From positions 1,922,001 to 1,986,000 of the forward strand of contig NZ_CP009428.1 of the NCBI RefSeq assembly GCF_000758725.1: a stretch of DNA of 64,000 bases, in the 5' to 3' direction. Under the pieces are notes generated by a model that was given only the letters and a program-made list of their open reading frames with translations, was not told where the DNA came from and searched no databases. The position numbers were made by a program, and so were the translations under genes. The first letter of the stretch is position 1, and each line of letters begins with the position of its first letter. This document shows, in pieces, positions 1 through 64,000 of the stretch. Source of the DNA: Paenibacillus odorifer. Its GTDB lineage: Bacteria; Bacillota; Bacilli; Paenibacillales; Paenibacillaceae.

Positions 1-605
1 AACGCTTCCGTTTCCGGCCTGTTCACCGCCTGGATCAGGAAACCTCCGGTGTGTTAGTGATCGCCAAAAATCCATACAGCCATCAGCATATTTCCGAGCA
101 GATGATCGCCGGTACTGTGGATAAGCGTTACGCTGCATTTGTTCATGGGGTTCCTGCGGAGCTATCCGGTGATATCGACGGCCCTATCGACCGTGATCCT
201 GAGGAGCCACATCGGCGTATCGTGACACCGGAAGGATATCCTTCCCTAACCCGCTATGAGGTTAAGCAGGTGTATTCGGCCGGCTCCAGAGTTGAACTAA
301 AGCTGGAGAGTGGACGTACGCATCAGATTCGGGTCCATATGACCTCTATCGGCTGTCCACTGATTGGAGACAGCATGTATCGTCATGAGCTGTACAATCT
401 ACCAGAATTTACTTCAACGCAAAGCGAGCAGTTGGAGTCCGTTGCAGCACTCGATGCTTCCATACCGCGTCAGGCACTGCACGCAGTGCGTCTGACGTTC
501 AAGCACCCGGTGCTTCTGCAAGAAATGATATTCGAAGCCCCGTTGCCACCTGACATGGCAGTCTTGGAGAAAATATTGGAGCAAGGTCTGACAGCGAATT
601 TGTGA
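1..605 (+). CDS. RluA-family pseudouridine synthase (5' end outside window)
   Basis: Isomerises uridine to pseudouridine in rRNA or tRNA. The frame is open from the window edge, so the N-terminus is missing. The first visible residues include HRLDQETSG (bases 24-50), the RluA/RluD catalytic motif; the nucleophilic Asp codon is at 33-35. A second family block, SGRTHQIRVH, lies at about 307-338. The frame ends at TGA 603-605. Because any N-terminal S4 domain is off-window, the paralogue (RluD-like, YjbO-like or YhcT-like) cannot be decided. The family call is firm; the RNA substrate is unknown. Confidence 0.93.
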   Translation, partial: RFRFRPVHRLDQETSGVLVIAKNPYSHQHISEQMIAGTVDKRYAAFVHGVPAELSGDIDGPIDRDPEEPHRRIVTPEGYPSLTRYEVKQVYSAGSRVELKLESGRTHQIRVHMTSIGCPLIGDSMYRHELYNLPEFTSTQSEQLESVAALDASIPRQALHAVRLTFKHPVLLQEMIFEAPLPPDMAVLEKILEQGLTANL

Positions 606-643
606 TAAAATTATGATTCAGGCGATAGAGTGGCGAAGGGGAA

Positions 644-750
644 GTTTGGAACTGTAGGAGCGATAGCGACCGCCTTTGTCTGCGGATTTCAACCGTGTTT
701 AACGGTAAAATTGATGAAATCTGTAGACAACAGCGGCCGGAAGTCCAAAC
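644..750. repeat. Long imperfect palindrome (REP-like intergenic element)
   Basis: A roughly 107-nt imperfect inverted repeat fills the gap between the pseudouridine synthase and the ArsC-like gene. The outer arms are GTTTGGA (644-650) and TCCAAAC (744-750). The middle arms match GACCGCCTTTGTCTGCGGAT against the complement of ATCTGTAGACAACAGCGGCC. The inner arms ACCGT (692-696) and ACGGT (702-706) enclose loop GTTTA. There is no T-tract after it, so it is not a canonical terminator. I suspect a dispersed Paenibacillus element, but there is only one copy in this window. Confidence 0.6.
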
Positions 751-798
751 ATTCCTTGTAGTTACGGTATTATTAGCCGATTATTAAAGGAGCACAGC

Positions 799-1164
799 AT
801 GAGCAAATTAAAAGTATATCAATATCCCAAATGCAGCACCTGCCGCAGCGCAGTGAAATGGTTGCAGGGACAAGGTCATGAGCTGGAGCTTCAGCACATC
901 GCAGAGCAGCCACCTACGGTGGACGAGCTGCGTGAGCTGCTCGCGAACAGCGGCCTTGAGCTGAAGAAGTTTTTTAATACAAGCGGTGAAGTATACAAAT
1001 CATTAGGTCTGAAGGACAAGCTGCCCCAGCTTACGGAACAGGAGAAGTTAGAGCTGCTCTCAAGCCACGGGATGCTGATCAAACGTCCGATTGTCACCGA
1101 TGGAGTTAAAGTTACGGTGGGATTCAAAGAAGACCAATATGCCGATACTTGGACTAATGTTTAA
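799..1164 (+). CDS. ArsC/Spx-family thioredoxin-fold protein (YusI/YffB-like)
   Basis: A 121-residue protein of the ArsC family. It has CSTCR at residues 12-16, the position of the redox or arsenate-binding cysteine in ArsC and of the CxxC in Spx. The downstream KRPIVTDG block is the family RP-[IL] motif. AAAGGAG lies a few bases before ATG 799. The length matches the small arsenate reductase-like proteins (YusI, YffB), not thioredoxin-coupled arsenate reductase. No ars genes are nearby, so a role in arsenate reduction is not supported; a general thiol-redox role is only inference. Confidence 0.88.
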   Translation: MSKLKVYQYPKCSTCRSAVKWLQGQGHELELQHIAEQPPTVDELRELLANSGLELKKFFNTSGEVYKSLGLKDKLPQLTEQEKLELLSSHGMLIKRPIVTDGVKVTVGFKEDQYADTWTNV

Positions 1165-1197
1165 TATCAATACAACGATCAAGGGAGAGGTTTATAA

Positions 1198-2124
1198 GTG
1201 AGAACAGAAACAATGGGCCGGGTAATGCTTGTAGATGGAATGGCTCTGCTGTTCCGGGCCTTTTATGCGACCTCTTATGGAGGATATATTCGCAAGACAA
1301 AAGATGGATTGCCAACGAATGCGGTATATGGATTTTTGCAGTATTTTTTTGATGCAGTAAGTACGTTTGAGCCTTCTCACGTCGTATGCTGCTGGGATAT
1401 GGGCAAAGGAACGTTCCGCACCGAGAAATATGATGGATACAAATCCAACCGGATCGAAGCTCCGCTGGAATTAATTCCGCAGTTTGACCTAGTAAAAGAA
1501 GTGGTGGCTGAGCTAGGTGTGCCAAACATTGGTCTTGCCGGCTATGAAGCAGATGATTGCATAGGTACGCTGGCATCCTGTTACAGCGATAATTCTGAGG
1601 TTTACATTCTGACGGGTGACCATGATATGCTGCAGCTTATTGATGAGAATGTTAAAGTCGTCATTATGAAAAAAGGACGCTCCAACTATAAAGTTTATGA
1701 CCTTGCAGAATTGCTTGAGGATAAAGGTCTAACCCCTAGACAGGTTATTGACCTGAAGGGCTTTATGGGCGATACAAGTGATAATTACCCTGGTGTAAAA
1801 GGGATTGGTGAGAAAACCGCGCTGAAGCTGTTAACAGAGTACGGTACAGTTGAAGGTGTAATTGAGAATCTTCACTTGCTCCCTAAAGGTGTACGGTCCA
1901 AAATTGAAGCCGACCTAGATATGCTGCATCTATCAAGGGAGCTGGCTGAAATCCGTTGTGATGTGCCTGTGGTCTGTGAGCTGGCACAAGCTTTATGGCA
2001 ATTACAGCGGGAAACAGCCGCGCGTAAATTTCAAGAACTGGAATTCGGCAGCCTGATGCATTTGATCGCTGAGGTGCAGGACGAACGGGGAATTGTACAG
2101 ATTGAGTTAGGTGATCTGGGTTAA
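1198..2124 (+). CDS. 5'-3' exonuclease (Pol I 5'-nuclease domain homologue, YpcP-like)
   Basis: A 308-residue stand-alone flap-nuclease domain like the N-terminal domain of DNA polymerase I. Visible motifs are VDGMALLFRAF near the start (first metal Asp), GYEADDCIG, TGDHDMLQL and GDTSDNYPGVKGIGEKTA. The last is the metal-binding Asp pair followed by the H3TH DNA-binding motif. GTG 1198 is the chosen start because GGGAGAGG lies 7 nt upstream, whereas the in-frame ATG at 1213 has no RBS. Likely role: removal of RNA primers and processing of 5' flaps. An intrinsic terminator follows. Confidence 0.93.
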   Translation: MRTETMGRVMLVDGMALLFRAFYATSYGGYIRKTKDGLPTNAVYGFLQYFFDAVSTFEPSHVVCCWDMGKGTFRTEKYDGYKSNRIEAPLELIPQFDLVKEVVAELGVPNIGLAGYEADDCIGTLASCYSDNSEVYILTGDHDMLQLIDENVKVVIMKKGRSNYKVYDLAELLEDKGLTPRQVIDLKGFMGDTSDNYPGVKGIGEKTALKLLTEYGTVEGVIENLHLLPKGVRSKIEADLDMLHLSRELAEIRCDVPVVCELAQALWQLQRETAARKFQELEFGSLMHLIAEVQDERGIVQIELGDLG

Positions 2125-2167
2125 GGAGAGAGGTTCTCTTCTGATGAAAATGTGAATAAACATAATG

Positions 2168-2204
2168 GCAGGTCAAGGTTACTATCCTTGACCTGCTTTT
2201 TTTG
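2168..2204 (+). terminator. Rho-independent terminator after the exonuclease gene
   Basis: Perfect 11-bp stem GCAGGTCAAGG / CCTTGACCTGC with a 7-nt loop and a run of seven T. It isolates the upstream genes from the Tad-T7SS block that begins at 2347. Confidence 0.92.
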
Positions 2205-2346
2205 TTGTCGAATTCATGTGGAAATTTATCAATATATGTCTTTTTTTGACTGAATTACAAATTAAGGTTTCTAATCATGGATATTGGTTTAATGAAATTT
2301 CAAAGGAAATACATAGGGATTATTTTCCATAGTAGGTGATGATGAG

Positions 2347-3711
2347 ATGAAGATACTTTTGGTCACGCACAAGTTTCAGAAGATAGTAGGTAATTATTGC
2401 AGTCGGACCATGGACGTAGTGAACGAGTCTGAATTAGTCCTTGGAGGTGTTTTGGAGTTTTTGCAAAACATCAATCCTTCTATAGATAGCATATTAATAA
2501 CAGATGATGCATTATCTCTGAGGATGGAACAGAACAGGAGTGATTTAAATAACCTAATCAATTGGCTCGTAGCTAATCAAAAGTCAAATGTAAAGATTTT
2601 AATCCTCACCAGGTACATAAGGAAAGATACAGAATGGGAGAATCTCAGCTATAGATATCCGAATCTCCAAATTAAGAATTACGAATACATACGCATTACA
2701 CCAGTACTATTTCAGGAAGCTCTTGAGTATTTATCCGATACCAAACCTCAATTAAAACAACATTCCAGACCTCACGACGATAAGAGTAATCACCAAAAGA
2801 GTACAGACAGAAAAGGGTCGTTTCTGGATCGCTTTAAACCGAAACCGAAAGCCCCAACTGAATTACAGGCTACGGATACCCTTACTAGGGAGCTTGATAA
2901 GATTAGCCGAGGGATTAGTCGTATTGTAGCGATAACCGGGCATAGTGGATGCGGAATTACCAGCACAACTATCAATGTTGCAAGTGAAGCGAGTAAACGG
3001 GGGCTGAATGTATTAATAGTGGATATGGATATCGAATATCGAAGTACGAATATGTATTTTAGCAGCTTTCATGAACGAACCAAGCGGGATGAAGATATAA
3101 ATGCATCTCTCATCCGAACGTTAGCAAGACCTCAGGATTATTTGACTACGGCTTTTCATTTGAAAGAAAACCTATGGCTGGCTGGACTGGGTTACAGCTT
3201 TTCCGATCCCAAGTTAATCCAGCAATTTTACACCAGCTCTAAACTTGTCGGTCTGTTGTCCTTACTCCGAAACAAATTTAATTTGATCCTATTGGATCTA
3301 CCACTGAACTTATTAGACAGATTTCGAGAAGCATTAATCCATATCGACAGCTTTGGCCTCTGTATTCCCAATAATCTATATGCTGTTTTAAGCACTCTGA
3401 GGAATGTGGAAGAGACACTGAATAAGGAAAATACGGCCTATTTGAATGCTAAATCAAAAGTAATTGTCACCAAATATAATGACCGTTCCAGATTTCAAGG
3501 TGAAATTTTCGTACCAGACAAGGTAAGTGCAGTTGCTACATCCGGTCTTTTAGAAAGCTTTACATACGGAATGAAAGTGGCAGGTCATATCTCTTATGAC
3601 ACGGACTTTGATACTCAGATTGAAACCGATGTGCCGCTTGTATATTCAAACAAAGACCATGAGCGGGCATATGGAAATATACTTCTTAGATTACTGGAGG
3701 GGAGTAGTTAA
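2347..3711 (+). CDS. TadZ/CpaE-like protein with degenerate P-loop
   Basis: A 454-residue protein, first gene of the Tad-T7SS block. Residues 1-130 look like a receiver-like or atypical N-terminal domain, residues 135-185 are a charged linker, and the rest is a ParA/MinD-type ATPase fold. The P-loop reads GHSGCGITS (around base 2935). The glycines of a deviant Walker A are kept, but the invariant Lys is Ile and the signature Lys is His. Strand VLIVDMD follows, as in the family. TadZ/CpaE proteins position Tad pilus machines at the membrane or pole. It overlaps the next gene by one base (TAATG). AGGTGATG precedes ATG 2347. Catalytic activity is doubtful because of the missing Lys. Confidence 0.8.
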   Translation: MKILLVTHKFQKIVGNYCSRTMDVVNESELVLGGVLEFLQNINPSIDSILITDDALSLRMEQNRSDLNNLINWLVANQKSNVKILILTRYIRKDTEWENLSYRYPNLQIKNYEYIRITPVLFQEALEYLSDTKPQLKQHSRPHDDKSNHQKSTDRKGSFLDRFKPKPKAPTELQATDTLTRELDKISRGISRIVAITGHSGCGITSTTINVASEASKRGLNVLIVDMDIEYRSTNMYFSSFHERTKRDEDINASLIRTLARPQDYLTTAFHLKENLWLAGLGYSFSDPKLIQQFYTSSKLVGLLSLLRNKFNLILLDLPLNLLDRFREALIHIDSFGLCIPNNLYAVLSTLRNVEETLNKENTAYLNAKSKVIVTKYNDRSRFQGEIFVPDKVSAVATSGLLESFTYGMKVAGHISYDTDFDTQIETDVPLVYSNKDHERAYGNILLRLLEGSS

Positions 3712-4592
3712 TGGATTTAAGTGGGCTTAAAAACGCGACACCCAATAAGCAAATGTTCAAGCGGGTTGCAGCATTGCTCTTTAGTCTATTGATCATCGTG
3801 GTTTCTTATATGTTCATTACGAAAGCCAGCAAAGATGCCAGCGATGTGGTAGAGGTGTTGCGGGTCAAGCAGAGTGATGGTATTCCGGCTTACGTAGTCA
3901 TTACGGAGCCTATGATTGAGAAATACAATATTATCAAAAAAGAATACACCGAGGACATGGTGTTGTCTGAAGATATAGATTCGGTGAAGGATAAACTGTC
4001 CGCATATTATCTTCGAGAAAACAGCGTGCTCTACAAAGATCAGTTGCTGGATGAAAAACCGCAAAAAAATGAATGGCTGTATCAAGTGAATGAGGAAAAT
4101 GAGGTCTTGACGCTTCCTTATAATTTTCTGGAGGTTGGTGGAGATATTCTAATGCCAGGAGACCGTGTTCGTATCCGTGTGTCCTATGAGGTAGAGGAGA
4201 AGGATGCCCCGGGTGGCAATCCAAACGCTATTTATTCCGAGTCCACGAATACGATCAAAAAAACTGAAGTATTGTTTGAAAGCATTGTTGTGAAGGATAT
4301 GCTCAACGCAAGTAGTCATTCCATCTACGAAGTATATAAAGAGGTGCAGAAACTGGATGAGGATAAGAAACAAAATGTTATGAAGAGTAAAGATTTCTTA
4401 AAGAACATTCAACCTAAAGCATTACTCCTCGAGGGGACGAGTGCACAAATTAACAATTATGCCAAATACAAAGGACTTAATGGAAATTCATTTCTGATTA
4501 CCATACTGAGCAGAAAAAGTAGTGATGTCATCATTGACCAACTGCCCACTTTGGAGAAAGAGGTGGAATCGTGGATCGGAAAAGAGGATTAG
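3711..4592 (+). CDS. CpaB/RcpC-like membrane-anchored SAF-domain protein
   Basis: A 293-residue protein with a single N-terminal membrane segment (residues about 18-38), then an extracytoplasmic region. It contains a SAF-like block (PAYVVITEPMIEKYNI, ENSVLYKDQLL) and a beta-rich RcpC-like part with MPGDRVRIRV. CpaB/RcpC proteins are accessory assembly factors of Tad pili, usually working with a secretin, which a Gram-positive cell lacks. The start ATG overlaps the previous stop (TAATG), and the 3' end overlaps the next gene by 22 nt, so the three are translationally coupled. The family call rests on the order of features and on context. Confidence 0.72.
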   Translation: MDLSGLKNATPNKQMFKRVAALLFSLLIIVVSYMFITKASKDASDVVEVLRVKQSDGIPAYVVITEPMIEKYNIIKKEYTEDMVLSEDIDSVKDKLSAYYLRENSVLYKDQLLDEKPQKNEWLYQVNEENEVLTLPYNFLEVGGDILMPGDRVRIRVSYEVEEKDAPGGNPNAIYSESTNTIKKTEVLFESIVVKDMLNASSHSIYEVYKEVQKLDEDKKQNVMKSKDFLKNIQPKALLLEGTSAQINNYAKYKGLNGNSFLITILSRKSSDVIIDQLPTLEKEVESWIGKED

Positions 4593-5398
4593 GAATCGAC
4601 AGCATTTTTCAGAAAATATCATCTAAGGATCTCGTCGGTGCCGAACTTCAAGAGAATAATCTGATTTATAGTGTAGTAGGTTTTATACCTGCTTGTGATG
4701 GCGTAGATAATGCCATGCTCATAAGCAACTTAGGATATTTGTTATCTCAAAAGGGTCTAAATACTTGTGTGGTTGACCTTAAGGTGTTTTATCCGAACTT
4801 ATATCAATTTCTAGATGTCCCTGCACATAAGAAGGGGCAAGGATTAATTAAGGTGTTAAAAAGCGACAAGGTAGATTTCCGAGATGAATTGCAGCGGACC
4901 AAATACGAGAAGCTGTTCCTGTTATCAGCTAGTCCACAGGATCTAATGGAGGAGTATTTTGATTTTGAGTTTGGAAATTTAGAGCGTGTAATTACTACAC
5001 TTAAGCAGATGTTTGATATTGTGCTGATCGACATTCCCAACAACCCTCCATTGGAATTTTGTCTGGGTGCCATGAAGTATTGTCACATAGGATTCTTTAC
5101 GGCAACAGAGAGGATGGAAGCTACCATAAATATGGTGAAGCTGCTGGATTATGCTAAATCGGTGGGGATAAGTACGGCTAAGTTCACCAGTGTGGTGATG
5201 ATGAATATTCAGCATATTGAATTTGATTATAAGGTTATGAAGGACATGGGTTTTAACATAGTTTCTGTACTGCCACTTGTGAAGGATGCCGTAGTTCGTG
5301 CACATGAGGGCAGGCTGTACATAAAAGATAACCCCCTAATTAATAAATATTTTAAAAAAGAGATCCAAAAGCTGGCCGATCGGTTGGCGGATCAGTAA
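4571..5398 (+). CDS. Second ParA/CpaE-like protein with no recognisable Walker A
   Basis: A 275-residue MinD/ParA-fold protein. Strand VVGFIPACDGVDNAML replaces the nucleotide-binding loop: neither the GK[TS] nor the signature Lys is present. Later landmarks of the fold remain, namely NTCVVDLKVF (switch I/Asp strand) and FDIVLIDIPNNPP (Walker B-like, LIDxP). GTG 4571 is the start, with AGAGGTGG five bases before it, and lies inside the end of the CpaB-like gene. It is probably a non-hydrolysing partner of the TadZ-like protein at 2347 or of the TadA ATPase. It could also be a structural scaffold. Confidence 0.72.
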   Translation: MDRKRGLGIDSIFQKISSKDLVGAELQENNLIYSVVGFIPACDGVDNAMLISNLGYLLSQKGLNTCVVDLKVFYPNLYQFLDVPAHKKGQGLIKVLKSDKVDFRDELQRTKYEKLFLLSASPQDLMEEYFDFEFGNLERVITTLKQMFDIVLIDIPNNPPLEFCLGAMKYCHIGFFTATERMEATINMVKLLDYAKSVGISTAKFTSVVMMNIQHIEFDYKVMKDMGFNIVSVLPLVKDAVVRAHEGRLYIKDNPLINKYFKKEIQKLADRLADQ

Positions 5399-5411
5399 AG
5401 GGGAGAGCGAC

Positions 5412-6884
5412 TTGCTGACACGTGCGAAAATTAGCGATATGCAGCAAAAAGTACTGCATCAGGTAGGGCCGAAGGAGAACATGGAGGATCTGGCTAGTAA
5501 ATATACGACCATAAGCTTTGATGAGGCTTTGGAGTTATGCCAAAAATATATTACGAAAATAACGACACATGCCTATAGGCGAGAAAACGACCCTGCTCGA
5601 AAACGCGAAATGACTAAGGCATACATAAATGAATTTGTAGACGCGCAGAAACCTTCTGTCGAGGGATTTTATGATCTAGCAGAGTTGAAAAACGCACTCA
5701 CCAATGAAATCACTCACTATGGTCCCATTACCAAGGCTATGGAGGACCCTAGTATAGATGAAATCAGAGCCAACGGGCCTGATCAAATCTTTGTGGAAAG
5801 CGGCGGAAGAAGCCTGCAGTGGGATCAAAATTTTACAGATCGTGATCATATGGAACGGATTATCGCCAAGCTTATAGGTATCTCCAAGGTTCGGCTGATT
5901 CCAAAGATACCCATGGTAAATGCCAGAACGATTGAGGGATATCGTGTGAATGCCACTCATGCTGAGATCTCACCGTATGATCAACCGGCGTTTGTGATCC
6001 GAAAGTTCAGCAAGAAGAGTATTGTTCCAAAAATGCTCATTGAGAATAAATCCTTCTCCTCAAATATGTATAAATTATTGTCTTTGATCCCGAAATCAGA
6101 CTTATCTTGGATTACAGTGGGACCGACAGGAAGCGGAAAGACAACGCTAAATGAAATTCTTGTGAAGGAGATCAATCCTCTATCAAGGATTATTACCATT
6201 GAAAATCCTTCGGAGATGAGATTGATTCAAAGAGAAGATAACAGCGAACACGGTAGAGTGCTGAATGATGTGTTGCAATACGAGTCGGTCCCTGATGATG
6301 ATGACTCAAGCCCAGCGACTATGGAAAATTTGCTTATTAATGCGATGAGACAGTCACCTCACTGGATTGGACCAGGGGAGCTTCGAACACCCGGTGAATT
6401 CGCCACAGCGCTTCGAGCAGCACAGACGGGACACTATTTCTTTTCCACCCTTCATGCAGAGGGGGATAAGGAAGCGATCTTTAGATTTCTAACGGCCTAT
6501 CTAATGGCCTCTAATGAGCCAGCGGAACTTGCTCTACGAAATATCTGCAGTGCTGTGAAATTTGTAATCTTTCAAGAGAAACTGGCAGATGGTACTCGTA
6601 AAGTGACTTCAATTTCAGAGATTTTGGGCTCAGATGGCTTGAATCCACTGATTAATCAAATCTATAGATTTGATTGTGATGATGTTATTGAAGAGATGAT
6701 TGAAGGCAAGAAGATGATCAAAATTGTTGGCAGACATTTACGTGTAGGAAAGATCTCGGAGAATGTACAGCAGCTAATGCTCAAGGCCGGAATTAAGAAA
6801 AGCAGGTTTGAGTTCTTTACCAAGGATCCGTTGGAGGGCGAAACAGAGGTGTACGAATTCGATGAATACAACTTTAATCATTAG
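5412..6884 (+). CDS. TadA/CpaF-type secretion ATPase (T2SS/T4P/T4SS family)
   Basis: A 490-residue hexameric traffic ATPase. Walker A is GPTGSGKTT (residues about 237-245). An Asp-box-like acidic stretch and IGPGELR (family VGE[VL]R Walker B Glu) follow, then AAQTGHYFFSTLHAEG, the His-box typical of TadA/CpaF. The N-terminal two-helix region precedes the PAS-like domain with DEIRANGPDQIFVE. TTG 5412 is the start, supported by GGGGAG six bases upstream. It should power pilin or pseudopilin movement with the TadB/TadC genes that follow. The next gene starts 23 nt inside its 3' end. All key ATPase motifs are intact, unlike the two ParA-like neighbours. Confidence 0.93.
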   Translation: MLTRAKISDMQQKVLHQVGPKENMEDLASKYTTISFDEALELCQKYITKITTHAYRRENDPARKREMTKAYINEFVDAQKPSVEGFYDLAELKNALTNEITHYGPITKAMEDPSIDEIRANGPDQIFVESGGRSLQWDQNFTDRDHMERIIAKLIGISKVRLIPKIPMVNARTIEGYRVNATHAEISPYDQPAFVIRKFSKKSIVPKMLIENKSFSSNMYKLLSLIPKSDLSWITVGPTGSGKTTLNEILVKEINPLSRIITIENPSEMRLIQREDNSEHGRVLNDVLQYESVPDDDDSSPATMENLLINAMRQSPHWIGPGELRTPGEFATALRAAQTGHYFFSTLHAEGDKEAIFRFLTAYLMASNEPAELALRNICSAVKFVIFQEKLADGTRKVTSISEILGSDGLNPLINQIYRFDCDDVIEEMIEGKKMIKIVGRHLRVGKISENVQQLMLKAGIKKSRFEFFTKDPLEGETEVYEFDEYNFNH

Positions 6885-7845
6885 TCTACTTCTTGGTATG
6901 GCTGCATTTGTACTATTTAACGCCATCTTTGAGGTCAAGTTTTTTCAGGGTTCTGTAAGATATGTTCTCGACGTTATGGATACCCTCGCAGAGTACCTAG
7001 GCAAGTATAACACGAAGCGTTATGTTGACCGGATCAAGAAGGAGCGAATCGTCAGGCAGAAGGAAAATATTTATGCGAAATACAATCGAATGGTAGAGGG
7101 TTTGATTTTAGACTTTAATATGCCGTTTACGCTGGAGAGCTTTACCTCAATGCTGTGCATTTGCTTTGCGATTATAGCTCTGCTAGTGGTTCTGCTTATG
7201 AAAAGCGTTACGCTTTCGCTTGTGATTACGATTTCAATTTTTGTAGGATTGTTTACTTTTTTCGTGATGCAGTCTAGAGCCATCCAAGCAGAACGGCTTG
7301 AAAATATAATGGATGCCGAAGATGTGATTTGTCCGTTAGCCCGTGAAGGTGTACTAGTAGCCATTAAAAAGGTGATGGAGAGCGATGAATATATCAGTCC
7401 TAATCTTAGGCCATATTTTCAGCAATTTATAGATAATTGCGACAACAACGGCTATTCCTTTAAGCAAGCTATTACGCTATTAAATAGACAGCTTGGTCCC
7501 AAATTTGATAATTTCACAAAAAAAGCAGTGGTCTTCGAATATAACGAAAGAAAAGGTATGGCAGACATTTTCCTCGATATTGTAGATGAAAATGCCGTGC
7601 TGCGCGAGATTAACTCTAAAAAGGAACGGATTTTTAGAAAGATGAATCGAGATTTTATGTTTAAAACCGGAATCATTGTGCTTTTTTTCTTGTACGCATT
7701 AACTGTAAAGGATTTTAGAGAATTTATGCTTGAAAGCAATGTTGGGAAATTGATCAACACGATATTGATTAGTGTCATTTGTTTAAGCTTTGCACGCAGT
7801 CAGGTACTCCAAGGGAACGTCGGCATGGGTGGTGAGCGCAAATGA
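6862..7845 (+). CDS. TadB-like inner-membrane platform protein (T2SSF family)
   Basis: A 327-residue membrane protein with an N-terminal transmembrane helix (residues 3-22), a pair of helices around 85-130 and two C-terminal helices. The cytoplasmic helical T2SSF domain lies between (PYFQQFIDNCDNNGYSFKQA). ATG 6862 is preferred over the far upstream ATG 6808, which would overlap the ATPase gene by 77 nt. AGAGGTG precedes 6862 at normal spacing. TadB and TadC form the membrane platform on which the TadA ATPase acts. The start of the TadC-like gene overlaps the stop (ATGA). Confidence 0.86.
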   Translation: MNTTLIISLLLGMAAFVLFNAIFEVKFFQGSVRYVLDVMDTLAEYLGKYNTKRYVDRIKKERIVRQKENIYAKYNRMVEGLILDFNMPFTLESFTSMLCICFAIIALLVVLLMKSVTLSLVITISIFVGLFTFFVMQSRAIQAERLENIMDAEDVICPLAREGVLVAIKKVMESDEYISPNLRPYFQQFIDNCDNNGYSFKQAITLLNRQLGPKFDNFTKKAVVFEYNERKGMADIFLDIVDENAVLREINSKKERIFRKMNRDFMFKTGIIVLFFLYALTVKDFREFMLESNVGKLINTILISVICLSFARSQVLQGNVGMGGERK

Positions 7846-8723
7846 TATTCCTAGTTAAGCTGATAGCCATGCTCTCCATCCTTTATTTGATCAAGATATT
7901 GTTATACCCCTTCTTCAAGCCTGTGAGCAGAAAACAGAAAAAACGTGCACGTCAATATATCAAGCAGCGTAAAAATGCGGCGCTAAAAGAGAAGTTCAAC
8001 CAATATAAACGAAGAATTGCAATGAAATATGTTAAAGGGTTATTGGGAAGTGCTGAAAGATTAAGATTCAAGAAAATCATTGACCGACTTGATCTACAAA
8101 AGACTCCAGAGGAAATACGGACCGAGCAATTCATGTACACGCTAAGTGCTATTGTGATTATGTTGTTGCTATGGAAGGTGAACATCCTGCTTGGCTGTAT
8201 CTCTGCCATCTTCATCATGCTGGGCTGGCTCTATCCGGTGGTCGAGTTGGAGAAGATTATCGATAAGAAGAACAAAAATATATCCCTGGATTTCCCAGCC
8301 TTTTATAGTATGGTCTATTACCAGTATATAAAGTCGGTTAACATTCATTTCTCAGATGTGCTTAAGGATTACATTCCTAGTGCAAATCCTGATATAGCCG
8401 AGGAGCTCGGTGTGATGCTGGATAATATTGATTACGGAGAAGAATTCGCTTTTAAGCAGCTGAAGAAACGGATTCCGATGCATTACGTGATCAAGTTCTG
8501 CGACATTATGGAGACGAGGCTTAAAGGATACGATAATGTGTCTCAGATGGCATATCTCAAGAATGAATTAGATGGCTTCAGAATCAGGGCTTTGGAAGAA
8601 GAGCTGGAGAGTAGGCAGCGCAGCAGCGCAAGGATCCAGTTTCTACTTATTATAGTGTTGGCTATTTATATCGTTATGTACTATTTGTTTACCATTCTGA
8701 GTTCAATGAAGATGTTTCAATAA
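7842..8723 (+). CDS. TadC-like inner-membrane platform protein (T2SSF family)
   Basis: A 293-residue protein with an N-terminal helix (residues 3-25), a basic cytoplasmic stretch (SRKQKKRARQ), a hydrophobic pair at about 103-135 and a C-terminal helix (IQFLLIIVLAIYIVMYYLF). The T2SSF-type cytoplasmic domain lies at 150-265. It overlaps TadB by four bases (ATGA), typical of tadB-tadC pairs. It is expected to pair with the TadB-like protein as platform for pseudopilins. The ABC order TadA-TadB-TadC is the canonical Tad order. Confidence 0.85.
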   Translation: MIFLVKLIAMLSILYLIKILLYPFFKPVSRKQKKRARQYIKQRKNAALKEKFNQYKRRIAMKYVKGLLGSAERLRFKKIIDRLDLQKTPEEIRTEQFMYTLSAIVIMLLLWKVNILLGCISAIFIMLGWLYPVVELEKIIDKKNKNISLDFPAFYSMVYYQYIKSVNIHFSDVLKDYIPSANPDIAEELGVMLDNIDYGEEFAFKQLKKRIPMHYVIKFCDIMETRLKGYDNVSQMAYLKNELDGFRIRALEEELESRQRSSARIQFLLIIVLAIYIVMYYLFTILSSMKMFQ

Positions 8724-8752
8724 GCCAAATTTATTTATAGGGGGATAAACGA

Positions 8753-8947
8753 ATGAAGACAGATCTTAAGGAATTGCTAGTGGAGGAAAAAGGAGAAGTA
8801 GGGATCAAGCAAATTGCCATCACGGTTGGCGTTATTATTTTAATTGGAGTGGTAGTGACCTATCTAAAGGGTGGAGTACTGACAGGATGGGTCGATGATG
8901 TTTGGGAATTCTTATTCGATGATTTGATTGGAAAGATGGTTAGCTAA
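8753..8947 (+). CDS. Flp1-like type IVb pilin-like peptide
   Basis: A 64-residue protein with a short charged N-terminus (KELLVEEKGEVG), one hydrophobic segment (IAITVGVIILIGVVVTYL) and a short acidic/aromatic tail. The size, layout and position directly after TadC fit a Flp-type pilin. The canonical G-xxxx-EY processing motif is not clear: the candidate cleavage point is KG/EVGIKQ, so processing is uncertain. No prepilin peptidase is encoded in this block. A GGGGGGA RBS lies before ATG 8753. It may form a pseudopilus or simply anchor the platform. Confidence 0.72.
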   Translation: MKTDLKELLVEEKGEVGIKQIAITVGVIILIGVVVTYLKGGVLTGWVDDVWEFLFDDLIGKMVS

Positions 8948-8964
8948 TTTGGGGTGAAAACACA

Positions 8965-9447
8965 ATGCAAGGGATAGCAAAGGCAGTATTACTTACCATT
9001 CTGACCTCGGTTACGATTTTGCTGTTTGTAAATTTGGCTTTCTTTTTCCCATGGTATTTAACGCTGGTCACAGAGACGTATAGTGTTTCGCAGATTGTAG
9101 CTGGTGATAACTACTTGAAGGAATCGTATTATGAGGATGTTATGGAGAGATTACAGGAGCGCCCTATTTACCGAGATAAAGCCGATGATATTGTCATTAC
9201 GGTCACTAATGCAGATCATGATAATGCGATTGGAAATGATGATGAAACCTCATATTACGATGAAGGGAACGAATGGAATAAACCTTATCGGCAAAGAGGC
9301 GAACCGCTTACGGTTGAGATTAAAGCTGTATATCCTTTCTCTATCACTTTATGGGGAAAGAAGCTGGAGCGTGAAATTCCGGTCCACTTCTCCATGTCAA
9401 CGACAGGCCTGAAACATTATAAGGATCTGGACTACTATATAGATTGA
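8965..9447 (+). CDS. TadE/TadF-like pseudopilin-type membrane protein
   Basis: A 160-residue protein: an N-terminal hydrophobic helix (residues 5-33, rich in Leu, Ile, Phe) then a soluble extracytoplasmic region with an acidic stretch (DHDNAIGNDDETSYYDEG) and a beta-like C-terminal part. This is the general layout of TadE/TadF minor pseudopilins, and the gene sits right after the pilin-like peptide. I see no diagnostic motif, so the family is inferred from layout and synteny. RBS GGGGTGA precedes ATG 8965. It is likely co-transcribed with both neighbours. Confidence 0.6.
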   Translation: MQGIAKAVLLTILTSVTILLFVNLAFFFPWYLTLVTETYSVSQIVAGDNYLKESYYEDVMERLQERPIYRDKADDIVITVTNADHDNAIGNDDETSYYDEGNEWNKPYRQRGEPLTVEIKAVYPFSITLWGKKLEREIPVHFSMSTTGLKHYKDLDYYID

Positions 9448-9461
9448 TAGGATGACTTTGT

Positions 9462-9959
9462 GTGAAAAATATTGCAGTAGGAGTATTGTTGATTATTCTA
9501 GTGTCAATTGTTGTGGAGCCTTTGGTGGAGATGGGCATTGTATTTAGAGAGAAGGTAGTGCTGAGCACTGCGATCTCTAATGCTTGCCGGGCAGCCAAGG
9601 ATCGGAGTTTAGAGTATGAACTGCTACGTGGACTGGATGCGGTGATTAACGAGGAGAGGTTCAAAGAATACTTTTCAGATGCGTTCGAAAGTGCTCTAAA
9701 TGTATCGGAACAGACCGATAATGGCAACGTGCTTACATTTACCTCCAATGATGATAGATACAATGATTTTACGGTAAATTTAGATTTTTCTAACATAGAG
9801 AACACCCAAACCAGCCAATGGGTATCAGAAGTTAATGTGAAAGCACAGGCAACATACAAATTTAAAACCAGATACTTAAAGCTCGCTGAAGAAGCAGACA
9901 AAGAAGTAGATTATCAGTTAATTAGCGAGAGGAAATATATTCTCTCCGTTAAGAATTGA
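9462..9959 (+). CDS. Second TadE/TadF-like pseudopilin-type membrane protein
   Basis: A 165-residue protein with an N-terminal membrane helix (AVGVLLIILVSIVVEPLVEMG, about residues 5-25), followed by an alpha helix with SNACRAAKDRSLEYELLRGL and a soluble C-terminal region. A TM helix leading into an amphipathic helix is the hallmark of pilin-like folds. Starts at GTG 9462 with TAGGATGA upstream, 14 nt after the previous stop. No known motif identified; function inferred from layout and from its place between the pilin-like genes and the T7SS genes. Confidence 0.58.
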   Translation: MKNIAVGVLLIILVSIVVEPLVEMGIVFREKVVLSTAISNACRAAKDRSLEYELLRGLDAVINEERFKEYFSDAFESALNVSEQTDNGNVLTFTSNDDRYNDFTVNLDFSNIENTQTSQWVSEVNVKAQATYKFKTRYLKLAEEADKEVDYQLISERKYILSVKN

Positions 9960-9976
9960 TGAAAGGAATAATCAGA

Positions 9977-10207
9977 ATGGACTATATCATGGTTACTTTT
10001 CAAACGGATACAGGTCTAAGAATGGACCTAAAAGTCCCGGTGTTTGTGACTATAGAAGAACTGTTAGACATGTTAACGGAGTCCTTGAGCTTAAAGGAGA
10101 GAAGCGGGGCTAAGCTTCAGGCTGAGCCATTAGGCAGAATATTAAGTAATAGTAAAACCTTGGATCAAGAAGGTGTAGCCCAAGGCGCACTGCTCACACT
10201 TATCTGA
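9977..10207 (+). CDS. YukD/EsaB-like ubiquitin-fold T7SS protein
   Basis: A 76-residue soluble protein with alternating beta strands (IMVTFQTDTGLRMDLKVPVF) then a helix (TIEELLDMLTESL) and the ending GVAQGALLTLI. The length and the start match YukD/EsaB ubiquitin-like proteins of type VII secretion. ATG 9977 is chosen over TTG 9956/ATG 9959 because AAAGGA sits nine bases before it. EsaB/YukD is a regulator or component of T7SSb. Its position immediately upstream of the EssC cluster supports the call, and it marks the boundary between the Tad-type and T7SS-type parts of the block. Confidence 0.75.
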   Translation: MDYIMVTFQTDTGLRMDLKVPVFVTIEELLDMLTESLSLKERSGAKLQAEPLGRILSNSKTLDQEGVAQGALLTLI

Positions 10208-10221
10208 GAAGGGGCAATGAA

Positions 10222-11049
10222 ATGAATGGCAACCTGCAAAGTGGCGGATTAATCCTAAAGGCTGATGAATCTCTTTTTATTACGGATATTAAAAACTATT
10301 CAGGAACCTATTCTTTGGACAGAGCGAATGATCAAGCTGTGCCTATTCATTATGAGGGTTTGTTCTGGTTCATGAATGAGGCTGGCAATTTCCTTTATTA
10401 CAGTGATCAGTTAAAGGGAAATGTGCTCTGTAAGCTTGATATTGTAAAGCAACATTCAGAAGTATTGTTAGACAAACCTTGTTATCAGCTTCAGCGACAT
10501 GAAGATTGGATCTACTATATTCACGAGGAGGACCATCGATTATATCGCTGTTCTACTAGTGGTAAACGTGATATGAGGCTGATTGATGAGCATGTGGAGA
10601 GTTTTCTCTTGTACGAAGGACAAATCTACTATGCTACACCAAATGGGATTAAGAGGAGCACAGAATCCGGTGAGGCAAGTGAAAAGATTAGTGAATTGGT
10701 TACAAGTTTACTGATTCGGATAGGAAATAAGCTGTGTTTTTCAGATGCCGAGAATGGACATCGCTTGACGCTACTTGATGTGGAGCGTCATACGGTAACT
10801 ATGGTAGACAATATAGTTGCCCTTAGTATAAGCACGGATGACAAATATATTTATTGTGCTAACCGATTAAATGACAACAGTATATATCGCGTAGATCCAT
10901 TGCATGGAGGGAGTATTCGAATATCTGGGGAAAGCGCGGACTATTTACATGTTCTGGACAATGATCTTTATTTTTGCAGTGGTCGTGAATGGCATCGAAT
11001 CTCTCTATTTGGTGGAGAGGCGGAGACAATAACCTTTATAGGAAGGTAG
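10222..11049 (+). CDS. DUF5050-like beta-propeller protein
   Basis: A 275-residue soluble protein with no signal peptide. It has recurring short blades of the type W-x-Y-Y-[IA] / L-Y-[RK] (FWFMNEAGNFLYYSD, WIYYIHEEDHRLYRC, QIYYATPNGIKRS, YIYCANRLNDNSIYRV, DLYFCSGREWHRIS), which is the DUF5050 or TolB-like propeller pattern. It sits 5 nt before EssC. A propeller here might replace the missing FHA domains as a docking module; that is inference. Not a known T7SSb component. Confidence 0.62.
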   Translation: MNGNLQSGGLILKADESLFITDIKNYSGTYSLDRANDQAVPIHYEGLFWFMNEAGNFLYYSDQLKGNVLCKLDIVKQHSEVLLDKPCYQLQRHEDWIYYIHEEDHRLYRCSTSGKRDMRLIDEHVESFLLYEGQIYYATPNGIKRSTESGEASEKISELVTSLLIRIGNKLCFSDAENGHRLTLLDVERHTVTMVDNIVALSISTDDKYIYCANRLNDNSIYRVDPLHGGSIRISGESADYLHVLDNDLYFCSGREWHRISLFGGEAETITFIGR

Positions 11050-11054
11050 ATCTA

Positions 11055-14000
11055 ATGAGCTATGAATTCAGTCGTCAGCCCCGTTTTCTACCGGATATGC
11101 CCCGGGGAGAAATTGATGTTCCTAATCCACCTATGATTAACGAGAAACCAGAGATCTCTTGGTTCGGAATATTGCTTCCACCTATCGTAATGTTGATTAT
11201 TACCGTATTAATCGCAATGACTTCACAGTCCATCTATTTACTGATCTCAGTTGCGACCACAGTAATGACACTGATTGGCTCATTGACAGGAGCAACTTCT
11301 CAGATTCGGAAATATAAGCTAAAGAAGAAGGAACGGGAAGAAAAATATCTTCAATTTATAACCGATGTCCGCAGCGATTTGTCGATAGCTCGCGAACAAC
11401 AGGTGAAAGCCATGAATGAAATGAGCCCGGATCCTGCGGAATGTGTGCAACGAATCTCGCGCAGGGATAACAAGCTATGGGAAAAAACGCCTTCACATAA
11501 TGATTTTCTGGCTCTGCGGATCGGGGTGGGAAGTGTACCCCTGGAACTGCACATCAAATACACCAAACAGGCGATCATCCTTGAAACAGACCCGCTGCTG
11601 ATGGAGCCGCAGAGATTGGCCATGGAATTTGAGAAGGTCCCGAACGTTCCTATAACGGTTAATCTGTTGACTACCGAAATATGCGGGATTGCCGGTGAAA
11701 GCGATAAAACAGCTGTGCTAATAAAACTGATGCTGCTACAGCTTGTGACTCATCATGGTTATGACGATGTCAGGGTTATTGTTCTTGCCGCAGAGGATGA
11801 ATTGGAGAAATGGGATTGGCTGAAATTTGTACCCCACCTATGGGATGACGGTTTTAATATCAGATTTCTTTTATGTGGTAAAGCCATTGCCCATCAGACC
11901 TTGTCCGAGATTTATGGCTCTTTGAAGGAGCGGGAGATGAGGTCTTTGAGCGGTGGTGTATTGCCCCATTATCTCTTTATTGTAGAGGACGCTTCCTTAC
12001 TTGAGAATGAGCTAATCAGTAAATATTTGTACAACGGCAGTGTAAAGCTTGGAGTATCAACCCTTTTTATCGCCAAGAATTCCGCTTATTTGCCCATGAA
12101 CTGTAAAACGGTTATTCATTTAAACGGAAAAAACGGTGAAATGGCCAATCGATTAACCGGGGAGAAGATCGTATTTACTCCGGATCAGGCAGATATAAAA
12201 GATTTAGATCTAGTCGCCAGAAAGCTCGCACCGCTACGAATCAAAAATTCAAGTGCTAATTTCTCACTTCCATCCTCCATCACACTGATGGAAATGCTAC
12301 AGAACGAAAAGGTATCTGAAGTAAATGTAATGTTGAACTGGACCCGCAACAAAACCTATATGGGCATGAGTGTACCTATAGGGGTGAGGGCTGGTGGAGA
12401 AGCTTTATATTTAGACATGCATGAGACGGGGTTCGGGCCCCATGGTCTTGTAGCCGGGACAACAGGTTCTGGCAAAAGTGAATTATTACAAAGTATCATC
12501 GTATCCCAAGCCATTCATTACCATCCGCATGATATTGCTTTTGTTCTTATTGATTATAAAGGGGGCGGCATGGCAGATGTATTCAAGGGAATGCCTCATC
12601 TGGTCGGTACCATTACGAATTTGGATGGGAATCAAACGACGAGAGCGCTGCTATCTATCAAAAGTGAGCTCATGCGGCGGCAACGTGTCTTCTCGGAATA
12701 TGGCGTGAACAATATTGATAAATACCAGAAATTATTTTATAGCAAAAATGTAAAAGGTGACATGCCAGCCATTCCCCATCTGATTATGATTGCGGATGAG
12801 TTCGCGGAGCTTAAGCAGGATCAACCGGATTTCATGAAAGAGCTTGTAAGTACGGCCCGGGTAGGTCGAAGCCTTGGCGTCCATTTGATCCTTGCCACCC
12901 AGAAGCCTGCCGGCGTAGTGGATGACCAGATATGGAGTAACTCGAAATTTAAAATATGTCTTAAAGTGCAGGATGAGGCTGACAGTCGGGATGTTATTAA
13001 ACGTCCTGATGCGGCCATGATTAAGGAACCGGGAAGGGCGTATATACAGGTCGGAAATGATGAGATCTTTGAGTTGTTCCAATCTGCGTATTCTGGTGCT
13101 GATTATGATCCGAAAGGCGAACTGCAGAAACAGGAGAACAAGACCAAACGAATCTATAAGGTAGCTCTGAATGGTAGAAGCGAGCAGATCTTTCCGCTTG
13201 AGGAAGAGAAATTCTCCCCAAATGAGTCTGCTTCCCAACTGCATGCCATGGTTGAATACATTACAGAAACCGCCAAGCAATATGGGATTTCTCCAATGAA
13301 AGGGCCTTGGCTACCGCCACTGCCTGAAGTAGTCTACCTCGATTTATTGCTGCCGAATAGCTTAGCAGATGGTAGATGGCCGCAGCAGCAGAAACTGCTC
13401 AGTGTGCCAGTGGGGATCATGGATGATCCAAGAGGACAGAGACAGGAAGCGCTGGAGATAGATTTTGCATCTGAGGGGAATCTGTTTGTCTATGGAACGC
13501 CGGGTACAGGTAAAACCGTGTTCCTCAAAACGTTATGTTTATCGCTGGCTCTAATGTATCCGCCGGATGACGTCAATATCTATATTATGGATTTTGGCGG
13601 AAGCTCACTCAAAGCTATGGAGAAACTCCCTCATGTCGGTGGGGTAATGACACTGGAGCAAGAAGATAAAATTGACCAATTTATGCGCTTTATGTTCAGG
13701 GTTATGGAGGATCGAAGAACGCTGTTTCAAAATAATGGAAGTGAAGGGTTCAATGATTACCGTAGAAGTGGACGAAAACTGCCCGCATTTATAGTCATAA
13801 TCGACAACTACTTTGCTTTATCGGAGACCTACGAAGATTTTGACGCTCAAATGGTGCTGCTGGCTCGTGAAGGTTTTAAATACGGTATTTATATGGTCGC
13901 TACAGCAACCAATAGTGCTTTGGTCAGATATAAATTTTCGGTTAACTTCAAAATGGCGATCAGCTTCCAGATGACTGAGAAGAGTGAATATGATGGTATT

Positions 14001-14939
14001 GTAGGACGAACGGAAGGCTTGGAACCCGCTAAGGTTGCAGGCAGAGGATTGGTAAGAGGCAAGCCGCCTTTGGAATTTCAGACTTCGCTTCCTGAATATC
14101 AACATACCGCTACCGAGCTCATCTTGAAGAGAATGGAGGCTTTGAATCTAACTGGAGCCGCACCAATTCCGGTGATGCCTTCTACGATTGATCTGCGGCA
14201 GCTCAATAATAATACAGAGCAACTGGCAATAGGCTTGGGCAACAATGATTTACAGCCTGTGTTTATAGACCTTCTTGCAACACCAGTGCTGATGATAGCT
14301 GGAGAGGCTATGTCAGGAAAGAGCACTTTACTTGTATCGTGGATGAAGCTGCTGAGCGAAAAGCAGGATCTAGAGGTATATGCGCTGGATTCATCTGCTA
14401 TGGGCATTTATGAACTGATACAACAGTCTTACGTAACGGATTTATCGAACGTGGATGATTTGGACAATTTCATTGATGGGATCAAAGAACAATTGGAAAC
14501 TAGACGCAGTGAGCTTCTCTCATGCAGAATGTCCGGTGGTGACGTTGGCGCTCTGATGAAACAGTGGAAGCAGATAATCTTCGTTATTGATCGTCTAAGT
14601 GAATTTACGAGCGGAGACAAGTATATGCTGCATGAGCTGATTGAACGAATTGTGAAGCAAGAACGCGGCATGAAGGTAGCTGTTCTAGCGGCAGATAACA
14701 CAAATGATCTTACCTCTAATTGGGATTCCTTGGGCAAGACTATCCGAGAGGAACAGACCGGGATCCTGCTAGGTAGAATGAAAGAACAAAATCTTTACAA
14801 TGTGTCCTTACCTTACGGAATCCAGGAGAAAGATGGGGAGCAAGGTGATGGCTATCTCATTGTAAAGAATAAATATACCGGATTAAGATGTGCCGTATGG
14901 AGTAAGGAGAATCGAGTTAATGCGGGAGTAGGAGTTTAG
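11055..14939 (+). CDS. essC: EssC-type T7SS ATPase lacking N-terminal FHA domains
   Basis: A 1294-residue FtsK/SpoIIIE-family motor, the central translocase of type VII secretion. Two transmembrane helices lie at residues about 36-58 and 60-82. Three P-loop domains follow: GTTGSGKS (about 468), GTPGTGKT (about 814) and GEAMSGKS (about 1083). Walker B of domain 1 is LIMIADEFAEL. ATG 11055 is chosen because it is the first Met not overlapping the upstream gene. Typical EssC is near 1480 residues with two FHA domains before the TM pair. Here only about 35 residues precede the first helix, so the FHA part is absent. It should recognise the WXG100 proteins encoded immediately downstream. Confidence 0.94.
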   Translation: MSYEFSRQPRFLPDMPRGEIDVPNPPMINEKPEISWFGILLPPIVMLIITVLIAMTSQSIYLLISVATTVMTLIGSLTGATSQIRKYKLKKKEREEKYLQFITDVRSDLSIAREQQVKAMNEMSPDPAECVQRISRRDNKLWEKTPSHNDFLALRIGVGSVPLELHIKYTKQAIILETDPLLMEPQRLAMEFEKVPNVPITVNLLTTEICGIAGESDKTAVLIKLMLLQLVTHHGYDDVRVIVLAAEDELEKWDWLKFVPHLWDDGFNIRFLLCGKAIAHQTLSEIYGSLKEREMRSLSGGVLPHYLFIVEDASLLENELISKYLYNGSVKLGVSTLFIAKNSAYLPMNCKTVIHLNGKNGEMANRLTGEKIVFTPDQADIKDLDLVARKLAPLRIKNSSANFSLPSSITLMEMLQNEKVSEVNVMLNWTRNKTYMGMSVPIGVRAGGEALYLDMHETGFGPHGLVAGTTGSGKSELLQSIIVSQAIHYHPHDIAFVLIDYKGGGMADVFKGMPHLVGTITNLDGNQTTRALLSIKSELMRRQRVFSEYGVNNIDKYQKLFYSKNVKGDMPAIPHLIMIADEFAELKQDQPDFMKELVSTARVGRSLGVHLILATQKPAGVVDDQIWSNSKFKICLKVQDEADSRDVIKRPDAAMIKEPGRAYIQVGNDEIFELFQSAYSGADYDPKGELQKQENKTKRIYKVALNGRSEQIFPLEEEKFSPNESASQLHAMVEYITETAKQYGISPMKGPWLPPLPEVVYLDLLLPNSLADGRWPQQQKLLSVPVGIMDDPRGQRQEALEIDFASEGNLFVYGTPGTGKTVFLKTLCLSLALMYPPDDVNIYIMDFGGSSLKAMEKLPHVGGVMTLEQEDKIDQFMRFMFRVMEDRRTLFQNNGSEGFNDYRRSGRKLPAFIVIIDNYFALSETYEDFDAQMVLLAREGFKYGIYMVATATNSALVRYKFSVNFKMAISFQMTEKSEYDGIVGRTEGLEPAKVAGRGLVRGKPPLEFQTSLPEYQHTATELILKRMEALNLTGAAPIPVMPSTIDLRQLNNNTEQLAIGLGNNDLQPVFIDLLATPVLMIAGEAMSGKSTLLVSWMKLLSEKQDLEVYALDSSAMGIYELIQQSYVTDLSNVDDLDNFIDGIKEQLETRRSELLSCRMSGGDVGALMKQWKQIIFVIDRLSEFTSGDKYMLHELIERIVKQERGMKVAVLAADNTNDLTSNWDSLGKTIREEQTGILLGRMKEQNLYNVSLPYGIQEKDGEQGDGYLIVKNKYTGLRCAVWSKENRVNAGVGV

Positions 14940-14940
14940 G

Positions 14941-15303
14941 ATGGAGGTGCAGCTAGTGTCAGTTAGTCCATCAGAAATCAGGGGAAACGCTTCACAAATC
15001 CATAGTCTAATCAATGAAGTGAACAGTACTTCAAAAAAACTGCAAAGTGATTATACACAATCGGCCAGCTATTGGACCGGTACGGCTTCTAAAGCATTTC
15101 AAAGTGAATACAACGAGCTGGATAGCGAAATGAAGACCCTGCTTACAATGCTGGATAGGCTCGAAAGTGGGGTCCAAAGAGTGGCTTCAGAAGTGATCCG
15201 TGCTGAACAGGAAAGAGAAGAAAAGCGAAGACTAGCAGAGAAAGCGGCGCAAGAGGCACTGAAACAAAAGCAATTAGAAAAGCAAAAGCAAAGCCAGAAG
15301 TAA
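14941..15303 (+). CDS. WXG100-family T7SS protein, C-terminally extended
   Basis: A 120-residue helical hairpin protein with the turn motif YWTG (WXG) at about residues 40-43. The C-terminal tail beyond the usual 100 residues is Lys/Glu/Gln-rich and probably an extended helix. The start is either ATG 14941 (AGGAG before it, one base after the EssC stop) or GTG 14956 (GGAGGTG six bases before it). The N-terminus SVSPSEIR aligns with usual WXG100 beginnings, so 14956 is a real alternative. Function: a small secreted substrate or partner, probably dimerising with the WXG100 protein at 15350 or a chaperone for the lipases. Confidence 0.9.
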   Translation: MEVQLVSVSPSEIRGNASQIHSLINEVNSTSKKLQSDYTQSASYWTGTASKAFQSEYNELDSEMKTLLTMLDRLESGVQRVASEVIRAEQEREEKRRLAEKAAQEALKQKQLEKQKQSQK

Positions 15304-15349
15304 TGACAGGGGTGTTGAGATAGAAATGCTTTGAAAGGAGGTGAATAAT

Positions 15350-15649
15350 GTGGCGGGAAACAATCTTACATTTAATCCGGATCAGGCACTAGGTGTAGCT
15401 AAGTCTATTAAAACCAAAGCAAACAATGCAGATACTCTTATCAAACAATTGCAATCTGAAATTCATGCTGTTAGCGGTTGGTGGCAAGGAGAATCACAAA
15501 CTGCTTTTATACAACAATTCGATGGACTTATGCCTAGTTTTAAGGAAATGGTTCTCTGTGTAGAGAACATCAGTAAGAACCTAACGCAAATTGCTAACAT
15601 CAAGCAAGAAGCCGAGCAAGAAATGGCAAGTAAACTGCGTGGAAAATAA
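15350..15649 (+). CDS. WXG100-family T7SS protein (EsxA-like)
   Basis: A 99-residue WXG100 protein with GWWQGES at the helix turn. The start is GTG 15350: a perfect AAAGGAGGTGA at 15334-15344 overlaps the upstream GTG 15341, which therefore cannot be the start. The resulting length matches EsxA exactly. It is the strongest RBS in the block, in keeping with an abundant substrate. A perfect 12-bp hairpin follows at 15663-15694. Together with the protein at 14941 it may form a heterodimer or act as secretion signal carrier for the two lipases downstream. Confidence 0.92.
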   Translation: MAGNNLTFNPDQALGVAKSIKTKANNADTLIKQLQSEIHAVSGWWQGESQTAFIQQFDGLMPSFKEMVLCVENISKNLTQIANIKQEAEQEMASKLRGK

Positions 15650-15662
15650 TGCTGGCATACAT

Positions 15663-15694
15663 AACAAGGCAGATTTTGAGCTATCTGCCTTGTT
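15663..15694 (+). terminator. Perfect hairpin after the WXG100 pair, no T-tract
   Basis: Stem AACAAGGCAGAT / ATCTGCCTTGTT (12 bp, perfect) with an 8-nt loop. No run of T follows, so it is more likely an mRNA-stabilising or partial-termination element separating the strongly translated WXG100 genes from the effector-like genes. It lies inside the block, so transcription probably continues. Confidence 0.6.
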
Positions 15695-15744
15695 AGTATG
15701 ATTTTAAGTAAGTATGAAGTGAATTTATTTGGGGGGATCTGTAA

Positions 15745-16884
15745 GTGAAGCTGACCGAACAACAATACATAACACTGGCATCAGTTGTAGAAGCAGCAGA
15801 CGGTCTCGAACTGACGGATAGTCTGGCTTTTGCTGGTGCAGCAGCCTATGCCTATAGAGATGAGCATGATGATAGATTAATTATCTTTACATATAAAGGA
15901 AAAGATTGGCTTGCGGATCTGCAGTCTCTGTTAAGCGGTCAGAGCAGCATGCCGGAGGAAGCATCAAGATTTTTATTAAAAAACAAAGGGGAGAAGGATT
16001 GCCAGGTTACTGGTTATTCCATGGGCGGTGCCTTAGCTCTTTATGCAGCAGCGGTTAATGAGGGGATTGGTGGTGTGGTATTCGACGCACCAGGTATAGC
16101 AAACATTCTGACTGCGGAGCAAAGGGGAAAGCTTCAGGTTAAAAATATTGTGGCTTATAACAGTCTTGTATCCGCGTTAGGCAAACACAACGAAGAGATT
16201 GTATTTGCTAAATCGGGTATAGAAGAAACGGAATTTCTAATTCCTGATTCGCTTTGGCAGCGCTATACCTTTGACTCTGAGGGGAGCGTGATTATAGGTG
16301 AAAAAGGGAATGCCTATGCTTTGCTATCCAAGATTAATATCCTAACGGAAGAGCATACGCCTGTTTTTGATGCTGTTATGAGTGGATTTGGGGATACCGT
16401 CGGACTAACAGAATCTGCATCGGATCATTTGGGTTACGTGATATTTACCTTAATAGATCAGTTGGATGTAGGAAAAGTGCGAGGTGCACTGATTGAAATT
16501 GCCCACAAATATGAACGAATGTTGGATGCGAAGTTCAGCGAGTGGAGAACCGAAATGAATAATATTCCGGAATCCTTCTTATTCGATGACATCCGTGCGA
16601 AATTTGAACAACTATCTGAAGCATCCATGCTAGAGGCAGCGGGAATAGCAGAAGAGCTTAATGAAATCACGCAAGCTGTCTTATCCATCCTGCTGATTTG
16701 CAGTCCGGTAGGGGATAAGCTGATGGACCATGTAGAGGAATGGTTGAATAAACTGACAAATGCCCTCATGGAACGTATGGAGAAACTAACGAACCAAATG
16801 ACATTACATCTCGATAAGGTGGTTGAAACAACCATGAATCAAATGCTCAAATTTCCAGAATTGAAGCTGGATTTTGAGTTCTGA
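15745..16884 (+). CDS. Alpha/beta-hydrolase (DUF2974-like lipase) with helical C-terminus
   Basis: A 379-residue protein without a signal peptide. The N-terminal half is an alpha/beta hydrolase with nucleophile elbow GYSMGG (Ser92), preceded by IIFTYKGKDWLADL, a variant of the lipase oxyanion strand. The C-terminal 140 residues are predicted helical and amphipathic (ELNEITQAVLSIL, EEWLNKLTNALMERMEKLTNQM). The order, lipase first and helices last, is that of S. aureus TslA, a T7SS-secreted lipase. GTG 15745 is preceded by GGGGGGAT. It is likely an effector secreted by the adjacent EssC. The substrate is unknown and secretion is inference from context. Confidence 0.78.
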   Translation: MKLTEQQYITLASVVEAADGLELTDSLAFAGAAAYAYRDEHDDRLIIFTYKGKDWLADLQSLLSGQSSMPEEASRFLLKNKGEKDCQVTGYSMGGALALYAAAVNEGIGGVVFDAPGIANILTAEQRGKLQVKNIVAYNSLVSALGKHNEEIVFAKSGIEETEFLIPDSLWQRYTFDSEGSVIIGEKGNAYALLSKINILTEEHTPVFDAVMSGFGDTVGLTESASDHLGYVIFTLIDQLDVGKVRGALIEIAHKYERMLDAKFSEWRTEMNNIPESFLFDDIRAKFEQLSEASMLEAAGIAEELNEITQAVLSILLICSPVGDKLMDHVEEWLNKLTNALMERMEKLTNQMTLHLDKVVETTMNQMLKFPELKLDFEF

Positions 16885-16924
16885 TTACTAACTGGAATCG
16901 CCATCAAAAAGGAGTGAAGCCAGC

Positions 16925-17755
16925 ATGAAAAAGATTTATACAAGGAAGGTGTTGACTCTGATGTTGATATTATCAATGTTCAGCTTTATGGGATGTGGCT
17001 CTAGAGAGGAGAAAAGTGAAAAGAAAATTTTGAGCTCCTTGCAGGAAAAGTATGGCGAGGAATTCATCCTTGATGGCATAGGCGGCGGTTGGGGAACGAT
17101 GAACAACAATACATTGAAGGCGACTGTGCATCCTAAGAAGGATGACACGATTAATGTACGGGTGGAAATCACGAAGGATTTGGAAAAGGTGTATGACAAC
17201 TATTTAAACCAGGTGGTAGCAAAAAAAGACGAACCAATGATTCAAGCAATCGCTGCTAGCATTTGGCCTGACAGTAAAATTATCGTTGCCAACGAAACGG
17301 GGTTGGTTTACCCCAAGCATAACGATACAAAGATTTCCTACGAGCAATTTCTGAAGTTATATCCAACGAATACGCTGGTGATTTCAGTCTATTTAAATAG
17401 TGATAACTATGTTGATGGTAATGGAGATATGGACCAAGAGGCAGAAATGAGAAAATATATGGATTTTGCAAAAATACTAGCAGAAAATAAATATGTGAGT
17501 AGTCTGATAGGGATAGGATACCTCACTCCAGAGGCCTATGGTCGATTAGAAGAGGTCAAAAAGGCAGAGGAAAGTGTTGACATATATTTTAGTGACGAAA
17601 CCCAAAAAACAGGAATTATTAATATAGTTACAATGGCTGGATTCAAATTAGGAGTTGATGGAAAGATTGTAGAATCTCAAGACAAGATTAGAGAATTCTT
17701 TGATATATGGAAAGAGGACAGAATAAAAAGAATGGAACAAAGAGGGGGATTGTAA
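16925..17755 (+). CDS. Lipoprotein of unknown function
   Basis: A 276-residue protein with a lipoprotein signal peptide: basic KKIYTRK, hydrophobic LMLILSMF, lipobox FMGC with Cys24. The mature region is charged (SREEKSEKKILSSLQEKYGEEF) and shows no domain I recognise. Its stop overlaps the start of the lipase gene at 17755 (TAATG), so the two are tightly coupled. An outer-face lipoprotein translated with a lipase may be an accessory or immunity factor for it, as the Tla/lipoprotein-type partners are in other systems. That is inference. RBS AAGGAGTG precedes ATG 16925. Confidence 0.7.
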   Translation: MKKIYTRKVLTLMLILSMFSFMGCGSREEKSEKKILSSLQEKYGEEFILDGIGGGWGTMNNNTLKATVHPKKDDTINVRVEITKDLEKVYDNYLNQVVAKKDEPMIQAIAASIWPDSKIIVANETGLVYPKHNDTKISYEQFLKLYPTNTLVISVYLNSDNYVDGNGDMDQEAEMRKYMDFAKILAENKYVSSLIGIGYLTPEAYGRLEEVKKAEESVDIYFSDETQKTGIINIVTMAGFKLGVDGKIVESQDKIREFFDIWKEDRIKRMEQRGGL

Positions 17756-19671
17756 TGGACGATACGCTTACAGAGGTAGAGTTAAAGCAGATCTCACAAC
17801 TTGTTTATTTAGATATACTCAACATTAAGGATTTGGAAAAAACATATGCATTATATAAAAAAATCACTCTCGGCGAAGTTCTCAACTTCTACGCTTCTCC
17901 CGCAGGTCAGCAACAATTAAAAGAACGCTTTCCTGACGATCTTAACGGAGTCAAAGAATACAAGCAGTGGAATGATCTCATAGAGCAGATGAATATATCT
18001 GATTATCAGAATTGGGAAATCTCCAATATCGTCTCTCATAATAAAAAAGAGGAATCAGGTTTTGTTGCATTTACAGTAGATACCAAGAACGGGGCAAAGG
18101 TAGCGGCGTTCCGGGGTAGTGAACCAATGGATAACCCGCTTTACCATAATGACTGGAAAAACAACGGAACAACTGCATATGCCCTTGAATCTTTACAACA
18201 GGCGGAAGCTAAAGAATATATGGATAATTTCAAAATAGATGCGGGTTATGAATTGTTTCTGACTGGGCACTCGCTAGGAGGTAATCTAGCCCTATATTCC
18301 TCTTTTATATTACCTGAGAATTTACGGAATCAACTAACTTCCGCATCAACGTTTAATGCACCGGGATTTAATGGAATCTTGCTTGATAAACACAGGGCCA
18401 CTATAGATGAATTGAATGAGAATGACAAAATTAAAGAGTTCAGAAATAAAAATGACATCGTTCCGGCCTTATTTCAAAATCCATCAGCAGGTATTTACAT
18501 TGATACTGAATCTGAAAGGAATACCGTGCTGCCACATCATTCCTTATTCTCACTGAAGATCGACGGGAACAATGAGTCTTTTCAACGTTCAGAGTCACAG
18601 ACTCGGGCTTTGGTTCCTAACCTTGTGCATAATATTACAGTTGGTTTAGAAATTGTGCCGGGGCCACTAAAGGAAGCATTGGTTGAAGGGATTTTTAAAG
18701 TATTGGATGGGGAAGTAGATCTGCGACCATTAGCGTTTGCGGGAATAGCCGTAGTTGGGCTTTTAATGGTGACTGTTGGGCCCGTTGCAGTTGTTACTGC
18801 GGCGATTACTGCAGCGTTAGCTGCGCTCGTTGTCACTATAAAAGCTCTGGTTGCGCTTTATGTGATTGGTTTTGTAATTGACAGTGTGATTCCCTGGATT
18901 GAGCAAAAGGTGGAGGATATCAAGGAGAGAGTGGTCTCCTTTTATAATCAAAGTGTTGAATTTGTAACGAATATGGTGACAGAAGCTGTCCGAGTGACTA
19001 ATTTGATCGGTGATAAAATTGAGGAGTTTTCACAAAAGGTAAAGCACGCAGTCTCTGATTTTATGACGAAATTAAAAGAGGGCTTTAATCGTTTTGTAGA
19101 GAATGCCATTCAGTATATTGAAGCTCAGAAGGAATATTGGATTAGTGTAAAAGACAAAGCAATGAAGAAAATGGGGGATATATTCCAAAGTGTAAAATCT
19201 AAAATTAAGAAAACTAAGGAAGAATTTATCGCTGGCGTACGCACGATTAAAGATTCAGCGATCAGCAAAGTCAAATCGACCGTAACGAAAACCATAACGA
19301 AGATTGCAGTTGCATCTGCTAGTGTCATTCAAGGAGCCAAGATTTTGGCGAATATGGATAAACTGGAGAGTCTGCAGAAAAGTCTGGTGCGTAAGGAAGA
19401 GAGCATTGCTGAAGCCGTCGAGAGGATATTATCTATAGCTTCTGGAGTCAGTTCTAACGTGGGCAGGACTTACAGTGAATCTTATGTTCAAGCTCAATTA
19501 AGAGAAGTTCAACGTTTAAGCAATGAAGTCCGGACACAGAAAAATCGTGTAACAACAGCGATTAACGGAAAAACTGCAGGTTTAAGATACACAGTTACAA
19601 AATATCGAGAGATTGAATCCAAAATTGTTGCAGCTGCCCGTGCAAGTACTACCACAATACATCTTAACTAA
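17755..19671 (+). CDS. Large lipase-like protein with hydrophobic centre and helical C-terminus
   Basis: A 638-residue protein. The N-terminal lipase domain has GHSLGG (Ser173), a downstream Asp in NDIVPALF and His in PHHSLFS, a complete class-3/DUF2974-like triad. A long hydrophobic region follows (about residues 325-385: GIAVVGLLMVTVGPVAVV then ALAALVVTIKALVALYVIG), then about 230 residues of amphipathic helix (VKHAVSDFMTKLKEGFNRFV and similar). ATG 17755 (TAATG overlap, RBS GAGGGGGA) is preferred to the far upstream ATG 17707. The N-lipase, C-helical order resembles TslA; the hydrophobic segment is additional and suggests membrane insertion. Best effector candidate of the block. Confidence 0.8.
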   Translation: MDDTLTEVELKQISQLVYLDILNIKDLEKTYALYKKITLGEVLNFYASPAGQQQLKERFPDDLNGVKEYKQWNDLIEQMNISDYQNWEISNIVSHNKKEESGFVAFTVDTKNGAKVAAFRGSEPMDNPLYHNDWKNNGTTAYALESLQQAEAKEYMDNFKIDAGYELFLTGHSLGGNLALYSSFILPENLRNQLTSASTFNAPGFNGILLDKHRATIDELNENDKIKEFRNKNDIVPALFQNPSAGIYIDTESERNTVLPHHSLFSLKIDGNNESFQRSESQTRALVPNLVHNITVGLEIVPGPLKEALVEGIFKVLDGEVDLRPLAFAGIAVVGLLMVTVGPVAVVTAAITAALAALVVTIKALVALYVIGFVIDSVIPWIEQKVEDIKERVVSFYNQSVEFVTNMVTEAVRVTNLIGDKIEEFSQKVKHAVSDFMTKLKEGFNRFVENAIQYIEAQKEYWISVKDKAMKKMGDIFQSVKSKIKKTKEEFIAGVRTIKDSAISKVKSTVTKTITKIAVASASVIQGAKILANMDKLESLQKSLVRKEESIAEAVERILSIASGVSSNVGRTYSESYVQAQLREVQRLSNEVRTQKNRVTTAINGKTAGLRYTVTKYREIESKIVAAARASTTTIHLN

Positions 19672-19713
19672 TTATATCAGGAAATAGAAAGATAAATTGA
19701 GAGGAGTAATTAT

Positions 19714-20577
19714 ATGAAAAAATTAATCAGTTCTCTACTTTTATTACTAATGGTATCCCTGATGACTTCTACATTCTCAGGTTTTGCAGCAAGTCTTCCA
19801 TTGAGGGTAGTAGTAAATGGAGAAAAAGTTATTTTTCCAGACGCCCAGCCTTTTATCGATGCGCAGCAAAGAGTACAGCTACCCGTGCGTTTTATAAGTG
19901 AAGCGCTTGGAGCTAAGGTGTTATGGGACAGTAAGGCCAAAAAGGCAACAATCTCGCTTGAAGGCAAAACAATGGGTGTCTATATCGGGAAAAAGAGTTA
20001 TGAGCTCAATGGAAAAACAAAACAAATGGACACGGCAGCATTGTTCAAACAGTCAAGAACTTTTGTCCCACTTCGATTTGTATATGAAGGACTCGGTGTA
20101 AACGTGAAATGGGATGATGCTGTGAAGACGGTCTACATCACTACTCCTTCAGGTGAAATAGCTACCTCTGATAAGCCTGCTACGGGAGAATCAACGAATG
20201 GAGCGAAGACGGTAACGATTCATGGGTTTGAAATCCCGTATACCCATCTGGGGGCTAATCTAGAGTCGACTTATATTACCGATTCACAGCTGACAGTATA
20301 CAACAATGATGATCGGAAAGCAGGTCAGTATCTTTTTCAAATTACAATTACATTTACTAATATAGGCTCTGACCCTGCACTGGAAGCGAAGGAAGCGGAG
20401 AATATTCTTAGACAAAACATTGAGGGCGATGTCGTAGATTCGATTATGAAGTATGTTAGAACAAAAACAAAAAGAATGGATGAGCTAGATTATAAAGTCT
20501 TCCAAAGCAAAGATTATAAAATTGATGTAGATTCTCCTGGTATGGGGGATATAGGAATCGCAGTATGGCCGAAGTAG
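19714..20577 (+). CDS. Exported protein with copper amine oxidase-like N-domain
   Basis: A 287-residue protein with a Sec signal peptide (KKLISSLLLLLMVSLMTS, cleaved after SGFAA). Then come two beta modules of the copper amine oxidase N-terminal (stalk) family: LPVRFISEALGAKVLWDSKAKKA and VPLRFVYEGLGVNVKWDDA are clear repeats. The C-terminal 120 residues are a separate unrecognised domain. Such stalk repeats are common in Paenibacillus cell-surface proteins and are probably wall-associated. It is in the same transcription unit as the secretion genes, 14 nt before the 908-residue gene. Confidence 0.82.
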   Translation: MKKLISSLLLLLMVSLMTSTFSGFAASLPLRVVVNGEKVIFPDAQPFIDAQQRVQLPVRFISEALGAKVLWDSKAKKATISLEGKTMGVYIGKKSYELNGKTKQMDTAALFKQSRTFVPLRFVYEGLGVNVKWDDAVKTVYITTPSGEIATSDKPATGESTNGAKTVTIHGFEIPYTHLGANLESTYITDSQLTVYNNDDRKAGQYLFQITITFTNIGSDPALEAKEAENILRQNIEGDVVDSIMKYVRTKTKRMDELDYKVFQSKDYKIDVDSPGMGDIGIAVWPK

Positions 20578-20590
20578 GAGAGGTGAAGGT

Positions 20591-23317
20591 ATGAAAAAAT
20601 CGATATGGCTTAGTATAGTGACAATATTCTTATTCCAATCTATAGCTTCTTCAGTTTTCTCTGAAGAGTCAGTGAATGATACTTCTAACAATCTTCCAAA
20701 AACAGCGACAGCTGTTATCGAGAAGATCAATAAAGATATGGCGGAGCTCTATAAAAAATCTAATTATTACACAATGGAGACTAATAAAGGAAAGTTAAGA
20801 GAGGATTTGTTACAAAACCAGATAAAATCTAACAATAGTAATTTTGAGATTGTCTATGGTGGAAATCATGAATGGCTTGAGCATAGCAATATGTTTGCTT
20901 TTTCCGGGTATTCGATTGATGGGGACTCGGTCTCAACTGAGGGAGCTCCATGGTATGCTGGATGGAGCGGGATTCAAATTCAGAATTTTAATATGATTAA
21001 GGAACCTTGGAAGGACTCTGGCGTAAAATCAAGCTACAAAATTAGAAAAAATGATTTTGATGCATTTGTAGGTCGGGATATTGAGTATCTAGCGAATTCC
21101 GGCGGGACTTTTGAGCAGGCGATTCTTACTGGATTAAACTTGAGCTATGCCGGAAAGAAATATGAACGGTTCATCTATAACAATCAAGACAAGGAGTATA
21201 AAGATAGGGTTGTATACACTCAGAATACTACACCGTCTAAGGGAGGGCGATGGATAGATTATGTCCACGTCCTGCAACCGCCTACCTATCTGTCTTGGGG
21301 ATCAGGGAGGATTTACATCCAAGGTTCCAATGGAAATATTACTTACTTAGGCATTCCTATCGCACCGTTTATTTTGCAGGTAAATGATTTATCCCCTCAT
21401 TTCGAAACTTTGCCAACCGGCGCGGTAGCTGGACAAGAGGTAACCGTTGGAATCAGACTCAGATCCAGCTTCGCCACGCAGAAAACAACAGATTACGCTT
21501 GGAAGATCACGAGTAACGGAAAGGAAATCCCTGTAAGATACCATGGTCATGCGTCAACGTTAGCAGGTGAAATTATGCTTGCGGCTAATACGGCTGACAA
21601 TATTCTTTTCGCGACATTTACAATGCCTGATGAGGACGTATACATCCAGTTTAATCTGAACAGGCTGAAGTCACCTAATGAAGTCTTTTACGGAAATAAT
21701 GAGATTTACGGATGGATTAAGAAGGTCAACTCGATGCCAACAACTAAAGGCTCCTTCGATCTGGATTATAATGTGTTATCGAAAAAAGTGAAATTCGGGT
21801 TAGCCGATGGTGCTGCTATAAAGGCTGTTCTACAACCGCAATATTCTGATTTTACTTGGAGTGGGAATGCTACAGGCGCTTTGGAAGTAATCAATAATTC
21901 GGATACTATCTATCGTTATTTCCGTGTGGAGAATAATCCGCTGGTTAACGATGCCGCCAGTACTATAGTTAGGCAACCTGACATCATAGCTAGTCTGCAG
22001 CGTCCTGATTTTGGTGATGATCCTGTTAACGGTAAGTGGTACATTAATCCGGCTCCGTATACACCTAATCAAAAGTCAGGTAATATCAGTTTCCAGGGTA
22101 CTGTGAGCAGAAATTTCACTCGTAATTATCAGGTGTGCAGCACAACTAAGAACGGGCAAGGTAAAGATGTTGAATCTTGTCAAACGTATACGGAGAGCGG
22201 CAGCACTTCAGCTCCGTTTACACCAGGTGAGGATGTCAAAACCATTCGGACCTATATTTATAACGGGGCCAAACAAATAGCACCTAAGCTGTACAAGAAT
22301 TCAATAGACAAGAATAAAGCGGATTCTTTGATTCGAAAGCTCCTCTGGACAAGTGAGCCTTACAATTATAATGTAATCCGCTGGATGGCTCATGAAGATG
22401 AGAATAAGAACTTACAGGATTGGACGAAAGTAAAGGGGCAATTCGAACGAATCTTCACACAACAGGCAAGCGGAGACATCGGTTGGAAGGTAGAGAATAG
22501 CATGGCTCAAGCTTATAAGAAAGCCAGAGCTACCGCTAAAAAAATGCTTAACGACAAATCTAATTATGATACCGCCGTGTTTGCGACGGATAAGCAACTT
22601 CAAGGGTATGATTATCCGATTAAATCCGGATATTATTTTAATCCTGTTGGAACGTATACCTTTACACTGGAGACAGTTACGTTTAAAGATACGGATAAAG
22701 ACACGAAGGACCATAAGGATCTTGTTGAGGAACTTACGAATTCTTTCCGATATGAAACTGATCTTATGTATATCAATAATGATAAAGTTGCGGTCAATCT
22801 GCGGAATGAACCACTGAGCAAAAACGGGAATAACTTTGCAAGAAAGCCAGCAGCTTTATCCGTAGAGGATAACACCGGAGTGAATGATGCGAAATTGTTG
22901 ACGGTGGAGAACAGCTTTACTAAAGATGTGGAAGAGATCCCATATTCACAAGAAAGAGAAAGTGATAATGGCACCCATGAATTCTGGAAGAATATATTAG
23001 AGGGTTACTCACAGTCTAGTACACTGGGAAGCTTCGACAATTTCAAATACCGTGAATATGTGGGCTTGAATCAGAATATGTACAAGATCACGGAAAAGTC
23101 TACGGTGACGATTACGATTAATAAGGACCATATTCCTGTCTATACTACAGCTGAAATGCCAGATGGGAAGTACTATGTTAAGGCTTGGTTGGCAGATGTG
23201 GAGCTCTCCAAGAGTACCAACGCATACAAATCACTGGGCAAGCTTGTCGGCATTAAGCCGCTGGATCAAATTGAGGTTATGGTAAAAGGCTCTATGTTTG
23301 ATGACTTAAATAATTAA
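20591..23317 (+). CDS. Large exported protein of unknown function (908 aa)
   Basis: The protein has a Sec signal peptide (SIWLSIVTIFLFQSIASSVFS) and no membrane segment after it. It is rich in Asn, Tyr and Lys, with predicted beta regions (AGQEVTVGIRLRSSFATQ looks Ig-like) and a single Cys pair at VCSTTKNGQGKDVESC that could form a disulphide. I cannot assign a family. Position as last gene before the terminator at 23329, and the length, make it a candidate surface structure, tip protein or substrate of the Tad-like apparatus. RBS GGAGAGG precedes ATG 20591. Confidence 0.72.
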   Translation: MKKSIWLSIVTIFLFQSIASSVFSEESVNDTSNNLPKTATAVIEKINKDMAELYKKSNYYTMETNKGKLREDLLQNQIKSNNSNFEIVYGGNHEWLEHSNMFAFSGYSIDGDSVSTEGAPWYAGWSGIQIQNFNMIKEPWKDSGVKSSYKIRKNDFDAFVGRDIEYLANSGGTFEQAILTGLNLSYAGKKYERFIYNNQDKEYKDRVVYTQNTTPSKGGRWIDYVHVLQPPTYLSWGSGRIYIQGSNGNITYLGIPIAPFILQVNDLSPHFETLPTGAVAGQEVTVGIRLRSSFATQKTTDYAWKITSNGKEIPVRYHGHASTLAGEIMLAANTADNILFATFTMPDEDVYIQFNLNRLKSPNEVFYGNNEIYGWIKKVNSMPTTKGSFDLDYNVLSKKVKFGLADGAAIKAVLQPQYSDFTWSGNATGALEVINNSDTIYRYFRVENNPLVNDAASTIVRQPDIIASLQRPDFGDDPVNGKWYINPAPYTPNQKSGNISFQGTVSRNFTRNYQVCSTTKNGQGKDVESCQTYTESGSTSAPFTPGEDVKTIRTYIYNGAKQIAPKLYKNSIDKNKADSLIRKLLWTSEPYNYNVIRWMAHEDENKNLQDWTKVKGQFERIFTQQASGDIGWKVENSMAQAYKKARATAKKMLNDKSNYDTAVFATDKQLQGYDYPIKSGYYFNPVGTYTFTLETVTFKDTDKDTKDHKDLVEELTNSFRYETDLMYINNDKVAVNLRNEPLSKNGNNFARKPAALSVEDNTGVNDAKLLTVENSFTKDVEEIPYSQERESDNGTHEFWKNILEGYSQSSTLGSFDNFKYREYVGLNQNMYKITEKSTVTITINKDHIPVYTTAEMPDGKYYVKAWLADVELSKSTNAYKSLGKLVGIKPLDQIEVMVKGSMFDDLNN

Positions 23318-23328
23318 ACAACAATAGT

Positions 23329-23365
23329 CTCCCTTCATGCAAAATAGCATGAAGGGAGTTTTATT
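23329..23365 (+). terminator. Rho-independent terminator ending the Tad-T7SS block
   Basis: Perfect 12-bp stem CTCCCTTCATGC / GCATGAAGGGAG with a 6-nt A-rich loop and a TTTTATT tail, 12 nt after the stop of the 908-residue gene. Confidence 0.92.
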
Positions 23366-23482
23366 ATTGTGATAGCGCTTCATCCAACGTATAATAAGGG
23401 CTGTTGATTGTTTTTTTATATTGTTTTTTATTTTCACACTGGATGGCGGATTATTGCTTATTGGAGAAGGGAGATAGTTGCT

Positions 23483-24364
23483 ATGAAGTTATTGGGAGCG
23501 ATTGAAGCAGGCGGAACGAAGTTTGTATGCGGGATTGGTTATGAGGACGGTACCATTCTGGACCGAGTTAGCTTTCCGACAACAACACCGGAAGAAACGA
23601 TGGGACTCGTAATCGACTATTTTAATGGGAAGAATGTAGAAGCTTTTGGTATTGGATCGTTTGGACCGATTGATCCCGTGCTGGACAGCCCTACTTATGG
23701 TTACATAACAACGACACCAAAACCTCACTGGGGACAATATAATCTGGTAGGCACAATGGCTGAGCAATTTAACGTGCCGATCGGTTTTGATACGGATGTG
23801 AATGGTGCAGCGCTTGCGGAAAGTAAATGGGGAGCGGCTAAAGGTCTGGACAGCTGCCTTTATATTACGGTTGGGACAGGTATTGGAGCGGGAGCAGTTG
23901 TTGGAGGTCAGATGGTGCATGGATTGTCTCATCCTGAGATGGGACATATTCTAGTTCGCAGACATCCAGAGGACACGTTTGAGGGCTACTGCCCTTATCA
24001 TGGCGATTGCCTTGAAGGGTTAGCCGCAGGTCCGGGGATTGGCAAACGCTGGGGACAACCAGCAGGCGAGCTACCTGTTGACCATCCAGCTTGGGATATG
24101 GAAGCTCATTATCTTGCACATGCACTTATGAATTACGTGCTGATTCTGTCTCCCGAAAAAATCGTAATGGGCGGTGGGGTCATGAAGCAAAGCCACTTGT
24201 TCCCGCTAATCCGTACCAAGCTGCAGGAGCTGCTTAAAGGTTATGTTCAGCATCCAGCGCTCAATACCGATATTGATAATTACGTTGTGCCACCGCAGCT
24301 TGGAGATAATGCAGGACTTGCAGGTGCGATTGGACTGGCAACCTTAGCTTTGGCAAGAAACTAG
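23483..24364 (+). CDS. ROK-family fructokinase (GmuE/ScrK-like)
   Basis: A 293-residue ROK kinase phosphorylating a hexose, most likely fructose. Motifs: N-terminal phosphate loop GAIEAGGTKF, DTDVNGAALAE, GTGIGAGAVV, and the Zn-site block HPEMGH followed by CPYHGDCLEG. The short ROK form with the Cys/His zinc cluster matches Bacillus GmuE/YdhR fructokinases. ATG 23483 is chosen because GAAGGGAG lies upstream; the open frame extends further back but without RBS. It is a single gene with its own terminator after it. Confidence 0.9.
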   Translation: MKLLGAIEAGGTKFVCGIGYEDGTILDRVSFPTTTPEETMGLVIDYFNGKNVEAFGIGSFGPIDPVLDSPTYGYITTTPKPHWGQYNLVGTMAEQFNVPIGFDTDVNGAALAESKWGAAKGLDSCLYITVGTGIGAGAVVGGQMVHGLSHPEMGHILVRRHPEDTFEGYCPYHGDCLEGLAAGPGIGKRWGQPAGELPVDHPAWDMEAHYLAHALMNYVLILSPEKIVMGGGVMKQSHLFPLIRTKLQELLKGYVQHPALNTDIDNYVVPPQLGDNAGLAGAIGLATLALARN

Positions 24365-24376
24365 TATAAAAAGATA

Positions 24377-24474
24377 TTGACTGTTAGGAAATATATGGTA
24401 TTGTAGGATCTAACAGTATAGCATTTAATGAGGGAGCACCTCTTTCACGTTTATCGTGAGAGTGGTGCTTTTTT
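24377..24474 (+). terminator. Hairpin-rich 3' region and terminator after the ROK gene
   Basis: ACTGTTAG (24380-24387) can pair with CTAACAGT (24410-24417). A terminator follows: AGCACC...GGTGCT (24435-24469) with TTTTTT. TTGACT at 24377 could be a -35 but no good -10 is seen. Confidence 0.7.
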
Positions 24475-24568
24475 GCGTTTTCCGAGTCTGACAGTGTGGG
24501 ATTCACACCAGCGAAGAGTAGCTCAGACCCGGTAGGTATAGTGCTTGCTGAAGACTAGAAAGGCAGGG

Positions 24569-25591
24569 ATGAATATGCAAATTGTATTTATGAATCGCTT
24601 ATCCAGAATATCTGGGGTGGATCAAGAGGTGTTCGCTCAGCTATGGATTGGAGAGGAAGAAGGAGTGTGGAGCCTGGGCTGGCGTGATTTTTCAGACGGT
24701 GAGGAGACGCAGGAGCATTTGTGGTATGCGGGTGGTTCTTGGAATGAAATGCTCTGTGTTTACAGGCATGAGCTGGCGGTGAAGATGGGGGATGGCTATC
24801 GGCCGTTGATTGATGGCGTATTTCATGAAGAAGACGGCCTTACTGGGCGCAATCAGGAGCAGCTAAGGCTGCAATATTACAGTGAATATAATGGGAACGA
24901 AGCTATTTATGAGGAGTTATGTGCTTGGCGCCGCAGCCGAGCTTCTAGTGAACGGAAAGCCCCTTACATTCTTGCCAGCAATCGTTTGTTACGTTTGATA
25001 AGCACTTTCTTGCCGCATACACCAGAGGAGCTGCTGCAGATCCCTGGTGTAGGGGAAGGAAAGGTAGCCCAATATGGCACGGATTGGTTGGCTATAACCT
25101 CTACGGCTGCAAGGGAGCATTCCTTTCCTTTGAATTGGGTTCACCAAGAAATTGAGGAGGACTCTTTTGTATCCTGGCTCTATAAACAGAAAGAGGTCAA
25201 ATATAAGAAACAGCTAGAAAGACTGCGATTACGGCGAATTCTGCTGCAAGGGATCGAGAATGGGTTAGGGTTAGAACAGCTTAAGGTGAACAGTGGAGTG
25301 AACCGTCGCGAACTGATTGAAGCGGTAGAGGAGCTGGAAAGAGAAGGTTATTGCGTGGAGAAACTGATCGAGGTAGAACTGAAAAATATGCCGCAGAATG
25401 AACAGGAAGCGATATGGAATGCCTATGTAGAGGCAGGAGATCTTTTTCTAAAGCCAGTGCTGCATAAGGTGTATGGGGAGGATTTTTCAGCAGCAGAAGG
25501 GCTGGATAGCTATTATGAACGTCTGCGGCTGATCCGCATTCGTTTCCGGCGGGAGCAAGCTCCTAAAGTGGGCGTGGCGACCAGTTTCTAG
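24569..25591 (+). CDS. HRDC-domain protein
   Basis: About 340 residues. The middle part (ERKAPYILASNRLLRLISTFLPHTPEELLQIPGV and GEGKVAQYG in succession) is an HRDC domain, a nucleic acid-binding module of RecQ and RNase D. No helicase or nuclease motif accompanies it. The C-terminal helical part (LRRILLQGIENGLGLEQLKV, NRRELIEAVEELEREG) looks like a winged-helix/helix-turn-helix module similar to RecQ C-termini. Likely a nucleic acid-binding accessory factor; the function is unknown. ATG 24569 or 24575 is preferred over TTG 24545, since AAAGGCAGGG lies just before. Confidence 0.8.
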   Translation: MNMQIVFMNRLSRISGVDQEVFAQLWIGEEEGVWSLGWRDFSDGEETQEHLWYAGGSWNEMLCVYRHELAVKMGDGYRPLIDGVFHEEDGLTGRNQEQLRLQYYSEYNGNEAIYEELCAWRRSRASSERKAPYILASNRLLRLISTFLPHTPEELLQIPGVGEGKVAQYGTDWLAITSTAAREHSFPLNWVHQEIEEDSFVSWLYKQKEVKYKKQLERLRLRRILLQGIENGLGLEQLKVNSGVNRRELIEAVEELEREGYCVEKLIEVELKNMPQNEQEAIWNAYVEAGDLFLKPVLHKVYGEDFSAAEGLDSYYERLRLIRIRFRREQAPKVGVATSF

Positions 25592-25610
25592 TAGCTTTTC
25601 CTCATATCAA

Positions 25611-25658
25611 AAAGACGAAGGCTTCCTTACACCATAGGGTTAAAGGGCCTTCGTCTTG
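25611..25658. terminator. Bidirectional terminator between the HRDC gene and corA
   Basis: AAGACGAAGGC (25612-25622) pairs with GCCTTCGTCTT (25647-25657). The A-run before and the T-rich side after allow use in both directions by the convergent genes. Confidence 0.8.
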
Positions 25659-25677
25659 CCTATTCGTCCGTTTATTT

Positions 25678-26613
25678 TCATAGCCATTCTTTCTTGCGGA
25701 ATACATACAGCATCCCACAGCCTAACGTCAACATTAGACCTATAACGGCAAAATAGCCGTATTTCGTATGCAACTCAGGCATATGATCAAAGTTCATCCC
25801 ATAGATTCCGGTAATTACGGTCAAAGGCATGAATATCGTTGTAATCGCGGTAAATACTCTCATAATTTCATTGGCGCGGTTGGCGATACTGGATTGGTAG
25901 GCCTCACGTAAGTTGCCCATGAGATCGCGGTACGTCTCAAAGGTTTCGGATATTTTAACTGCATTTTCATAAATGTCGCTAAAATACTTCTGCAGCTGAT
26001 CATCAATCAGACGGAGGTCTTTTTTGTTCAGGGTATTGATAACCTCTTTCTGTGGTCCCAGCATCTTCTTTAACCATAAGATCTCACTTCGCAGACCGAT
26101 AATCTCACTCAGATGAGATTTCTTGGTATGCATTAGAATATCCTCTTCAAGCTTCTCAATCCGGGCTTCAATTCGGTCACCTACGGAGAAATAATTATCT
26201 ACGACAAGGTCGATAAGCAGGTAAAGGAATTGGTCTGGTTCGCTAACCTCTTGCTCCCATAACATGGGCTTCAGGATGCGCAGCTCGTGGATCTTTTGTT
26301 TCGTTACAGTAATAATATAATGTCTGCCCAAGAATATATTGAGTGCCCGCAGGAAAATTTCCTCATCATCAAAGCGGATGCTGTTTACAACAATAAAGTA
26401 ATGACTTTCGTATATTTCGATCTTTGGACGTTGATCCTCTTCACTAAGGCAATCCTCAACAGCGAGATCATGCAGGTTGAACAGGGGCTGAAGCAGCTCC
26501 AAATCCTCCACATCTGCATCAATCCAATAGAACCCTTCTGTTGGGGGTGTCAATGTTTCATCAATTTCATCAATAGGTGTAAAAACCCCTGCATTCACCA
26601 GCCGGATTTTCAT
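25678..26613 (-). CDS. corA: CorA-family magnesium transporter
   Basis: A 311-residue pentameric Mg2+/Co2+ channel. The C-terminal signature YGMNF precedes the last transmembrane helix, and two C-terminal helices are present (TAITTIFMPLTVITGIYGMNF and YFAVIGLMLTLGCGMLYVF). The N-terminal cytoplasmic domain has the family acidic alpha/beta layout (YWIDADVEDLELLQPLF). GGAGTG precedes ATG 26613 on the minus strand. It is expressed from a long leader at 26614-26903 with its own promoter, an upstream ORF and a terminator, suggesting attenuation control. Confidence 0.96.
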   Translation of the reverse strand: MKIRLVNAGVFTPIDEIDETLTPPTEGFYWIDADVEDLELLQPLFNLHDLAVEDCLSEEDQRPKIEIYESHYFIVVNSIRFDDEEIFLRALNIFLGRHYIITVTKQKIHELRILKPMLWEQEVSEPDQFLYLLIDLVVDNYFSVGDRIEARIEKLEEDILMHTKKSHLSEIIGLRSEILWLKKMLGPQKEVINTLNKKDLRLIDDQLQKYFSDIYENAVKISETFETYRDLMGNLREAYQSSIANRANEIMRVFTAITTIFMPLTVITGIYGMNFDHMPELHTKYGYFAVIGLMLTLGCGMLYVFRKKEWL

Positions 26614-26671
26614 CTGATTCCACTCCTTCTATCCCCGGGTCTTCACCAGGGACTGCTAATTAAGCACAGAG

Positions 26672-26768
26672 AAAAAAATCAGCTTGGCCGGCGTTACAAT
26701 CAATACAAGAGGCCGAATGACGATTCGAGGGCATGAAGAAGAACTGCTCCCGCCGCCGGCAAGCTGAT
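26672..26768 (-). promoter_or_regulatory. Long-range terminator/attenuator in the corA leader
   Basis: On the minus strand, AGCTTGCCGGCG (plus 26754-26766) pairs with CGCCGGCCAAGCT (plus 26681-26693) with one bulged base, then seven U (26678-26672). The loop is about 60 nt and contains smaller hairpins (CGAAT/ATTCG, plus 26714-26727). The 5' arm lies inside the upstream ORF (26700-26828), so ribosome position on it could decide whether the terminator forms. No M-box consensus was recognised. Confidence 0.7.
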
Positions 26769-26828
26769 GATTATCCTGTGTGGTTGCTCATTTTGTACAC
26801 TTAATTGCGAGCTCGGGTCGCCTTCCAT
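26700..26828 (-). CDS. 42-residue upstream ORF (leader peptide candidate) of corA
   Basis: A small ORF with a good RBS, AGAGGTGA, eight bases before ATG 26828. The peptide starts MEGDPSSQLSVQN and ends ESSFGLLY. It overlaps the 5' arm of the terminator stem. It has Pro/Ala residues (SLPAAGA) near the stem. No homologue is known to me. It may be a leader peptide coupling translation to transcription of corA; a structural role is possible but unsupported. Confidence 0.5.
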   Translation of the reverse strand: MEGDPSSQLSVQNEQPHRIIISLPAAGAVLLHALESSFGLLY

Positions 26829-26874
26829 TCTTCTTCTCACCTCTTCTTTTCGTTCAGGTATGAAATACTTGTCT

Positions 26875-26903
26875 AGTATAACAACGGAGTATGCCTCTTT
26901 CAA
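26875..26903 (-). promoter_or_regulatory. SigA promoter of the corA leader
   Basis: On the minus strand -35 TTGAAA (plus 26898-26903), 17-nt spacer, -10 TATACT (plus 26875-26880). The transcript would start near 26868, about 255 nt before the corA start codon. Confidence 0.75.
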
Positions 26904-27009
26904 GCAAATTTATTGTTACTTTAAGGCTACTTCAGCATTGTATGGACTTGACGAAAAGGAGGTTCATGATTTAAAGTAAATTTTAAAGAAATTTAATTGA
27001 ATACAGCTA

Positions 27010-27142
27010 AATCTTATCAAGAGCAGGTGGAGGGACTAGCCCTATGAAACCCGGCAACCGGCGTGTGAACGCACGGTGCTAATTCTTGCGGAACTTTGCT
27101 GACGACTAAACCCCGTCCAAAAGTTTCTGGCAGATGAGAGAG
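27010..27142 (+). promoter_or_regulatory. SAM-I (S-box) riboswitch upstream of metA
   Basis: The conserved S-box blocks appear in order: CTTATCAAGAGCAGGTGGAG (27013-27032), GGGACTAGCCC, TGAAACCCGGCAACCGG, ACGGTGCTAATTC, TTGCTGACG and GGCAGATGAGAG (27129-27140). It is followed by a terminator at 27163-27195, so SAM should turn off metA-metI. This is among the most certain RNA elements of the window. Confidence 0.97.
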
Positions 27143-27162
27143 GCGCATATGACTGTAGATAT

Positions 27163-27195
27163 GACCTTTCTCGTTTTCCGAGAAAGGTCTTTTTA
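27163..27195 (+). terminator. Expression-platform terminator of the SAM riboswitch
   Basis: Perfect 11-bp stem GACCTTTCTCG / CGAGAAAGGTC with loop TTTTC and TTTTTA tail, directly after the S-box. Confidence 0.93.
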
Positions 27196-27255
27196 TTGTT
27201 CAGAAAGCCGCGATGTGACAACATAACCTAAATACAGTTAAGGAGTGGAAAGACA

Positions 27256-28176
27256 ATGCCAATTAAAATTCCCGACAGTTTACCAGCAAAAGAAGTACTA
27301 TCCGGAGAAAATATTTTTGTGATGGATGAAAGTTTGGCTTTCCATCAGGATATCCGTCCACTAAGGATTGCTATTCTGAATCTCATGCCGACTAAAGAAA
27401 CGACGGAGACTCAATTGCTGCGTTTAATAGGAAATTCACCGCTGCAAGTTGATGTTACCTTGCTGCATCCACGCTCACATACTTCTAAGAATACTTCTGC
27501 TGAGCATTTGAGAAGCTTTTACAAAACTTTTGACGAGATCAGCCACCGCCGTTTGGATGGCCTTATTGTTACAGGAGCACCCGTAGAGCAAATGGAGTTT
27601 GAGGAAGTATCCTATTGGGAAGAGCTAAAAGAGATTTTTGAATGGAGCAAGGATAATGTGACCTCGACCATGCATATCTGTTGGGCGGCACAGGCAGGGT
27701 TGTATCATCATTTTGGTGTTCGTAAAGTGGCATTGCCTGAAAAATGTTTTGGTGTATTCTCCCATACGATTAATCAAAATAACATTAAATTGCTGCGCGG
27801 TTTTGACGAGGTATTCCATGTACCGCATTCCCGTCATACCGATGTCTCCCGCGAAGATATTGAGAGCAATCCAGATCTGCAGATTCTGGCAGAATCCGAA
27901 GAAGCTGGTATGTATCTAGTAGCTACGACCGACGGCAAACAAATATTTGTGACCGGACATTCCGAGTACGATCCTCTATCCCTGAAATGGGAATATGATC
28001 GTGATTTGGAGAGGGGCATGGAGATGGCCTTGCCGAAACACTATTTCCCTAAAGATGATCCAGAACGGACACCTCCTGCAGTGTGGCGTGCACATGCCAA
28101 CTTATTATTCTCTAATTGGCTCAATTACTATGTATATCAAGAGACACCTTACGATATCGACCCGATTGTTTATTAA
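27256..28176 (+). CDS. metA: Homoserine O-acetyltransferase (MetA family)
   Basis: A 306-residue enzyme acylating homoserine in methionine biosynthesis. Catalytic Cys142 lies in HICWAAQAG, and the supporting His235 and Glu237 in GHSEYDP. Residue 111 is Glu (TGAPVEQ), the position that in the Bacillus cereus enzyme favours acetyl-CoA, whereas E. coli has Gly and uses succinyl-CoA. An acetyltransferase is therefore expected despite the MetA fold. It is controlled by the SAM riboswitch and precedes metI by about 35 nt, so the two form an operon. RBS AAGGAGTG precedes ATG 27256. Confidence 0.96.
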
Positions 28177-28212
28177 GATCAGCGCTACATTATAATTTAG
28201 GAGGCATTTATC

Positions 28213-29385
28213 ATGGACGACAAACTTAGGATTGAAAGCAGACTGGCACAAATAGGTTCACAAGAAGATCCGGCTACCGGAGCCATTAATTTTCCTATCT
28301 ATAATGCTACGGCATTCCGTCACCCGAAGCTTGGGCAGAGCACAGGTTTCGATTATAGCCGTACCAAAAGTCCGACCCGTTCCGTACTGGAGAATGCGGC
28401 TGCGGAATTGGAGTCTGGTGATGCAGGTTTTGCCTGTAGCTCTGGGATGGCGGCTATTCAAACCATATTTACCCTGTTTGGGCAAGGCGATCACTTGATC
28501 GTTTCGCTGGATCTTTACGGCGGGACCTATCGTTTGTTGGAACGAATTATGTCCAAGTTTGGAATCATTGCTTCCTATGTAGATACGAATGATTTGGATG
28601 CGCTTGAGGCTTCCCGTCTTCCAAATACAAAGGCGATATTTATTGAAACGCCAACGAATCCTTTGATGATGGTTACGGATATTGCAGCCGTTGCTACTTG
28701 GGCTCGTCATCATGGGCTGCTCACAATTGTAGACAATACACTGCTGACTCCATTTTTCCAGCGTCCTCTGGAATTAGGTGCGGATATTGTAGTCCATAGT
28801 GCTACCAAATATTTGGGCGGACACAATGATGTACTTGCTGGTCTTATTGTATCTAAAGGGGCTGAATTATCCGCTGAAATAGCGATTCTACATAACTCTA
28901 TTGGCGCTGTGCTTGGGCCAACAGACAGTTATCAGCTGATGAGAGGCATGAAGACACTGGCTCTGCGTATGGAACGGCACGAGAGTAATGCACTAGCAAT
29001 TGCCCGCTATCTACAAGAGCACCCGGCGATTGCGGAAGTGTTCCATCCAGGCCTGCCGGATCATCCGGGATATGAAATTCAGAATCGCCAGTCCTCGGGC
29101 AATACCGGAATTTTTTCTTTCAAATTAAAAGATGCCAGATACGTAGAACCTCTGCTTCGTCATATCCGGCTTATAGCCTTCGCTGAGAGCCTCGGCGGGG
29201 TTGAATCGTTAATGACCTATCCTGCAGTACAGACGCATGCGGACATTCCTGTGGAAATTCGGAATGCGGTGGGTGTAGATGATCGGTTGCTGCGCTTCTC
29301 GGTGGGCATTGAACATGCGGAGGATCTAATTGCTGATCTGGGTCATGCTTTGGAGGCTGCGCGGGCGGAAATCGAAACGAAGTAA
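28213..29385 (+). CDS. metI: Cystathionine gamma-synthase / O-acetylhomoserine thiolyase (MetI-type)
   Basis: A 390-residue PLP-dependent enzyme of the Cys/Met metabolism family. The PLP lysine is in SATKYLGGHND, the cofactor-binding SSGMAAI block and YGGTY are present. In operon with an acetyltransferase-type metA, the likely substrate is O-acetylhomoserine with cysteine (cystathionine) or sulphide (homocysteine); a lyase is less likely. It is expressed under the same SAM riboswitch and ended by a terminator at 29482. RBS TTAGGAGG precedes ATG 28213. Confidence 0.92.
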   Translation: MDDKLRIESRLAQIGSQEDPATGAINFPIYNATAFRHPKLGQSTGFDYSRTKSPTRSVLENAAAELESGDAGFACSSGMAAIQTIFTLFGQGDHLIVSLDLYGGTYRLLERIMSKFGIIASYVDTNDLDALEASRLPNTKAIFIETPTNPLMMVTDIAAVATWARHHGLLTIVDNTLLTPFFQRPLELGADIVVHSATKYLGGHNDVLAGLIVSKGAELSAEIAILHNSIGAVLGPTDSYQLMRGMKTLALRMERHESNALAIARYLQEHPAIAEVFHPGLPDHPGYEIQNRQSSGNTGIFSFKLKDARYVEPLLRHIRLIAFAESLGGVESLMTYPAVQTHADIPVEIRNAVGVDDRLLRFSVGIEHAEDLIADLGHALEAARAEIETK

Positions 29386-29481
29386 AAGTAACGACAACCC
29401 AGATCGGCACCGAATTGCTGGGAAATATCGAGGATCTATCTCACTGTTGATTTAGAGCTGGTGTTAGACTGAGGATGAAAT

Positions 29482-29531
29482 AGAGCTGTCTCATAAGCCG
29501 GGAATTGGCTGCTGGGATAGCTCTTCTTTTT
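29482..29531 (+). terminator. Terminator after metI
   Basis: AGAGCT (29482-29487) pairs with AGCTCT (29519-29524), with inner AGCC...GGCT, followed by a T-rich tail. Confidence 0.75.
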
Positions 29532-29544
29532 GGACTTTTTGCTA

Positions 29545-29725
29545 TTGGACACAGCTGACCTTAGATACAGCATTATTACACATTTGGAATGTTAACGGCC
29601 TCCACAGCAGCTATAGCGCTAAAAAACAGCTTTCATGAGGCTCTTTTCATGGAATAGCATCACTGGAGTCCATAACTATGCTCTAAAGGCTAAAAACTTG
29701 CAAATAACGTCATCTGTGTCCGACA
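29545..29725 (+). repeat. Interspersed palindromic repeat, copy 1
   Basis: The core 29602-29670 matches the reverse complement of 31356-31427, sharing exact blocks GCGCTAAAAA and AGGCTCTTTTCA with scattered substitutions between. Similarity extends to about 29720 (CTGTGTCC block). Internally it is an imperfect palindrome. The two copies lie on opposite sides of mqnC in inverted orientation. The rest of the 29386-30013 gap holds only the metI terminator and the mqnC upstream hairpins. Confidence 0.72.
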
Positions 29726-29870
29726 GCCTCAGGGAATTTTGATTCAACGGGTGCAGGTAGCAATGTAAGGACTCTTTCTGCTGGATGGTATCTTGCTAAG
29801 AAAGTAAAAAGTTTTTCAAGCTGTTCAGATTGTGATACGATGAGGAAATGAACTGTTCATTTATTAAAAT

Positions 29871-29957
29871 ATAAGGTATAAGTTACATACTATACTTTAT
29901 CCTTATGTTACTACGAGAAACGGTTGTTATCTCTAAAGGACGACAACGTTATTTTTT
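29871..29957 (+). promoter_or_regulatory. Inverted repeats upstream of mqnC, the second terminator-like
   Basis: ATAAGGTATAAGT (29871-29883) pairs imperfectly with ACTTTATCCTTAT (29894-29906). AACGGTTGT (29919-29927) pairs with ACAACGTT (29943-29950), followed by ATTTTTT. The second could be a weak terminator or attenuator of mqnC. I see no known riboswitch consensus. Confidence 0.4.
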
Positions 29958-30013
29958 CTTGTGATTTTGTGAATCTACCATATCCCTAAGGGTTTAAAAG
30001 GAGGATGCGAACG

Positions 30014-31150
30014 ATGAGTGCGATAGATCTTATTTTGGATAAAGCCCTGCGGGGCGACCGTCTCCAATTGGAAGATACCATCCGACTATTCGAGAGCAAC
30101 GAAATTGAGAAAATGGGTGCTGCTGCAAACACTATTATGGAACGCTGGCACCCGGACCCGTTAGCCACTTTTGTAATTGGCCGTAATATTAACTATACGA
30201 ATGTATGTGATGTGTACTGCCGTTTTTGCGCTTTTTACCGCAGACCAGGCTCGGATGAAGGCTATGTGCTGCCAGATGAGGCGATTTATCAAAAAATTGC
30301 TGAAACAATTGCTGTTAATGGTACAGAAATTCTTATGCAAGGTGGAACTAATCCTAACCTTCCATTTAGCTACTATACAGATATACTGCGCGGAATTAAG
30401 CAACGGTTCCCTGAGATTACAATGCACTCCTTCTCTCCTGCGGAGATTATGAAGATGAAAGAAGTATCAGGATTACCACTGGAACAAGTGGTTCGTGAAA
30501 TTCATGCTGCGGGTCTGGATTCATTGCCAGGCGGAGGCGCAGAAATTCTTGATGACCGTACACGCCGCAAAATCAGCCGACTAAAAGGCTCGTGGCGCGA
30601 GTGGATGGATGTAATGCAGACGGCACATAAAGTGGGTATGAATACCACAGCGACAATGGTGATTGGGCTTGGGGAAAGTATGGAGGAACGTGCTTTGCAC
30701 TTACTACGTGTGCGTGAGGCTCAGGATGAGTGTATTGCCAACAAATATGATTCTGAAGGTTTCTTGGCCTTTATCTCATGGACATTCCAGCCGGACAATA
30801 CCAACCTGAAGCTGGACAGACAAACGCCTGAGGAGTATCTGAAGACGGTGGCGATCAGTCGCCTTGTGCTGGATAATATTAAGAACTTCCAATCTTCATG
30901 GGTCACTATGGGACCAGAGGTCGGCAAGCTCTCCCTGCAATATGGCTGCAACGATTTCGGCAGCACAATGATTGAAGAGAACGTAGTATCTTCGGCGGGT
31001 GCGACTTACAAGGTAAACATCGAGTCGATTACTCAGCTGATTCGCGAAGCAGGCAAAGTTCCAGCGCAGCGGAATACACGTTATGATATTTTGCGGGTGT
31101 TCGATGATCCTAATGCGAAGATTGATAATGATTTTGTAATGCAGAACTAA
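30014..31150 (+). CDS. mqnC: Cyclic dehypoxanthinyl futalosine synthase (radical SAM)
   Basis: A 378-residue radical-SAM enzyme of the futalosine menaquinone pathway, converting dehypoxanthine futalosine to its cyclic form. The cluster motif CDVYCRFCAF (CxxxCxxC) follows NINYTNV, the MqnC form. MQGGTNPNLPFSYY, HSFSPAEI and LPGGGAEI are MqnC-like and distinguish it from MqnE. The ATG at 30014 is nine bases after AAAAGGAGG; the ATG at 30005 directly abuts the RBS. No other mqn gene is in the window. A terminator follows at 31168. Confidence 0.94.
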   Translation: MSAIDLILDKALRGDRLQLEDTIRLFESNEIEKMGAAANTIMERWHPDPLATFVIGRNINYTNVCDVYCRFCAFYRRPGSDEGYVLPDEAIYQKIAETIAVNGTEILMQGGTNPNLPFSYYTDILRGIKQRFPEITMHSFSPAEIMKMKEVSGLPLEQVVREIHAAGLDSLPGGGAEILDDRTRRKISRLKGSWREWMDVMQTAHKVGMNTTATMVIGLGESMEERALHLLRVREAQDECIANKYDSEGFLAFISWTFQPDNTNLKLDRQTPEEYLKTVAISRLVLDNIKNFQSSWVTMGPEVGKLSLQYGCNDFGSTMIEENVVSSAGATYKVNIESITQLIREAGKVPAQRNTRYDILRVFDDPNAKIDNDFVMQN

Positions 31151-31167
31151 TATATATTAATTAATCA

Positions 31168-31221
31168 ACGCTTGATGCTTGTTAATCCTTCAGTGGACTA
31201 ATGAGCATCAAGCGTTTTTTT
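31168..31221 (+). terminator. Terminator after mqnC
   Basis: ACGCTTGATGCT (31168-31179) pairs with AGCATCAAGCGT (31204-31215), perfect 12 bp, with a TTTTTT tail. Confidence 0.9.
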
Positions 31222-31299
31222 GTAAGGTTAGGATTACGATCATTAGCAAGCCTCATTGCAGAACACATCTGAATCTTCGCTTGTTATATCATCCGTTAG

Positions 31300-31440
31300 G
31301 CGTATGGACCCAGTGGACCTAATTCGTAAATTCAGCGTCTTTTGAGCAGGTGTTCGACCCCAGCGACGGTATCCTTGAAAAGAGCCTTATATAGGCTGGT
31401 TTTTAGCGCAATAGCGACTGTGGGGTCCGATAGAGCTGCA
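31300..31440 (-). repeat. Interspersed palindromic repeat, copy 2 (inverted)
   Basis: The core 31356-31427 is the reverse complement of the copy at 29602-29670. It is itself an imperfect palindrome: GACCCCA-GCGAC...GCGACTGTGGGGTC with centre AGCCTTATATAGGCT. This explains most of the 31151-31552 gap; the rest shows nothing I can name. Confidence 0.72.
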
Positions 31441-31552
31441 GTATATGAAATATGAACAGAAAAGCATTTTTAATTTCTTTTTACCTATTCACATTATTAT
31501 CCAGAAGTGATATCATAATCATATCAAAAGAATATCTAGTGGGGGTGCTTTT

Positions 31553-32395
31553 ATGAAAGAGAAAACGCTTCGTCCTGTCAGTGGATTTTGGGTTCTCGCA
31601 TTGATTGCAGTTTGTTTAGCTGGAGGAATTTATGGTGCTGTTCAGGAGTATGTCGCAGTGCCAGTCATTCTGTTCGTTGTAGCTGGAGTTCTATGTACAA
31701 GTTTTACGGTTGTGCAGCCCAATAAGTCGGTCGTAGTTACCTTTTTCGGGCAATATGTAGGGACTATCGTGACAAGTGGCTTGTTTGCAGTCATTCCGTT
31801 CAGTTTGCGCAAGACGGTTTCCCTCCGCGTGCGTAACTTTAACAGTGTCAAGCTGAAGGTTAATGATGTGGAAGGTAATCCGATTGAAATTGCTGCAGTT
31901 ATCGTATTTAAGGTAATTAACTCTGCAAAAGCGCTTTTTGATGTAGATAAATATATGGCGTTTGTGGAAATCCAAAGTGAAACAGCGCTGCGTCATGTAG
32001 CCAGTAAATACCCGTATGATAACTTCAATGAATCGGGCATGTCCCTGCGGGCTAATGCAGATGAGATTGCTAAAGAATTGGCAACCGAGCTGCAAGAACG
32101 TTTGTCGATATCTGGTGTAGAGGTCATTGAAGCGCGGCTTACACACTTGGCTTATTCCACAGAAATTGCCAGTACAATGTTGCAACGTCAGCAAGCATCT
32201 GCAATTCTGTCCGCTCGTCAAATCATTGTTGAAGGCGCCGTAGGCATGGTCGATATGGCGATTAAACAGCTTAAAGAAAGCGGCGTAGTTGAGCTTGATG
32301 AGGAACGCAAAGCGGCGATGATCAATAATCTGATGGTTGCGATCGTGTCGGAGCGCGGAGCGAGTCCGGTCATTAACGCCGGCTCGTTGTACTAA
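31553..32395 (+). CDS. SPFH/Band 7 domain membrane protein
   Basis: A 280-residue protein. Two N-terminal membrane helices (about residues 10-30 and 33-55) are followed by a Band 7/SPFH domain ([39 protein letters not shown]) and a C-terminal helix with [20 protein letters not shown] typical of slipin/flotillin-like proteins. Such proteins organise membrane microdomains or scaffold proteases and channels. It is followed 11 nt later by a small ribbon-helix-helix gene. GGGGGTGC precedes ATG 31553. Confidence 0.93.
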
Positions 32396-32406
32396 GGCGG
32401 TGCATC

Positions 32407-32577
32407 ATGGCGGCCAAGAAAAGCTTTCCACTGCGGATCGATCCGGATCTGCATGAGGCGCTGGAACGATGGGCGGGAGAGGAATTTCGCAGCGTAAACG
32501 GACATATCGAATACTTGTTGCGTGAGTCTTTGAAACGTGCAGGCCGCTTACCTGAAAAAAAACGGCGAGAGGAATAA
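32407..32577 (+). CDS. Small Arc-like ribbon-helix-helix protein
   Basis: A 56-residue basic protein. A short strand with [11 protein letters not shown] followed by a helix ([12 protein letters not shown]), a turn with [12 protein letters not shown] and a basic tail (EKKRREE) is the Arc/MetJ-type ribbon-helix-helix layout with the residues expected for DNA contact (FPLRID). It is downstream of the SPFH gene, separated by 11 nt, so co-transcription is likely. It could repress its own operon or modify membrane localisation. No toxin gene adjoins. Confidence 0.75.
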
Positions 32578-32583
32578 CCACAA

Positions 32584-32628
32584 AAGGACTGTTTCGGCAT
32601 CCATGTATTGGCTGCCAGAACAGTCCTT
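32584..32628 (+). terminator. Terminator-like hairpin after the ribbon-helix-helix gene
   Basis: AAGGACTGTT (32584-32593) pairs with AACAGTCCTT (32619-32628), 10 bp perfect. Only a weak T-rich tail follows. Confidence 0.65.
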
Positions 32629-32676
32629 ATGTGTGTCTTCTGCCTGAGTTTCTATCATTTTGGGCCCTTTTCTGAC

Positions 32677-32705
32677 TTGACTGTCAGAGAGGACAGATTT
32701 ATAAT
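32677..32705 (+). promoter_or_regulatory. SigA promoter of the thrS leader
   Basis: -35 TTGACT (32677-32682), 17-nt spacer, -10 TATAAT (32700-32705). One of the best promoters in the window; the transcript starts about 32712 and enters the T-box. Confidence 0.85.
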
Positions 32706-32711
32706 TACTCC

Positions 32712-33010
32712 ATAATTCACGTTAACAGCATTGACGAAGATATGAGTTGATTGTTCTGGACCGTTCAGAGAGAGGAAACTTAGGCTGAAATTTCCTCCGG
32801 CATCCTGCTTTCGATTTACCCCTTTGTAGCTGCCGTTTTGAACTCCCTGCAATGGGATAGTAAGAACTGCCGGTTCATGGTCGTTACTCCATGCTTACGA
32901 AGGATTCTATCTTCACTCCGCTTGAGGTTTCAAGGGAGGCTAGAGAGAATCGAATTTGGGTGGAACCACGGGTGTAATCGCTCGTCCCTTTGCGGGACGG
33001 GCGTTTTTTT
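32712..33010 (+). promoter_or_regulatory. T-box leader of thrS
   Basis: A tRNA-sensing leader of about 300 nt. The T-box sequence GGGTGGAACCACGGGT lies at 32958-32973, just before the terminator CGCTCGTCCC / GGGACGGGCG (32979-33003) plus T-run. The upstream stem I region shows paired arms GAGAGAGGAAA / TTTCCTC. A candidate threonine specifier ACC is at 32818-32820; its place in the specifier loop is inferred, not proven. Uncharged tRNA-Thr should prevent terminator formation and allow thrS expression. Confidence 0.93.
32979..33010 (+). terminator. Expression-platform terminator of the thrS T-box
   Basis: Stem CGCTCGTCCC / GGGACGGGCG with loop TTTGC (one G-T pair) and seven T. Confidence 0.92.
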
Positions 33011-33083
33011 GTGTGCGTGGATATTATTGTTCCGCAAAGGTTAAAGGGCCGTTAGGCTTAATTATATGAAGGAGGAATTAGCA

Positions 33084-35024
33084 ATGTCAGTAAGTATTAA
33101 GCTTCCGGACGGTTCTGTCCGTGAATACGCAGAGGGTAGCAGTATTGATGATGTAGCAGCTTCTATTAGCAGTGGCCTGCGCAAAAATGCAGCAGCGGGG
33201 AAAATGAACGGTATCGTTGTAGATTTATCTACTCCCCTTGAAGAGGGCGCACTGGTAGAGATCGTAACTTTGGATTCACCTGAAGGTCTGGAGGTTATGC
33301 GTCACAGTACAGCTCACTTGATGGCTCAAGCTGTCAGACGTTTGTTCGGAACAAAAGAAGTTAAGCTTGGTGTAGGTCCGGTCATTGAAGATGGCTTCTA
33401 CTACGATATGGATCTGGAACATCCTCTAAATCCTGAAGATTTGCTCAAAATCGAAAAGGAAATGGACCGCATAATTTCGGAGAACCTGCCGATCGTGCGC
33501 AAAGAAGTTAGCCGCAAGGAAGCACTTGAAATTTTCGGTGAGCTAGGTGATCCTTACAAGCTGGAATTGATCGAGGCATTGCCTGAAGATAGCGTGATTT
33601 CTATCTATGAACAAGGTGAATTCTTCGATCTATGCCGCGGACCGCATGTGCCGTCGACTGCCAAGATCAAAGTCTTTAAATTGATGAATGTAGCTGGTGC
33701 TTACTGGCGTGGCGACAGCAAGAATAAGATGCTTCAACGCGTATACGGCACAGCTTGGATTAAAAAAGCTCAGCTTGATGAGCATCTTCGCCTGCTTGAA
33801 GAAGCGAAGAAACGCGACCACCGGAAGCTTGGTAAAGAGCTTGAAATCTTTACATTTAATCAATTGGTAGGACAAGGCTTGCCAATCTGGTTGCCTAAGG
33901 GTGCCAAATTGCGCAGTATTCTGGAGCGTTATATCGTAGATCTGGAAGCAAGTCTTGGCTATCAGCATGTATACACACCAGTTCTGGGTAATGTTGAACT
34001 GTACAAAACTTCAGGACACTGGGAGCACTATCAAGAGGATATGTTCCCTAAGATGACTATCGACAATGAAGAATTTGTTCTTCGTCCAATGAACTGCCCG
34101 CATCACATGATGATTTATAAGAGCTCGATGCACAGCTACCGTGATCTGCCGATCCGTATTGCTGAGCTTGGTATCCAGCACCGTTATGAAATGTCAGGCG
34201 CATTGACTGGCTTACACCGTGTACGTTCGATGACTCTTAATGACTCCCATATTTTCTGCCGTCTGGACCAAATTAAAGGCGAGTTCATTCGTGTAATCGA
34301 ATTGATTAAACAGGTATACAGTGACTTTGGTATTAATGACTACCGTTTCCGGTTGTCCTATCGTGATCCTAAGGATACAGAGAAATATTATGCGAATGAC
34401 GAAATGTGGGAAACTGCACAGCGGATGTTGCGTGAGGTAGTAGAGGAAGCAGGACTGCCGTTCTACGAAGCAGAAGGCGAAGCTGCATTCTATGGTCCTA
34501 AACTTGATGTGCAAATTAAAACTGTATTAGGTAAAGAAGAGACTCTGTCTACTGTACAAATCGACTTCTTGCTGCCTGAACGTTTTGAACTGGAATATAT
34601 CGGTGATGATGGTCAAAAACACCGTCCAGTCGTTCTGCACCGCGGAATCTTGGGTACTATGGAACGTTTCGTTGCCTTCCTGTTAGAGAACTTTGCGGGC
34701 TCGCTGCCGCTTTGGTTATCTCCACAGCAGGTTAAAGTAATTCCTGTATCGACAGCGTTCGACGATTATGCCAAGGAAGTTACAGACAAGCTGCGTCGCC
34801 GTGGTATCTCTGCTGAGGCAGATCTCCGCAATGAGAAGCTGGGTTATAAGATCCGCGAAGCTCAGCTTGAGAAACTGCCATACATGTTCGTAGTTGGCGA
34901 GAATGAGATGAACGCTCAGACGGTCTCCATCCGTAAACGCGGGGAAGGCGACATTGGAGCTAAGCCGCTTCAAGAAGTGATTGAGCTCTTGTCTCAGGAA
35001 ATTGCTGATCGTGTGATTTCCTAA
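33084..35024 (+). CDS. thrS: Threonyl-tRNA synthetase
   Basis: A 646-residue class II aminoacyl-tRNA synthetase. It has an N-terminal TGS domain ([15 protein letters not shown]), an editing domain with [10 protein letters not shown], catalytic motifs with [12 protein letters not shown] and the C-terminal anticodon-binding part ([19 protein letters not shown]). The ATG at 33066 precedes AAGGAGG, which is itself the RBS for ATG 33084, so 33084 is the start. Controlled by the T-box upstream. No other gene is coupled. Confidence 0.97.
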
Positions 35025-35160
35025 TTTCTTGTAATTAACAACACCAAAATTACGTCTAAATAAGACCTCTGTTATATGCCCATGAGGATCAACTTCTGAT
35101 CTTCATGTATAAAATTTTGTGAATCGGGAAACCTTCGCTAATAAGGGGGAGGTTTATCAC

Positions 35161-36009
35161 ATGAACAAAATGGGCATATTTCAGAGGTTTTGGTGTCTTT
35201 TTGTCACCATCGTTTTGCTATTGACCGCTGCTGGAATCATTCCAGAATCTAAGCAACAGGCAGCAGGGGCCATTGGGACAGGAGACACTTTACAGCACAC
35301 GGATATTAACAAAACGCTATCGAACGAGTTGCAATATACCAAAGCTAATTCTGTGTTTATGAGAACCACAGATGATAAGGTCGTTCTTGCGACTGGCCGC
35401 GCCACACTAATGTCAAACGAGGCGCATTCCGTCGCACCTGTATTACCTGCAACAACAAAAAATAAACCAGCAGCGACAAAGGCACCGCAGAGCACCAAAG
35501 CTCCAACCACTAAAACAAATGGTGGCAGCGGATCCTCAAAACAGTTACCAAATTCTATTCCTGTAGCCGCTCCTGCGGAAGACCAGATTATTACTTCAAT
35601 GAAAGTAATGGCGACTGGCTATACTGCGGGTTATGAATCTACAGGTAAAACATCTAAGCATCCCGAATATGGAATCACCTATTCAGGTGTAAAAGTGCGC
35701 AGAGATAAGAATACAGTCTCAACCATTGCTGCTGACCCTAAGGTTTTGCCGTTGGGTAGTATTCTTTATATACCGGGCTATGGATACGCCATAGTTGCTG
35801 ATACGGGCTCGGCTATTAAAGGGCGGAAGATTGATCTGTATTTTGCTACTACGAAACAGGTGTATAAGGAATGGGGCAAAAAATCGGTTGTAGTTCAACT
35901 CATTAAGCGTGGTAACGGGACTTGCACGGAAGTCATGCTGAAGAAGCTGAGCCAAGCGATTGAGACTTACAAAGCAGTGCCGCAATCCCTGCTCGAAGAA
36001 TCCATTTAA
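35161..36009 (+). CDS. Secreted 3D-domain protein (YocH/YabE-type wall protein)
   Basis: A 282-residue exported protein. An N-terminal hydrophobic signal or anchor ([19 protein letters not shown]) is followed by a Thr/Ala/Lys/Pro-rich linker ([17 protein letters not shown]) and a C-terminal 3D domain: [26 protein letters not shown] and [16 protein letters not shown] supply the three Asp. 3D domains resemble the catalytic part of MltA-type lytic transglycosylases and act in wall turnover, often at germination. ATG 35161 follows GGGGGAGG; upstream TTG-type starts lack an RBS. Confidence 0.9.
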
Positions 36010-36155
36010 TGGGATTGAACTTATTTTCACTTGGTCATGCATAATAGTGACATCACCTTGCCATAATACGGACTGGGGCAAAGCAATTGCCTCTTCCGAG
36101 ATGTTCTCTTAGTAAGCATATTCTATGCTGCATAAGAGAAAAGGAGGTGAATTCC

Positions 36156-36299
36156 GTGGCCAATAACAAGAAATCTAAAGTACAAGAAAATTACAAAACA
36201 CCAAATGAAAAATACAATGCTGAGTTTGCTGTTGAGAATGACGGCGCTACTAAGCAAAGTGGAAATACTTCTAAACCAGCTCAGAAACCGCAACAATAA
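36156..36299 (+). CDS. Small hydrophilic protein, resembling gamma-type SASP
   Basis: A 47-residue protein rich in Asn, Lys, Gln and Ala, starting at GTG 36156 six bases after AAGGAGGTGA. The sequence YNAEFAVEND resembles the EFA-E repeat of gamma-type small acid-soluble spore proteins (SspE), and the composition agrees. Only one repeat is visible and no hydrophobic segment is present. A spore core protein is a guess; otherwise it is an unclassified small protein. Terminator at 36333. Confidence 0.55.
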   Translation: MANNKKSKVQENYKTPNEKYNAEFAVENDGATKQSGNTSKPAQKPQQ

Positions 36300-36332
36300 T
36301 GCGCTAACTGAAGCAGAAGACTGCTGAAAAAA

Positions 36333-36376
36333 AGAGACTGTCCAAATCAGTTAATTACTGAGGGACAGTCTTTTTT
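36333..36376 (+). terminator. Terminator after the small protein gene
   Basis: AGACTGTCC (36335-36343) pairs with GGACAGTCT (36363-36371); TTTTTT follows. Confidence 0.88.
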
Positions 36377-36414
36377 CATATATAATGAAGTAAATAGAAT
36401 TTTATCCCATTCAT

Positions 36415-36432
36415 CTCAGTCTAGAGACTGAG
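36415..36432. promoter_or_regulatory. Perfect 8-2-8 inverted repeat upstream of liaF
   Basis: CTCAGTCT-AG-AGACTGAG lies about 105 bases before the liaF ATG. It is short and exact and could be the operator of the LiaR-type regulator encoded in the operon. No identified -10/-35 pair sits close by. Confidence 0.45.
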
Positions 36433-36538
36433 GGGAAGTTCCTTCTCTCGCCGCTGTTTCTCAGCACTTCATTCCTGTAGACTAAGGCTATAAGATTGAA
36501 GAAGAGAGCGTTCCACTACTTTAAAGGGGAAATGAGTC

Positions 36539-37612
36539 ATGAAAAGAAGGTTCACCAGCCAGGTTTTAGGCGGCCTGATCCTGATAGGGATTGGAGCTAT
36601 GTTTCTACTGAGACAATTGGGTTACACTGATTTCAGCTTAGGTTACCTGATTTCGAATTATTGGCCGGTTATCTTGATCCTAATGGGAATGAAACGGCTT
36701 TTAGGTACAGGGGAGGAGCAATCAAAAGGTTCTTCACCTATCGGCGGCTTTTTCTTTCTGGCGATCGGAGTGTTTTTCCTTGGACGGAATTTAGATTGGT
36801 TTGATATTTCGGCCGGGGATTTTTTCAAAATGTTCATTCCAGTCATGTTGATTGGCGGCGGACTTTATGTGATTTTTAAACCACGCGGTTCAGTACCACC
36901 TGTGCCACCAGCTCCACCGTCACCACCAGATCACTTTCCTTCAGGAAAAAGCTCACTAGATGTGGAGCCGCCCAAACCGCTGGATTCCACACTTGATGAA
37001 CAATTTGAGCAAAAATTCGGCAAGGCTTCTGGTCAACGCGACTGGAAGGACTATCTTCAAAAAGATGAAGAAGACGATGAGGACGAAACAGGATCTTATA
37101 AGTCCGGCGCTGAAGCACGTTGGCAAGAGAAGCAGGAACGACACGAGCGCAGACGTCAGGAACGTCATGAGCGTCATGCTCGTAGACATGGTGAATGGCA
37201 TGAGGAATTCCATGAATCAAATAATCAAAAGGAATCGACCAATCGCTCTGCTTTTATCGGAGATGTCCACATGGGGCGCGAGCATTTCCAACTGAAGAAC
37301 ACGAATATCTCGCAGTTTATCGGCGATACCGTACTGGATCTGACGAATGCACAAATTGCTTATGGCGAAACGAGGATTAATATTTCCGCTTTTATAGGCG
37401 ACATTAAAGTGTACATTCCGAATGATATGGATCTTGGCATCTCGGTGAACAGCAGTTCTTTTATCGGGGATATGGAAGTTCTGGATCAGTCTCGCAGTGG
37501 GTTTATGAGCAGTGTACAGTGCAAGACTCCTTATTATAAAGAAGCAGGCAAAAAAGTCCGTATAAATGTAAGTGCATTTATAGGTGACATTAAAGTTAAA
37601 ACGGTGGGTTAG
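36539..37612 (+). CDS. liaF: LiaF-like membrane regulator of the cell-envelope stress system
   Basis: A 357-residue protein. Four N-terminal membrane helices (about 8-24, 40-54, 68-84, 97-113) are followed by a Pro-rich linker (PPVPPAPPSPP), an acidic patch, an unusual His/Arg/Glu-rich stretch (194-225) and a C-terminal LiaF domain. FIGD recurs at 239, 260, 285, 308 and 347, reflecting a beta-helical repeat. LiaF keeps the LiaS kinase inactive without envelope stress. The liaS gene follows directly on the strand. The His/Arg linker is much longer than in B. subtilis LiaF. Confidence 0.9.
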   Translation: MKRRFTSQVLGGLILIGIGAMFLLRQLGYTDFSLGYLISNYWPVILILMGMKRLLGTGEEQSKGSSPIGGFFFLAIGVFFLGRNLDWFDISAGDFFKMFIPVMLIGGGLYVIFKPRGSVPPVPPAPPSPPDHFPSGKSSLDVEPPKPLDSTLDEQFEQKFGKASGQRDWKDYLQKDEEDDEDETGSYKSGAEARWQEKQERHERRRQERHERHARRHGEWHEEFHESNNQKESTNRSAFIGDVHMGREHFQLKNTNISQFIGDTVLDLTNAQIAYGETRINISAFIGDIKVYIPNDMDLGISVNSSSFIGDMEVLDQSRSGFMSSVQCKTPYYKEAGKKVRINVSAFIGDIKVKTVG

Positions 37613-38689
37613 ATGGGGACAATCTTCAGTAATACCAAATGGTTGCTGTTGTTTTACTTTTTGCTCACTGGAGCGGTAAGCGCTGGATTGATGTATGCAG
37701 GCACTTGCCTTGGTTATATCGAAGTGAAGGATTATCGGATGTGGCTGTACTTATGTCTCGGGATTGTGTTGTTCACTGTAGTTATCGGCTACATGGCAGG
37801 CCAGCGGATTCAGCGCCGGATTGATCATCTGGATCTGAATATGCTGCAGGTAGCCAAAGGAAATCTGTCCGTACGGATGCCAGAAAGTGACGATCAGTCT
37901 TTTGCCCGAGTGTATCACGAGTTTAATGTCATGATGGATACGGTTGAGAATAAGATGCAGCTTCTACAGCGATTGGGTGAACAAGAGGTTATTGAGAAGG
38001 AACAGGCAGCGGAGAGTGCGGTGTTGGAGGAAAGAAGGCGTATGGCCCGGGATCTGCATGATACGGTGAGCCAACAGCTTTTTGCCATCCATATGTCCGC
38101 TTCTTCGCTGCCTAAAGTTCTGAAGGTCAATGAAGCTCAAGGTCAAATGGTCATGGACCAGTTGATTACAATGTCTCAGATGGCACAAAAACAAATGAGA
38201 GCATTAATTGCACAACTGCGTCCAGTGGAGCTGGAAGGTCGAAATCTGTTCGAGGCGCTGGAAAAATGGTTTCCCGATTATTGTCGCCAGAATGGCTTAA
38301 AAGGAATGAAGGAGCTCGAACTTCAGGGCGAGTTATCGGAAGCGATCGAACATCAGCTGTTCCTAATTATTCAAGAGGCGATGGCGAATATTGTGAAGCA
38401 TGCTGAAGCTAGACTGGTCAGCCTATCACTGCGTGAAGGATCAAGACAAGTTGTGCTGAGTATTAGTGATGACGGTCAAGGTTTTGAACATGTGCAGCAA
38501 AAACAAGGCTCCTACGGTCTCACCACCATGCGCGAACGCGCGGAGAAACTGGGTGGGCAAGTGGAGATTATTAGCCGCAAGGGTGCGGGAACGACGATCC
38601 GTGTACATATTCCTAAGTTTGTTCAAGGGAACCCAGAATTAGAGCAGAATAGATCGTTAGGAACAGATACACAGGACGAGGAGGAGTAG
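37613..38689 (+). CDS. liaS: LiaS-like sensor histidine kinase (NarL-type partner)
   Basis: A 358-residue kinase with two N-terminal transmembrane helices (about 8-30, 43-63), a short loop, a HAMP-like stretch and the HisKA_3 H-box RRRMARDLHDTVSQQLF. The N-box and G-box (SDDGQGFEHV, YGLTTMRERAEKLGG) indicate an active ATPase domain. ATG directly follows the liaF stop, and liaR begins 3 nt after. Signals lipid II or envelope damage with LiaF. Confidence 0.93.
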   Translation: MGTIFSNTKWLLLFYFLLTGAVSAGLMYAGTCLGYIEVKDYRMWLYLCLGIVLFTVVIGYMAGQRIQRRIDHLDLNMLQVAKGNLSVRMPESDDQSFARVYHEFNVMMDTVENKMQLLQRLGEQEVIEKEQAAESAVLEERRRMARDLHDTVSQQLFAIHMSASSLPKVLKVNEAQGQMVMDQLITMSQMAQKQMRALIAQLRPVELEGRNLFEALEKWFPDYCRQNGLKGMKELELQGELSEAIEHQLFLIIQEAMANIVKHAEARLVSLSLREGSRQVVLSISDDGQGFEHVQQKQGSYGLTTMRERAEKLGGQVEIISRKGAGTTIRVHIPKFVQGNPELEQNRSLGTDTQDEEE

Positions 38690-38692
38690 AGC

Positions 38693-39346
38693 ATGAGTGT
38701 CATAAAAGTGTTGCTCGTAGATGATCATGATATGGTACGGATGGGCCTCAAAACATATCTAATGCTGGAGCCTACATTCGAGGTCATCGGTGAGGCGGCG
38801 AATGGACAAGAGGCGCTGGAGATGCTGCGTGCTGGTGGACATGAAGGTCTGCCTGACCTCGTGCTGATGGATTTGATGATGCCTGTGATGAATGGTGCCG
38901 AGACCACAAGAGCAGTGCTGGCTGAATTTCCTGGCCTCAAAATCGTGATCCTCACCAGCTTCCTGGAGGATGATCTTGTTGTAGATGCTATAGAGGCTGG
39001 TGCAGTCAGCTACGTGCTCAAAACAGTGTCGGCAGAAGAGTTAATCTACGCGCTGCAAGGGGCTTACCGCGGCATGCCCGTCATGACGGGTGATGTGTCA
39101 CAGGCGCTGACCCGTGGTATACGCCAGCGCACCGTGCAAGGTGATTCCTCCGGTTTAACAGAGCGTGAGAAGGAAGTCCTGCTGCTTATAGCTGAGGGCA
39201 AGACCAATAAGGATATCGGTGAGGAGCTGCATATCAGCATCAAGACAGTAAAGACGCATGTCAGCAATCTGTTGATGAAATGCGAGCTTGATGACCGTAC
39301 CCAGTTGGCTATTTACGCTCATCGGAAGGGCTGGGCTCAGGGGTAG
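38693..39346 (+). CDS. liaR: LiaR-like response regulator (NarL/FixJ family)
   Basis: A 217-residue regulator. Receiver with LLVDDHDMVRMG (acidic pair), LVLMDLMMP (phospho-Asp), ILTSFLE and KTVSAEEL; C-terminal LuxR-type helix-turn-helix TEREKEVLLLIAEGKTNKDI and SIKTVKTHVSNLL. Follows liaS in the operon. Terminator at 39387. Its likely targets include its own operon through the palindrome at 36415. Confidence 0.94.
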   Translation: MSVIKVLLVDDHDMVRMGLKTYLMLEPTFEVIGEAANGQEALEMLRAGGHEGLPDLVLMDLMMPVMNGAETTRAVLAEFPGLKIVILTSFLEDDLVVDAIEAGAVSYVLKTVSAEELIYALQGAYRGMPVMTGDVSQALTRGIRQRTVQGDSSGLTEREKEVLLLIAEGKTNKDIGEELHISIKTVKTHVSNLLMKCELDDRTQLAIYAHRKGWAQG

Positions 39347-39386
39347 GACTTGTAGACTAAGGTGCATTACTATTTGAAATGGTTTT

Positions 39387-39430
39387 AGAAGCTCGGGCCG
39401 CGACCTTTTTCGCGCCCGAGCTTCTTTTTT
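39387..39430 (+). terminator. Terminator of the lia operon
   Basis: AGAAGCTCGGGC (39387-39398) pairs with GCCCGAGCTTCT (39413-39424), 12 bp perfect, then TTTTTT. Confidence 0.93.
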
Positions 39431-39583
39431 CTGCTTCCCTGTATAATCTCCTCCCATTTGCCTATATCTTTTATCTGCGCTTAAATTGTTTTTAATGTGA
39501 CCTTAAGGTTTAAAGTACAAAATAAGAACATGAAAACAAATTAATCCTTGTCACGGCGACAGGAAGCAGGAGGAAAGATAAAC

Positions 39584-41257
39584 ATGGACGATAACAAAAA
39601 CAACTTCAATCGCGACAATGGACCAGCACCAGATCGGGAATGGGACAATAATAACAATAGCAGCAATAATAATACTTCATCTGAAACAGGATCATCATCC
39701 TACTACTATTCTTACGGACCTTTTAAATCTTTGAACAAAGATGAGAATAACGCTGACGGAGGCGCGCAGCACTACAATCGGATGGAGCCAGAACGGGTCG
39801 AGGTTACACCTCCACAGCCTGTAAAGCCATTACCATATAACACATCACTTCGTACCACTGGTTATGATGGCAATGGTGGTGGCCGCGGAGGAAATGGCGG
39901 TGGCGGTTCTGAAGGTGGCGGCGGCTGGCAATATAATAAAAAACCAAAAAGCTCGTTAAAAACAGTGCTGGTATCATTCCTAGCCGGTATGGTCGTTCTC
40001 TCGGGCTCAATGTATATGGCAGACAGAGGTAACTGGTTTACGGGAGATACAGCTACAACTGTTGCTAGCTCCGGAACGAATGGAACGGCGAAGACAACGG
40101 GCGAGAGTGCAGGTGTTGCGCCTTCTACTTCTACTACATCCTTGGTGACTGGATCTCGTGATGTGACAGGTGTTGTTGATGCGGTGGGACCAGCAGTCGT
40201 TAAGATTGAGACACTAGTGAAATCTAATTCGCGTAATGGAAGCTCATCCAGCCCGAATCTGAGTGATCCCTTCTCACAATTTTTCTTCGGGGATCAATAC
40301 AGTGGAAATGGTTCTTCACAAAATGAACAGGATTCCAAATCAGGATCGGATTCTTCATCACAGCTTATCCCTTATGGAATTGGAACAGGCTTCATTTATG
40401 AGAAATCCGGCTATATTTTGACCAACCAGCACGTAATTGACAATGCTGATGTAATCCAAGTCACCGTGGATGGCGTAACCAAGCCTTATGAAGCGAAGCT
40501 GCTAGGTTCTAGCAAAGATCTGGATTTGGCTGTGCTTAAAATTGAAGGAGATAGTGATTTCCCTACCGTAGCACTTGGAGATTCGGATAGCATAAAGGTA
40601 GGTTCAGAAGTGGTTGCTATCGGTAACCCACAAGGCTTCGACCATACTGTAACTTCCGGTGTTCTTAGTGCAAAAGGACGCAGTATTGATATTAACGAAG
40701 AAGATGGCAGTGGAACTCGTAATTACAAAAACCTGCTGCAAACCGATGCTTCTATCAACCCGGGTAACTCAGGTGGGCCGTTGCTCAACATGAATGGACA
40801 GGTAATCGGGATGAACGTAGCCGTCAGCACGGATTCTCAAGGTATTGGTTTCGCAATCGCTGTGAATACGATTAAAGAAGTCGTAGATAAACTGGAAGCC
40901 AACCAAGCCATTCCGAAAGAGCCGGTACCTTTCATTGGTGCAACTCTTATGACGATTACAGATGAGGTTGCTAAGCAAATGGGTACGGATATTAAAGAAG
41001 GTTCTGTGGTTGCAGATATCATCTATAAATCCCCAGCGTATACCGCTGATCTGCGCCCTTACGATATCATTACCGGTGCGAATGGAACGAAGTATGCAAC
41101 CAACCAAGATCTGATTACTTTCATTCAAACGTTAAAAGTTGGTGATAAAGTAACATTAAATGTTGTGCGCGACGGTAAAACCATGGATCTTTCAGTTACC
41201 ATCGGTAACAAAAATGATTTTGATACAACGACTACACAACAAAGTCAGCAGCAATAA
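39584..41257 (+). CDS. HtrA/DegP-like membrane-anchored serine protease
   Basis: A 557-residue protease. Residues 1-120 are a low-complexity Asn/Ser/Gly/Pro cytosolic region, one TM helix follows (SSLKTVLVSFLAGMVVLSG), and the trypsin-like domain has His283 (TNQHVID), Asp314 (KDLDLAVLKI) and Ser396 (NPGNSGGPL). A C-terminal PDZ domain follows. HtrA-type proteases degrade misfolded exported proteins. ATG 39584 is preferred since AGGAGG lies at 39569. The two-component genes next to it resemble the CssRS arrangement that senses secretion stress in Bacillus. Confidence 0.94.
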   Translation: MDDNKNNFNRDNGPAPDREWDNNNNSSNNNTSSETGSSSYYYSYGPFKSLNKDENNADGGAQHYNRMEPERVEVTPPQPVKPLPYNTSLRTTGYDGNGGGRGGNGGGGSEGGGGWQYNKKPKSSLKTVLVSFLAGMVVLSGSMYMADRGNWFTGDTATTVASSGTNGTAKTTGESAGVAPSTSTTSLVTGSRDVTGVVDAVGPAVVKIETLVKSNSRNGSSSSPNLSDPFSQFFFGDQYSGNGSSQNEQDSKSGSDSSSQLIPYGIGTGFIYEKSGYILTNQHVIDNADVIQVTVDGVTKPYEAKLLGSSKDLDLAVLKIEGDSDFPTVALGDSDSIKVGSEVVAIGNPQGFDHTVTSGVLSAKGRSIDINEEDGSGTRNYKNLLQTDASINPGNSGGPLLNMNGQVIGMNVAVSTDSQGIGFAIAVNTIKEVVDKLEANQAIPKEPVPFIGATLMTITDEVAKQMGTDIKEGSVVADIIYKSPAYTADLRPYDIITGANGTKYATNQDLITFIQTLKVGDKVTLNVVRDGKTMDLSVTIGNKNDFDTTTTQQSQQQ

Positions 41258-41275
41258 TACCGGACGGTAAGTCAC

Positions 41276-41302
41276 ACGGAAGGGGCGACCCTTCCGTTTT
41301 TG
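41276..41302 (+). terminator. Terminator after htrA
   Basis: ACGGAAGGG / CCCTTCCGT, 9 bp perfect, loop GCGA, TTTTTG tail. Confidence 0.88.
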
Positions 41303-41362
41303 TCTAATTGTGATGTAAACTGCTACAATATATAAAAAGAACTGAACAATGGGGGCTGCTTG

Positions 41363-42052
41363 ATGCGACCGAATATTCTAATTATTGATGATGACGAAAA
41401 GATTATTTCTATGCTGCGTAGAGGTTTAGCTTTTGAAGGTTACGATGTGAAAACAGCGGTGAATGGAGCGGATGGATTACGGGCGATCTTGAGCAGTGAT
41501 CCGGATGTGGTAATTTTGGATGTAATGATGCCTCAGGTGGATGGCTTTGAAGTATGTCGCCGCCTGCGGGAAGGGGGCAGTAATGTACCTGTTCTCATGC
41601 TTACCGCGAAGGATGAAATTGAGCACCGTGTGAAAGGGCTTGATCTGGGCGCGGACGATTATCTGGTTAAACCTTTTGCCTTGGAAGAACTGCTTGCACG
41701 TGTACGTGCGCTGCTTCGGCGTAAGAGTGAGCAAAGTGAAGGTGGAGAGCAAGCGGTTTCTTATGAAGATATTACGCTGGATGTGGATTCACGTGAGGTT
41801 ACCCGTGCCGGTAAAAGACTGGAGCTAACAGCGAAGGAGTTTGAGCTGCTTCATCTTTTTATGCAAAATCCGAAACGTGTACTTTCACGGGATCTGATCA
41901 TGGATAAAATATGGGGTTATGATTATAGCGGTGAATCTAATGTGCTTGAGGTATACATAGCTATGCTACGTCAAAAGACGGAGGAGCATGGCGGTAAACG
42001 CCTCATTCAAACGATCCGGGGTGCCGGTTACATTCTAAGAGGTGACAACTAA
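41363..42052 (+). CDS. OmpR-family response regulator (CssR/PhoP-like)
   Basis: A 229-residue regulator with receiver (IIDDDEKIISML; phospho-Asp in VVILDVMMP; KPFALEEL) and winged-helix C-terminal domain (LTAKEFELLHLFMQNPKRVLSR, EVYIAMLRQK, IRGAGYIL). ATG 41363 is chosen; TTG 41360 directly precedes. It follows an HtrA gene, as CssRS genes may in Bacillus; regulation of htrA is plausible but not shown. It is two bases upstream of the kinase. Confidence 0.92.
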   Translation: MRPNILIIDDDEKIISMLRRGLAFEGYDVKTAVNGADGLRAILSSDPDVVILDVMMPQVDGFEVCRRLREGGSNVPVLMLTAKDEIEHRVKGLDLGADDYLVKPFALEELLARVRALLRRKSEQSEGGEQAVSYEDITLDVDSREVTRAGKRLELTAKEFELLHLFMQNPKRVLSRDLIMDKIWGYDYSGESNVLEVYIAMLRQKTEEHGGKRLIQTIRGAGYILRGDN

Positions 42053-42053
42053 C

Positions 42054-43502
42054 ATGTCTATAAGATTGCGGCTGACTGCTTGGTATTCAGGGATTTTGGC
42101 CGTTATGCTGCTGGCCTTATCAGCCGCAATTTACGGTTTTGTTTATTTTAATACTTATGGGGACTTGAAGAATCGCCTCCAGGTGCAAGCTGAGCAGACC
42201 ATTCCATTTTTCAGTATCAATTTATACAGCGGTGAACTAATGATGGATGGGGTCAGAACTCCTGAGAATTCTAATACGTATACACAGATCTATGTTTATG
42301 ATACTAAGGTTATGCAGCGAACGACAAACATGAGAAATGGTAATCTTGCATTTGATTATCCCGAGCGGGATAAAATTGTACAGGGATTTCGTAATGTTGT
42401 AATTGAAGGCAATCAATTTCTGATTTATGAACGGCCAATTCTATTGGAAAATTATAAAAATAATCCTGCTGCTGTGTTACAAGTGGCTACCTATGTAGGT
42501 GAACAGAATAAGCTCTTGGAGCGTTTAAAAACTATCCTGCTCGTAGGTTCTTTTGCTACCCTGATCGCGGCATTTACCTTCGGCTTGTTCCTAGCGCGCA
42601 AATCCATGAGTCCAATCGGCAAAGTAATTGAAGCTGCGAATGGGATTCAGACGGGGAATGATTTAAGCTCGCGTATTGAATACGATGGGCCGCCAGACGA
42701 GATAGGAAGACTTATTGAGACCGTTAACAGTATGCTTGGGCGTATGGAAGGATTCTACACAGAGCTGGAGGATTCGTATGCGGCTCAGCGCCGTTTCGTT
42801 TCAGATGCTTCACACGAGCTTCGGACACCGCTCACTACGATTCGCGGAAATATTGATCTGCTGCAAAAGGTTTGGGAGATGGAACCCGGAGAAGGGAAGA
42901 TGAGTGAAGCTGAGATTCGCCAGCTATCGCTTGAATCGGTGCAGGATATCGCAGACGAGTCTAAGCGTATGAGCCGCTTGGTAGCGGATATGCTCTCGCT
43001 CGCGCGTGCGGATACTGGACGTACTTTTGATATAGAGCCCGTGGCACTGGAACCGATGATGAATGAGATTGCGCGCCGCGCCTCTTTCCTGCCGCGTCAA
43101 GCCGAGTGGGTTACAGGTGATATGTCAGTCTTAAATGGCAAATATATAGTTGGGAATAAAGATTATCTACAGCAAATGCTCTTTATTTTTATTGATAATG
43201 CCTTTAAGTACACGCCTTCTGGCATCGTGAGTTTGGATACCCTTTTCTATCAGAATCAGGTTGGTATTCGGATCACTGATACAGGTATTGGTATGGATAA
43301 AGATGAGGTTCCATATATCTTCGATCGTTTCTATCGTGCGGATGAATCGCGTGGAATTACGGAAGGGATTGGGCTTGGTCTATCCATTGCTAAGTGGATT
43401 ATTGACGAGCATGGTGGGTCTGTGGAGGTTGTTACACGCCAAGGTGAGGGTACTACTTTTGTCATCTGGTTGCCGCTTCTCTTTGCTCCGCCGCTGGAAT
43501 AG
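42054..43502 (+). CDS. Membrane sensor histidine kinase (HisKA, partner of the OmpR-type regulator)
   Basis: A 482-residue kinase. Two TM helices (about 7-30, 158-180) enclose an extracytoplasmic sensor of about 125 residues; then HAMP, HisKA with FVSDASHELRTPLTTIRGN, and the ATPase domain with NAFKYTPSG and TDTGIGMDKDEV. ATG 42054 is preceded by AGAGGTGA and lies one base after the regulator's stop. Its sensor domain resembles that of CssS-type kinases only generally. Confidence 0.92.
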   Translation: MSIRLRLTAWYSGILAVMLLALSAAIYGFVYFNTYGDLKNRLQVQAEQTIPFFSINLYSGELMMDGVRTPENSNTYTQIYVYDTKVMQRTTNMRNGNLAFDYPERDKIVQGFRNVVIEGNQFLIYERPILLENYKNNPAAVLQVATYVGEQNKLLERLKTILLVGSFATLIAAFTFGLFLARKSMSPIGKVIEAANGIQTGNDLSSRIEYDGPPDEIGRLIETVNSMLGRMEGFYTELEDSYAAQRRFVSDASHELRTPLTTIRGNIDLLQKVWEMEPGEGKMSEAEIRQLSLESVQDIADESKRMSRLVADMLSLARADTGRTFDIEPVALEPMMNEIARRASFLPRQAEWVTGDMSVLNGKYIVGNKDYLQQMLFIFIDNAFKYTPSGIVSLDTLFYQNQVGIRITDTGIGMDKDEVPYIFDRFYRADESRGITEGIGLGLSIAKWIIDEHGGSVEVVTRQGEGTTFVIWLPLLFAPPLE

Positions 43503-43561
43503 GGTATAATTTAGAAGTGTCCTATTACAGAGGTCAATGAAAGCAGAAAGCTGGTGAACTC

Positions 43562-44518
43562 ATGGAAGTCATTAAAATCTCTCCCCGGGGATATTGTTAC
43601 GGAGTTGTCGATGCAATGGTTATGGCACGGCAGGCTGCGCAAAATCTCGATCTTCCCCGGCCGATTTATATACTGGGTATGATTGTTCATAACAGTCATG
43701 TCACGAATTCGTTCGAAGATGATGGCATTATTACTTTGGACGGACATAATCGTCTGGATATTCTGGATAAAGTGGATAGTGGGACTGTTATATTCACTGC
43801 ACACGGGGTTTCTCCTGAGGTGCGCAAGATGGCAAGGGACAAGGGTCTGACTACGGTCGACGCCACCTGTCCTGATGTCACGAAGACCCACGATCTTATT
43901 CAGGAAAAAGTAGATGATGGTTATGAGGTCATTTATATCGGCAAAAAAGGCCATCCGGAACCAGAGGGTGCTGTGGGTATTGCCCCTGAGCATGTGCATC
44001 TGATTGAAAAAGAAGATGAGATTGCTACGTTATCCATCCCTTCTTCACGTATCGTCATTACGAATCAGACTACTATGAGCCAGTGGGATATTAAACATAT
44101 CATGAAAAAGCTTCTGGAGACCTTCCCAGGTGCTGAAGTGCATAATGAGATATGTATGGCTACCCAGGTACGTCAAGAGGCTGTAGCGGAACAAGCAGGG
44201 CAATGTGATCTGGTGATTGTTGTCGGTGATCCGCGAAGCAACAACTCTAATCGTCTGGCACAGGTGTCGGAAGAAATCGCTGGGGTTCCTGCCCATCGTA
44301 TTTCTGATGTGTCTGAACTCCAAACAGAATGGCTAGAGGGTGTAAATATCGTCGGGGTCACTTCTGGCGCGTCCACACCTACACCTATCACCAAAGAAGT
44401 GATTAACTACTTAGATCAGTATGATTCGGCTAATCCGGAGACGTGGGAGATTAAACGTACTGTGAATATGGCGAAGCTGCTGCCACCGGTTAAGAATAAG
44501 AGTGCAAGTACTACTTAA
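43562..44518 (+). CDS. ispH: 4-hydroxy-3-methylbut-2-enyl diphosphate reductase
   Basis: A 318-residue [4Fe-4S] enzyme, last step of the MEP isoprenoid pathway. The three cluster cysteines lie in [20 protein letters not shown] and [16 protein letters not shown] and GVTSGASTP are family blocks. ATG 43562 lies in context GAACTC-ATG, with a weak RBS (GGTG). Terminator at 44565. Confidence 0.96.
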
Positions 44519-44564
44519 TGTAATGGGCTAGGCTCGAACTTATATATTATGAACGCTGCAACAA

Positions 44565-44606
44565 GAGCGCTTAACTTCGTCAGTCGAGGTTAAGTGCTCT
44601 TTTTTA
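44565..44606 (+). terminator. Terminator after ispH
   Basis: GAGCGCTTAAC (44565-44575) pairs with GTTAAGTGCTC (44589-44599, one G-T), then TTTTTT. Confidence 0.88.
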
Positions 44607-44645
44607 TCGAAAGAACGCTTCCAGCATAGGAATCTAGAATATAGA

Positions 44646-44674
44646 TTGACTATAATCGCTTTTTGAGGTAGAAT
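44646..44674 (+). promoter_or_regulatory. SigA promoter upstream of the DAHP synthase gene
   Basis: -35 TTGACT (44646-44651), 17-nt spacer, -10 TAGAAT (44669-44674). The 5' leader of about 100 nt has a short ACGCG...CGCG repeat but no recognised riboswitch. Confidence 0.75.
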
Positions 44675-44782
44675 TGCTTTAGTGATTAAAAGCATAAAAG
44701 CTTAAAAGCGAACACGCGTCGTAGCGCGATAGTATCTAGCGGAATTATTATAAATTTTAAGTGTAGAGAGGGAGTTATAAAT

Positions 44783-45829
44783 ATGATCGTCATTACATCA
44801 AATCAAACACCGGAAGAGCAGGTTAAAGATATAATTGCCGTAATCGAAAAAGAAGGTTTGCAGGTGCATCTCTCCAGAGGAGCAGATCACACGGTGATAG
44901 GTTTAGTGGGAGGCGTCACTCCTAAGCTCGCCGAGCATTTGCGGCAAATGAAGGGTGTAGAGAACGTCGTGAAGATCTCCAAATCCTACAAGCTGGCCAG
45001 CCGGGATTTCCATCCTGAGGATACGATTATTGATATCAAGGGTGTGAAGATTGGTGGAGAAAACCTGGTGATCATGGGCGGACCTTGCGCCGTTGAGTCT
45101 CCAGAGCAGATTGATGAGATCGCCCGGCTTGTTAAAGCGTCTGGTGCTCAGGTACTTCGTGGAGGCGCGTTTAAGCCCCGCACAGGACCGTACAGCTTCC
45201 AAGGCGTAGGTGTGGAAGGTTTGACTATGATGGCTGAAGCAGGAAAGCGTCATGGCCTGTTGACGATTACAGAGGTTATGACACCGGAGTATGTTGATAT
45301 CTGTGCGGAGCATGCGGATATTCTGCAGGTGGGTACACGGAATATGCAGAACTTTGATTTGCTGCGCAAGCTGGGTACCTGTGGCAGACCTGTTCTTCTA
45401 AAACGTGGCTTCAGTGCGACCTATGATGAGTTGCTCAATGCAGCGGAGTACATTTTGGCAGGCGGTAATAAGGATGTAATGCTCTGTGAGCGCGGTATTC
45501 GCACATTTGAGACCTACACTCGTAACACACTGGATCTATCGGCTATTCCAGTTCTACAAAGCTTAAGCCATCTTCCAGTAATCTCTGACCCAAGTCACGG
45601 AACCGGTCGTCGTGAGTTAGTTGAGCCTATGGCCAAAGCTTCTGTTGCTGCTGGTGCAAACGGGCTAATTATCGAAATGCACACAGATCCGGACAATTCC
45701 ATGACAGGTGATGGTGTTCAATCGTTATTCCCTGATCAGTTTGATAACCTGCTTAAAGATCTGGAAAAGCTGGCTCCAATTGTTGGACGTAAGTTTTCTA
45801 CTTCGCCAGAAACGGTTTCGGCGCTATAA
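44783..45829 (+). CDS. aroF: 3-deoxy-7-phosphoheptulonate synthase (DAHP synthase, type Ibeta)
   Basis: A 348-residue enzyme starting the shikimate pathway, condensing PEP with erythrose-4-phosphate. The N-terminal 70 residues are the ferredoxin-like regulatory domain (MIVITSNQTPEEQVKDI) seen in Thermotoga-type DAHP synthase; the catalytic barrel has GGPCAVES, RGGAFKPRTGPYSFQG and SDPSHGTGR. RBS AGAGGGAG precedes ATG 44783. Feedback by aromatic amino acids is expected from the N-domain. It is a single gene. Confidence 0.95.
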   Translation: MIVITSNQTPEEQVKDIIAVIEKEGLQVHLSRGADHTVIGLVGGVTPKLAEHLRQMKGVENVVKISKSYKLASRDFHPEDTIIDIKGVKIGGENLVIMGGPCAVESPEQIDEIARLVKASGAQVLRGGAFKPRTGPYSFQGVGVEGLTMMAEAGKRHGLLTITEVMTPEYVDICAEHADILQVGTRNMQNFDLLRKLGTCGRPVLLKRGFSATYDELLNAAEYILAGGNKDVMLCERGIRTFETYTRNTLDLSAIPVLQSLSHLPVISDPSHGTGRRELVEPMAKASVAAGANGLIIEMHTDPDNSMTGDGVQSLFPDQFDNLLKDLEKLAPIVGRKFSTSPETVSAL

Positions 45830-45856
45830 AATTCAATCTAAGAGCTTCCTCGGAAG

Positions 45857-45897
45857 CCCTCTTAACCCGCGACCTAGTGGGAAAAGAGGGTTTTTTT
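45857..45897 (+). terminator. Terminator after the DAHP synthase gene
   Basis: CCCTCTT pairs with AAGAGGG (45884-45890), inner GC-rich pairing, seven T after. Confidence 0.88.
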
Positions 45898-45956
45898 GGA
45901 GTTGAATAAAATAAATGTGACATGAAAATATGCGAAAATAACAGATTTCACGAAAG

Positions 45957-45973
45957 CGTTAGAATATCTTACA
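45957..45973. promoter_or_regulatory. GlnR/TnrA-like box upstream of glnA
   Basis: CGTTA-N7-TTACA differs from the TGTNAN7TNACA consensus only at the first base. It lies about 37 bases before the -35 of the glnA promoter, in line with nitrogen control. Confidence 0.6.
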
Positions 45974-46001
45974 TTGCTGAAAGAAATACCTGACATAAGC
46001 A

Positions 46002-46030
46002 TTGACGATGTTAGGTATGAGATTTATAAT
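46002..46030 (+). promoter_or_regulatory. SigA promoter of glnA
   Basis: -35 TTGACG (46002-46007), 17-nt spacer, -10 TATAAT (46025-46030), about 80 bases before the start codon. Confidence 0.85.
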
Positions 46031-46112
46031 TACGACAGCAAAAAAAATTAAAACAAGAACATTTGCATACTGTGAGCGGCCTAATGTTCGGAACTTGGGG
46101 GAGGAAAAATTC

Positions 46113-47537
46113 ATGTCGGTTGAAAAAGTGTTGCAAACAATTAAAGAGAACAATATCGAGTGGGTAGATTTTCGATTCGTAGATTTAGGTGGTCGTGCCC
46201 ACCACATCTCTCTGCCAGCTTCTGAAGTGGAAGATGAAACTTTTGTAAATGGGGTAGCATTCGACGGTTCTTCCATCAAAGGTTTCCGTGGTATTGAAGA
46301 ATCAGACATGGTTATGATGCCTGATCCGAATAGTGTGTTCATAGATCCGTTTACAGCTCATCCAACGCTGAACGTGATGTGCGACATTTTCACTCCTGAT
46401 GGCGAACGTTATGAGCGCGATCCTCGCGGTATTGCTGTGAAAGCAGAAGAATTCCTGCAAAAAAGCGGAGTAGGTACATCTGCATTCTTCGCACCTGAAT
46501 CAGAATTCTTTATCTTTGACGATGTTCGTTACGAAAGTGGCATGAACAGATCCTCATTCTTCGTAGATTCTGAAGAAGCGGCTTGGAATACGGGTCGTAA
46601 AGAAGAGGGCGGCAACTTGGCATTTAAAGTTGGCGTTAAAGGTGGATATGTTCCTGTAGCGCCAGTTGACTCCCAACAGGATATCCGTAGTGAGATGTGC
46701 CGTCTGCTTGCTGAAGTTGGACTACGCATTGAACGTCATCACCATGAAGTAGCCACTGCAGGTCAAGCGGAAATTAACTTCCGTTTTGATACCTTGAAGA
46801 AAACTGCTGATAATCTCATGACTTATAAATATATTGTACAAAACACTGCACGTCAGTATGGCAAGGTAGCAACCTTCATGCCAAAACCGCTGTTTGGTGA
46901 TAACGGTAGCGGAATGCACGTGCATCAATCGATCTTTGACGGAGATACTCCTTTGTTCTATGAAAAAGGCGCTTATGCTAACCTGAGCGAAATGGCTCTT
47001 CATTATATCGGTGGTATTTTGTACCATGCACCAGCATTGATCGCTTTGACTAACCCAAGCACCAACTCCTTTAAGCGTCTGGTTCCTGGCTACGAAGCAC
47101 CGGTTAACTTGGTTTACTCCAAAGGAAATCGTTCTGCAGCAGTTCGTATCCCAGTAGCAGCTGTGACACCAAAAGGCTGTCGTATCGAATTCCGTACACC
47201 GGATTCCACGGCTAACCCTTACTTGGCATTCTCCGCAATGCTGATGGCAGGTCTGGACGGAATCAAGAACAAGATCAACCCGCAAGAACTGGGTTATGGT
47301 CCTCTGGATAAGAACATCTATGAATTGTCTGATGCAGATAAAGAAAAAATCCGCAGCGTTCCAGGCAGCCTGAGCGAAGCGCTTGATTCTTTGGAAGCTG
47401 ATTACGAGTTCCTTACAGAAGGCGACGTATTTACTAAGGACTTCATCGATAACTATATTGCTCTGAAACGTTCTGAAGCACAAGAGGTAGCGATTCGTGT
47501 TCATCCACATGAATATGCCCTGTACTTCGATCTATAA
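46113..47537 (+). CDS. glnA: Glutamine synthetase, type I (GSI-beta-like)
   Basis: A 474-residue ATP-dependent glutamine synthetase. Blocks: DGSSIKGF, PESEFFIF, HHEVATAGQAE, GDNGSGMHVHQS, NPSTNSFKRLVPGYEAP, RIEFRTPD. Residues 398-405 (LDKNIYEL) reproduce the adenylylation loop of the proteobacterial GSI-beta class, with Tyr403 at the E. coli Tyr397 position. Bacillus GlnA is the shorter GSI-alpha form, about 444 residues. ATG 46113 is chosen because of GGGGGAGG upstream. Expected nitrogen control through the box at 45957. The terminator lies at 47569. Confidence 0.94.
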   Translation: MSVEKVLQTIKENNIEWVDFRFVDLGGRAHHISLPASEVEDETFVNGVAFDGSSIKGFRGIEESDMVMMPDPNSVFIDPFTAHPTLNVMCDIFTPDGERYERDPRGIAVKAEEFLQKSGVGTSAFFAPESEFFIFDDVRYESGMNRSSFFVDSEEAAWNTGRKEEGGNLAFKVGVKGGYVPVAPVDSQQDIRSEMCRLLAEVGLRIERHHHEVATAGQAEINFRFDTLKKTADNLMTYKYIVQNTARQYGKVATFMPKPLFGDNGSGMHVHQSIFDGDTPLFYEKGAYANLSEMALHYIGGILYHAPALIALTNPSTNSFKRLVPGYEAPVNLVYSKGNRSAAVRIPVAAVTPKGCRIEFRTPDSTANPYLAFSAMLMAGLDGIKNKINPQELGYGPLDKNIYELSDADKEKIRSVPGSLSEALDSLEADYEFLTEGDVFTKDFIDNYIALKRSEAQEVAIRVHPHEYALYFDL

Positions 47538-47568
47538 GATTCCTGCTATATATAATCTTTATAATAAA

Positions 47569-47617
47569 AGAAGCTGTCTCAAAAGTAGTGATTCTACTTG
47601 GAGGCAGCTTCTTTTTT
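47569..47617 (+). terminator. Terminator after glnA
   Basis: AGAAGCTG pairs with CAGCTTCT, inner hairpin AAGTAG / CTACTT, and seven T. Confidence 0.9.
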
Positions 47618-47671
47618 TGAATTGGGAAAAGTAATGGATTTTACTGTATCTTATGAATGTGTGCCACACGT

Positions 47672-47748
47672 AGTGTTCTAAGCCATGAGTAGTGTGTTCT
47701 ATGCTATGAGTAGTGATCTAAGCCATGAGTAGTGTTCTATGCTATTGG
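47672..47748 (+). repeat. Short tandem repeat, four units of 18-21 nt
   Basis: Units at 47672, 47691, 47712 and 47731: AGTGTTCTAAGCCATGAGT and close variants alternating CTAAGCCATGAGT and CTATGCTATGAGT. No coding frame is open through it. Confidence 0.75.
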
Positions 47749-47894
47749 AGTGGGTGGCGGGTGACGGGTGACTGCTATGTGTGATTTCCGTTCGGCTTGC
47801 AGTATATGATTTGTGGTATCTGTGACGCTGGACTATGTACGGTGAGCGATATGCGTTCTGTGTTTATGTGATATACAAAGTGGATTTAAACTAA

Positions 47895-48079
47895 TTAGGG
47901 AAAAACTCCCTAAAAAAAGCCGATATTTGCTCTAAATGAACGAAATCAGGGAATTCCTCCCTAATAATCAGGGTGATTTCTTTATTAGTTACTGAATAGG
48001 CCAAAATTCAGGGAAGTTTTCCCTAATTATAAGTCCGATGAACAGAAATCTCTGATTTTTAGGGAGAAATTCCCCAATT
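47895..48079 (+). repeat. Four-palindrome repeat element, copy 1
   Basis: Palindromes of the type TTAGGGA-N5-7-TCCCTAA begin at 47895, 47946, 48007 and 48059 (spacing 51, 61, 52). The sequences between them resemble those between the palindromes of the copy at 63056 (for example CGATATTTGCTCTAAATGAAC against CGATTTGAACTCTAAAATG). It lies in the 47618-48170 gap that otherwise holds only the tandem repeat and anonymous sequence. Confidence 0.8.
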
Positions 48080-48170
48080 ATTCTATAAGTGCTTCACTTA
48101 TTGCATCATCCGGAGCAACACTAGGTGCGCCCATAGAATCCATTTGGACATTAAGTAGTGTTAAGAACAT

Positions 48171-48222
48171 AAAAGAGGCTGTCACCAAGCCATAAAATGG
48201 CTGCTTGGGACAGCCCCTTTTT
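48171..48222. terminator. Bidirectional terminator, 3' of the LacI gene
   Basis: GAGGCTGTC (48175-48183) pairs with GACAGCCCC (48210-48218) around an inner CCAAGC...GCTTGG, flanked by AAAA and TTTTT. It serves the minus-strand LacI gene. Confidence 0.8.
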
Positions 48223-48248
48223 GCTATTCGTGTATTCTCCGAGAAAGG

Positions 48249-49283
48249 CTACACTAGCCCCCGTTCAGGAGCGCCGCAGGACTCTCTAATGATAAGCTCT
48301 GGTTCTACGCTGAAAGAACTCGTACCTGATTGGTTGTTTATTAGATCATACAGCATTAGTGCTGCTAGGCGACCGATCTTATCTTTATTTTGGCGGATGG
48401 TAGTCAATAGGGGTGTTGTATAATTGCAGGCCTCAATATCATCACAGCCAATAATTGCAACAGTTTCAGGAACAGCGATAGAAGCCTCTTTAAGGGCACG
48501 CATCGCTCCTATAGCAAGCTGATCGGACGCTGCGAAGATCGCTCTAGGTAAATTTCCATTCTCAATCATTCTACGCATCGTCTCATACCCACTAGCCTCA
48601 AAGAAGTTACTTCCGTTTAAGAACCAACTCTCGTTAATAGGCAGCCCCAAATCTTCAAGAGCTTTGCGATAACCACTTTCGCGCATATTGGAGATGTCTG
48701 AATCTGAGGAGCTGCCAATGTAGCCAAGCTCACGATAGCCCAGTAAATAAAAGTGTTCTACCACTTTGGAGGACATTTTGAAATTATCCGACATGATAAA
48801 GCCAGAGTTGTCACCCGTTAGTTTTAAATCTACGCCGATACATGGAATAGCACTGTTGTCTAATTCGCTGATAGAGGTTTCTAGCTCCTGTCCGGATAGA
48901 AGCACACACCCATCTACATTAAAATGCTGACAACGGGCAAGATAATCGTTAGTATCGCCACTTTGGAATTTTTCATTGGAAAAAAAGATAAGGTCGTAAC
49001 CTAGTAGTCCCATTTGTTTTTTAAATGAATTTAGCACCTCGATGAAAAAAGGGTGGGTAAAGTCGACATTCAGCATTCCGGCAAAAATCACTCCGATTAG
49101 ATTGGACGATTTCGTAGCCAATGTTTTAGCTGAATTGGAGGGGGTATATCCAGTTTCTTTTATAATTTGTTGAACCCTTGTCTTGGTATCTTCCGAAATA
49201 TCACTGTAGTTATTAATGATTTTGGATACTGTCGAAACAGAAACTCCAGCAATTTTCGCTATATCTTTGATGCTGTAGGCCAA
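48249..49283 (-). CDS. LacI-family transcriptional regulator
   Basis: A 344-residue repressor. The N-terminal helix-turn-helix SIKDIAKIAGVSVSTVSKII is followed by a periplasmic-binding-protein-like sensor (LIGVIFAGMLNVDFTHPFF, CDDIEACNYTTP). It starts at TTG 49283 (minus strand) with AAGGGGGA eight bases upstream. It is divergent from the sugar ABC importer and probably represses it through operator-like palindromes in 49284-49659. The ligand is probably laminaribiose or a related sugar if the GH94 assignment is right. Confidence 0.93.
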   Translation of the reverse strand: MAYSIKDIAKIAGVSVSTVSKIINNYSDISEDTKTRVQQIIKETGYTPSNSAKTLATKSSNLIGVIFAGMLNVDFTHPFFIEVLNSFKKQMGLLGYDLIFFSNEKFQSGDTNDYLARCQHFNVDGCVLLSGQELETSISELDNSAIPCIGVDLKLTGDNSGFIMSDNFKMSSKVVEHFYLLGYRELGYIGSSSDSDISNMRESGYRKALEDLGLPINESWFLNGSNFFEASGYETMRRMIENGNLPRAIFAASDQLAIGAMRALKEASIAVPETVAIIGCDDIEACNYTTPLLTTIRQNKDKIGRLAALMLYDLINNQSGTSSFSVEPELIIRESCGAPERGLV

Positions 49284-49372
49284 ATTAAGTCCCCCTTATA
49301 GTGAAAAATGTTCCGTAATATATGTTTAAAATCTACTCAAGGCTATTTTTTTATGACTTGAATTTATGATTT

Positions 49373-49387
49373 ACGAAATAGTTTCGT
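49373..49387. promoter_or_regulatory. Palindromic operator candidate in the LacI-importer interval
   Basis: ACGAAA-TAG-TTTCGT, perfect palindrome with a 3-base centre. GTTTCGT recurs at 49588-49594 and 49617-49623, suggesting several half-sites. Confidence 0.5.
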
Positions 49388-49519
49388 TACTTATTTTATA
49401 GTTCAATAAGATTATAGTCAATGGAATGTTTACTCTTAAACTAGGATTATGCTTGATATTAAAGGTTTTTTTGAATGATTGGTTCAAAAAACGTTCAAAA
49501 ATGAACAATGAAAAAAGAC

Positions 49520-49570
49520 TTTACAAAGACAAATAACGATGTAATAATGAAAACACCGAAACCGCTTTCT
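49520..49570 (+). promoter_or_regulatory. Promoter and LacI/CcpA-type operator of the sugar importer
   Basis: -35 TTTACA (49520-49525), 17-nt spacer, -10 AATAAT (49543-49548). CGAAACCGCTTTCT (49557-49570), a LacI-type palindrome similar to a cre, covers the start point. A solute-binding protein gene begins at 49660. Confidence 0.65.
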
Positions 49571-49659
49571 GTGATATCATCCTTACTGTTTCGTGATTTT
49601 CAGAAATTAGCATGTGGTTTCGTTAAAGGGTCATAACAAATTATCTGGGGGGTAACAAA

Positions 49660-51030
49660 ATGGTAAAGAAGCTTTCTGCGGTATTGTTGAGCTCAGCGCT
49701 AGTGCTCTCATTAGCAGCATGTGGAAGCGGCAATAACAACGCGAATGGTGAGGCTACTCCGGGCAGCGGAACAAACAAGCCTGCATCTGGTGATAAGAAA
49801 GTGATTAAGATCTTACACTGGAAACAAGAGAATATTAACAAGGTCATTACAGAAATTAATAAAAAGTTTGAAGAAAAATATCCGGAATACAAAGTGGAGT
49901 ACACAACCACTGGTCCGGATGATGAATTCAAACAAGCACAAAGAGCAAGAATTACAGCTGGTGACGTAGATGTACTTGCCGATCTATCCGGTATGAGATT
50001 GTCTCCGAAAGATTGGACACCAGGTGCGAAAGTGCCAGACTGGCAACAATGGATTGATTCCGGGCTGATTGCTGATCTGAGCGGCGAAGCTTTCGTTAAA
50101 AACTACAATGCGAATGATATTGCTAAAGCCGGCACTTATAAAGATAAAGTGTATGCAATCCCAACCGGTAAAGTAGCGATGTCAGGATTCTTCTATAATA
50201 AAGAAATTTTTGAACAAAACGGGCTGACTGTACCTACAACTTGGACAGAGTTCATTAGTGTTCTAGATACATTGAAAGCTAAGAGTATTGTTCCAATCGT
50301 AGTGGCTGGTAAGGATGTATGGCCTTTGAAATTGCCAGTGTTCGGTTTGCAAGCCAAGATTCTGGGTGGCGGCAACCAACAACAATGGATTGAAGGGGTT
50401 TGGAAGGGAACTTCGGCGTTTAACGATGCTGAGGCTGTAGAAGTATTGGAGAAAATGAAGACGCTTCAAGATAACTACATCATCGACGGTTTCTTGGGTA
50501 TCGACTATGCAACAGCACCTTCGTTTTTCGCAACAGGAAAAGCAGCTATGATTGCTGACGGAACTTGGGATGCTCCTACGATCGCGGCAGCAAATCCAGA
50601 TGTGAAATTTGGTTACTTCCCAATCCCAGCTACAGAAGATGCTGCTAAGAATAATTCTCTTGTAGGTAAATACGATGTAACTTGGTATGCAGCAGAAAAA
50701 GGCCCGAACAAAGAAGGCGCTTTGAAATGGCTGGAATTCTTCTCTGAACCAGAAAACTACACAGAATATGTTAAAGCAGCTGGATTCTTGCCTACACAAG
50801 ACAATATTGCCACTGAAAGTGACTTTATTGACAAAGAACTTGCTCCATACATGACTGGAGATTTCGAACTTGCTTATGAAATTATGATGATTAACCGTGA
50901 TAACGTTGGTGAGCACATTGCAGCTGAAGGCGTTCACACTGAATATTTGGCACCAGGCGGCGAGTTTAAAACCGCTAAAGAGCTTGCAGATGTACAACAA
51001 AAAGAATGGGAAGCAGCAGCCCCTAAATAA
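49660..51030 (+). CDS. Extracellular sugar-binding lipoprotein (ABC importer)
   Basis: A 456-residue solute-binding protein of the family 1 (carbohydrate) type. Signal peptide with lipobox LAACGSG (Cys21), then FEEKYPEYKVEYTTTGPDDEF, YKDKVYAIPTGKVAMSGFFYNKEIF and GTWDAPTIAAANPDVKFGYFPIP are typical. It delivers its sugar to the two permeases downstream; the ATPase subunit is not encoded here, so a shared MsmK-type ATPase is likely. RBS TGGGGGG before ATG 49660. Confidence 0.94.
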   Translation: MVKKLSAVLLSSALVLSLAACGSGNNNANGEATPGSGTNKPASGDKKVIKILHWKQENINKVITEINKKFEEKYPEYKVEYTTTGPDDEFKQAQRARITAGDVDVLADLSGMRLSPKDWTPGAKVPDWQQWIDSGLIADLSGEAFVKNYNANDIAKAGTYKDKVYAIPTGKVAMSGFFYNKEIFEQNGLTVPTTWTEFISVLDTLKAKSIVPIVVAGKDVWPLKLPVFGLQAKILGGGNQQQWIEGVWKGTSAFNDAEAVEVLEKMKTLQDNYIIDGFLGIDYATAPSFFATGKAAMIADGTWDAPTIAAANPDVKFGYFPIPATEDAAKNNSLVGKYDVTWYAAEKGPNKEGALKWLEFFSEPENYTEYVKAAGFLPTQDNIATESDFIDKELAPYMTGDFELAYEIMMINRDNVGEHIAAEGVHTEYLAPGGEFKTAKELADVQQKEWEAAAPK

Positions 51031-51156
51031 GTAGCTATCCCGATAAATAAAAAGAATCTACAACATACTGTACACCAAACATGTTTTACAACTTCGGGGT
51101 CTGTTTTGTGCAGGCCCCGATCATTTTATTGAATTAGGATTGGGTAGGTGAGAGAA

Positions 51157-52050
51157 ATGTATCCGTTCGGGAAAGGTATTAAACGATATATACCGCTTCT
51201 GCTGCTAATGATTCCATTATCATTGTATGTAATTTTCTATTTTGGCCCATCTATGATGACGGTTATCTATTCATTTACAGATATCACTAACGTTCCTGGA
51301 AGCAAGATGAGTTTTGTAGGCCTTGACAATTATTATGATGTATTTTACTCAGGAAATTCAGGCGAGCGTTGGGATTCCATTATACGTACTATTTATTTCA
51401 TGGTCATTGTAACCATTGTACAGAACGGTGTCGGTCTGCTTATGGCCGTAGTTATCAATCAGAAGCTGAAAGGCGATTATTTCTATCGCGCGGTATTCTT
51501 TTTACCGGTTGTGCTTGGTGTAGCGGTAGTTGCACTGGTATGGGGCATGATGTTCGATCCGCTGAGTGGTCCGGTTAACCAACTGTATGATTCTTTGTTC
51601 GGTTATAAAGATATGTTCTTTGGAAGCTTCACTCATGCGTTCGGTTATATTATATTTACGCAAATTTGGATGTATATGGGTTATTCGATGTTAATTTTCC
51701 TTGCGGGACTACAATCCGTACCGAAAGATTTGTATGAGGCTGGATATATAGACGGAACTACGAAGTGGCAATCTTTTAAAAACATCACATTCCCACTTAT
51801 CGCTCCATCCTTTACGATTAACATTATTTTGTCTATTATCGGTGCGATGTCCACCTTTGATATTATTCTCGCAACTACGGACGGTCGCTTTAACACAAGA
51901 ACGATGGCATATGACGTTTATAAAGAGACGTTCCGTGGTTCTCTACAGATGGGACTTCCTTCCGCGCTTTCCGTGGTTCAGTTCCTTATGATTCTGGTGT
52001 TTGTAGTATTTGCAGTGAAACAAATGCGTAAGAGAGAGGTGGAATATTAA
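51157..52050 (+). CDS. Sugar ABC transporter permease (MalF/UgpA type)
   Basis: A 297-residue inner-membrane protein with six predicted helices (IPLLLLMIPLSLYVIFYF first) and the EAA-loop motif EAGYIDGTTKWQSFKNITFP, which contacts the ATPase. ATG 51157 follows AGGTGAG; the upstream GTG at 51148 is less likely. Its stop overlaps the next permease by one base. Confidence 0.94.
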   Translation: MYPFGKGIKRYIPLLLLMIPLSLYVIFYFGPSMMTVIYSFTDITNVPGSKMSFVGLDNYYDVFYSGNSGERWDSIIRTIYFMVIVTIVQNGVGLLMAVVINQKLKGDYFYRAVFFLPVVLGVAVVALVWGMMFDPLSGPVNQLYDSLFGYKDMFFGSFTHAFGYIIFTQIWMYMGYSMLIFLAGLQSVPKDLYEAGYIDGTTKWQSFKNITFPLIAPSFTINIILSIIGAMSTFDIILATTDGRFNTRTMAYDVYKETFRGSLQMGLPSALSVVQFLMILVFVVFAVKQMRKREVEY

Positions 52051-52886
52051 TGAAGGATTCCAAAACCGCCAAAACTCTCTCTTATATTCTGATTGCAGTG
52101 TTGCTTGTTTTGTATATCATGCCGTTGTTATTTGTAATCAATATTTCATTCAAGTCCTTTACAGAATATCTGTTAGATCCTATCGGTCTCGTAAAAAGTA
52201 TTCAATGGGATAATTATAAAGAAGCTTGGCTACAGGGTAATTTCTCTAATTATTTCTTAAACAGTCTGCTGTATACAGCTGTGGCAACAGTGCTGACCCT
52301 AATTGTTTCGTTATTCGGGGCCTTCCCGGTGGCGAGAAATTATGTGAAGTGGAGCGGATTTATTTATTTGTTCTTCTTGATGTCTCAGTTCCTGCCGAAT
52401 CCAATGGTCGCACAGTTCAAGCTGATGCTTACCATGAAACAGGAGCTAGGATTTGTAGGTTATGACACGAAGCTGGGTTACATTCTCCTTAAAACAGGCG
52501 GAACGGGTATCGTGTTCATGATGTTTGTAGGTTACATCAAAGGAATTAGCCGGGAGATGGATGAAGCAGCAGGTATGGATGGCGCTGGATATTTGCGTTA
52601 TTTGTTCCAGATCATCATGCCACTTATGAAACCAGTAATTGCTACAGGTGTTATTCTAACAGCAATTAGTATCTGGAATGACTTCGTGGGGCCGGTCATG
52701 TATTTACCGAGTCCAGAAAACTATCCAATCACCTTCGGGCTTAAAGAATTCCGCGGTCAATACGGGAACAACTGGCCTATGTTGGCGTGCGGGATCATGA
52801 TCGTATCTGCACCGCTTATCATCCTATACACCTTCATTCAAAAGTATATCGTTGACGGTGCATTGGCAGGTGCGGTTAAAGCTTAA
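52050..52886 (+). CDS. Sugar ABC transporter permease (MalG/UgpE type)
   Basis: A 278-residue second permease with six helices and EAA-loop EAAGMDGAGYLRYLFQIIMP. ATG 52050 shares one base with the stop of the first permease. With the binding protein, it makes a carbohydrate importer for the GH94 substrate. Confidence 0.94.
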   Translation: MKDSKTAKTLSYILIAVLLVLYIMPLLFVINISFKSFTEYLLDPIGLVKSIQWDNYKEAWLQGNFSNYFLNSLLYTAVATVLTLIVSLFGAFPVARNYVKWSGFIYLFFLMSQFLPNPMVAQFKLMLTMKQELGFVGYDTKLGYILLKTGGTGIVFMMFVGYIKGISREMDEAAGMDGAGYLRYLFQIIMPLMKPVIATGVILTAISIWNDFVGPVMYLPSPENYPITFGLKEFRGQYGNNWPMLACGIMIVSAPLIILYTFIQKYIVDGALAGAVKA

Positions 52887-52915
52887 GTAGTTGTGTAAAT
52901 GAGAGGATGGAGAGA

Positions 52916-55654
52916 ATGGATCGTAATAAAATTCATGGCTTCGAATTCACCGGAAATGATGGGGAATTCAGGCTTCAGCAACCGGATCGCAGCAGTTTTC
53001 TATATTTCCCTCTAGTGAATGAAGGGGGAATGATGTCGACGGTAACTCCAAAACTTCATGGTCAGGTTACCACAGGTCATAATACATTTTTGACACCGCC
53101 ATTATCTGTTGAAGATTTGCATAATTCGCGGGCTTCCCGTAACTTCTGGGTATACGTAGAAGGCAAGGGAGCTTGGTCGGCAGTGGGGAACTCCGCTAAG
53201 CAAAATGCCGATTTCTATACATCGTCTACTGATGAAGCAGTACTAGAGGCTGGTTTCCTGTGGCAACGCGTAACGCGTTGTAACGCAGAGATGGGTGTTA
53301 AAGCTGAAATCACCAGCTTTGTGCCAAGCGGTAATGATAAGGTCGAACTAATGAAGCTTACGTTGACGAATACAATAGCAGAGGTTATTACGCTGACACC
53401 GACAGCGGTAGTTCCGATCTACGCGCGTTCGGCAGATGATCTGCGCGATCATAGACATGTAACCTCTTTGCTTAACCGGATCTATACTTCACCCTATGGT
53501 GTTGAGGTTCAGCCTGCGCTCTCCTTTGATGAGCGGGGACACCGCATCAATCACACTTCTTATGGAGTATTTGGTGCAGAGGGTGACGGCAGTCAACCTG
53601 CGGGGTTCTTTCCGGTGCAGGAGGAGTTCATTGGAGAAGGTGGAAGCCTGGATTGGCCGGAAGCTGTTATCCTGAACAACACGCCGGAGATTGGCAAGGG
53701 CGGAGGCGTACAAAGAGAGGGATATGAGGCTATCGGGGGTCTTCGTTACGAGACGCTTACTCTGTCTCCTGGTGACAGCCATTCTTATATAGTAGTTATG
53801 GCGATCCATAACGAGAGAATTGACGTGGATGCTTTGATGAACAAATATGGTACATCTGAAGCTTTTGATCATTTGCTTGAGGAAACTAAAGCCTTCTGGG
53901 CAGATAAAGTGAATATGGTAGAATTTCATACCGGTGATTCAGATGCTGACCAATGGATGAAATGGGTTACGATTCAACCCGTGCTGAGAAGACTTTATGG
54001 TAACTCCTTCTTGCCTTATCATGATTATGGAAGGGGCGGACGTGGCTGGCGGGATCTTTGGCAGGATTGTCTAGCACTCCTTATTATGGAACCGGCTGAA
54101 GTACGCAGCTTACTGCTGAACAACTACGCCGGGGTAAGAATAGATGGTAGTAATGCCACTATTATCGGTCAACAGCCTGGTGAATTTATTGCCGACCGTA
54201 ACAACATCCCGCGGGTGTGGATGGATCATGGAGCTTGGCCGTTCTTAACGACTATGTTATATCTGGATCAGAGTGGTGATCTTGATTTCTTATTGCAGGA
54301 ACAGACGTATTTCCGCGATACCTTTATGAGTCGCTGTAAGGAACGCGATAATTCATGGGATACCTCGCTGGGAAGTGATCTCAGAACTACTTCTGGTGAG
54401 GTTTATAAAGGTACGATTCTGGAGCATATCCTACTGCAAAATCTGGTTCCGTTCTTTAATGTTGGAGAGCACAATAATATCCTGCTGGAGGGCGCAGACT
54501 GGAATGATGGTCTTGATATGGGCGCAGACCGGGGTGAGAGTGTAGCTTTCACAGCATTCTACGCAAGTAACTTATTGGATATTTCTCGTGTGCTGCGTAC
54601 GCTAAAGACTTCTAAAGGGCAAGAGACAGTTGAATTGGCAGAAGAAATGAAACTATTGCTAGATTCGCTTGGTGATCAAGTGGATTATGAATCTGTATCA
54701 GGCAAGCATGAAAGACTTAATCAATATTATGCTGCCGCTCCGAACAAAGTCAGCGGTATTCGTGCAGCACTCGACATAGAGACAGTAGCGGACGATCTGG
54801 AACAAAAAGCAGAGTGGATCTTTAATCACTTGCGCCGCAATGAGTGGGTGGAAAGTGAACACGGTGGAGGCTGGTTTAACGGTTATTATAATAATGATGG
54901 AGAACAAGTGGAAGGGGAATTCGCAGAAGGCGTTCGAATGACGCTTACGGGTCAAGTATTCCCGCTGATGGGCCATGCAGCTGCACCAGAACAAATTCCG
55001 CATATCATTGCCGCCGTGGATCGTAATCTACTGGATGACAAAATTGGGTACAGACTTAATTCCCGTTTCGGAGGGATCCAGCAGAATCTGGGTCGTGCCT
55101 TTGGCTTTGCCTTTGGACATAAAGAGAACGGTGCTATGTTCAGTCACATGACCATCATGTATGGCAATGCGTTGTATAAACGCGGATATGTGAAAGAAGG
55201 ACATAAAGTATTAGAATCTCTGTATAGCTTAAGTACTGACTTTGCAAAAGCCCGCATATACCCAGGAATTCCTGAGTATATTAACGAGCAAGGCAGAGGG
55301 ATGTATACGTATTTAACAGGATCAGCAAGCTGGCTGCTGTTAACTATGGTTACTGAAGTATTTGGTGTAAAAGGTAAGCTAGGTGATCTTTTGTTGGAAC
55401 CGAAGCTTGTTAAAGAGCAGTTTGATTCCGAGGGAAAGGCCTCTATTAAGACAATCTTCGCGGATCGCGAGTTTGAAGTGGTCTATAAAGCCACAGGAAG
55501 CTTAAACTACGGGGAGTACCAAATACACTCTGTTACCCTGAATGGCAGCGAGGTGACGCTGCAGCGCGGCTCAGGAAGTGCGATTATTCCGCGTGAAGAG
55601 TTGCTCTCTCTGCAGACAGAGAAATGCCACTTGATTGAAGTGACATTGGCGTAG
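52916..55654 (+). CDS. GH94-family phosphorylase, laminaribiose phosphorylase-like
   Basis: A 912-residue cytosolic disaccharide phosphorylase. The catalytic acid lies in EGADWNDGLDMGADRGES (family ADWND block), with the phosphate/substrate blocks YGRGGRGWRDLWQDC and RNNIPRVWMDHGAWPF. The length near 910 and the importer next door match laminaribiose phosphorylase of Paenibacillus sp. YM-1; cellobiose phosphorylases are shorter (about 800). The start 52916 follows AGAGG by nine bases; the ATG at 52907 abuts that RBS. Specificity is inferred. Terminator at 55672. Confidence 0.87.
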   Translation: MDRNKIHGFEFTGNDGEFRLQQPDRSSFLYFPLVNEGGMMSTVTPKLHGQVTTGHNTFLTPPLSVEDLHNSRASRNFWVYVEGKGAWSAVGNSAKQNADFYTSSTDEAVLEAGFLWQRVTRCNAEMGVKAEITSFVPSGNDKVELMKLTLTNTIAEVITLTPTAVVPIYARSADDLRDHRHVTSLLNRIYTSPYGVEVQPALSFDERGHRINHTSYGVFGAEGDGSQPAGFFPVQEEFIGEGGSLDWPEAVILNNTPEIGKGGGVQREGYEAIGGLRYETLTLSPGDSHSYIVVMAIHNERIDVDALMNKYGTSEAFDHLLEETKAFWADKVNMVEFHTGDSDADQWMKWVTIQPVLRRLYGNSFLPYHDYGRGGRGWRDLWQDCLALLIMEPAEVRSLLLNNYAGVRIDGSNATIIGQQPGEFIADRNNIPRVWMDHGAWPFLTTMLYLDQSGDLDFLLQEQTYFRDTFMSRCKERDNSWDTSLGSDLRTTSGEVYKGTILEHILLQNLVPFFNVGEHNNILLEGADWNDGLDMGADRGESVAFTAFYASNLLDISRVLRTLKTSKGQETVELAEEMKLLLDSLGDQVDYESVSGKHERLNQYYAAAPNKVSGIRAALDIETVADDLEQKAEWIFNHLRRNEWVESEHGGGWFNGYYNNDGEQVEGEFAEGVRMTLTGQVFPLMGHAAAPEQIPHIIAAVDRNLLDDKIGYRLNSRFGGIQQNLGRAFGFAFGHKENGAMFSHMTIMYGNALYKRGYVKEGHKVLESLYSLSTDFAKARIYPGIPEYINEQGRGMYTYLTGSASWLLLTMVTEVFGVKGKLGDLLLEPKLVKEQFDSEGKASIKTIFADREFEVVYKATGSLNYGEYQIHSVTLNGSEVTLQRGSGSAIIPREELLSLQTEKCHLIEVTLA

Positions 55655-55671
55655 CTTTATACGATATTTTA

Positions 55672-55714
55672 AGACGTCTGCACCGTTATTCATAGCGGCT
55701 GCAGACGTTTTTTT
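55672..55714 (+). terminator. Terminator after the GH94 gene
   Basis: ACGTCTGCA...TGCAGACGT around inner CCG...CGG, with TTTTTTT. Confidence 0.9.
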
Positions 55715-55765
55715 CAATAATGAATATTTATTCATTGTAACAATGAACGAAAGGGCGCGTTAGGT

Positions 55766-56653
55766 ATGGGTTGCAGACTGTCAAATGGCATATTAACTGT
55801 CGATATCGCTGATATCGGAGAGTATAAGGGCACTCGTTTTGACTGGACAGGATTTATTACACAGGTGACATTAGAAGAGGGGAAACATACGTTTTGTGTG
55901 CCGGAAAGCTTGAAGCCAGGCGAAGGAACTGGAGGCAAGGGGCTTTGTAATGAGTTTGGCATTTCCCGGGCAATTGGATATGATGAAGCACCAATCGGAG
56001 GCTGGTTTCCAAAAATCGGAGTCGGATTGTTACAAAAAGGAAATACCCCATTATACAGCTTCAATGAGGAGTTCCCCTTAACCTCTTTTAGTAAGGATGT
56101 CGAAGCAGGGAATGATGCTGTCACATATACGATCCACCCAATGGAAAGCAACGGATATGCTGTGCAGCTAACTAAAACGATTTCTTTACAGGGGGATCAA
56201 TTAATAATTGCATATGAATTGCATAACAAAGGGCAAAAGCCTTTCCGTACGGAGGAATATATTCACAACTTCATCGGAATCGATGGGTTGAATATTGGAC
56301 AGGATTTCGAACTGCGTCTCCCGAGGGAACTCAAGGTAGTAGAACCAGAATCCTCCTATACGAAAGAATTGCTAGAGGTATCCGGGAATACTCTTACTTG
56401 GTCAAAGGAACCGGATAAACCCTTTTATTGCAAGTTGAGCGGTTGGGAGGGTCAGGAAACTGAGTTCACCTGGGAGTTGGTTCATAAGCCTAGTGGAACA
56501 GGCGTGCGAGAGAGTGGGGACTTTCCAATAGAACGTATGGCCCTGTGGGGAGAGGGTCATGTAGTCTCTCCTGAAGTATTTGTGAACATTAGTCTTTTAC
56601 CGCGTCAAAGCAAGAGCTGGCGCCGATCTTACCGGTTTTTCACTGCGAAATGA
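55766..56653 (+). CDS. Mutarotase-like (aldose 1-epimerase fold) protein
   Basis: A 295-residue beta-sandwich protein. Features: DWTGFITQV, LCNEFGISRAIGYDEA, GGWFPKIGVGLLQKG and EEYIHNFIGIDGLNIG, as in mutarotase-fold proteins; His in YIHNF is a likely catalytic or sugar-contact residue. It follows the GH94 operon, separated by a terminator, and may convert the anomer or modify the oligosaccharide released. An assignment to a specific enzyme is not safe. Confidence 0.68.
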   Translation: MGCRLSNGILTVDIADIGEYKGTRFDWTGFITQVTLEEGKHTFCVPESLKPGEGTGGKGLCNEFGISRAIGYDEAPIGGWFPKIGVGLLQKGNTPLYSFNEEFPLTSFSKDVEAGNDAVTYTIHPMESNGYAVQLTKTISLQGDQLIIAYELHNKGQKPFRTEEYIHNFIGIDGLNIGQDFELRLPRELKVVEPESSYTKELLEVSGNTLTWSKEPDKPFYCKLSGWEGQETEFTWELVHKPSGTGVRESGDFPIERMALWGEGHVVSPEVFVNISLLPRQSKSWRRSYRFFTAK

Positions 56654-56759
56654 GTACCGTTTTAACCTTTTATGTGAATAATTATACTTGCTGGTGCGGG
56701 AGAATATTGCTATCATAACCATATCCATATTGATAGGAGAGAAAGGGTGGGGAGCAGTT

Positions 56760-57848
56760 TTGAATAAGAGAGCATACAATTTTAATGCCGGACCGGCAGC
56801 ATTGCCGCTTACGGTACTGGAACGCGCACAAGCGGAGTTTGTTGATTTCCGGGAAAGTGGAATGTCTATCATGGAGATGTCGCACCGTGGTGCAATTTAC
56901 GAATCCGTGCATAATGAAGCGCAGGAACGTCTGCTTTCGCTCCTCGGCAATCCGAAGGGCTATAAGGTATTGTTCGTACAAGGCGGAGCAAGCACACAGT
57001 TTGCAATGATCCCTATGAACTTGGTTTCCGAAGGCCAAGTAGGTAGCTATGTAATGACAGGTAGCTGGGCAGATAAAGCTTATAAAGAAGCCAAATTGGT
57101 AGGAGGCGCTCATGTTGCTGCTTCTTCCGAAGATAAGAAATTCTTGGCTATACCTGAATTAAGTTCGATCAAAGCTGCGGAGAATGCTGCTTACCTTCAT
57201 GTTACTTCCAACGAGACCATTGAAGGAACGCAATATGCAGAATTTCCGGATGCAGGCTCGATTCCGTTAATCGCGGATATGTCTAGTGATATACTTTGCC
57301 GTCCAATCGATGTGAACCAATTCGGAATGATCTATGCCGGAGCACAAAAGAACCTTGGACCTTCAGGCGTGACTGTAGTTATCGCGAAAGAAGAATTGCT
57401 TGCAGAATCACCTTCTAACATTCCTACGATCATGCGTTACAGCACTCATTATAAGAATAACTCTCTTTACAATACACCTCCATCTTTCTCTGTATATATG
57501 GTGAACGAAGTATTAAAATGGATTGAGGAGCAAGGCGGCTTAGCTGGCATCCATTCCAAGAACCTTGAAAAATCGGGTCTGTTATATGATCACATCGATG
57601 GAAGTGACGGTTTCTACCGTGGCGTTGCAGAACAAGGCAGCCGCTCTATTATGAACGTTACCTTCCGGATGCAATCAGAAGAACTCGAAAAGCAGTTTGT
57701 CAAAGCTGCTGAACTGGAAGGTTTTGTCGGCTTAAAGGGTCACCGCAGTGTTGGGGGCTTGCGTGCTTCCATCTACAATGCTGTTCCTTACGAAAGTGTA
57801 AAAGCACTGTCCGATTTCATGAACCATTTCCGGCAAACTCAAGGTTAA
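56760..57848 (+). CDS. serC: 3-phosphoserine/phosphohydroxythreonine aminotransferase
   Basis: A 362-residue PLP enzyme for serine and pyridoxal synthesis. FNAGPAALPLTVLE, QGGASTQFAM, PLP lysine in GAQKNLGPSG, and GLKGHRSVGGLRAS are typical. The start is TTG 56760, seven bases after GGGGAG; the longer frame from 56688 has no RBS. Terminator-like hairpin at 57863. Confidence 0.96.
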   Translation: MNKRAYNFNAGPAALPLTVLERAQAEFVDFRESGMSIMEMSHRGAIYESVHNEAQERLLSLLGNPKGYKVLFVQGGASTQFAMIPMNLVSEGQVGSYVMTGSWADKAYKEAKLVGGAHVAASSEDKKFLAIPELSSIKAAENAAYLHVTSNETIEGTQYAEFPDAGSIPLIADMSSDILCRPIDVNQFGMIYAGAQKNLGPSGVTVVIAKEELLAESPSNIPTIMRYSTHYKNNSLYNTPPSFSVYMVNEVLKWIEEQGGLAGIHSKNLEKSGLLYDHIDGSDGFYRGVAEQGSRSIMNVTFRMQSEELEKQFVKAAELEGFVGLKGHRSVGGLRASIYNAVPYESVKALSDFMNHFRQTQG

Positions 57849-57862
57849 TGAATTCTATCTAT

Positions 57863-57889
57863 AACCTTCCGCCTTCTTGGTGGAAGGTT
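57863..57889 (+). terminator. Weak terminator after serC
   Basis: AACCTTCCGCC pairs with GGTGGAAGGTT, then TTCAG; the tail is weak. Confidence 0.6.
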
Positions 57890-57972
57890 TTCAGTTTGTT
57901 TGGAGAAGCTATGGTTAGGCACTAGAGTAAAACATCTGGCTATTAAGCCTTTAGAGAGGAAGGAACCATATA

Positions 57973-58437
57973 ATGGCACTCCATATCGTATTAGTCGAGC
58001 CGGAAATTCCGGCCAATACTGGCAACATTGCGCGTACCTGCGCCGCTACAGGCACTCATCTTCACTTGGTTCGTCCACTCGGATTCCGTACAGACGATGC
58101 TACATTAAAAAGAGCAGGATTAGACTATTGGCATGCTGTTACTATTGAATATCACGACTCCTTTGCTGAGGTTTTGGAGAAATATAACGAGGGGCGTTTC
58201 TTTTACGCAACGACGAAAGCAGAGAAAAGATACAGTGACTTTGAGTTCCAAGATGGCGATTTTTTTGTTTTTGGCAAGGAAACGAAGGGGCTTTCTGCAG
58301 AGATTCTAGAAGCAGGTAAAGAAACAAAAATGCGCATGCCAATGAGTGATGCTGTGAGATCTCTGAATTTATCCAATTCGGCAGCTATTATTGTGTACGA
58401 GGCGCTTCGACAATTGGATTTTCCTAATCTTATTTAA
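57973..58437 (+). CDS. trmL: tRNA (cytidine(34)-2'-O)-methyltransferase
   Basis: A 154-residue SPOUT methyltransferase. LVEPEIPANTGNIARTCAAT, VFGKETKGL and MSDAVRSLNLSNSAAIIVYE form the knotted SAM site of TrmL/CspR. RBS AGGAAGGAACC precedes ATG 57973. It is a single gene. Confidence 0.95.
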   Translation: MALHIVLVEPEIPANTGNIARTCAATGTHLHLVRPLGFRTDDATLKRAGLDYWHAVTIEYHDSFAEVLEKYNEGRFFYATTKAEKRYSDFEFQDGDFFVFGKETKGLSAEILEAGKETKMRMPMSDAVRSLNLSNSAAIIVYEALRQLDFPNLI

Positions 58438-58563
58438 AAAAAGACAAATTTTTTATTTTTTTCAGCAGGATTCGACAATTAGGTAACGAAATATATTGAA
58501 AGAGCCGAAATAAGTAGTAGCTACTAAATAATTTTTCTTGAACAGGAGAGGTGTACGTTAGTT

Positions 58564-58818
58564 ATGAAACCTGCTGGTGTAGTTCGCAAAGTGGATCAGT
58601 TGGGTAGAATTGTTCTGCCTAAGTCCCTGCGTAAAAGGTATCAGATGAATGAAGGCGACCCGGTTGAAATTTTGGTACAGGGTGACCATATCATCTTGGA
58701 GCGTTACCGTCCAAAATGTGTTTTCTGTGGATCAATGGATGGTGTAAGCGAATATAAAGATCGTTATATTTGTTCTGCATGCCTTTCGGAAATGACTCAA
58801 TTGCCAAGACATGCCTAA
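58564..58818 (+). CDS. AbrB-family transcriptional regulator with zinc-type C-terminus
   Basis: An 84-residue protein. The N-terminal SpoVT-AbrB domain is clear (AGVVRKVDQLGRIVLPKSLR, EGDPVEILVQGDHIILERY). The C-terminal part contains CVFCGSMDG and ICSACL, two CxxC pairs that may hold Zn; classical AbrB has no such pair. Likely a transition-state DNA-binding regulator. RBS AGGAGAGG precedes at long spacing. Terminator at 58857. Confidence 0.9.
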   Translation: MKPAGVVRKVDQLGRIVLPKSLRKRYQMNEGDPVEILVQGDHIILERYRPKCVFCGSMDGVSEYKDRYICSACLSEMTQLPRHA

Positions 58819-58856
58819 GAAGTACATATTTTGAATTTTGACAGCCAAGAGCTTAT

Positions 58857-58907
58857 AAAAAACTGTCCTCTTCGTAGAACTCTTCTACTTGGGGGCAGTT
58901 TTTTTAT
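58857..58907 (+). terminator. Terminator after the AbrB-like gene
   Basis: AACTGTCC (58861-58868) pairs with GGGCAGTT (58893-58900), with an inner TCGTAGA / TCTACT hairpin, then TTTTTTT. Confidence 0.85.
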
Positions 58908-58910
58908 GTA

Positions 58911-58950
58911 TACGAAAAATGCCCCCGCACCAAGTGGGTGCAGGGACATA
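58911..58950 (-). terminator. Terminator of the 34-residue membrane-peptide gene
   Basis: Read on the minus strand, TGTCCCTGCACC pairs imperfectly with GGTGCGGGGGCA, followed by TTTTTCG. Confidence 0.75.
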
Positions 58951-58956
58951 TCGGCT

Positions 58957-59061
58957 TTATAGGCCTTTTGTTTTGTCGTCGTTGTAAGATGAGGTAAGGA
59001 TGCCGACCGTAAATAACACAAATACGAACATTACGATCCAAAAGGTTAATGAGAACGACAT
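58957..59061 (-). CDS. 34-residue single-helix membrane peptide
   Basis: On the minus strand, ATG 59061 is preceded by GGAGGTG at six bases, and the product MSFSLTFWIVMFVFVLF... has one hydrophobic helix (residues 4-24) followed by a hydrophilic tail (SSYNDDKTKGL). TAA is at 58959-58957 and a terminator follows. The RBS, helix, stop and terminator form a complete small gene. I recognise no family. Possible roles: a small subunit of a membrane complex or a stress peptide. Confidence 0.72.
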   Translation of the reverse strand: MSFSLTFWIVMFVFVLFTVGILTSSYNDDKTKGL

Positions 59062-59163
59062 ACTGGCACCTCCAATAGCGAATGTATTCGTTATCAAGAT
59101 TATAACCTGCAATTTAATAAAAATAAACGCAAATGTGATATGTTACATAGACAATTTACTATA

Positions 59164-60228
59164 TTATTTAAAAAACAGGAAATTCGTTGGCACAGCTCTT
59201 AGATTTCCATCGGATGGTTTATTGATAACTCTTCCGTTAAAGATCAACGAGGAAGAGCCACCACCATCTAAATTATAAGCATCTACGAGGCCCATATTCG
59301 ATAATTTGTTCTGAATCTCCTCCAGCTGTGCACCAGAGCTGCCATACTCATTATATCCATCTGCTACAAAAAGCAGGATCTGATCATCTTTATATTTGCC
59401 GATCACGGTACGTGGTGCCCGATTAGGGGATGTTTTCCACTTTTCGGGTATGGGTGTTTTAATGTTGTTTTTAAGGAGGACAGGCACAAAGGTGGCGCCG
59501 AATACCGGATCTAGCTGATCTAATTGTGCGCGACTGTAGAATTTCCCGCCGATTAATTGCCCGGATTTGTTCAGCCCAACAAAACTTAGGTCCTTGTACG
59601 TTGGCTCAAAACCGTATAAATACTTTCCATCCACTACAGTTGTGCTTAAGGGATAACGTTTTCCGGATTGATCTGCAAAGCCGCCCGCATTAATACCAGC
59701 AATGGCACCATTACGCTGTACGGCATGCATAGTAGTTTCCGCACCGGAGGCTGTCTCCGCCAAGCTCATCTTCATAGCGGTCGGGTCCTTCAATTTGATT
59801 TTCAACGCATAAGCTTTGTAGTTTCCTGGATTCAATCGATATAACTCAACTCTTATACGGTCGCTGGTAACAATCTCTGAAGGTATACCAAGCTTGGCTG
59901 AAATCCTGCGGTTATAGATCAGTTCAGGCCGGTTCGCCTGAGTCTTTGCTGTTTCGACCAGCTTATTCATCGTAGTGGTAGTCTCTTTATATAGCTTGGC
60001 ACTAGCGCTGACAGCATCAATGGTGTAAGCTGCGGAGGCCTCTGCCAGAGTCAGCTCTTTTTTTAAGGAAGCTGTTTCATTCACTGGCCCAGAGCTTGGT
60101 GAGAATTGTCCTACATCAAGGTCTAGCTGTAGCGGTGGTCGATACCACGACATACATATAAACAAGCCTATGAACGGTGCAGTTAGAAGCATGAAGAAGC
60201 GATTTACTCTTTTGACTGGCGTCATCAT
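59164..60228 (-). CDS. Phosphodiester glycosidase-family protein (NAGPA domain)
   Basis: A 354-residue protein. An N-terminal membrane helix (VNRFFMLLTAPFIGLFICMSW) acts as anchor or signal. The NAGPA/DUF2233 domain spans residues 160-350: AIAGINAGGF, TVIGKYKDDQILLFVADGY and DAYNLDGGGSSSLIFNG are typical. Such enzymes cleave or transfer N-acetylglucosamine-phosphodiester bonds in wall polysaccharides. It overlaps the upstream coiled-coil gene by four bases (ATGA). Ends at the window-coordinate TAA 59164. Confidence 0.88.
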   Translation of the reverse strand: MMTPVKRVNRFFMLLTAPFIGLFICMSWYRPPLQLDLDVGQFSPSSGPVNETASLKKELTLAEASAAYTIDAVSASAKLYKETTTTMNKLVETAKTQANRPELIYNRRISAKLGIPSEIVTSDRIRVELYRLNPGNYKAYALKIKLKDPTAMKMSLAETASGAETTMHAVQRNGAIAGINAGGFADQSGKRYPLSTTVVDGKYLYGFEPTYKDLSFVGLNKSGQLIGGKFYSRAQLDQLDPVFGATFVPVLLKNNIKTPIPEKWKTSPNRAPRTVIGKYKDDQILLFVADGYNEYGSSGAQLEEIQNKLSNMGLVDAYNLDGGGSSSLIFNGRVINKPSDGNLRAVPTNFLFFK

Positions 60229-60632
60229 TTGATCAGATCCATTTCTTTCTTCAAAGCTTCTAACTGTTTGCTTACCTCACTCAATTGCGTATATAGCTTG
60301 TTGCTGTTATCTGTCTTGGCACTAGCATTATCTTTAGTGAAGGTTAATAGTTCGTTAAAGCTTTGCACTGTATTCTGCAATTCCTTCACTTCTTCAGAGA
60401 GAACGGCAATTTTTGCTTCATAGTCGGTCTTCAAAACGGTAAGCTGCTGCTGGCTCTGAGTACTAAGTTCGGTTAGCACTTGTTGCTTCAGATGGTTCGT
60501 GTAGCTGTATACAGCATATACGCCGAGTCCGATCATCATAATCCAGAACAGTAAAAACCATTTTACGGAAGGGCCGTTTCTCGCAGTAGTAGAGCGCGAG
60601 CGTACCGGGGACGTTTCCGCTAGCGGTTGCAT
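60225..60632 (-). CDS. Membrane-anchored coiled-coil protein
   Basis: A 135-residue protein with basic N-terminus (SPVRSRSTTARNG), one TM helix (WFLLFWIMMIGLGVYAVY) and a long coiled coil (residues 50-130: QQLTVLKTDYEAKIAVLSEEVKEL). ATG 60632 (minus strand) follows CGAGGTGATAA; upstream in-frame starts lack this. Coupled to the glycosidase gene by four bases of overlap. It may scaffold or regulate the glycosidase. No known family. Confidence 0.75.
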   Translation of the reverse strand: MQPLAETSPVRSRSTTARNGPSVKWFLLFWIMMIGLGVYAVYSYTNHLKQQVLTELSTQSQQQLTVLKTDYEAKIAVLSEEVKELQNTVQSFNELLTFTKDNASAKTDNSNKLYTQLSEVSKQLEALKKEMDLIK

Positions 60633-60916
60633 TTTATCACCTCGGGTTGGTCTTTTTTTCAAGTCCCCATTCTATCAGACTTTGACAAGATTCGCAAAAA
60701 TGTAAGAGAGTATGAAAACTAGAAAAAGTAATTGCATCCTATTAAACTACTGCGATACAATTTCTATAGATTGGAATTCTGATAGACGTACACAAGGTAA
60801 CCAGCTAGAGATTATACAGACAAGTCATCATACAGCCTTGCTTGCGTTTTAACCGGAAACGCTGCGGCGCTTTCCTTTCTAGATGATTATATATAGAGCA
60901 GGGGGTCAGGGCATTA

Positions 60917-61573
60917 ATGATGAAGGTTTGGCAGGTGGTCATTGTGGGGTGTCATCCTACAAGTATGCTGGGGACAAAATTGATTTTGGAAGAGGAAGAG
61001 GGGCTTAAGGTTCTGGGAATGTATTCCACTTGGGACGAAGGCGCTACCATCGTAAGGGAAAAAAATCCCGAGCTAGTGCTAGTAGATTATCATATGCCTG
61101 AGGGGAATATTGAGAGTGTGCTGTTAAATATGAAAAAAAGCTCACCAAACTCACATTTTGTCGTGATGACAGACGAAGACGGGCGAGAACTGCTTCAGCC
61201 CCTCGTAGAACTAGGAGCCAGCGGGATATTCTCGAAGGGAGCTTCTCCCCGTCAGCTTTTACAGCTGATCCTGGGTTTACGGGAGGGTTTTCTTTCAATG
61301 CCGTTGGAATGGATTGAAAAAGGAGCTTGGCCGATTTCGACATTTAAAGGATTAGATGATGTTCTGCAACTGACGGAGACAGAGATGTTTATCATGGAGC
61401 GAATCGTTCAAGGGATTACCTACGATAAAATTGCGCTTGAAATTGCGGTAAGCCGTCGGTCCATTGATAATTATTTGCGCAAAATCTATGTAAAGCTCGA
61501 TGTTTCGACCCGGGCACAAGCGATTGAGAAATTCGCGCTCTTCTCAAGACAAAACAGGCAAATCTACGCCTAA
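60917..61573 (+). CDS. ComA-like response regulator with altered acidic pocket
   Basis: A 218-residue NarL/FixJ-type regulator. Receiver: phospho-Asp in LVLVDYHMP; Lys in FSKGASP. The usual acidic pair is replaced: VGCHPTSMLGTKLIL has Cys-His where DDH or DDHP is expected, as in the ComA alignment (GTK-x-IL follows). The LuxR helix-turn-helix is TETEMFIMERIVQGITYDKI and SRRSIDNYLRKIYVKLDV. With no paired kinase nearby, and Mg-binding weakened, it may act without normal phosphorylation. Start ATG 60917 or 60920. Confidence 0.85.
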   Translation: MMKVWQVVIVGCHPTSMLGTKLILEEEEGLKVLGMYSTWDEGATIVREKNPELVLVDYHMPEGNIESVLLNMKKSSPNSHFVVMTDEDGRELLQPLVELGASGIFSKGASPRQLLQLILGLREGFLSMPLEWIEKGAWPISTFKGLDDVLQLTETEMFIMERIVQGITYDKIALEIAVSRRSIDNYLRKIYVKLDVSTRAQAIEKFALFSRQNRQIYA

Positions 61574-61717
61574 CCCACGCTTTACGACATAATGACGTAT
61601 GGGGTGGAATATTCTTGGAGTAGAAGTAAGAATATCATGTTGAATGGGTAACCATCCCGTCCTTGGATGAGGATGACGAAGCCGTTTCTACTTGGTAACA
61701 GGGAAGGGGGATTTCGC

Positions 61718-62935
61718 ATGATTTACGAATTTTCTGCTCGCGCACACACATTGTTGTCGTCATCGCTTCTTAGTATCCGCACCCAAACACGGAGAAGCTC
61801 CATGATATCGCTAGCTGAAGAATTACCAGCGGAAGAACTATTCCCATTGTCACTGCTTGCTGAAGCAGCATCTACGGTGATTTCAGCAGATGCGGGAGCA
61901 CTGCAATATGGTGATCCTGCCGGGTACGGACCCCTTCGGGAGTGGCTTGCTGGGGATTGGCTTAAAGAAAAAGGGGTAAATGTTGTTGAGGGTGGAGTTC
62001 TGCTAACAACGGGTAGCCAGCAAGCCATTGATTTGTTGTCGCGGGTATATATTGATCCAGGAGATCGTGTATTAGTAGAAAATCCGACCTCTCCAGGATT
62101 TTTGCAGACTCTTCGGATGCAGGGGGCCGTTATTATTCCCGTACAGGGTGATTTGGACGGGCTTGATCCGGAGCATTTGCGGAGCCAGATCGAGCTGCAT
62201 AAGCCGAAAATGCTGTTCGCAACCCCTAGCTTTACCAATCCAAGCGGCATTTTATGGAGTTTGGAGAGACGCCGCGCAGTATTGGATTTATGTATCGCAT
62301 ATAACATCTTGATTGTGGAAGATGATTCTTATGGGGATTTGCACTTCCAGAAGCAGGGTGAACACAAGGCTAAAAGATATCCGTCTTTGTATGCACTGGA
62401 AAATATCAGCGATGGCGGACATGTGCTTTATATCGGTTCGTTCAGCAAGACCGTTGCGCCCGCGCTGCGGACGGGCTGGGCGGCAGGCAGCCGAGTCTTG
62501 ATCAGAATGATGTCTGCGGCTAAGCAGATGGCCGATTGGCAGTCGAGCGCATTAAATCAGCGGCTGCTGCATCATTTATTGGATGTGTCTGCGTTTGATC
62601 TGCGTGAGCATATCGCGCAGCTGAATCGAGAGTATAACACCCGTCTGAAGCTTATGGTAGAACTGCTAAAGCGGCCTGCTTGGAAGGGCAGCTCCTATGA
62701 TCTGCCGTCAGGAGGCATGTTCCTGTGGGTCTCACCACCAGAGGGAATGGATGTTATGGCGTTGCTCAAATGTGCGCTAGGTAAGGGAGTGGCTTTTTTG
62801 CCAGGTCCGTTATGTAGTGTAGATGGAGTCAGCAATCATCTTCGCCTTAACTTTAGCCATCCCGGTCGGGATGAGCTGCTGCTTGGCATGAACCTGATGA
62901 GCGAAGCGGTTAAGGAGTTCACAGCCCGGAGTTAG
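61718..62935 (+). CDS. PLP-dependent aminotransferase (class I/II, MocR-type fold, no HTH)
   Basis: A 405-residue fold-type I aminotransferase. TTGSQQAIDLLSRVYIDPGD, ENPTSPGF, ATPSFTNPSG and the PLP lysine in GSFSKTVAPALRTGW are clear. No GntR-type N-domain is present. Homology to 2-aminoadipate/aromatic aminotransferases is likely but the substrate is unknown. ATG 61718 follows AAGGGGG; the frame starting at 61667 lacks an RBS. It is the last gene in the window. Confidence 0.88.
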   Translation: MIYEFSARAHTLLSSSLLSIRTQTRRSSMISLAEELPAEELFPLSLLAEAASTVISADAGALQYGDPAGYGPLREWLAGDWLKEKGVNVVEGGVLLTTGSQQAIDLLSRVYIDPGDRVLVENPTSPGFLQTLRMQGAVIIPVQGDLDGLDPEHLRSQIELHKPKMLFATPSFTNPSGILWSLERRRAVLDLCIAYNILIVEDDSYGDLHFQKQGEHKAKRYPSLYALENISDGGHVLYIGSFSKTVAPALRTGWAAGSRVLIRMMSAAKQMADWQSSALNQRLLHHLLDVSAFDLREHIAQLNREYNTRLKLMVELLKRPAWKGSSYDLPSGGMFLWVSPPEGMDVMALLKCALGKGVAFLPGPLCSVDGVSNHLRLNFSHPGRDELLLGMNLMSEAVKEFTARS

Positions 62936-63055
62936 GTAGTGGAATGAAAGTTGGGAATGAAATGATTGAAATGATGAAAACACAAGACACTCTTAGAGCT
63001 AAAACACGGACAGAATTACAAGTCGGGCAAGACGAAGTGCGTGATGTGAGATTAA

Positions 63056-63238
63056 TTAGGGAAATCCTCCCTAAAACTGGTCGATTTGAACTCTAAAATG
63101 GACTGTTTAGGGAATTTCTCCTTAAAAAATCAAGGGATACCCCGTTTTAGGGGTAAATCTGGCGAAAATCAGGGAGTAATTCCCTAAAATGCGGTTTTTA
63201 GCGTGTGAATCGAAGAATATTAGGGAGGATTTCCCTAA
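63056..63238 (+). repeat. Four-palindrome repeat element, copy 2
   Basis: Palindromes begin at 63056, 63107, 63169 and 63220, spacing 51, 62, 51, like the copy at 47895. Units include TTAGGGAAATCCTCCCTAA and TTAGGGAGGATTTCCCTAA. It is in the non-coding end of the window (62936-64000), which has no convincing gene. Confidence 0.8.
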
Positions 63239-63475
63239 TAACTTAGTGTGCCTTTTTCGGAATGGTGTTTTTAAAGCTTATTTTGCTTTGAATGATTTAG
63301 TATTAGTGGATGTTGAATGTAGCATAGGGGTTCTAATGTGAATAAATCAGCAAGAGTAGCATGTTTAAGCAAGAGTAGAGAAAATAGTAATTAGTAAATA
63401 GCGCTCGTGTTCGAAGATTGTAAATAAGTTAGTTAAGTACAGTCAAGTAGAGCTGGATGAGGTACGCAGAGATAT

Positions 63476-63870
63476 GAACGTGGTAAGAGTGAAATGCAAA
63501 CGTGGTATGAATGAGTTACTAATGTGATGAGAATGATTTGCGAACGTGGGAAAAGCGAGTTACGCACGCGGTAAGAATGAAATAGAAATGTGGTATGTAT
63601 GAGATAGAGCGTGGTACGAACGAGATTCTAGTGTGTTAAGAATGCAATCTGAATGTGATGAGTAAGATACTAATGTGTTAAGAATGCAGTCTGAATGTGA
63701 TACGTATGAGATACTCATGAGATATGTGTGAAATAAGACATGATACGTATGAGATACTAGTGTATTAAAAATGTAATCTAAATGTGATATGAGTATAGTA
63801 AGAGCGTGGTACGCACCAGATACTAATGTGTTATGTGTAAGATAAGAACATGGAATGTACAGAGATAAGA
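63476..63870 (+). repeat. Degenerate tandem repeat, about 18 units of 21-23 nt
   Basis: Consecutive units follow AATGTGGTACGTATGAGATACTA with variation, for example GAACGTGGTAAGAGTG at 63476 and AATGTGATACGTATGAGATACTC at about 63694. All three frames are interrupted. No homologue known to me. Confidence 0.78.
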
Positions 63871-63893
63871 TTCAAATAAGATTAGACATACGA

Positions 63894-63923
63894 AAAAGCA
63901 TCCCGTAGTTGGGATGCTTTTTG
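63894..63923. terminator. Bidirectional terminator near the right edge
   Basis: AAAAAGCATCCC / GGGATGCTTTTT, 12 bp with A- and T-runs on both sides, loop GTAGTT. Confidence 0.9.
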
Positions 63924-64000
63924 GCGTTATTTAATATGTTATGTGTGCATCAGAATAATAAGTTTAAAGTCTGAGTAAATGATTAGAACCGAGGTAAAAG

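What the first reader, a model, noticed from the sequence alone, without database searches (positions are those of the whole stretch)
2347..23317. Tad/Flp-pilus machinery and a type VII secretion core in one operon-like block
Seen: 19 same-strand genes, many overlapping or a few bases apart, between terminators at 2168-2204 and 23329-23365. They encode TadZ-like, CpaB-like, TadA, TadB, TadC, a pilin-like peptide and two pseudopilin-like proteins, then YukD, a propeller, EssC, two WXG100 proteins, lipase-like proteins and exported proteins. Established: T7SSb normally pairs EssC with EsaA, EssA and EssB; Tad systems normally need a prepilin peptidase, and in Gram-negatives a secretin. None of these is in the block. 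Inference: the Tad platform replaces the missing T7SS membrane subunits, giving a hybrid export machine. I do not know of a description of this arrangement as one system.
Basis: partly seen in the sequence, partly recalled or inferred. Interest (0 to 1): 0.88.

Follow-up and report, generated by a model that had tools for sequence, protein, structure and literature searches.

The report
Toxin exporter coupled to Tad pilus
This bacterium holds in one same-strand gene block the core of a type VII protein exporter and the parts of a Tad pilus; these two versions occur together or not at all in 100 sampled genomes of its genus, so they likely work as one contact-dependent machine for delivering toxins, which has not been tested.

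Summary
In detail: 19 + strand genes (2347-23317) join a Tad apparatus to a type VII secretion (T7SS) core and cargo. The arrangement is not undescribed. It is T7SSg, named in 2024 (PMC11217815), where Tad genes were reported adjacent 'in all organisms' and the link left open as possibly coincidental. My calls speak to that question. Of 100 genomes of the genus, the same 16 carry both this TadA type and this EssC type, 5.63-5.73 kb apart, and none carries only one. TadA and EssC divergence match each other (r 0.98) but not rpoB (0.48-0.56), so the block has its own shared history. EssA and EssB are absent from the genome; EsaA was not tested. A prepilin peptidase adjoins the block in 7 of 15 relatives. 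Two T7SSf-like Clostridium loci also carry Tad genes with a peptidase, which the paper says T7SSf lacks. The g, f and h TadAs are each closer to ordinary pilus TadA than to one another, which suggests repeated recruitment. Coupling is well supported; whether Tad parts form the export channel is untested.

The parts
2167..2197 (+). terminator-like hairpin upstream of the block
   Evidence: 12 pairs, T run
2347..3711 (+). TadZ1-like ATPase (AAA_31/CbiA in C-terminal part)
   Evidence: conserved in all 15 fetched genus relatives
3711..4592 (+). [quoted passage not shown]
   Evidence: no Pfam hit; hhalign E 4e-5, probability 70% to the CpaB-like proteins of L059/L060 (110), whose RcpC match is over the cut-off in L059 (53) and under it in L060 (52)
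4571..5398 (+). second TadZ/MinD-like protein
   Evidence: weak AAA_31 (4); conserved
5412..6884 (+). TadA/CpaF motor ATPase; Walker A GPTGSGKTT, GELR and LHxE motifs kept
   Evidence: T2SSE 9.6e-31 (4); best solved relative CpaF 6e-36 (101); motifs in 26 of 26 loci
6868..7845 (+). TadB-like platform protein (start chosen by comparison; longest ORF starts at 6808)
   Evidence: no Pfam hit; weak hhalign; position and helices
7842..8723 (+). TadC-like platform protein, GspF/PilC-like fold
8753..8947 (+). pilin-like peptide, 64 aa; Gly of a prepilin site kept, Lys where pilins have Glu+5
   Evidence: sequence rows
8965..9447 (+). pseudopilin-like protein 1 (TadE/G type, by layout)
   Evidence: N-terminal helix; conserved
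9462..9959 (+). pseudopilin-like protein 2; its end overlaps yukD by 4 bp
9956..10207 (+). TsgB (YukD/EsaB-like)
   Evidence: PF08817 2e-10 (4)
10222..11049 (+). TsgL (DUF5050 propeller)
   Evidence: PF16472 3.6e-29 (5)
11055..14939 (+). TsgC (EssC) without FHA domains; three P-loops kept (longest ORF starts at 10989)
14941..15303 (+). WXG100 protein TsgA1 (WTG)
   Evidence: PF06013 5.5e-13 (5); motif 117
15341..15649 (+). WXG100 protein TsgA2 (WQG)
   Evidence: PF06013 1.1e-14 (5); motif 117
15662..15695 (+). 13-bp hairpin between machine genes and cargo
15745..16884 (+). cargo: lipase-like protein, GYSMG, probably helical C-terminus
   Evidence: Lipase_3 and Mbeg1-like just under cut-off
16925..17755 (+). 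lipoprotein-like exported protein (possible immunity partner, inferred)
   Evidence: sequence; no family (5, 113)
17755..19671 (+). cargo: lipase-like protein, GHSLG, probably helical C-terminus (longest ORF starts at 17707)
   Evidence: Mbeg1-like 1.2e-17 (5); SA1320 family far under cut-off
19714..20577 (+). exported protein, copper amine oxidase N-terminal-like domain; conserved downstream core
   Evidence: in 14 of 14 genus relatives with downstream sequence
20591..23317 (+). exported 908-aa protein with Ig/CARDB-like domain; conserved downstream core
   Evidence: weak Athe_2463 domain (113)
23329..23358 (+). terminator-like hairpin downstream

Best explanation
The block encodes a T7SSg export core and a Tad apparatus that are present together or absent together in 100 genomes of the genus, and it likely works as one contact-dependent toxin-delivery machine. 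Shown: the genes, their order, their joint presence and absence, their matching divergence, and intact ATPase motifs in TadA and EssC. Inferred: EssC, with YukD, the propeller and the WXG100 pair, would carry effectors (here two lipase-like proteins) across the membrane; TadA would drive TadB/TadC to build a short pilus or pseudopilus; CpaB, a likely relative of the RcpC conduit, would line its passage; the two conserved exported proteins would act at the wall or surface; and the pilin would be matured by a prepilin peptidase encoded next door in some relatives and elsewhere in this genome. The Tad part thus would supply the envelope passage and target contact that EsaA, EssA and EssB supply in T7SSb.
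For: Same 16 of 100 genus genomes carry T7SSg-type TadA (E<=1e-60) and EssC (>=63% identical), 0 of 84 others carry either (41 of the 84 carry other EssC types); TadA-start to EssC-start 5631-5728 bp, same strand, in 16 of 16. Order tadZ-cpaB-tadZ-tadA-tadB-tadC-pilin-pp1-pp2-yukD-tsgL-essC-wxg-wxg in 15 of 15 fetched genus relatives; the run up to essC is also whole in two Clostridia MAG loci, L048 and L050. On an rpoB tree of 30 genomes presence needs at least 9 changes. Identity of TadA with EssC r 0.98, rpoB with either 0.48-0.56. G012, rpoB sister of block-bearing G106, keeps only scraps of tadZ1, lip2 and exp. EssA and EssB absent. TadA motifs kept in 26 of 26. Peptidase beside tadZ1 in 7 of 15 relatives. 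The exported 908-aa protein is in the same 16 genomes plus the G012 scrap. T7SSf-like and T7SSh-like loci carry other Tad sets, each TadA nearer to pilus TadA than to the window's. Five relatives carry toxin-like proteins with a shared front and differing ends. Precedent: the M. xanthus Kil Tad pilus works with a needleless T3SS (PMC12075869, abstract and one section); RcpC is a periplasmic conduit (PMC12307814, abstract).
Against: No expression, interaction or secretion data. Physical linkage alone lets a block move together. Order is not fixed everywhere: L046 has about 1.9 kb between pp2 and yukD, L044 has its WXG100 genes reversed, L047 has WXG100 genes before essC, and L052 and L056 have the Tad module on the other strand (33, 40). 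Two MAG loci with related EssC (L054 53%, L057 49%) lack a T7SSg-type TadA in the sampled genome (MAGs may be incomplete), and L057 keeps pp2-yukD-tsgL-essC without TadABC beside it, so the core may do without. The genome has a canonical Tad locus (28) and a third Tad-like locus with no T7SS (L039), so Tad modules also live alone. The pilin lacks Glu+5. A hairpin at 15662 could split the transcript. EsaA not tested genome-wide. Only two T7SSf-like and two T7SSh-like loci were seen.
Confidence: 0.5

Rival explanations
1. Two machines in one operon: a Tad pilus that brings target cells close, and a T7SSg that exports on its own with no shared parts. They share regulation and are selected together.
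For: All genes same strand with short gaps; conserved unit; a canonical Tad locus stands alone in the same genome; L057 keeps the core without TadABC beside it.
Against: Leaves T7SSg with one clear membrane protein, EssC, and no envelope part; T7SS genes stand at different places among the Tad genes in T7SSf-like and T7SSh-like loci, as if interleaved rather than appended.
Confidence: 0.32
2. EssC only loads substrates and the Tad pseudopilus is the true exporter, pushing them out like a type II secretion piston.
For: TadA is more conserved than EssC (60: 0.60-1.00 against 0.38-0.99 identity in 26 loci); a pseudopilin gene stays with yukD even in L057 (40).
Against: No secretin or wall pore identified; the P-loops of EssC are kept in 26 of 26 (60), as expected if EssC itself translocates.
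Confidence: 0.1
3. Coincidence: neighbours by descent in few genomes, as the 2024 paper allowed.
For: The TadA type is rare: 3 of 398 genomes drawn from the phylum, this one and a genus-mate included; two MAGs have a related EssC without it.
Against: 16 of 16 joint presence, at least 9 changes on the rpoB tree, discord with rpoB; other Tad lineages joined to other EssC lineages.
Confidence: 0.05

Closest known systems
T7SSg (Garrett, Higginson, Palmer 2024, PMC11217815; named sections and passages read, supplement not seen)
   Same: TsgA1, TsgA2, TsgB, TsgC without FHA, TsgL DUF5050, adjacent Tad genes, Paenibacillus, lipases as cargo
   Different: The paper lists five core parts and leaves the Tad link open; here the Tad genes, two exported proteins and, in 7 of 15 relatives, a prepilin peptidase belong to the conserved unit
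T7SSh (same paper; T7SSh-like loci L062, L063 here)
   Same: EssC (no FHA found in L062) with Tad-type genes downstream
   Different: its TadA scores 8-18 bits against g-type TadA, no better than chance; TadB and TadC look fused in one 698-aa protein; order differs
T7SSf (same paper; T7SSf-like loci L059, L060 here)
   Same: DUF6382 protein, TadZ-like ATPase, YukD, FHA-EssC, WXG100
   Different: L059 and L060 also carry TadA, TadB/TadC-like, pilin-like, pseudopilin-like, CpaB-like and peptidase genes, which the paper says are not at T7SSf; no FHA on the DUF6382 protein and no phosphatase noted
Myxococcus Kil Tad pilus with needleless T3SS (PMC12075869, abstract and section 16 read)
   Same: Tad apparatus working with a secretion-system core for contact killing
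   Different: other secretion core, diderm host; similarity is of working, not descent of the core
T7SSb (EssC/EsaA/EssA/EssB)
   Same: EssC, YukD, WXG100
   Different: no FHA, no EssA, no EssB

Membership tests
T7SSg | EssC-type ATPase without N-terminal FHA | tested here: met
   TIGR03928 1300 bits; no FHA in the whole protein or its N-terminal piece
T7SSg | YukD-like TsgB and DUF5050 TsgL | tested here: met
T7SSg | two non-identical WXG100 proteins | tested here: met
T7SSg | Tad genes adjacent | tested here: met
T7SSg | EssC groups with the published TsgC clade | tested here: inconclusive
   71% identical to EssC of P. aquistagni and 68% to Acetivibrio saccincola, a species and a genus named for T7SSg in the paper; tree with the published set not rebuilt
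T7SSb | EssA and EssB | tested here: not met
   0 matches in the whole genome; controls ring in B. subtilis
T7SSb | EsaA | not tested
   no EsaA search was run, in the block or the genome
Tad pilus | TadA motor | tested here: met
Tad pilus | TadB/TadC platform | tested here: inconclusive
   TadC fold match with a sharp gap but Foldseek E not significant; TadB weak
Tad pilus | prepilin peptidase | tested here: met
   two in the genome, none in the block; 16 of 16 block-bearing genomes have two or more
Tad pilus | Flp pilin with Gly/Glu+5 processing site | tested here: inconclusive
   Gly kept, Lys at +5 (57)
Tad pilus | assembled surface filament | not testable with these tools
   needs microscopy
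T7SSf (loci L059, L060) | DUF6382 protein, TadZ-like ATPase, YukD, FHA-EssC, WXG100 | tested here: met
   L060; L059; TadZ receiver match over cut-off in L059 only; L059 YukD and both loci's WXG100 by my profiles
T7SSf (loci L059, L060) | PPM phosphatase TsfF and FHA on TsfJ | tested here: inconclusive
   no FHA hit in the DUF6382 proteins; not every ORF in the flanks was scanned for a phosphatase

The most novel reading that the evidence does not exclude
Tad machines have been recruited more than once by EssC-type secretion cores (T7SSg, T7SSh and a T7SSf-like type) that lack an EsaA/EssB-type envelope part, giving Tad-powered type VII secretion: a class of hybrid contact-dependent toxin exporters in Bacillota.
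Probability: 0.38. Interest if true: 0.9.

Novelty: new member of a known kind. Interest (0 to 1): 0.62.

Why it matters
How type VII cores without EsaA/EssA/EssB cross the thick wall is unknown. The 2024 survey could not say whether the Tad genes beside T7SSg and T7SSh matter. Joint presence and absence, a shared history apart from the species tree, an adjacent peptidase in some relatives, and further Tad sets joined to other EssC lineages make the link a testable claim: remove tadA and watch secretion. If the link is functional, it is a Gram-positive counterpart to the Kil Tad pilus working with a needleless T3SS.

Tried and rejected
A TadA tree of g, f, h and pilus types was not used: f and h sit on branches of 8.6 and 9.7, and rows L168 and L175 were cut from the wrong strand. 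Pairwise bits were used instead; they rank similarity and do not prove separate origins (g against PilT/PilB scores 28-36, close to g-f, so g-f and g-h are near background). The tadA profile picked up EssC P-loops, so its f, h and L096 scores are inflated; L096 is an ABC ATPase. Clean profiles were used in 69.

Plasmid search for the TadA types found only CpaF-type proteins at under 60% identity in Gram-negatives and one actinobacterium, and a Butyrivibrio plasmid ATPase with no annotated T7SS gene in the 29 kb around it.

The sign test is trivial: I gave one label for both traits because they are identical in all 30 genomes. It counts events; it is not an independent test. The 14 block-less genomes of 84 were picked by me, not at random. 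In one search rpoB was compared as DNA, TadA and EssC as protein.

No empty-site test was made: the search for the upstream neighbour did not complete and my last genome search went to rpoB.

Structure search with the 908-aa exported protein mainly tells of residues 265-506 (CARDB/Ig-like); no adhesin or conduit family was identified. The namesake of its weak Athe_2463 domain match is only described as an abundant secreted protein of unknown function (PMC5865380, passages). Profile search of TadC and CpaB against solved structures by sequence found nothing credible.

Papers: beyond PMC11217815 no paper in the held library uses T7SSg or T7SSh; the listings of searches showed me no other paper on this link, but those listings are capped. 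Subscription papers and preprints are not held.
Full report

It has been described. PMC11217815 (Garrett, Higginson and Palmer 2024; sections 7, 9, 11-16 and passages read, supplement not seen; [quoted passage not shown] The authors could not say whether the two are related or neighbours by coincidence. The component features are met here; placement of EssC in the published tree was not redone. No other paper in the held library uses the names T7SSg or T7SSh.

Missing parts. EssA and EssB are absent from the whole genome while both models ring in B. subtilis; EsaA was not searched. The genome has one EssC-type protein. Two prepilin peptidases exist, one beside PilB/PilT-type ATPases and one in a canonical Tad locus at about 1.294-1.305 Mb. 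Right next to that lies a third, divergent Tad-like locus without T7SS genes, followed by large exported proteins (its TadA match sits at the T2SSE cut-off). So peptidase can be supplied in trans, and Tad sets also occur alone. In the TadA comparison the window's protein scores 100 bits against the canonical one and 645-663 against the g-type TadAs of Clostridia loci L048 and L052.

Joint inheritance. In 100 genomes of the genus, T7SSg-type TadA (E<=1e-60) occurs in 16 and EssC of at least 63% identity in 16: the same 16, with none of the other 84 holding either; 41 of those 84 hold other EssC types. The distance between the two starts is 5631-5728 bp, same strand, in 16 of 16. The gene order up to the WXG100 pair is the same in 15 of 15 fetched relatives, and the two exported genes at the end (19714-23317) follow in all 14 with downstream sequence. 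The 908-aa protein is found in those 16 genomes and, as a fragment, in one more, G012. G012 is the rpoB sister of block-bearing G106 and keeps only scraps of tadZ1, lip2 and that protein side by side: both halves of the block are gone there. On an rpoB tree of 30 genomes (all 16 with the block, 14 of the 84 without, chosen by me) presence needs at least 9 changes. Among the 16, TadA and EssC identities agree (Pearson 0.98, Spearman 0.94; 120 pairs), whereas rpoB agrees poorly with either (EssC 0.56, TadA 0.48; Spearman 0.19 and 0.20). By similarity of upstream genes the 16 fall into seven groups of sites (one group is partly joined by the peptidase itself). I infer that the block travels as one unit; its two halves have not been seen apart in this genus sample.

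Outside the genus sample. One search kept the best 79 distinct loci of 551. A Tad ATPase lies within the held flanks in 17 of the 79: 13 of g type, 2 T7SSf-like, 2 T7SSh-like. The run tadZ1 to essC is whole in Clostridia MAG loci L048 and L050 (33). L047 and L049 are cut by contig ends, but their genomes hold the g-type TadA. In Pseudobacteroides (L052) and Acetivibrio mesophilus (L056) the same Tad module sits on the opposite strand beside an EssC that does have FHA domains: linkage survives rearrangement and a different EssC. The order is not fixed everywhere: L046 has about 1.9 kb between pp2 and yukD, L044 has the WXG100 genes reversed, L047 has WXG100 genes before essC. L054 and L057 have related EssC (53%, 49%) and no g-type TadA in their genomes, although these are MAGs; L057 still keeps pp2-yukD-tsgL-essC. 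The Chloroflexi-type loci L055 and L061 also lack this TadA type (48). In the phylum at large it is rare, 3 of 398 genomes, this one included.

Peptidase and pilin. In 7 of 15 genus relatives a peptidase gene of 139-155 aa stands just upstream of tadZ1 on the other strand (49, 54). All 16 block-bearing genomes have at least two peptidases. The pilin-like peptide keeps the glycine of a prepilin site, but lysine stands where pilins have glutamate (the pilin rule is recalled).

Other Tad-T7SS unions. Clostridium loci L059 and L060 read DUF6382 - TadZ-type ATPase - YukD - FHA-EssC - WXG100 - TadA - TadB - TadC - pilin-like - pseudopilin-like x2 - CpaB/RcpC - prepilin peptidase. T2SSE and the peptidase are over the curated cut-offs in both; RcpC and the TadZ receiver are over in L059 only; the T2SSF matches are under it in both. 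This is T7SSf-like; [quoted passage not shown] A PPM phosphatase and an FHA on the DUF6382 protein were not seen, so it may be a distinct variant. T7SSh-like loci L062 and L063 have their own TadA (T2SSE just under cut-off in L062, 53), a SAF-domain CpaB-like protein (L062, 77), and a 698-aa protein with no family match that looks like fused TadB-TadC (L062). TadA scores: g with pilus type 99-177 bits, f with pilus type 80-123, h with pilus type 26-49, but g-f 39-51, g-h 8-18, f-h 5-8. Each T7SS-linked TadA is thus nearer to ordinary pilus TadA than to the others. I read this as repeated recruitment; a tree could not resolve it. By the paper's component lists in the sections I read, T7SSf, g and h have no EsaA- or EssB-like envelope part; these are the types where I see Tad genes. 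T7SSi, which resembles h, is not reported there with Tad genes and was not examined.

Cargo. Here it is two lipase-like proteins with GxSxG motifs around a lipoprotein-like gene. In five relatives the place before or after the exported pair holds ~700-aa proteins that share their first 550-600 residues (87-95% identical) and differ at the end, the signature of polymorphic toxins. A hairpin of 13 bp at 15662-15695 stands between machine and cargo and is kept in the three closest relatives; it may lower cargo expression or end transcripts.

Mechanism and verdict. I hold that EssC exports and the Tad apparatus gives passage and contact (0.5); two coupled but separate machines come second (0.32). 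The decisive test is secretion in tadA and tadC deletions. Coincidence is now unlikely (0.05).

Noticed in passing
window 15662-15695: Strong 13-bp hairpin with weak T tail between the second WXG100 gene and the first lipase gene; same hairpin in G110, G082, G094, unrelated stems at the same place in some others.
   Followed up: partly
L038 6522-16975 and L039 772-14156 (genome C1 about 1.294-1.322 Mb): A canonical Tad locus with its own peptidase and, beside it, a divergent second Tad-like locus followed by very large exported proteins and no T7SS.
   Followed up: partly
L212 10139-11474 (genome G012): Scar of a lost block: fragments of tadZ1, lip2 and the 908-aa protein next to each other, beside a ~800-aa toxin-like gene.
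   Followed up: yes
L056 14882-17912: In Acetivibrio mesophilus the DUF5050 propeller is fused to a Ser/Thr kinase and follows a PP2C phosphatase: TsgL may be the kinase-less form of such a protein.
   Followed up: partly
L059 4311-6932, L060 14357-16165: Large exported proteins also stand beside the Tad-T7SS genes in the Clostridium loci, perhaps counterparts of the 908-aa protein; not compared in depth.
   Followed up: no
L057 8518-13861: One pseudopilin gene stays with yukD-tsgL-essC although TadA, TadB and TadC are not beside it.
   Followed up: partly
window 5412-6884 against 11055-14939: TadA is more conserved between loci than EssC (60-100% against 38-99% identity in 26 loci).
   Followed up: yes
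genomes G113, G116, G086, G115, G101: Paralogous ~700-aa toxin-like proteins with a shared front and swapped ends near the conserved exported pair (54, 117).
   Followed up: partly
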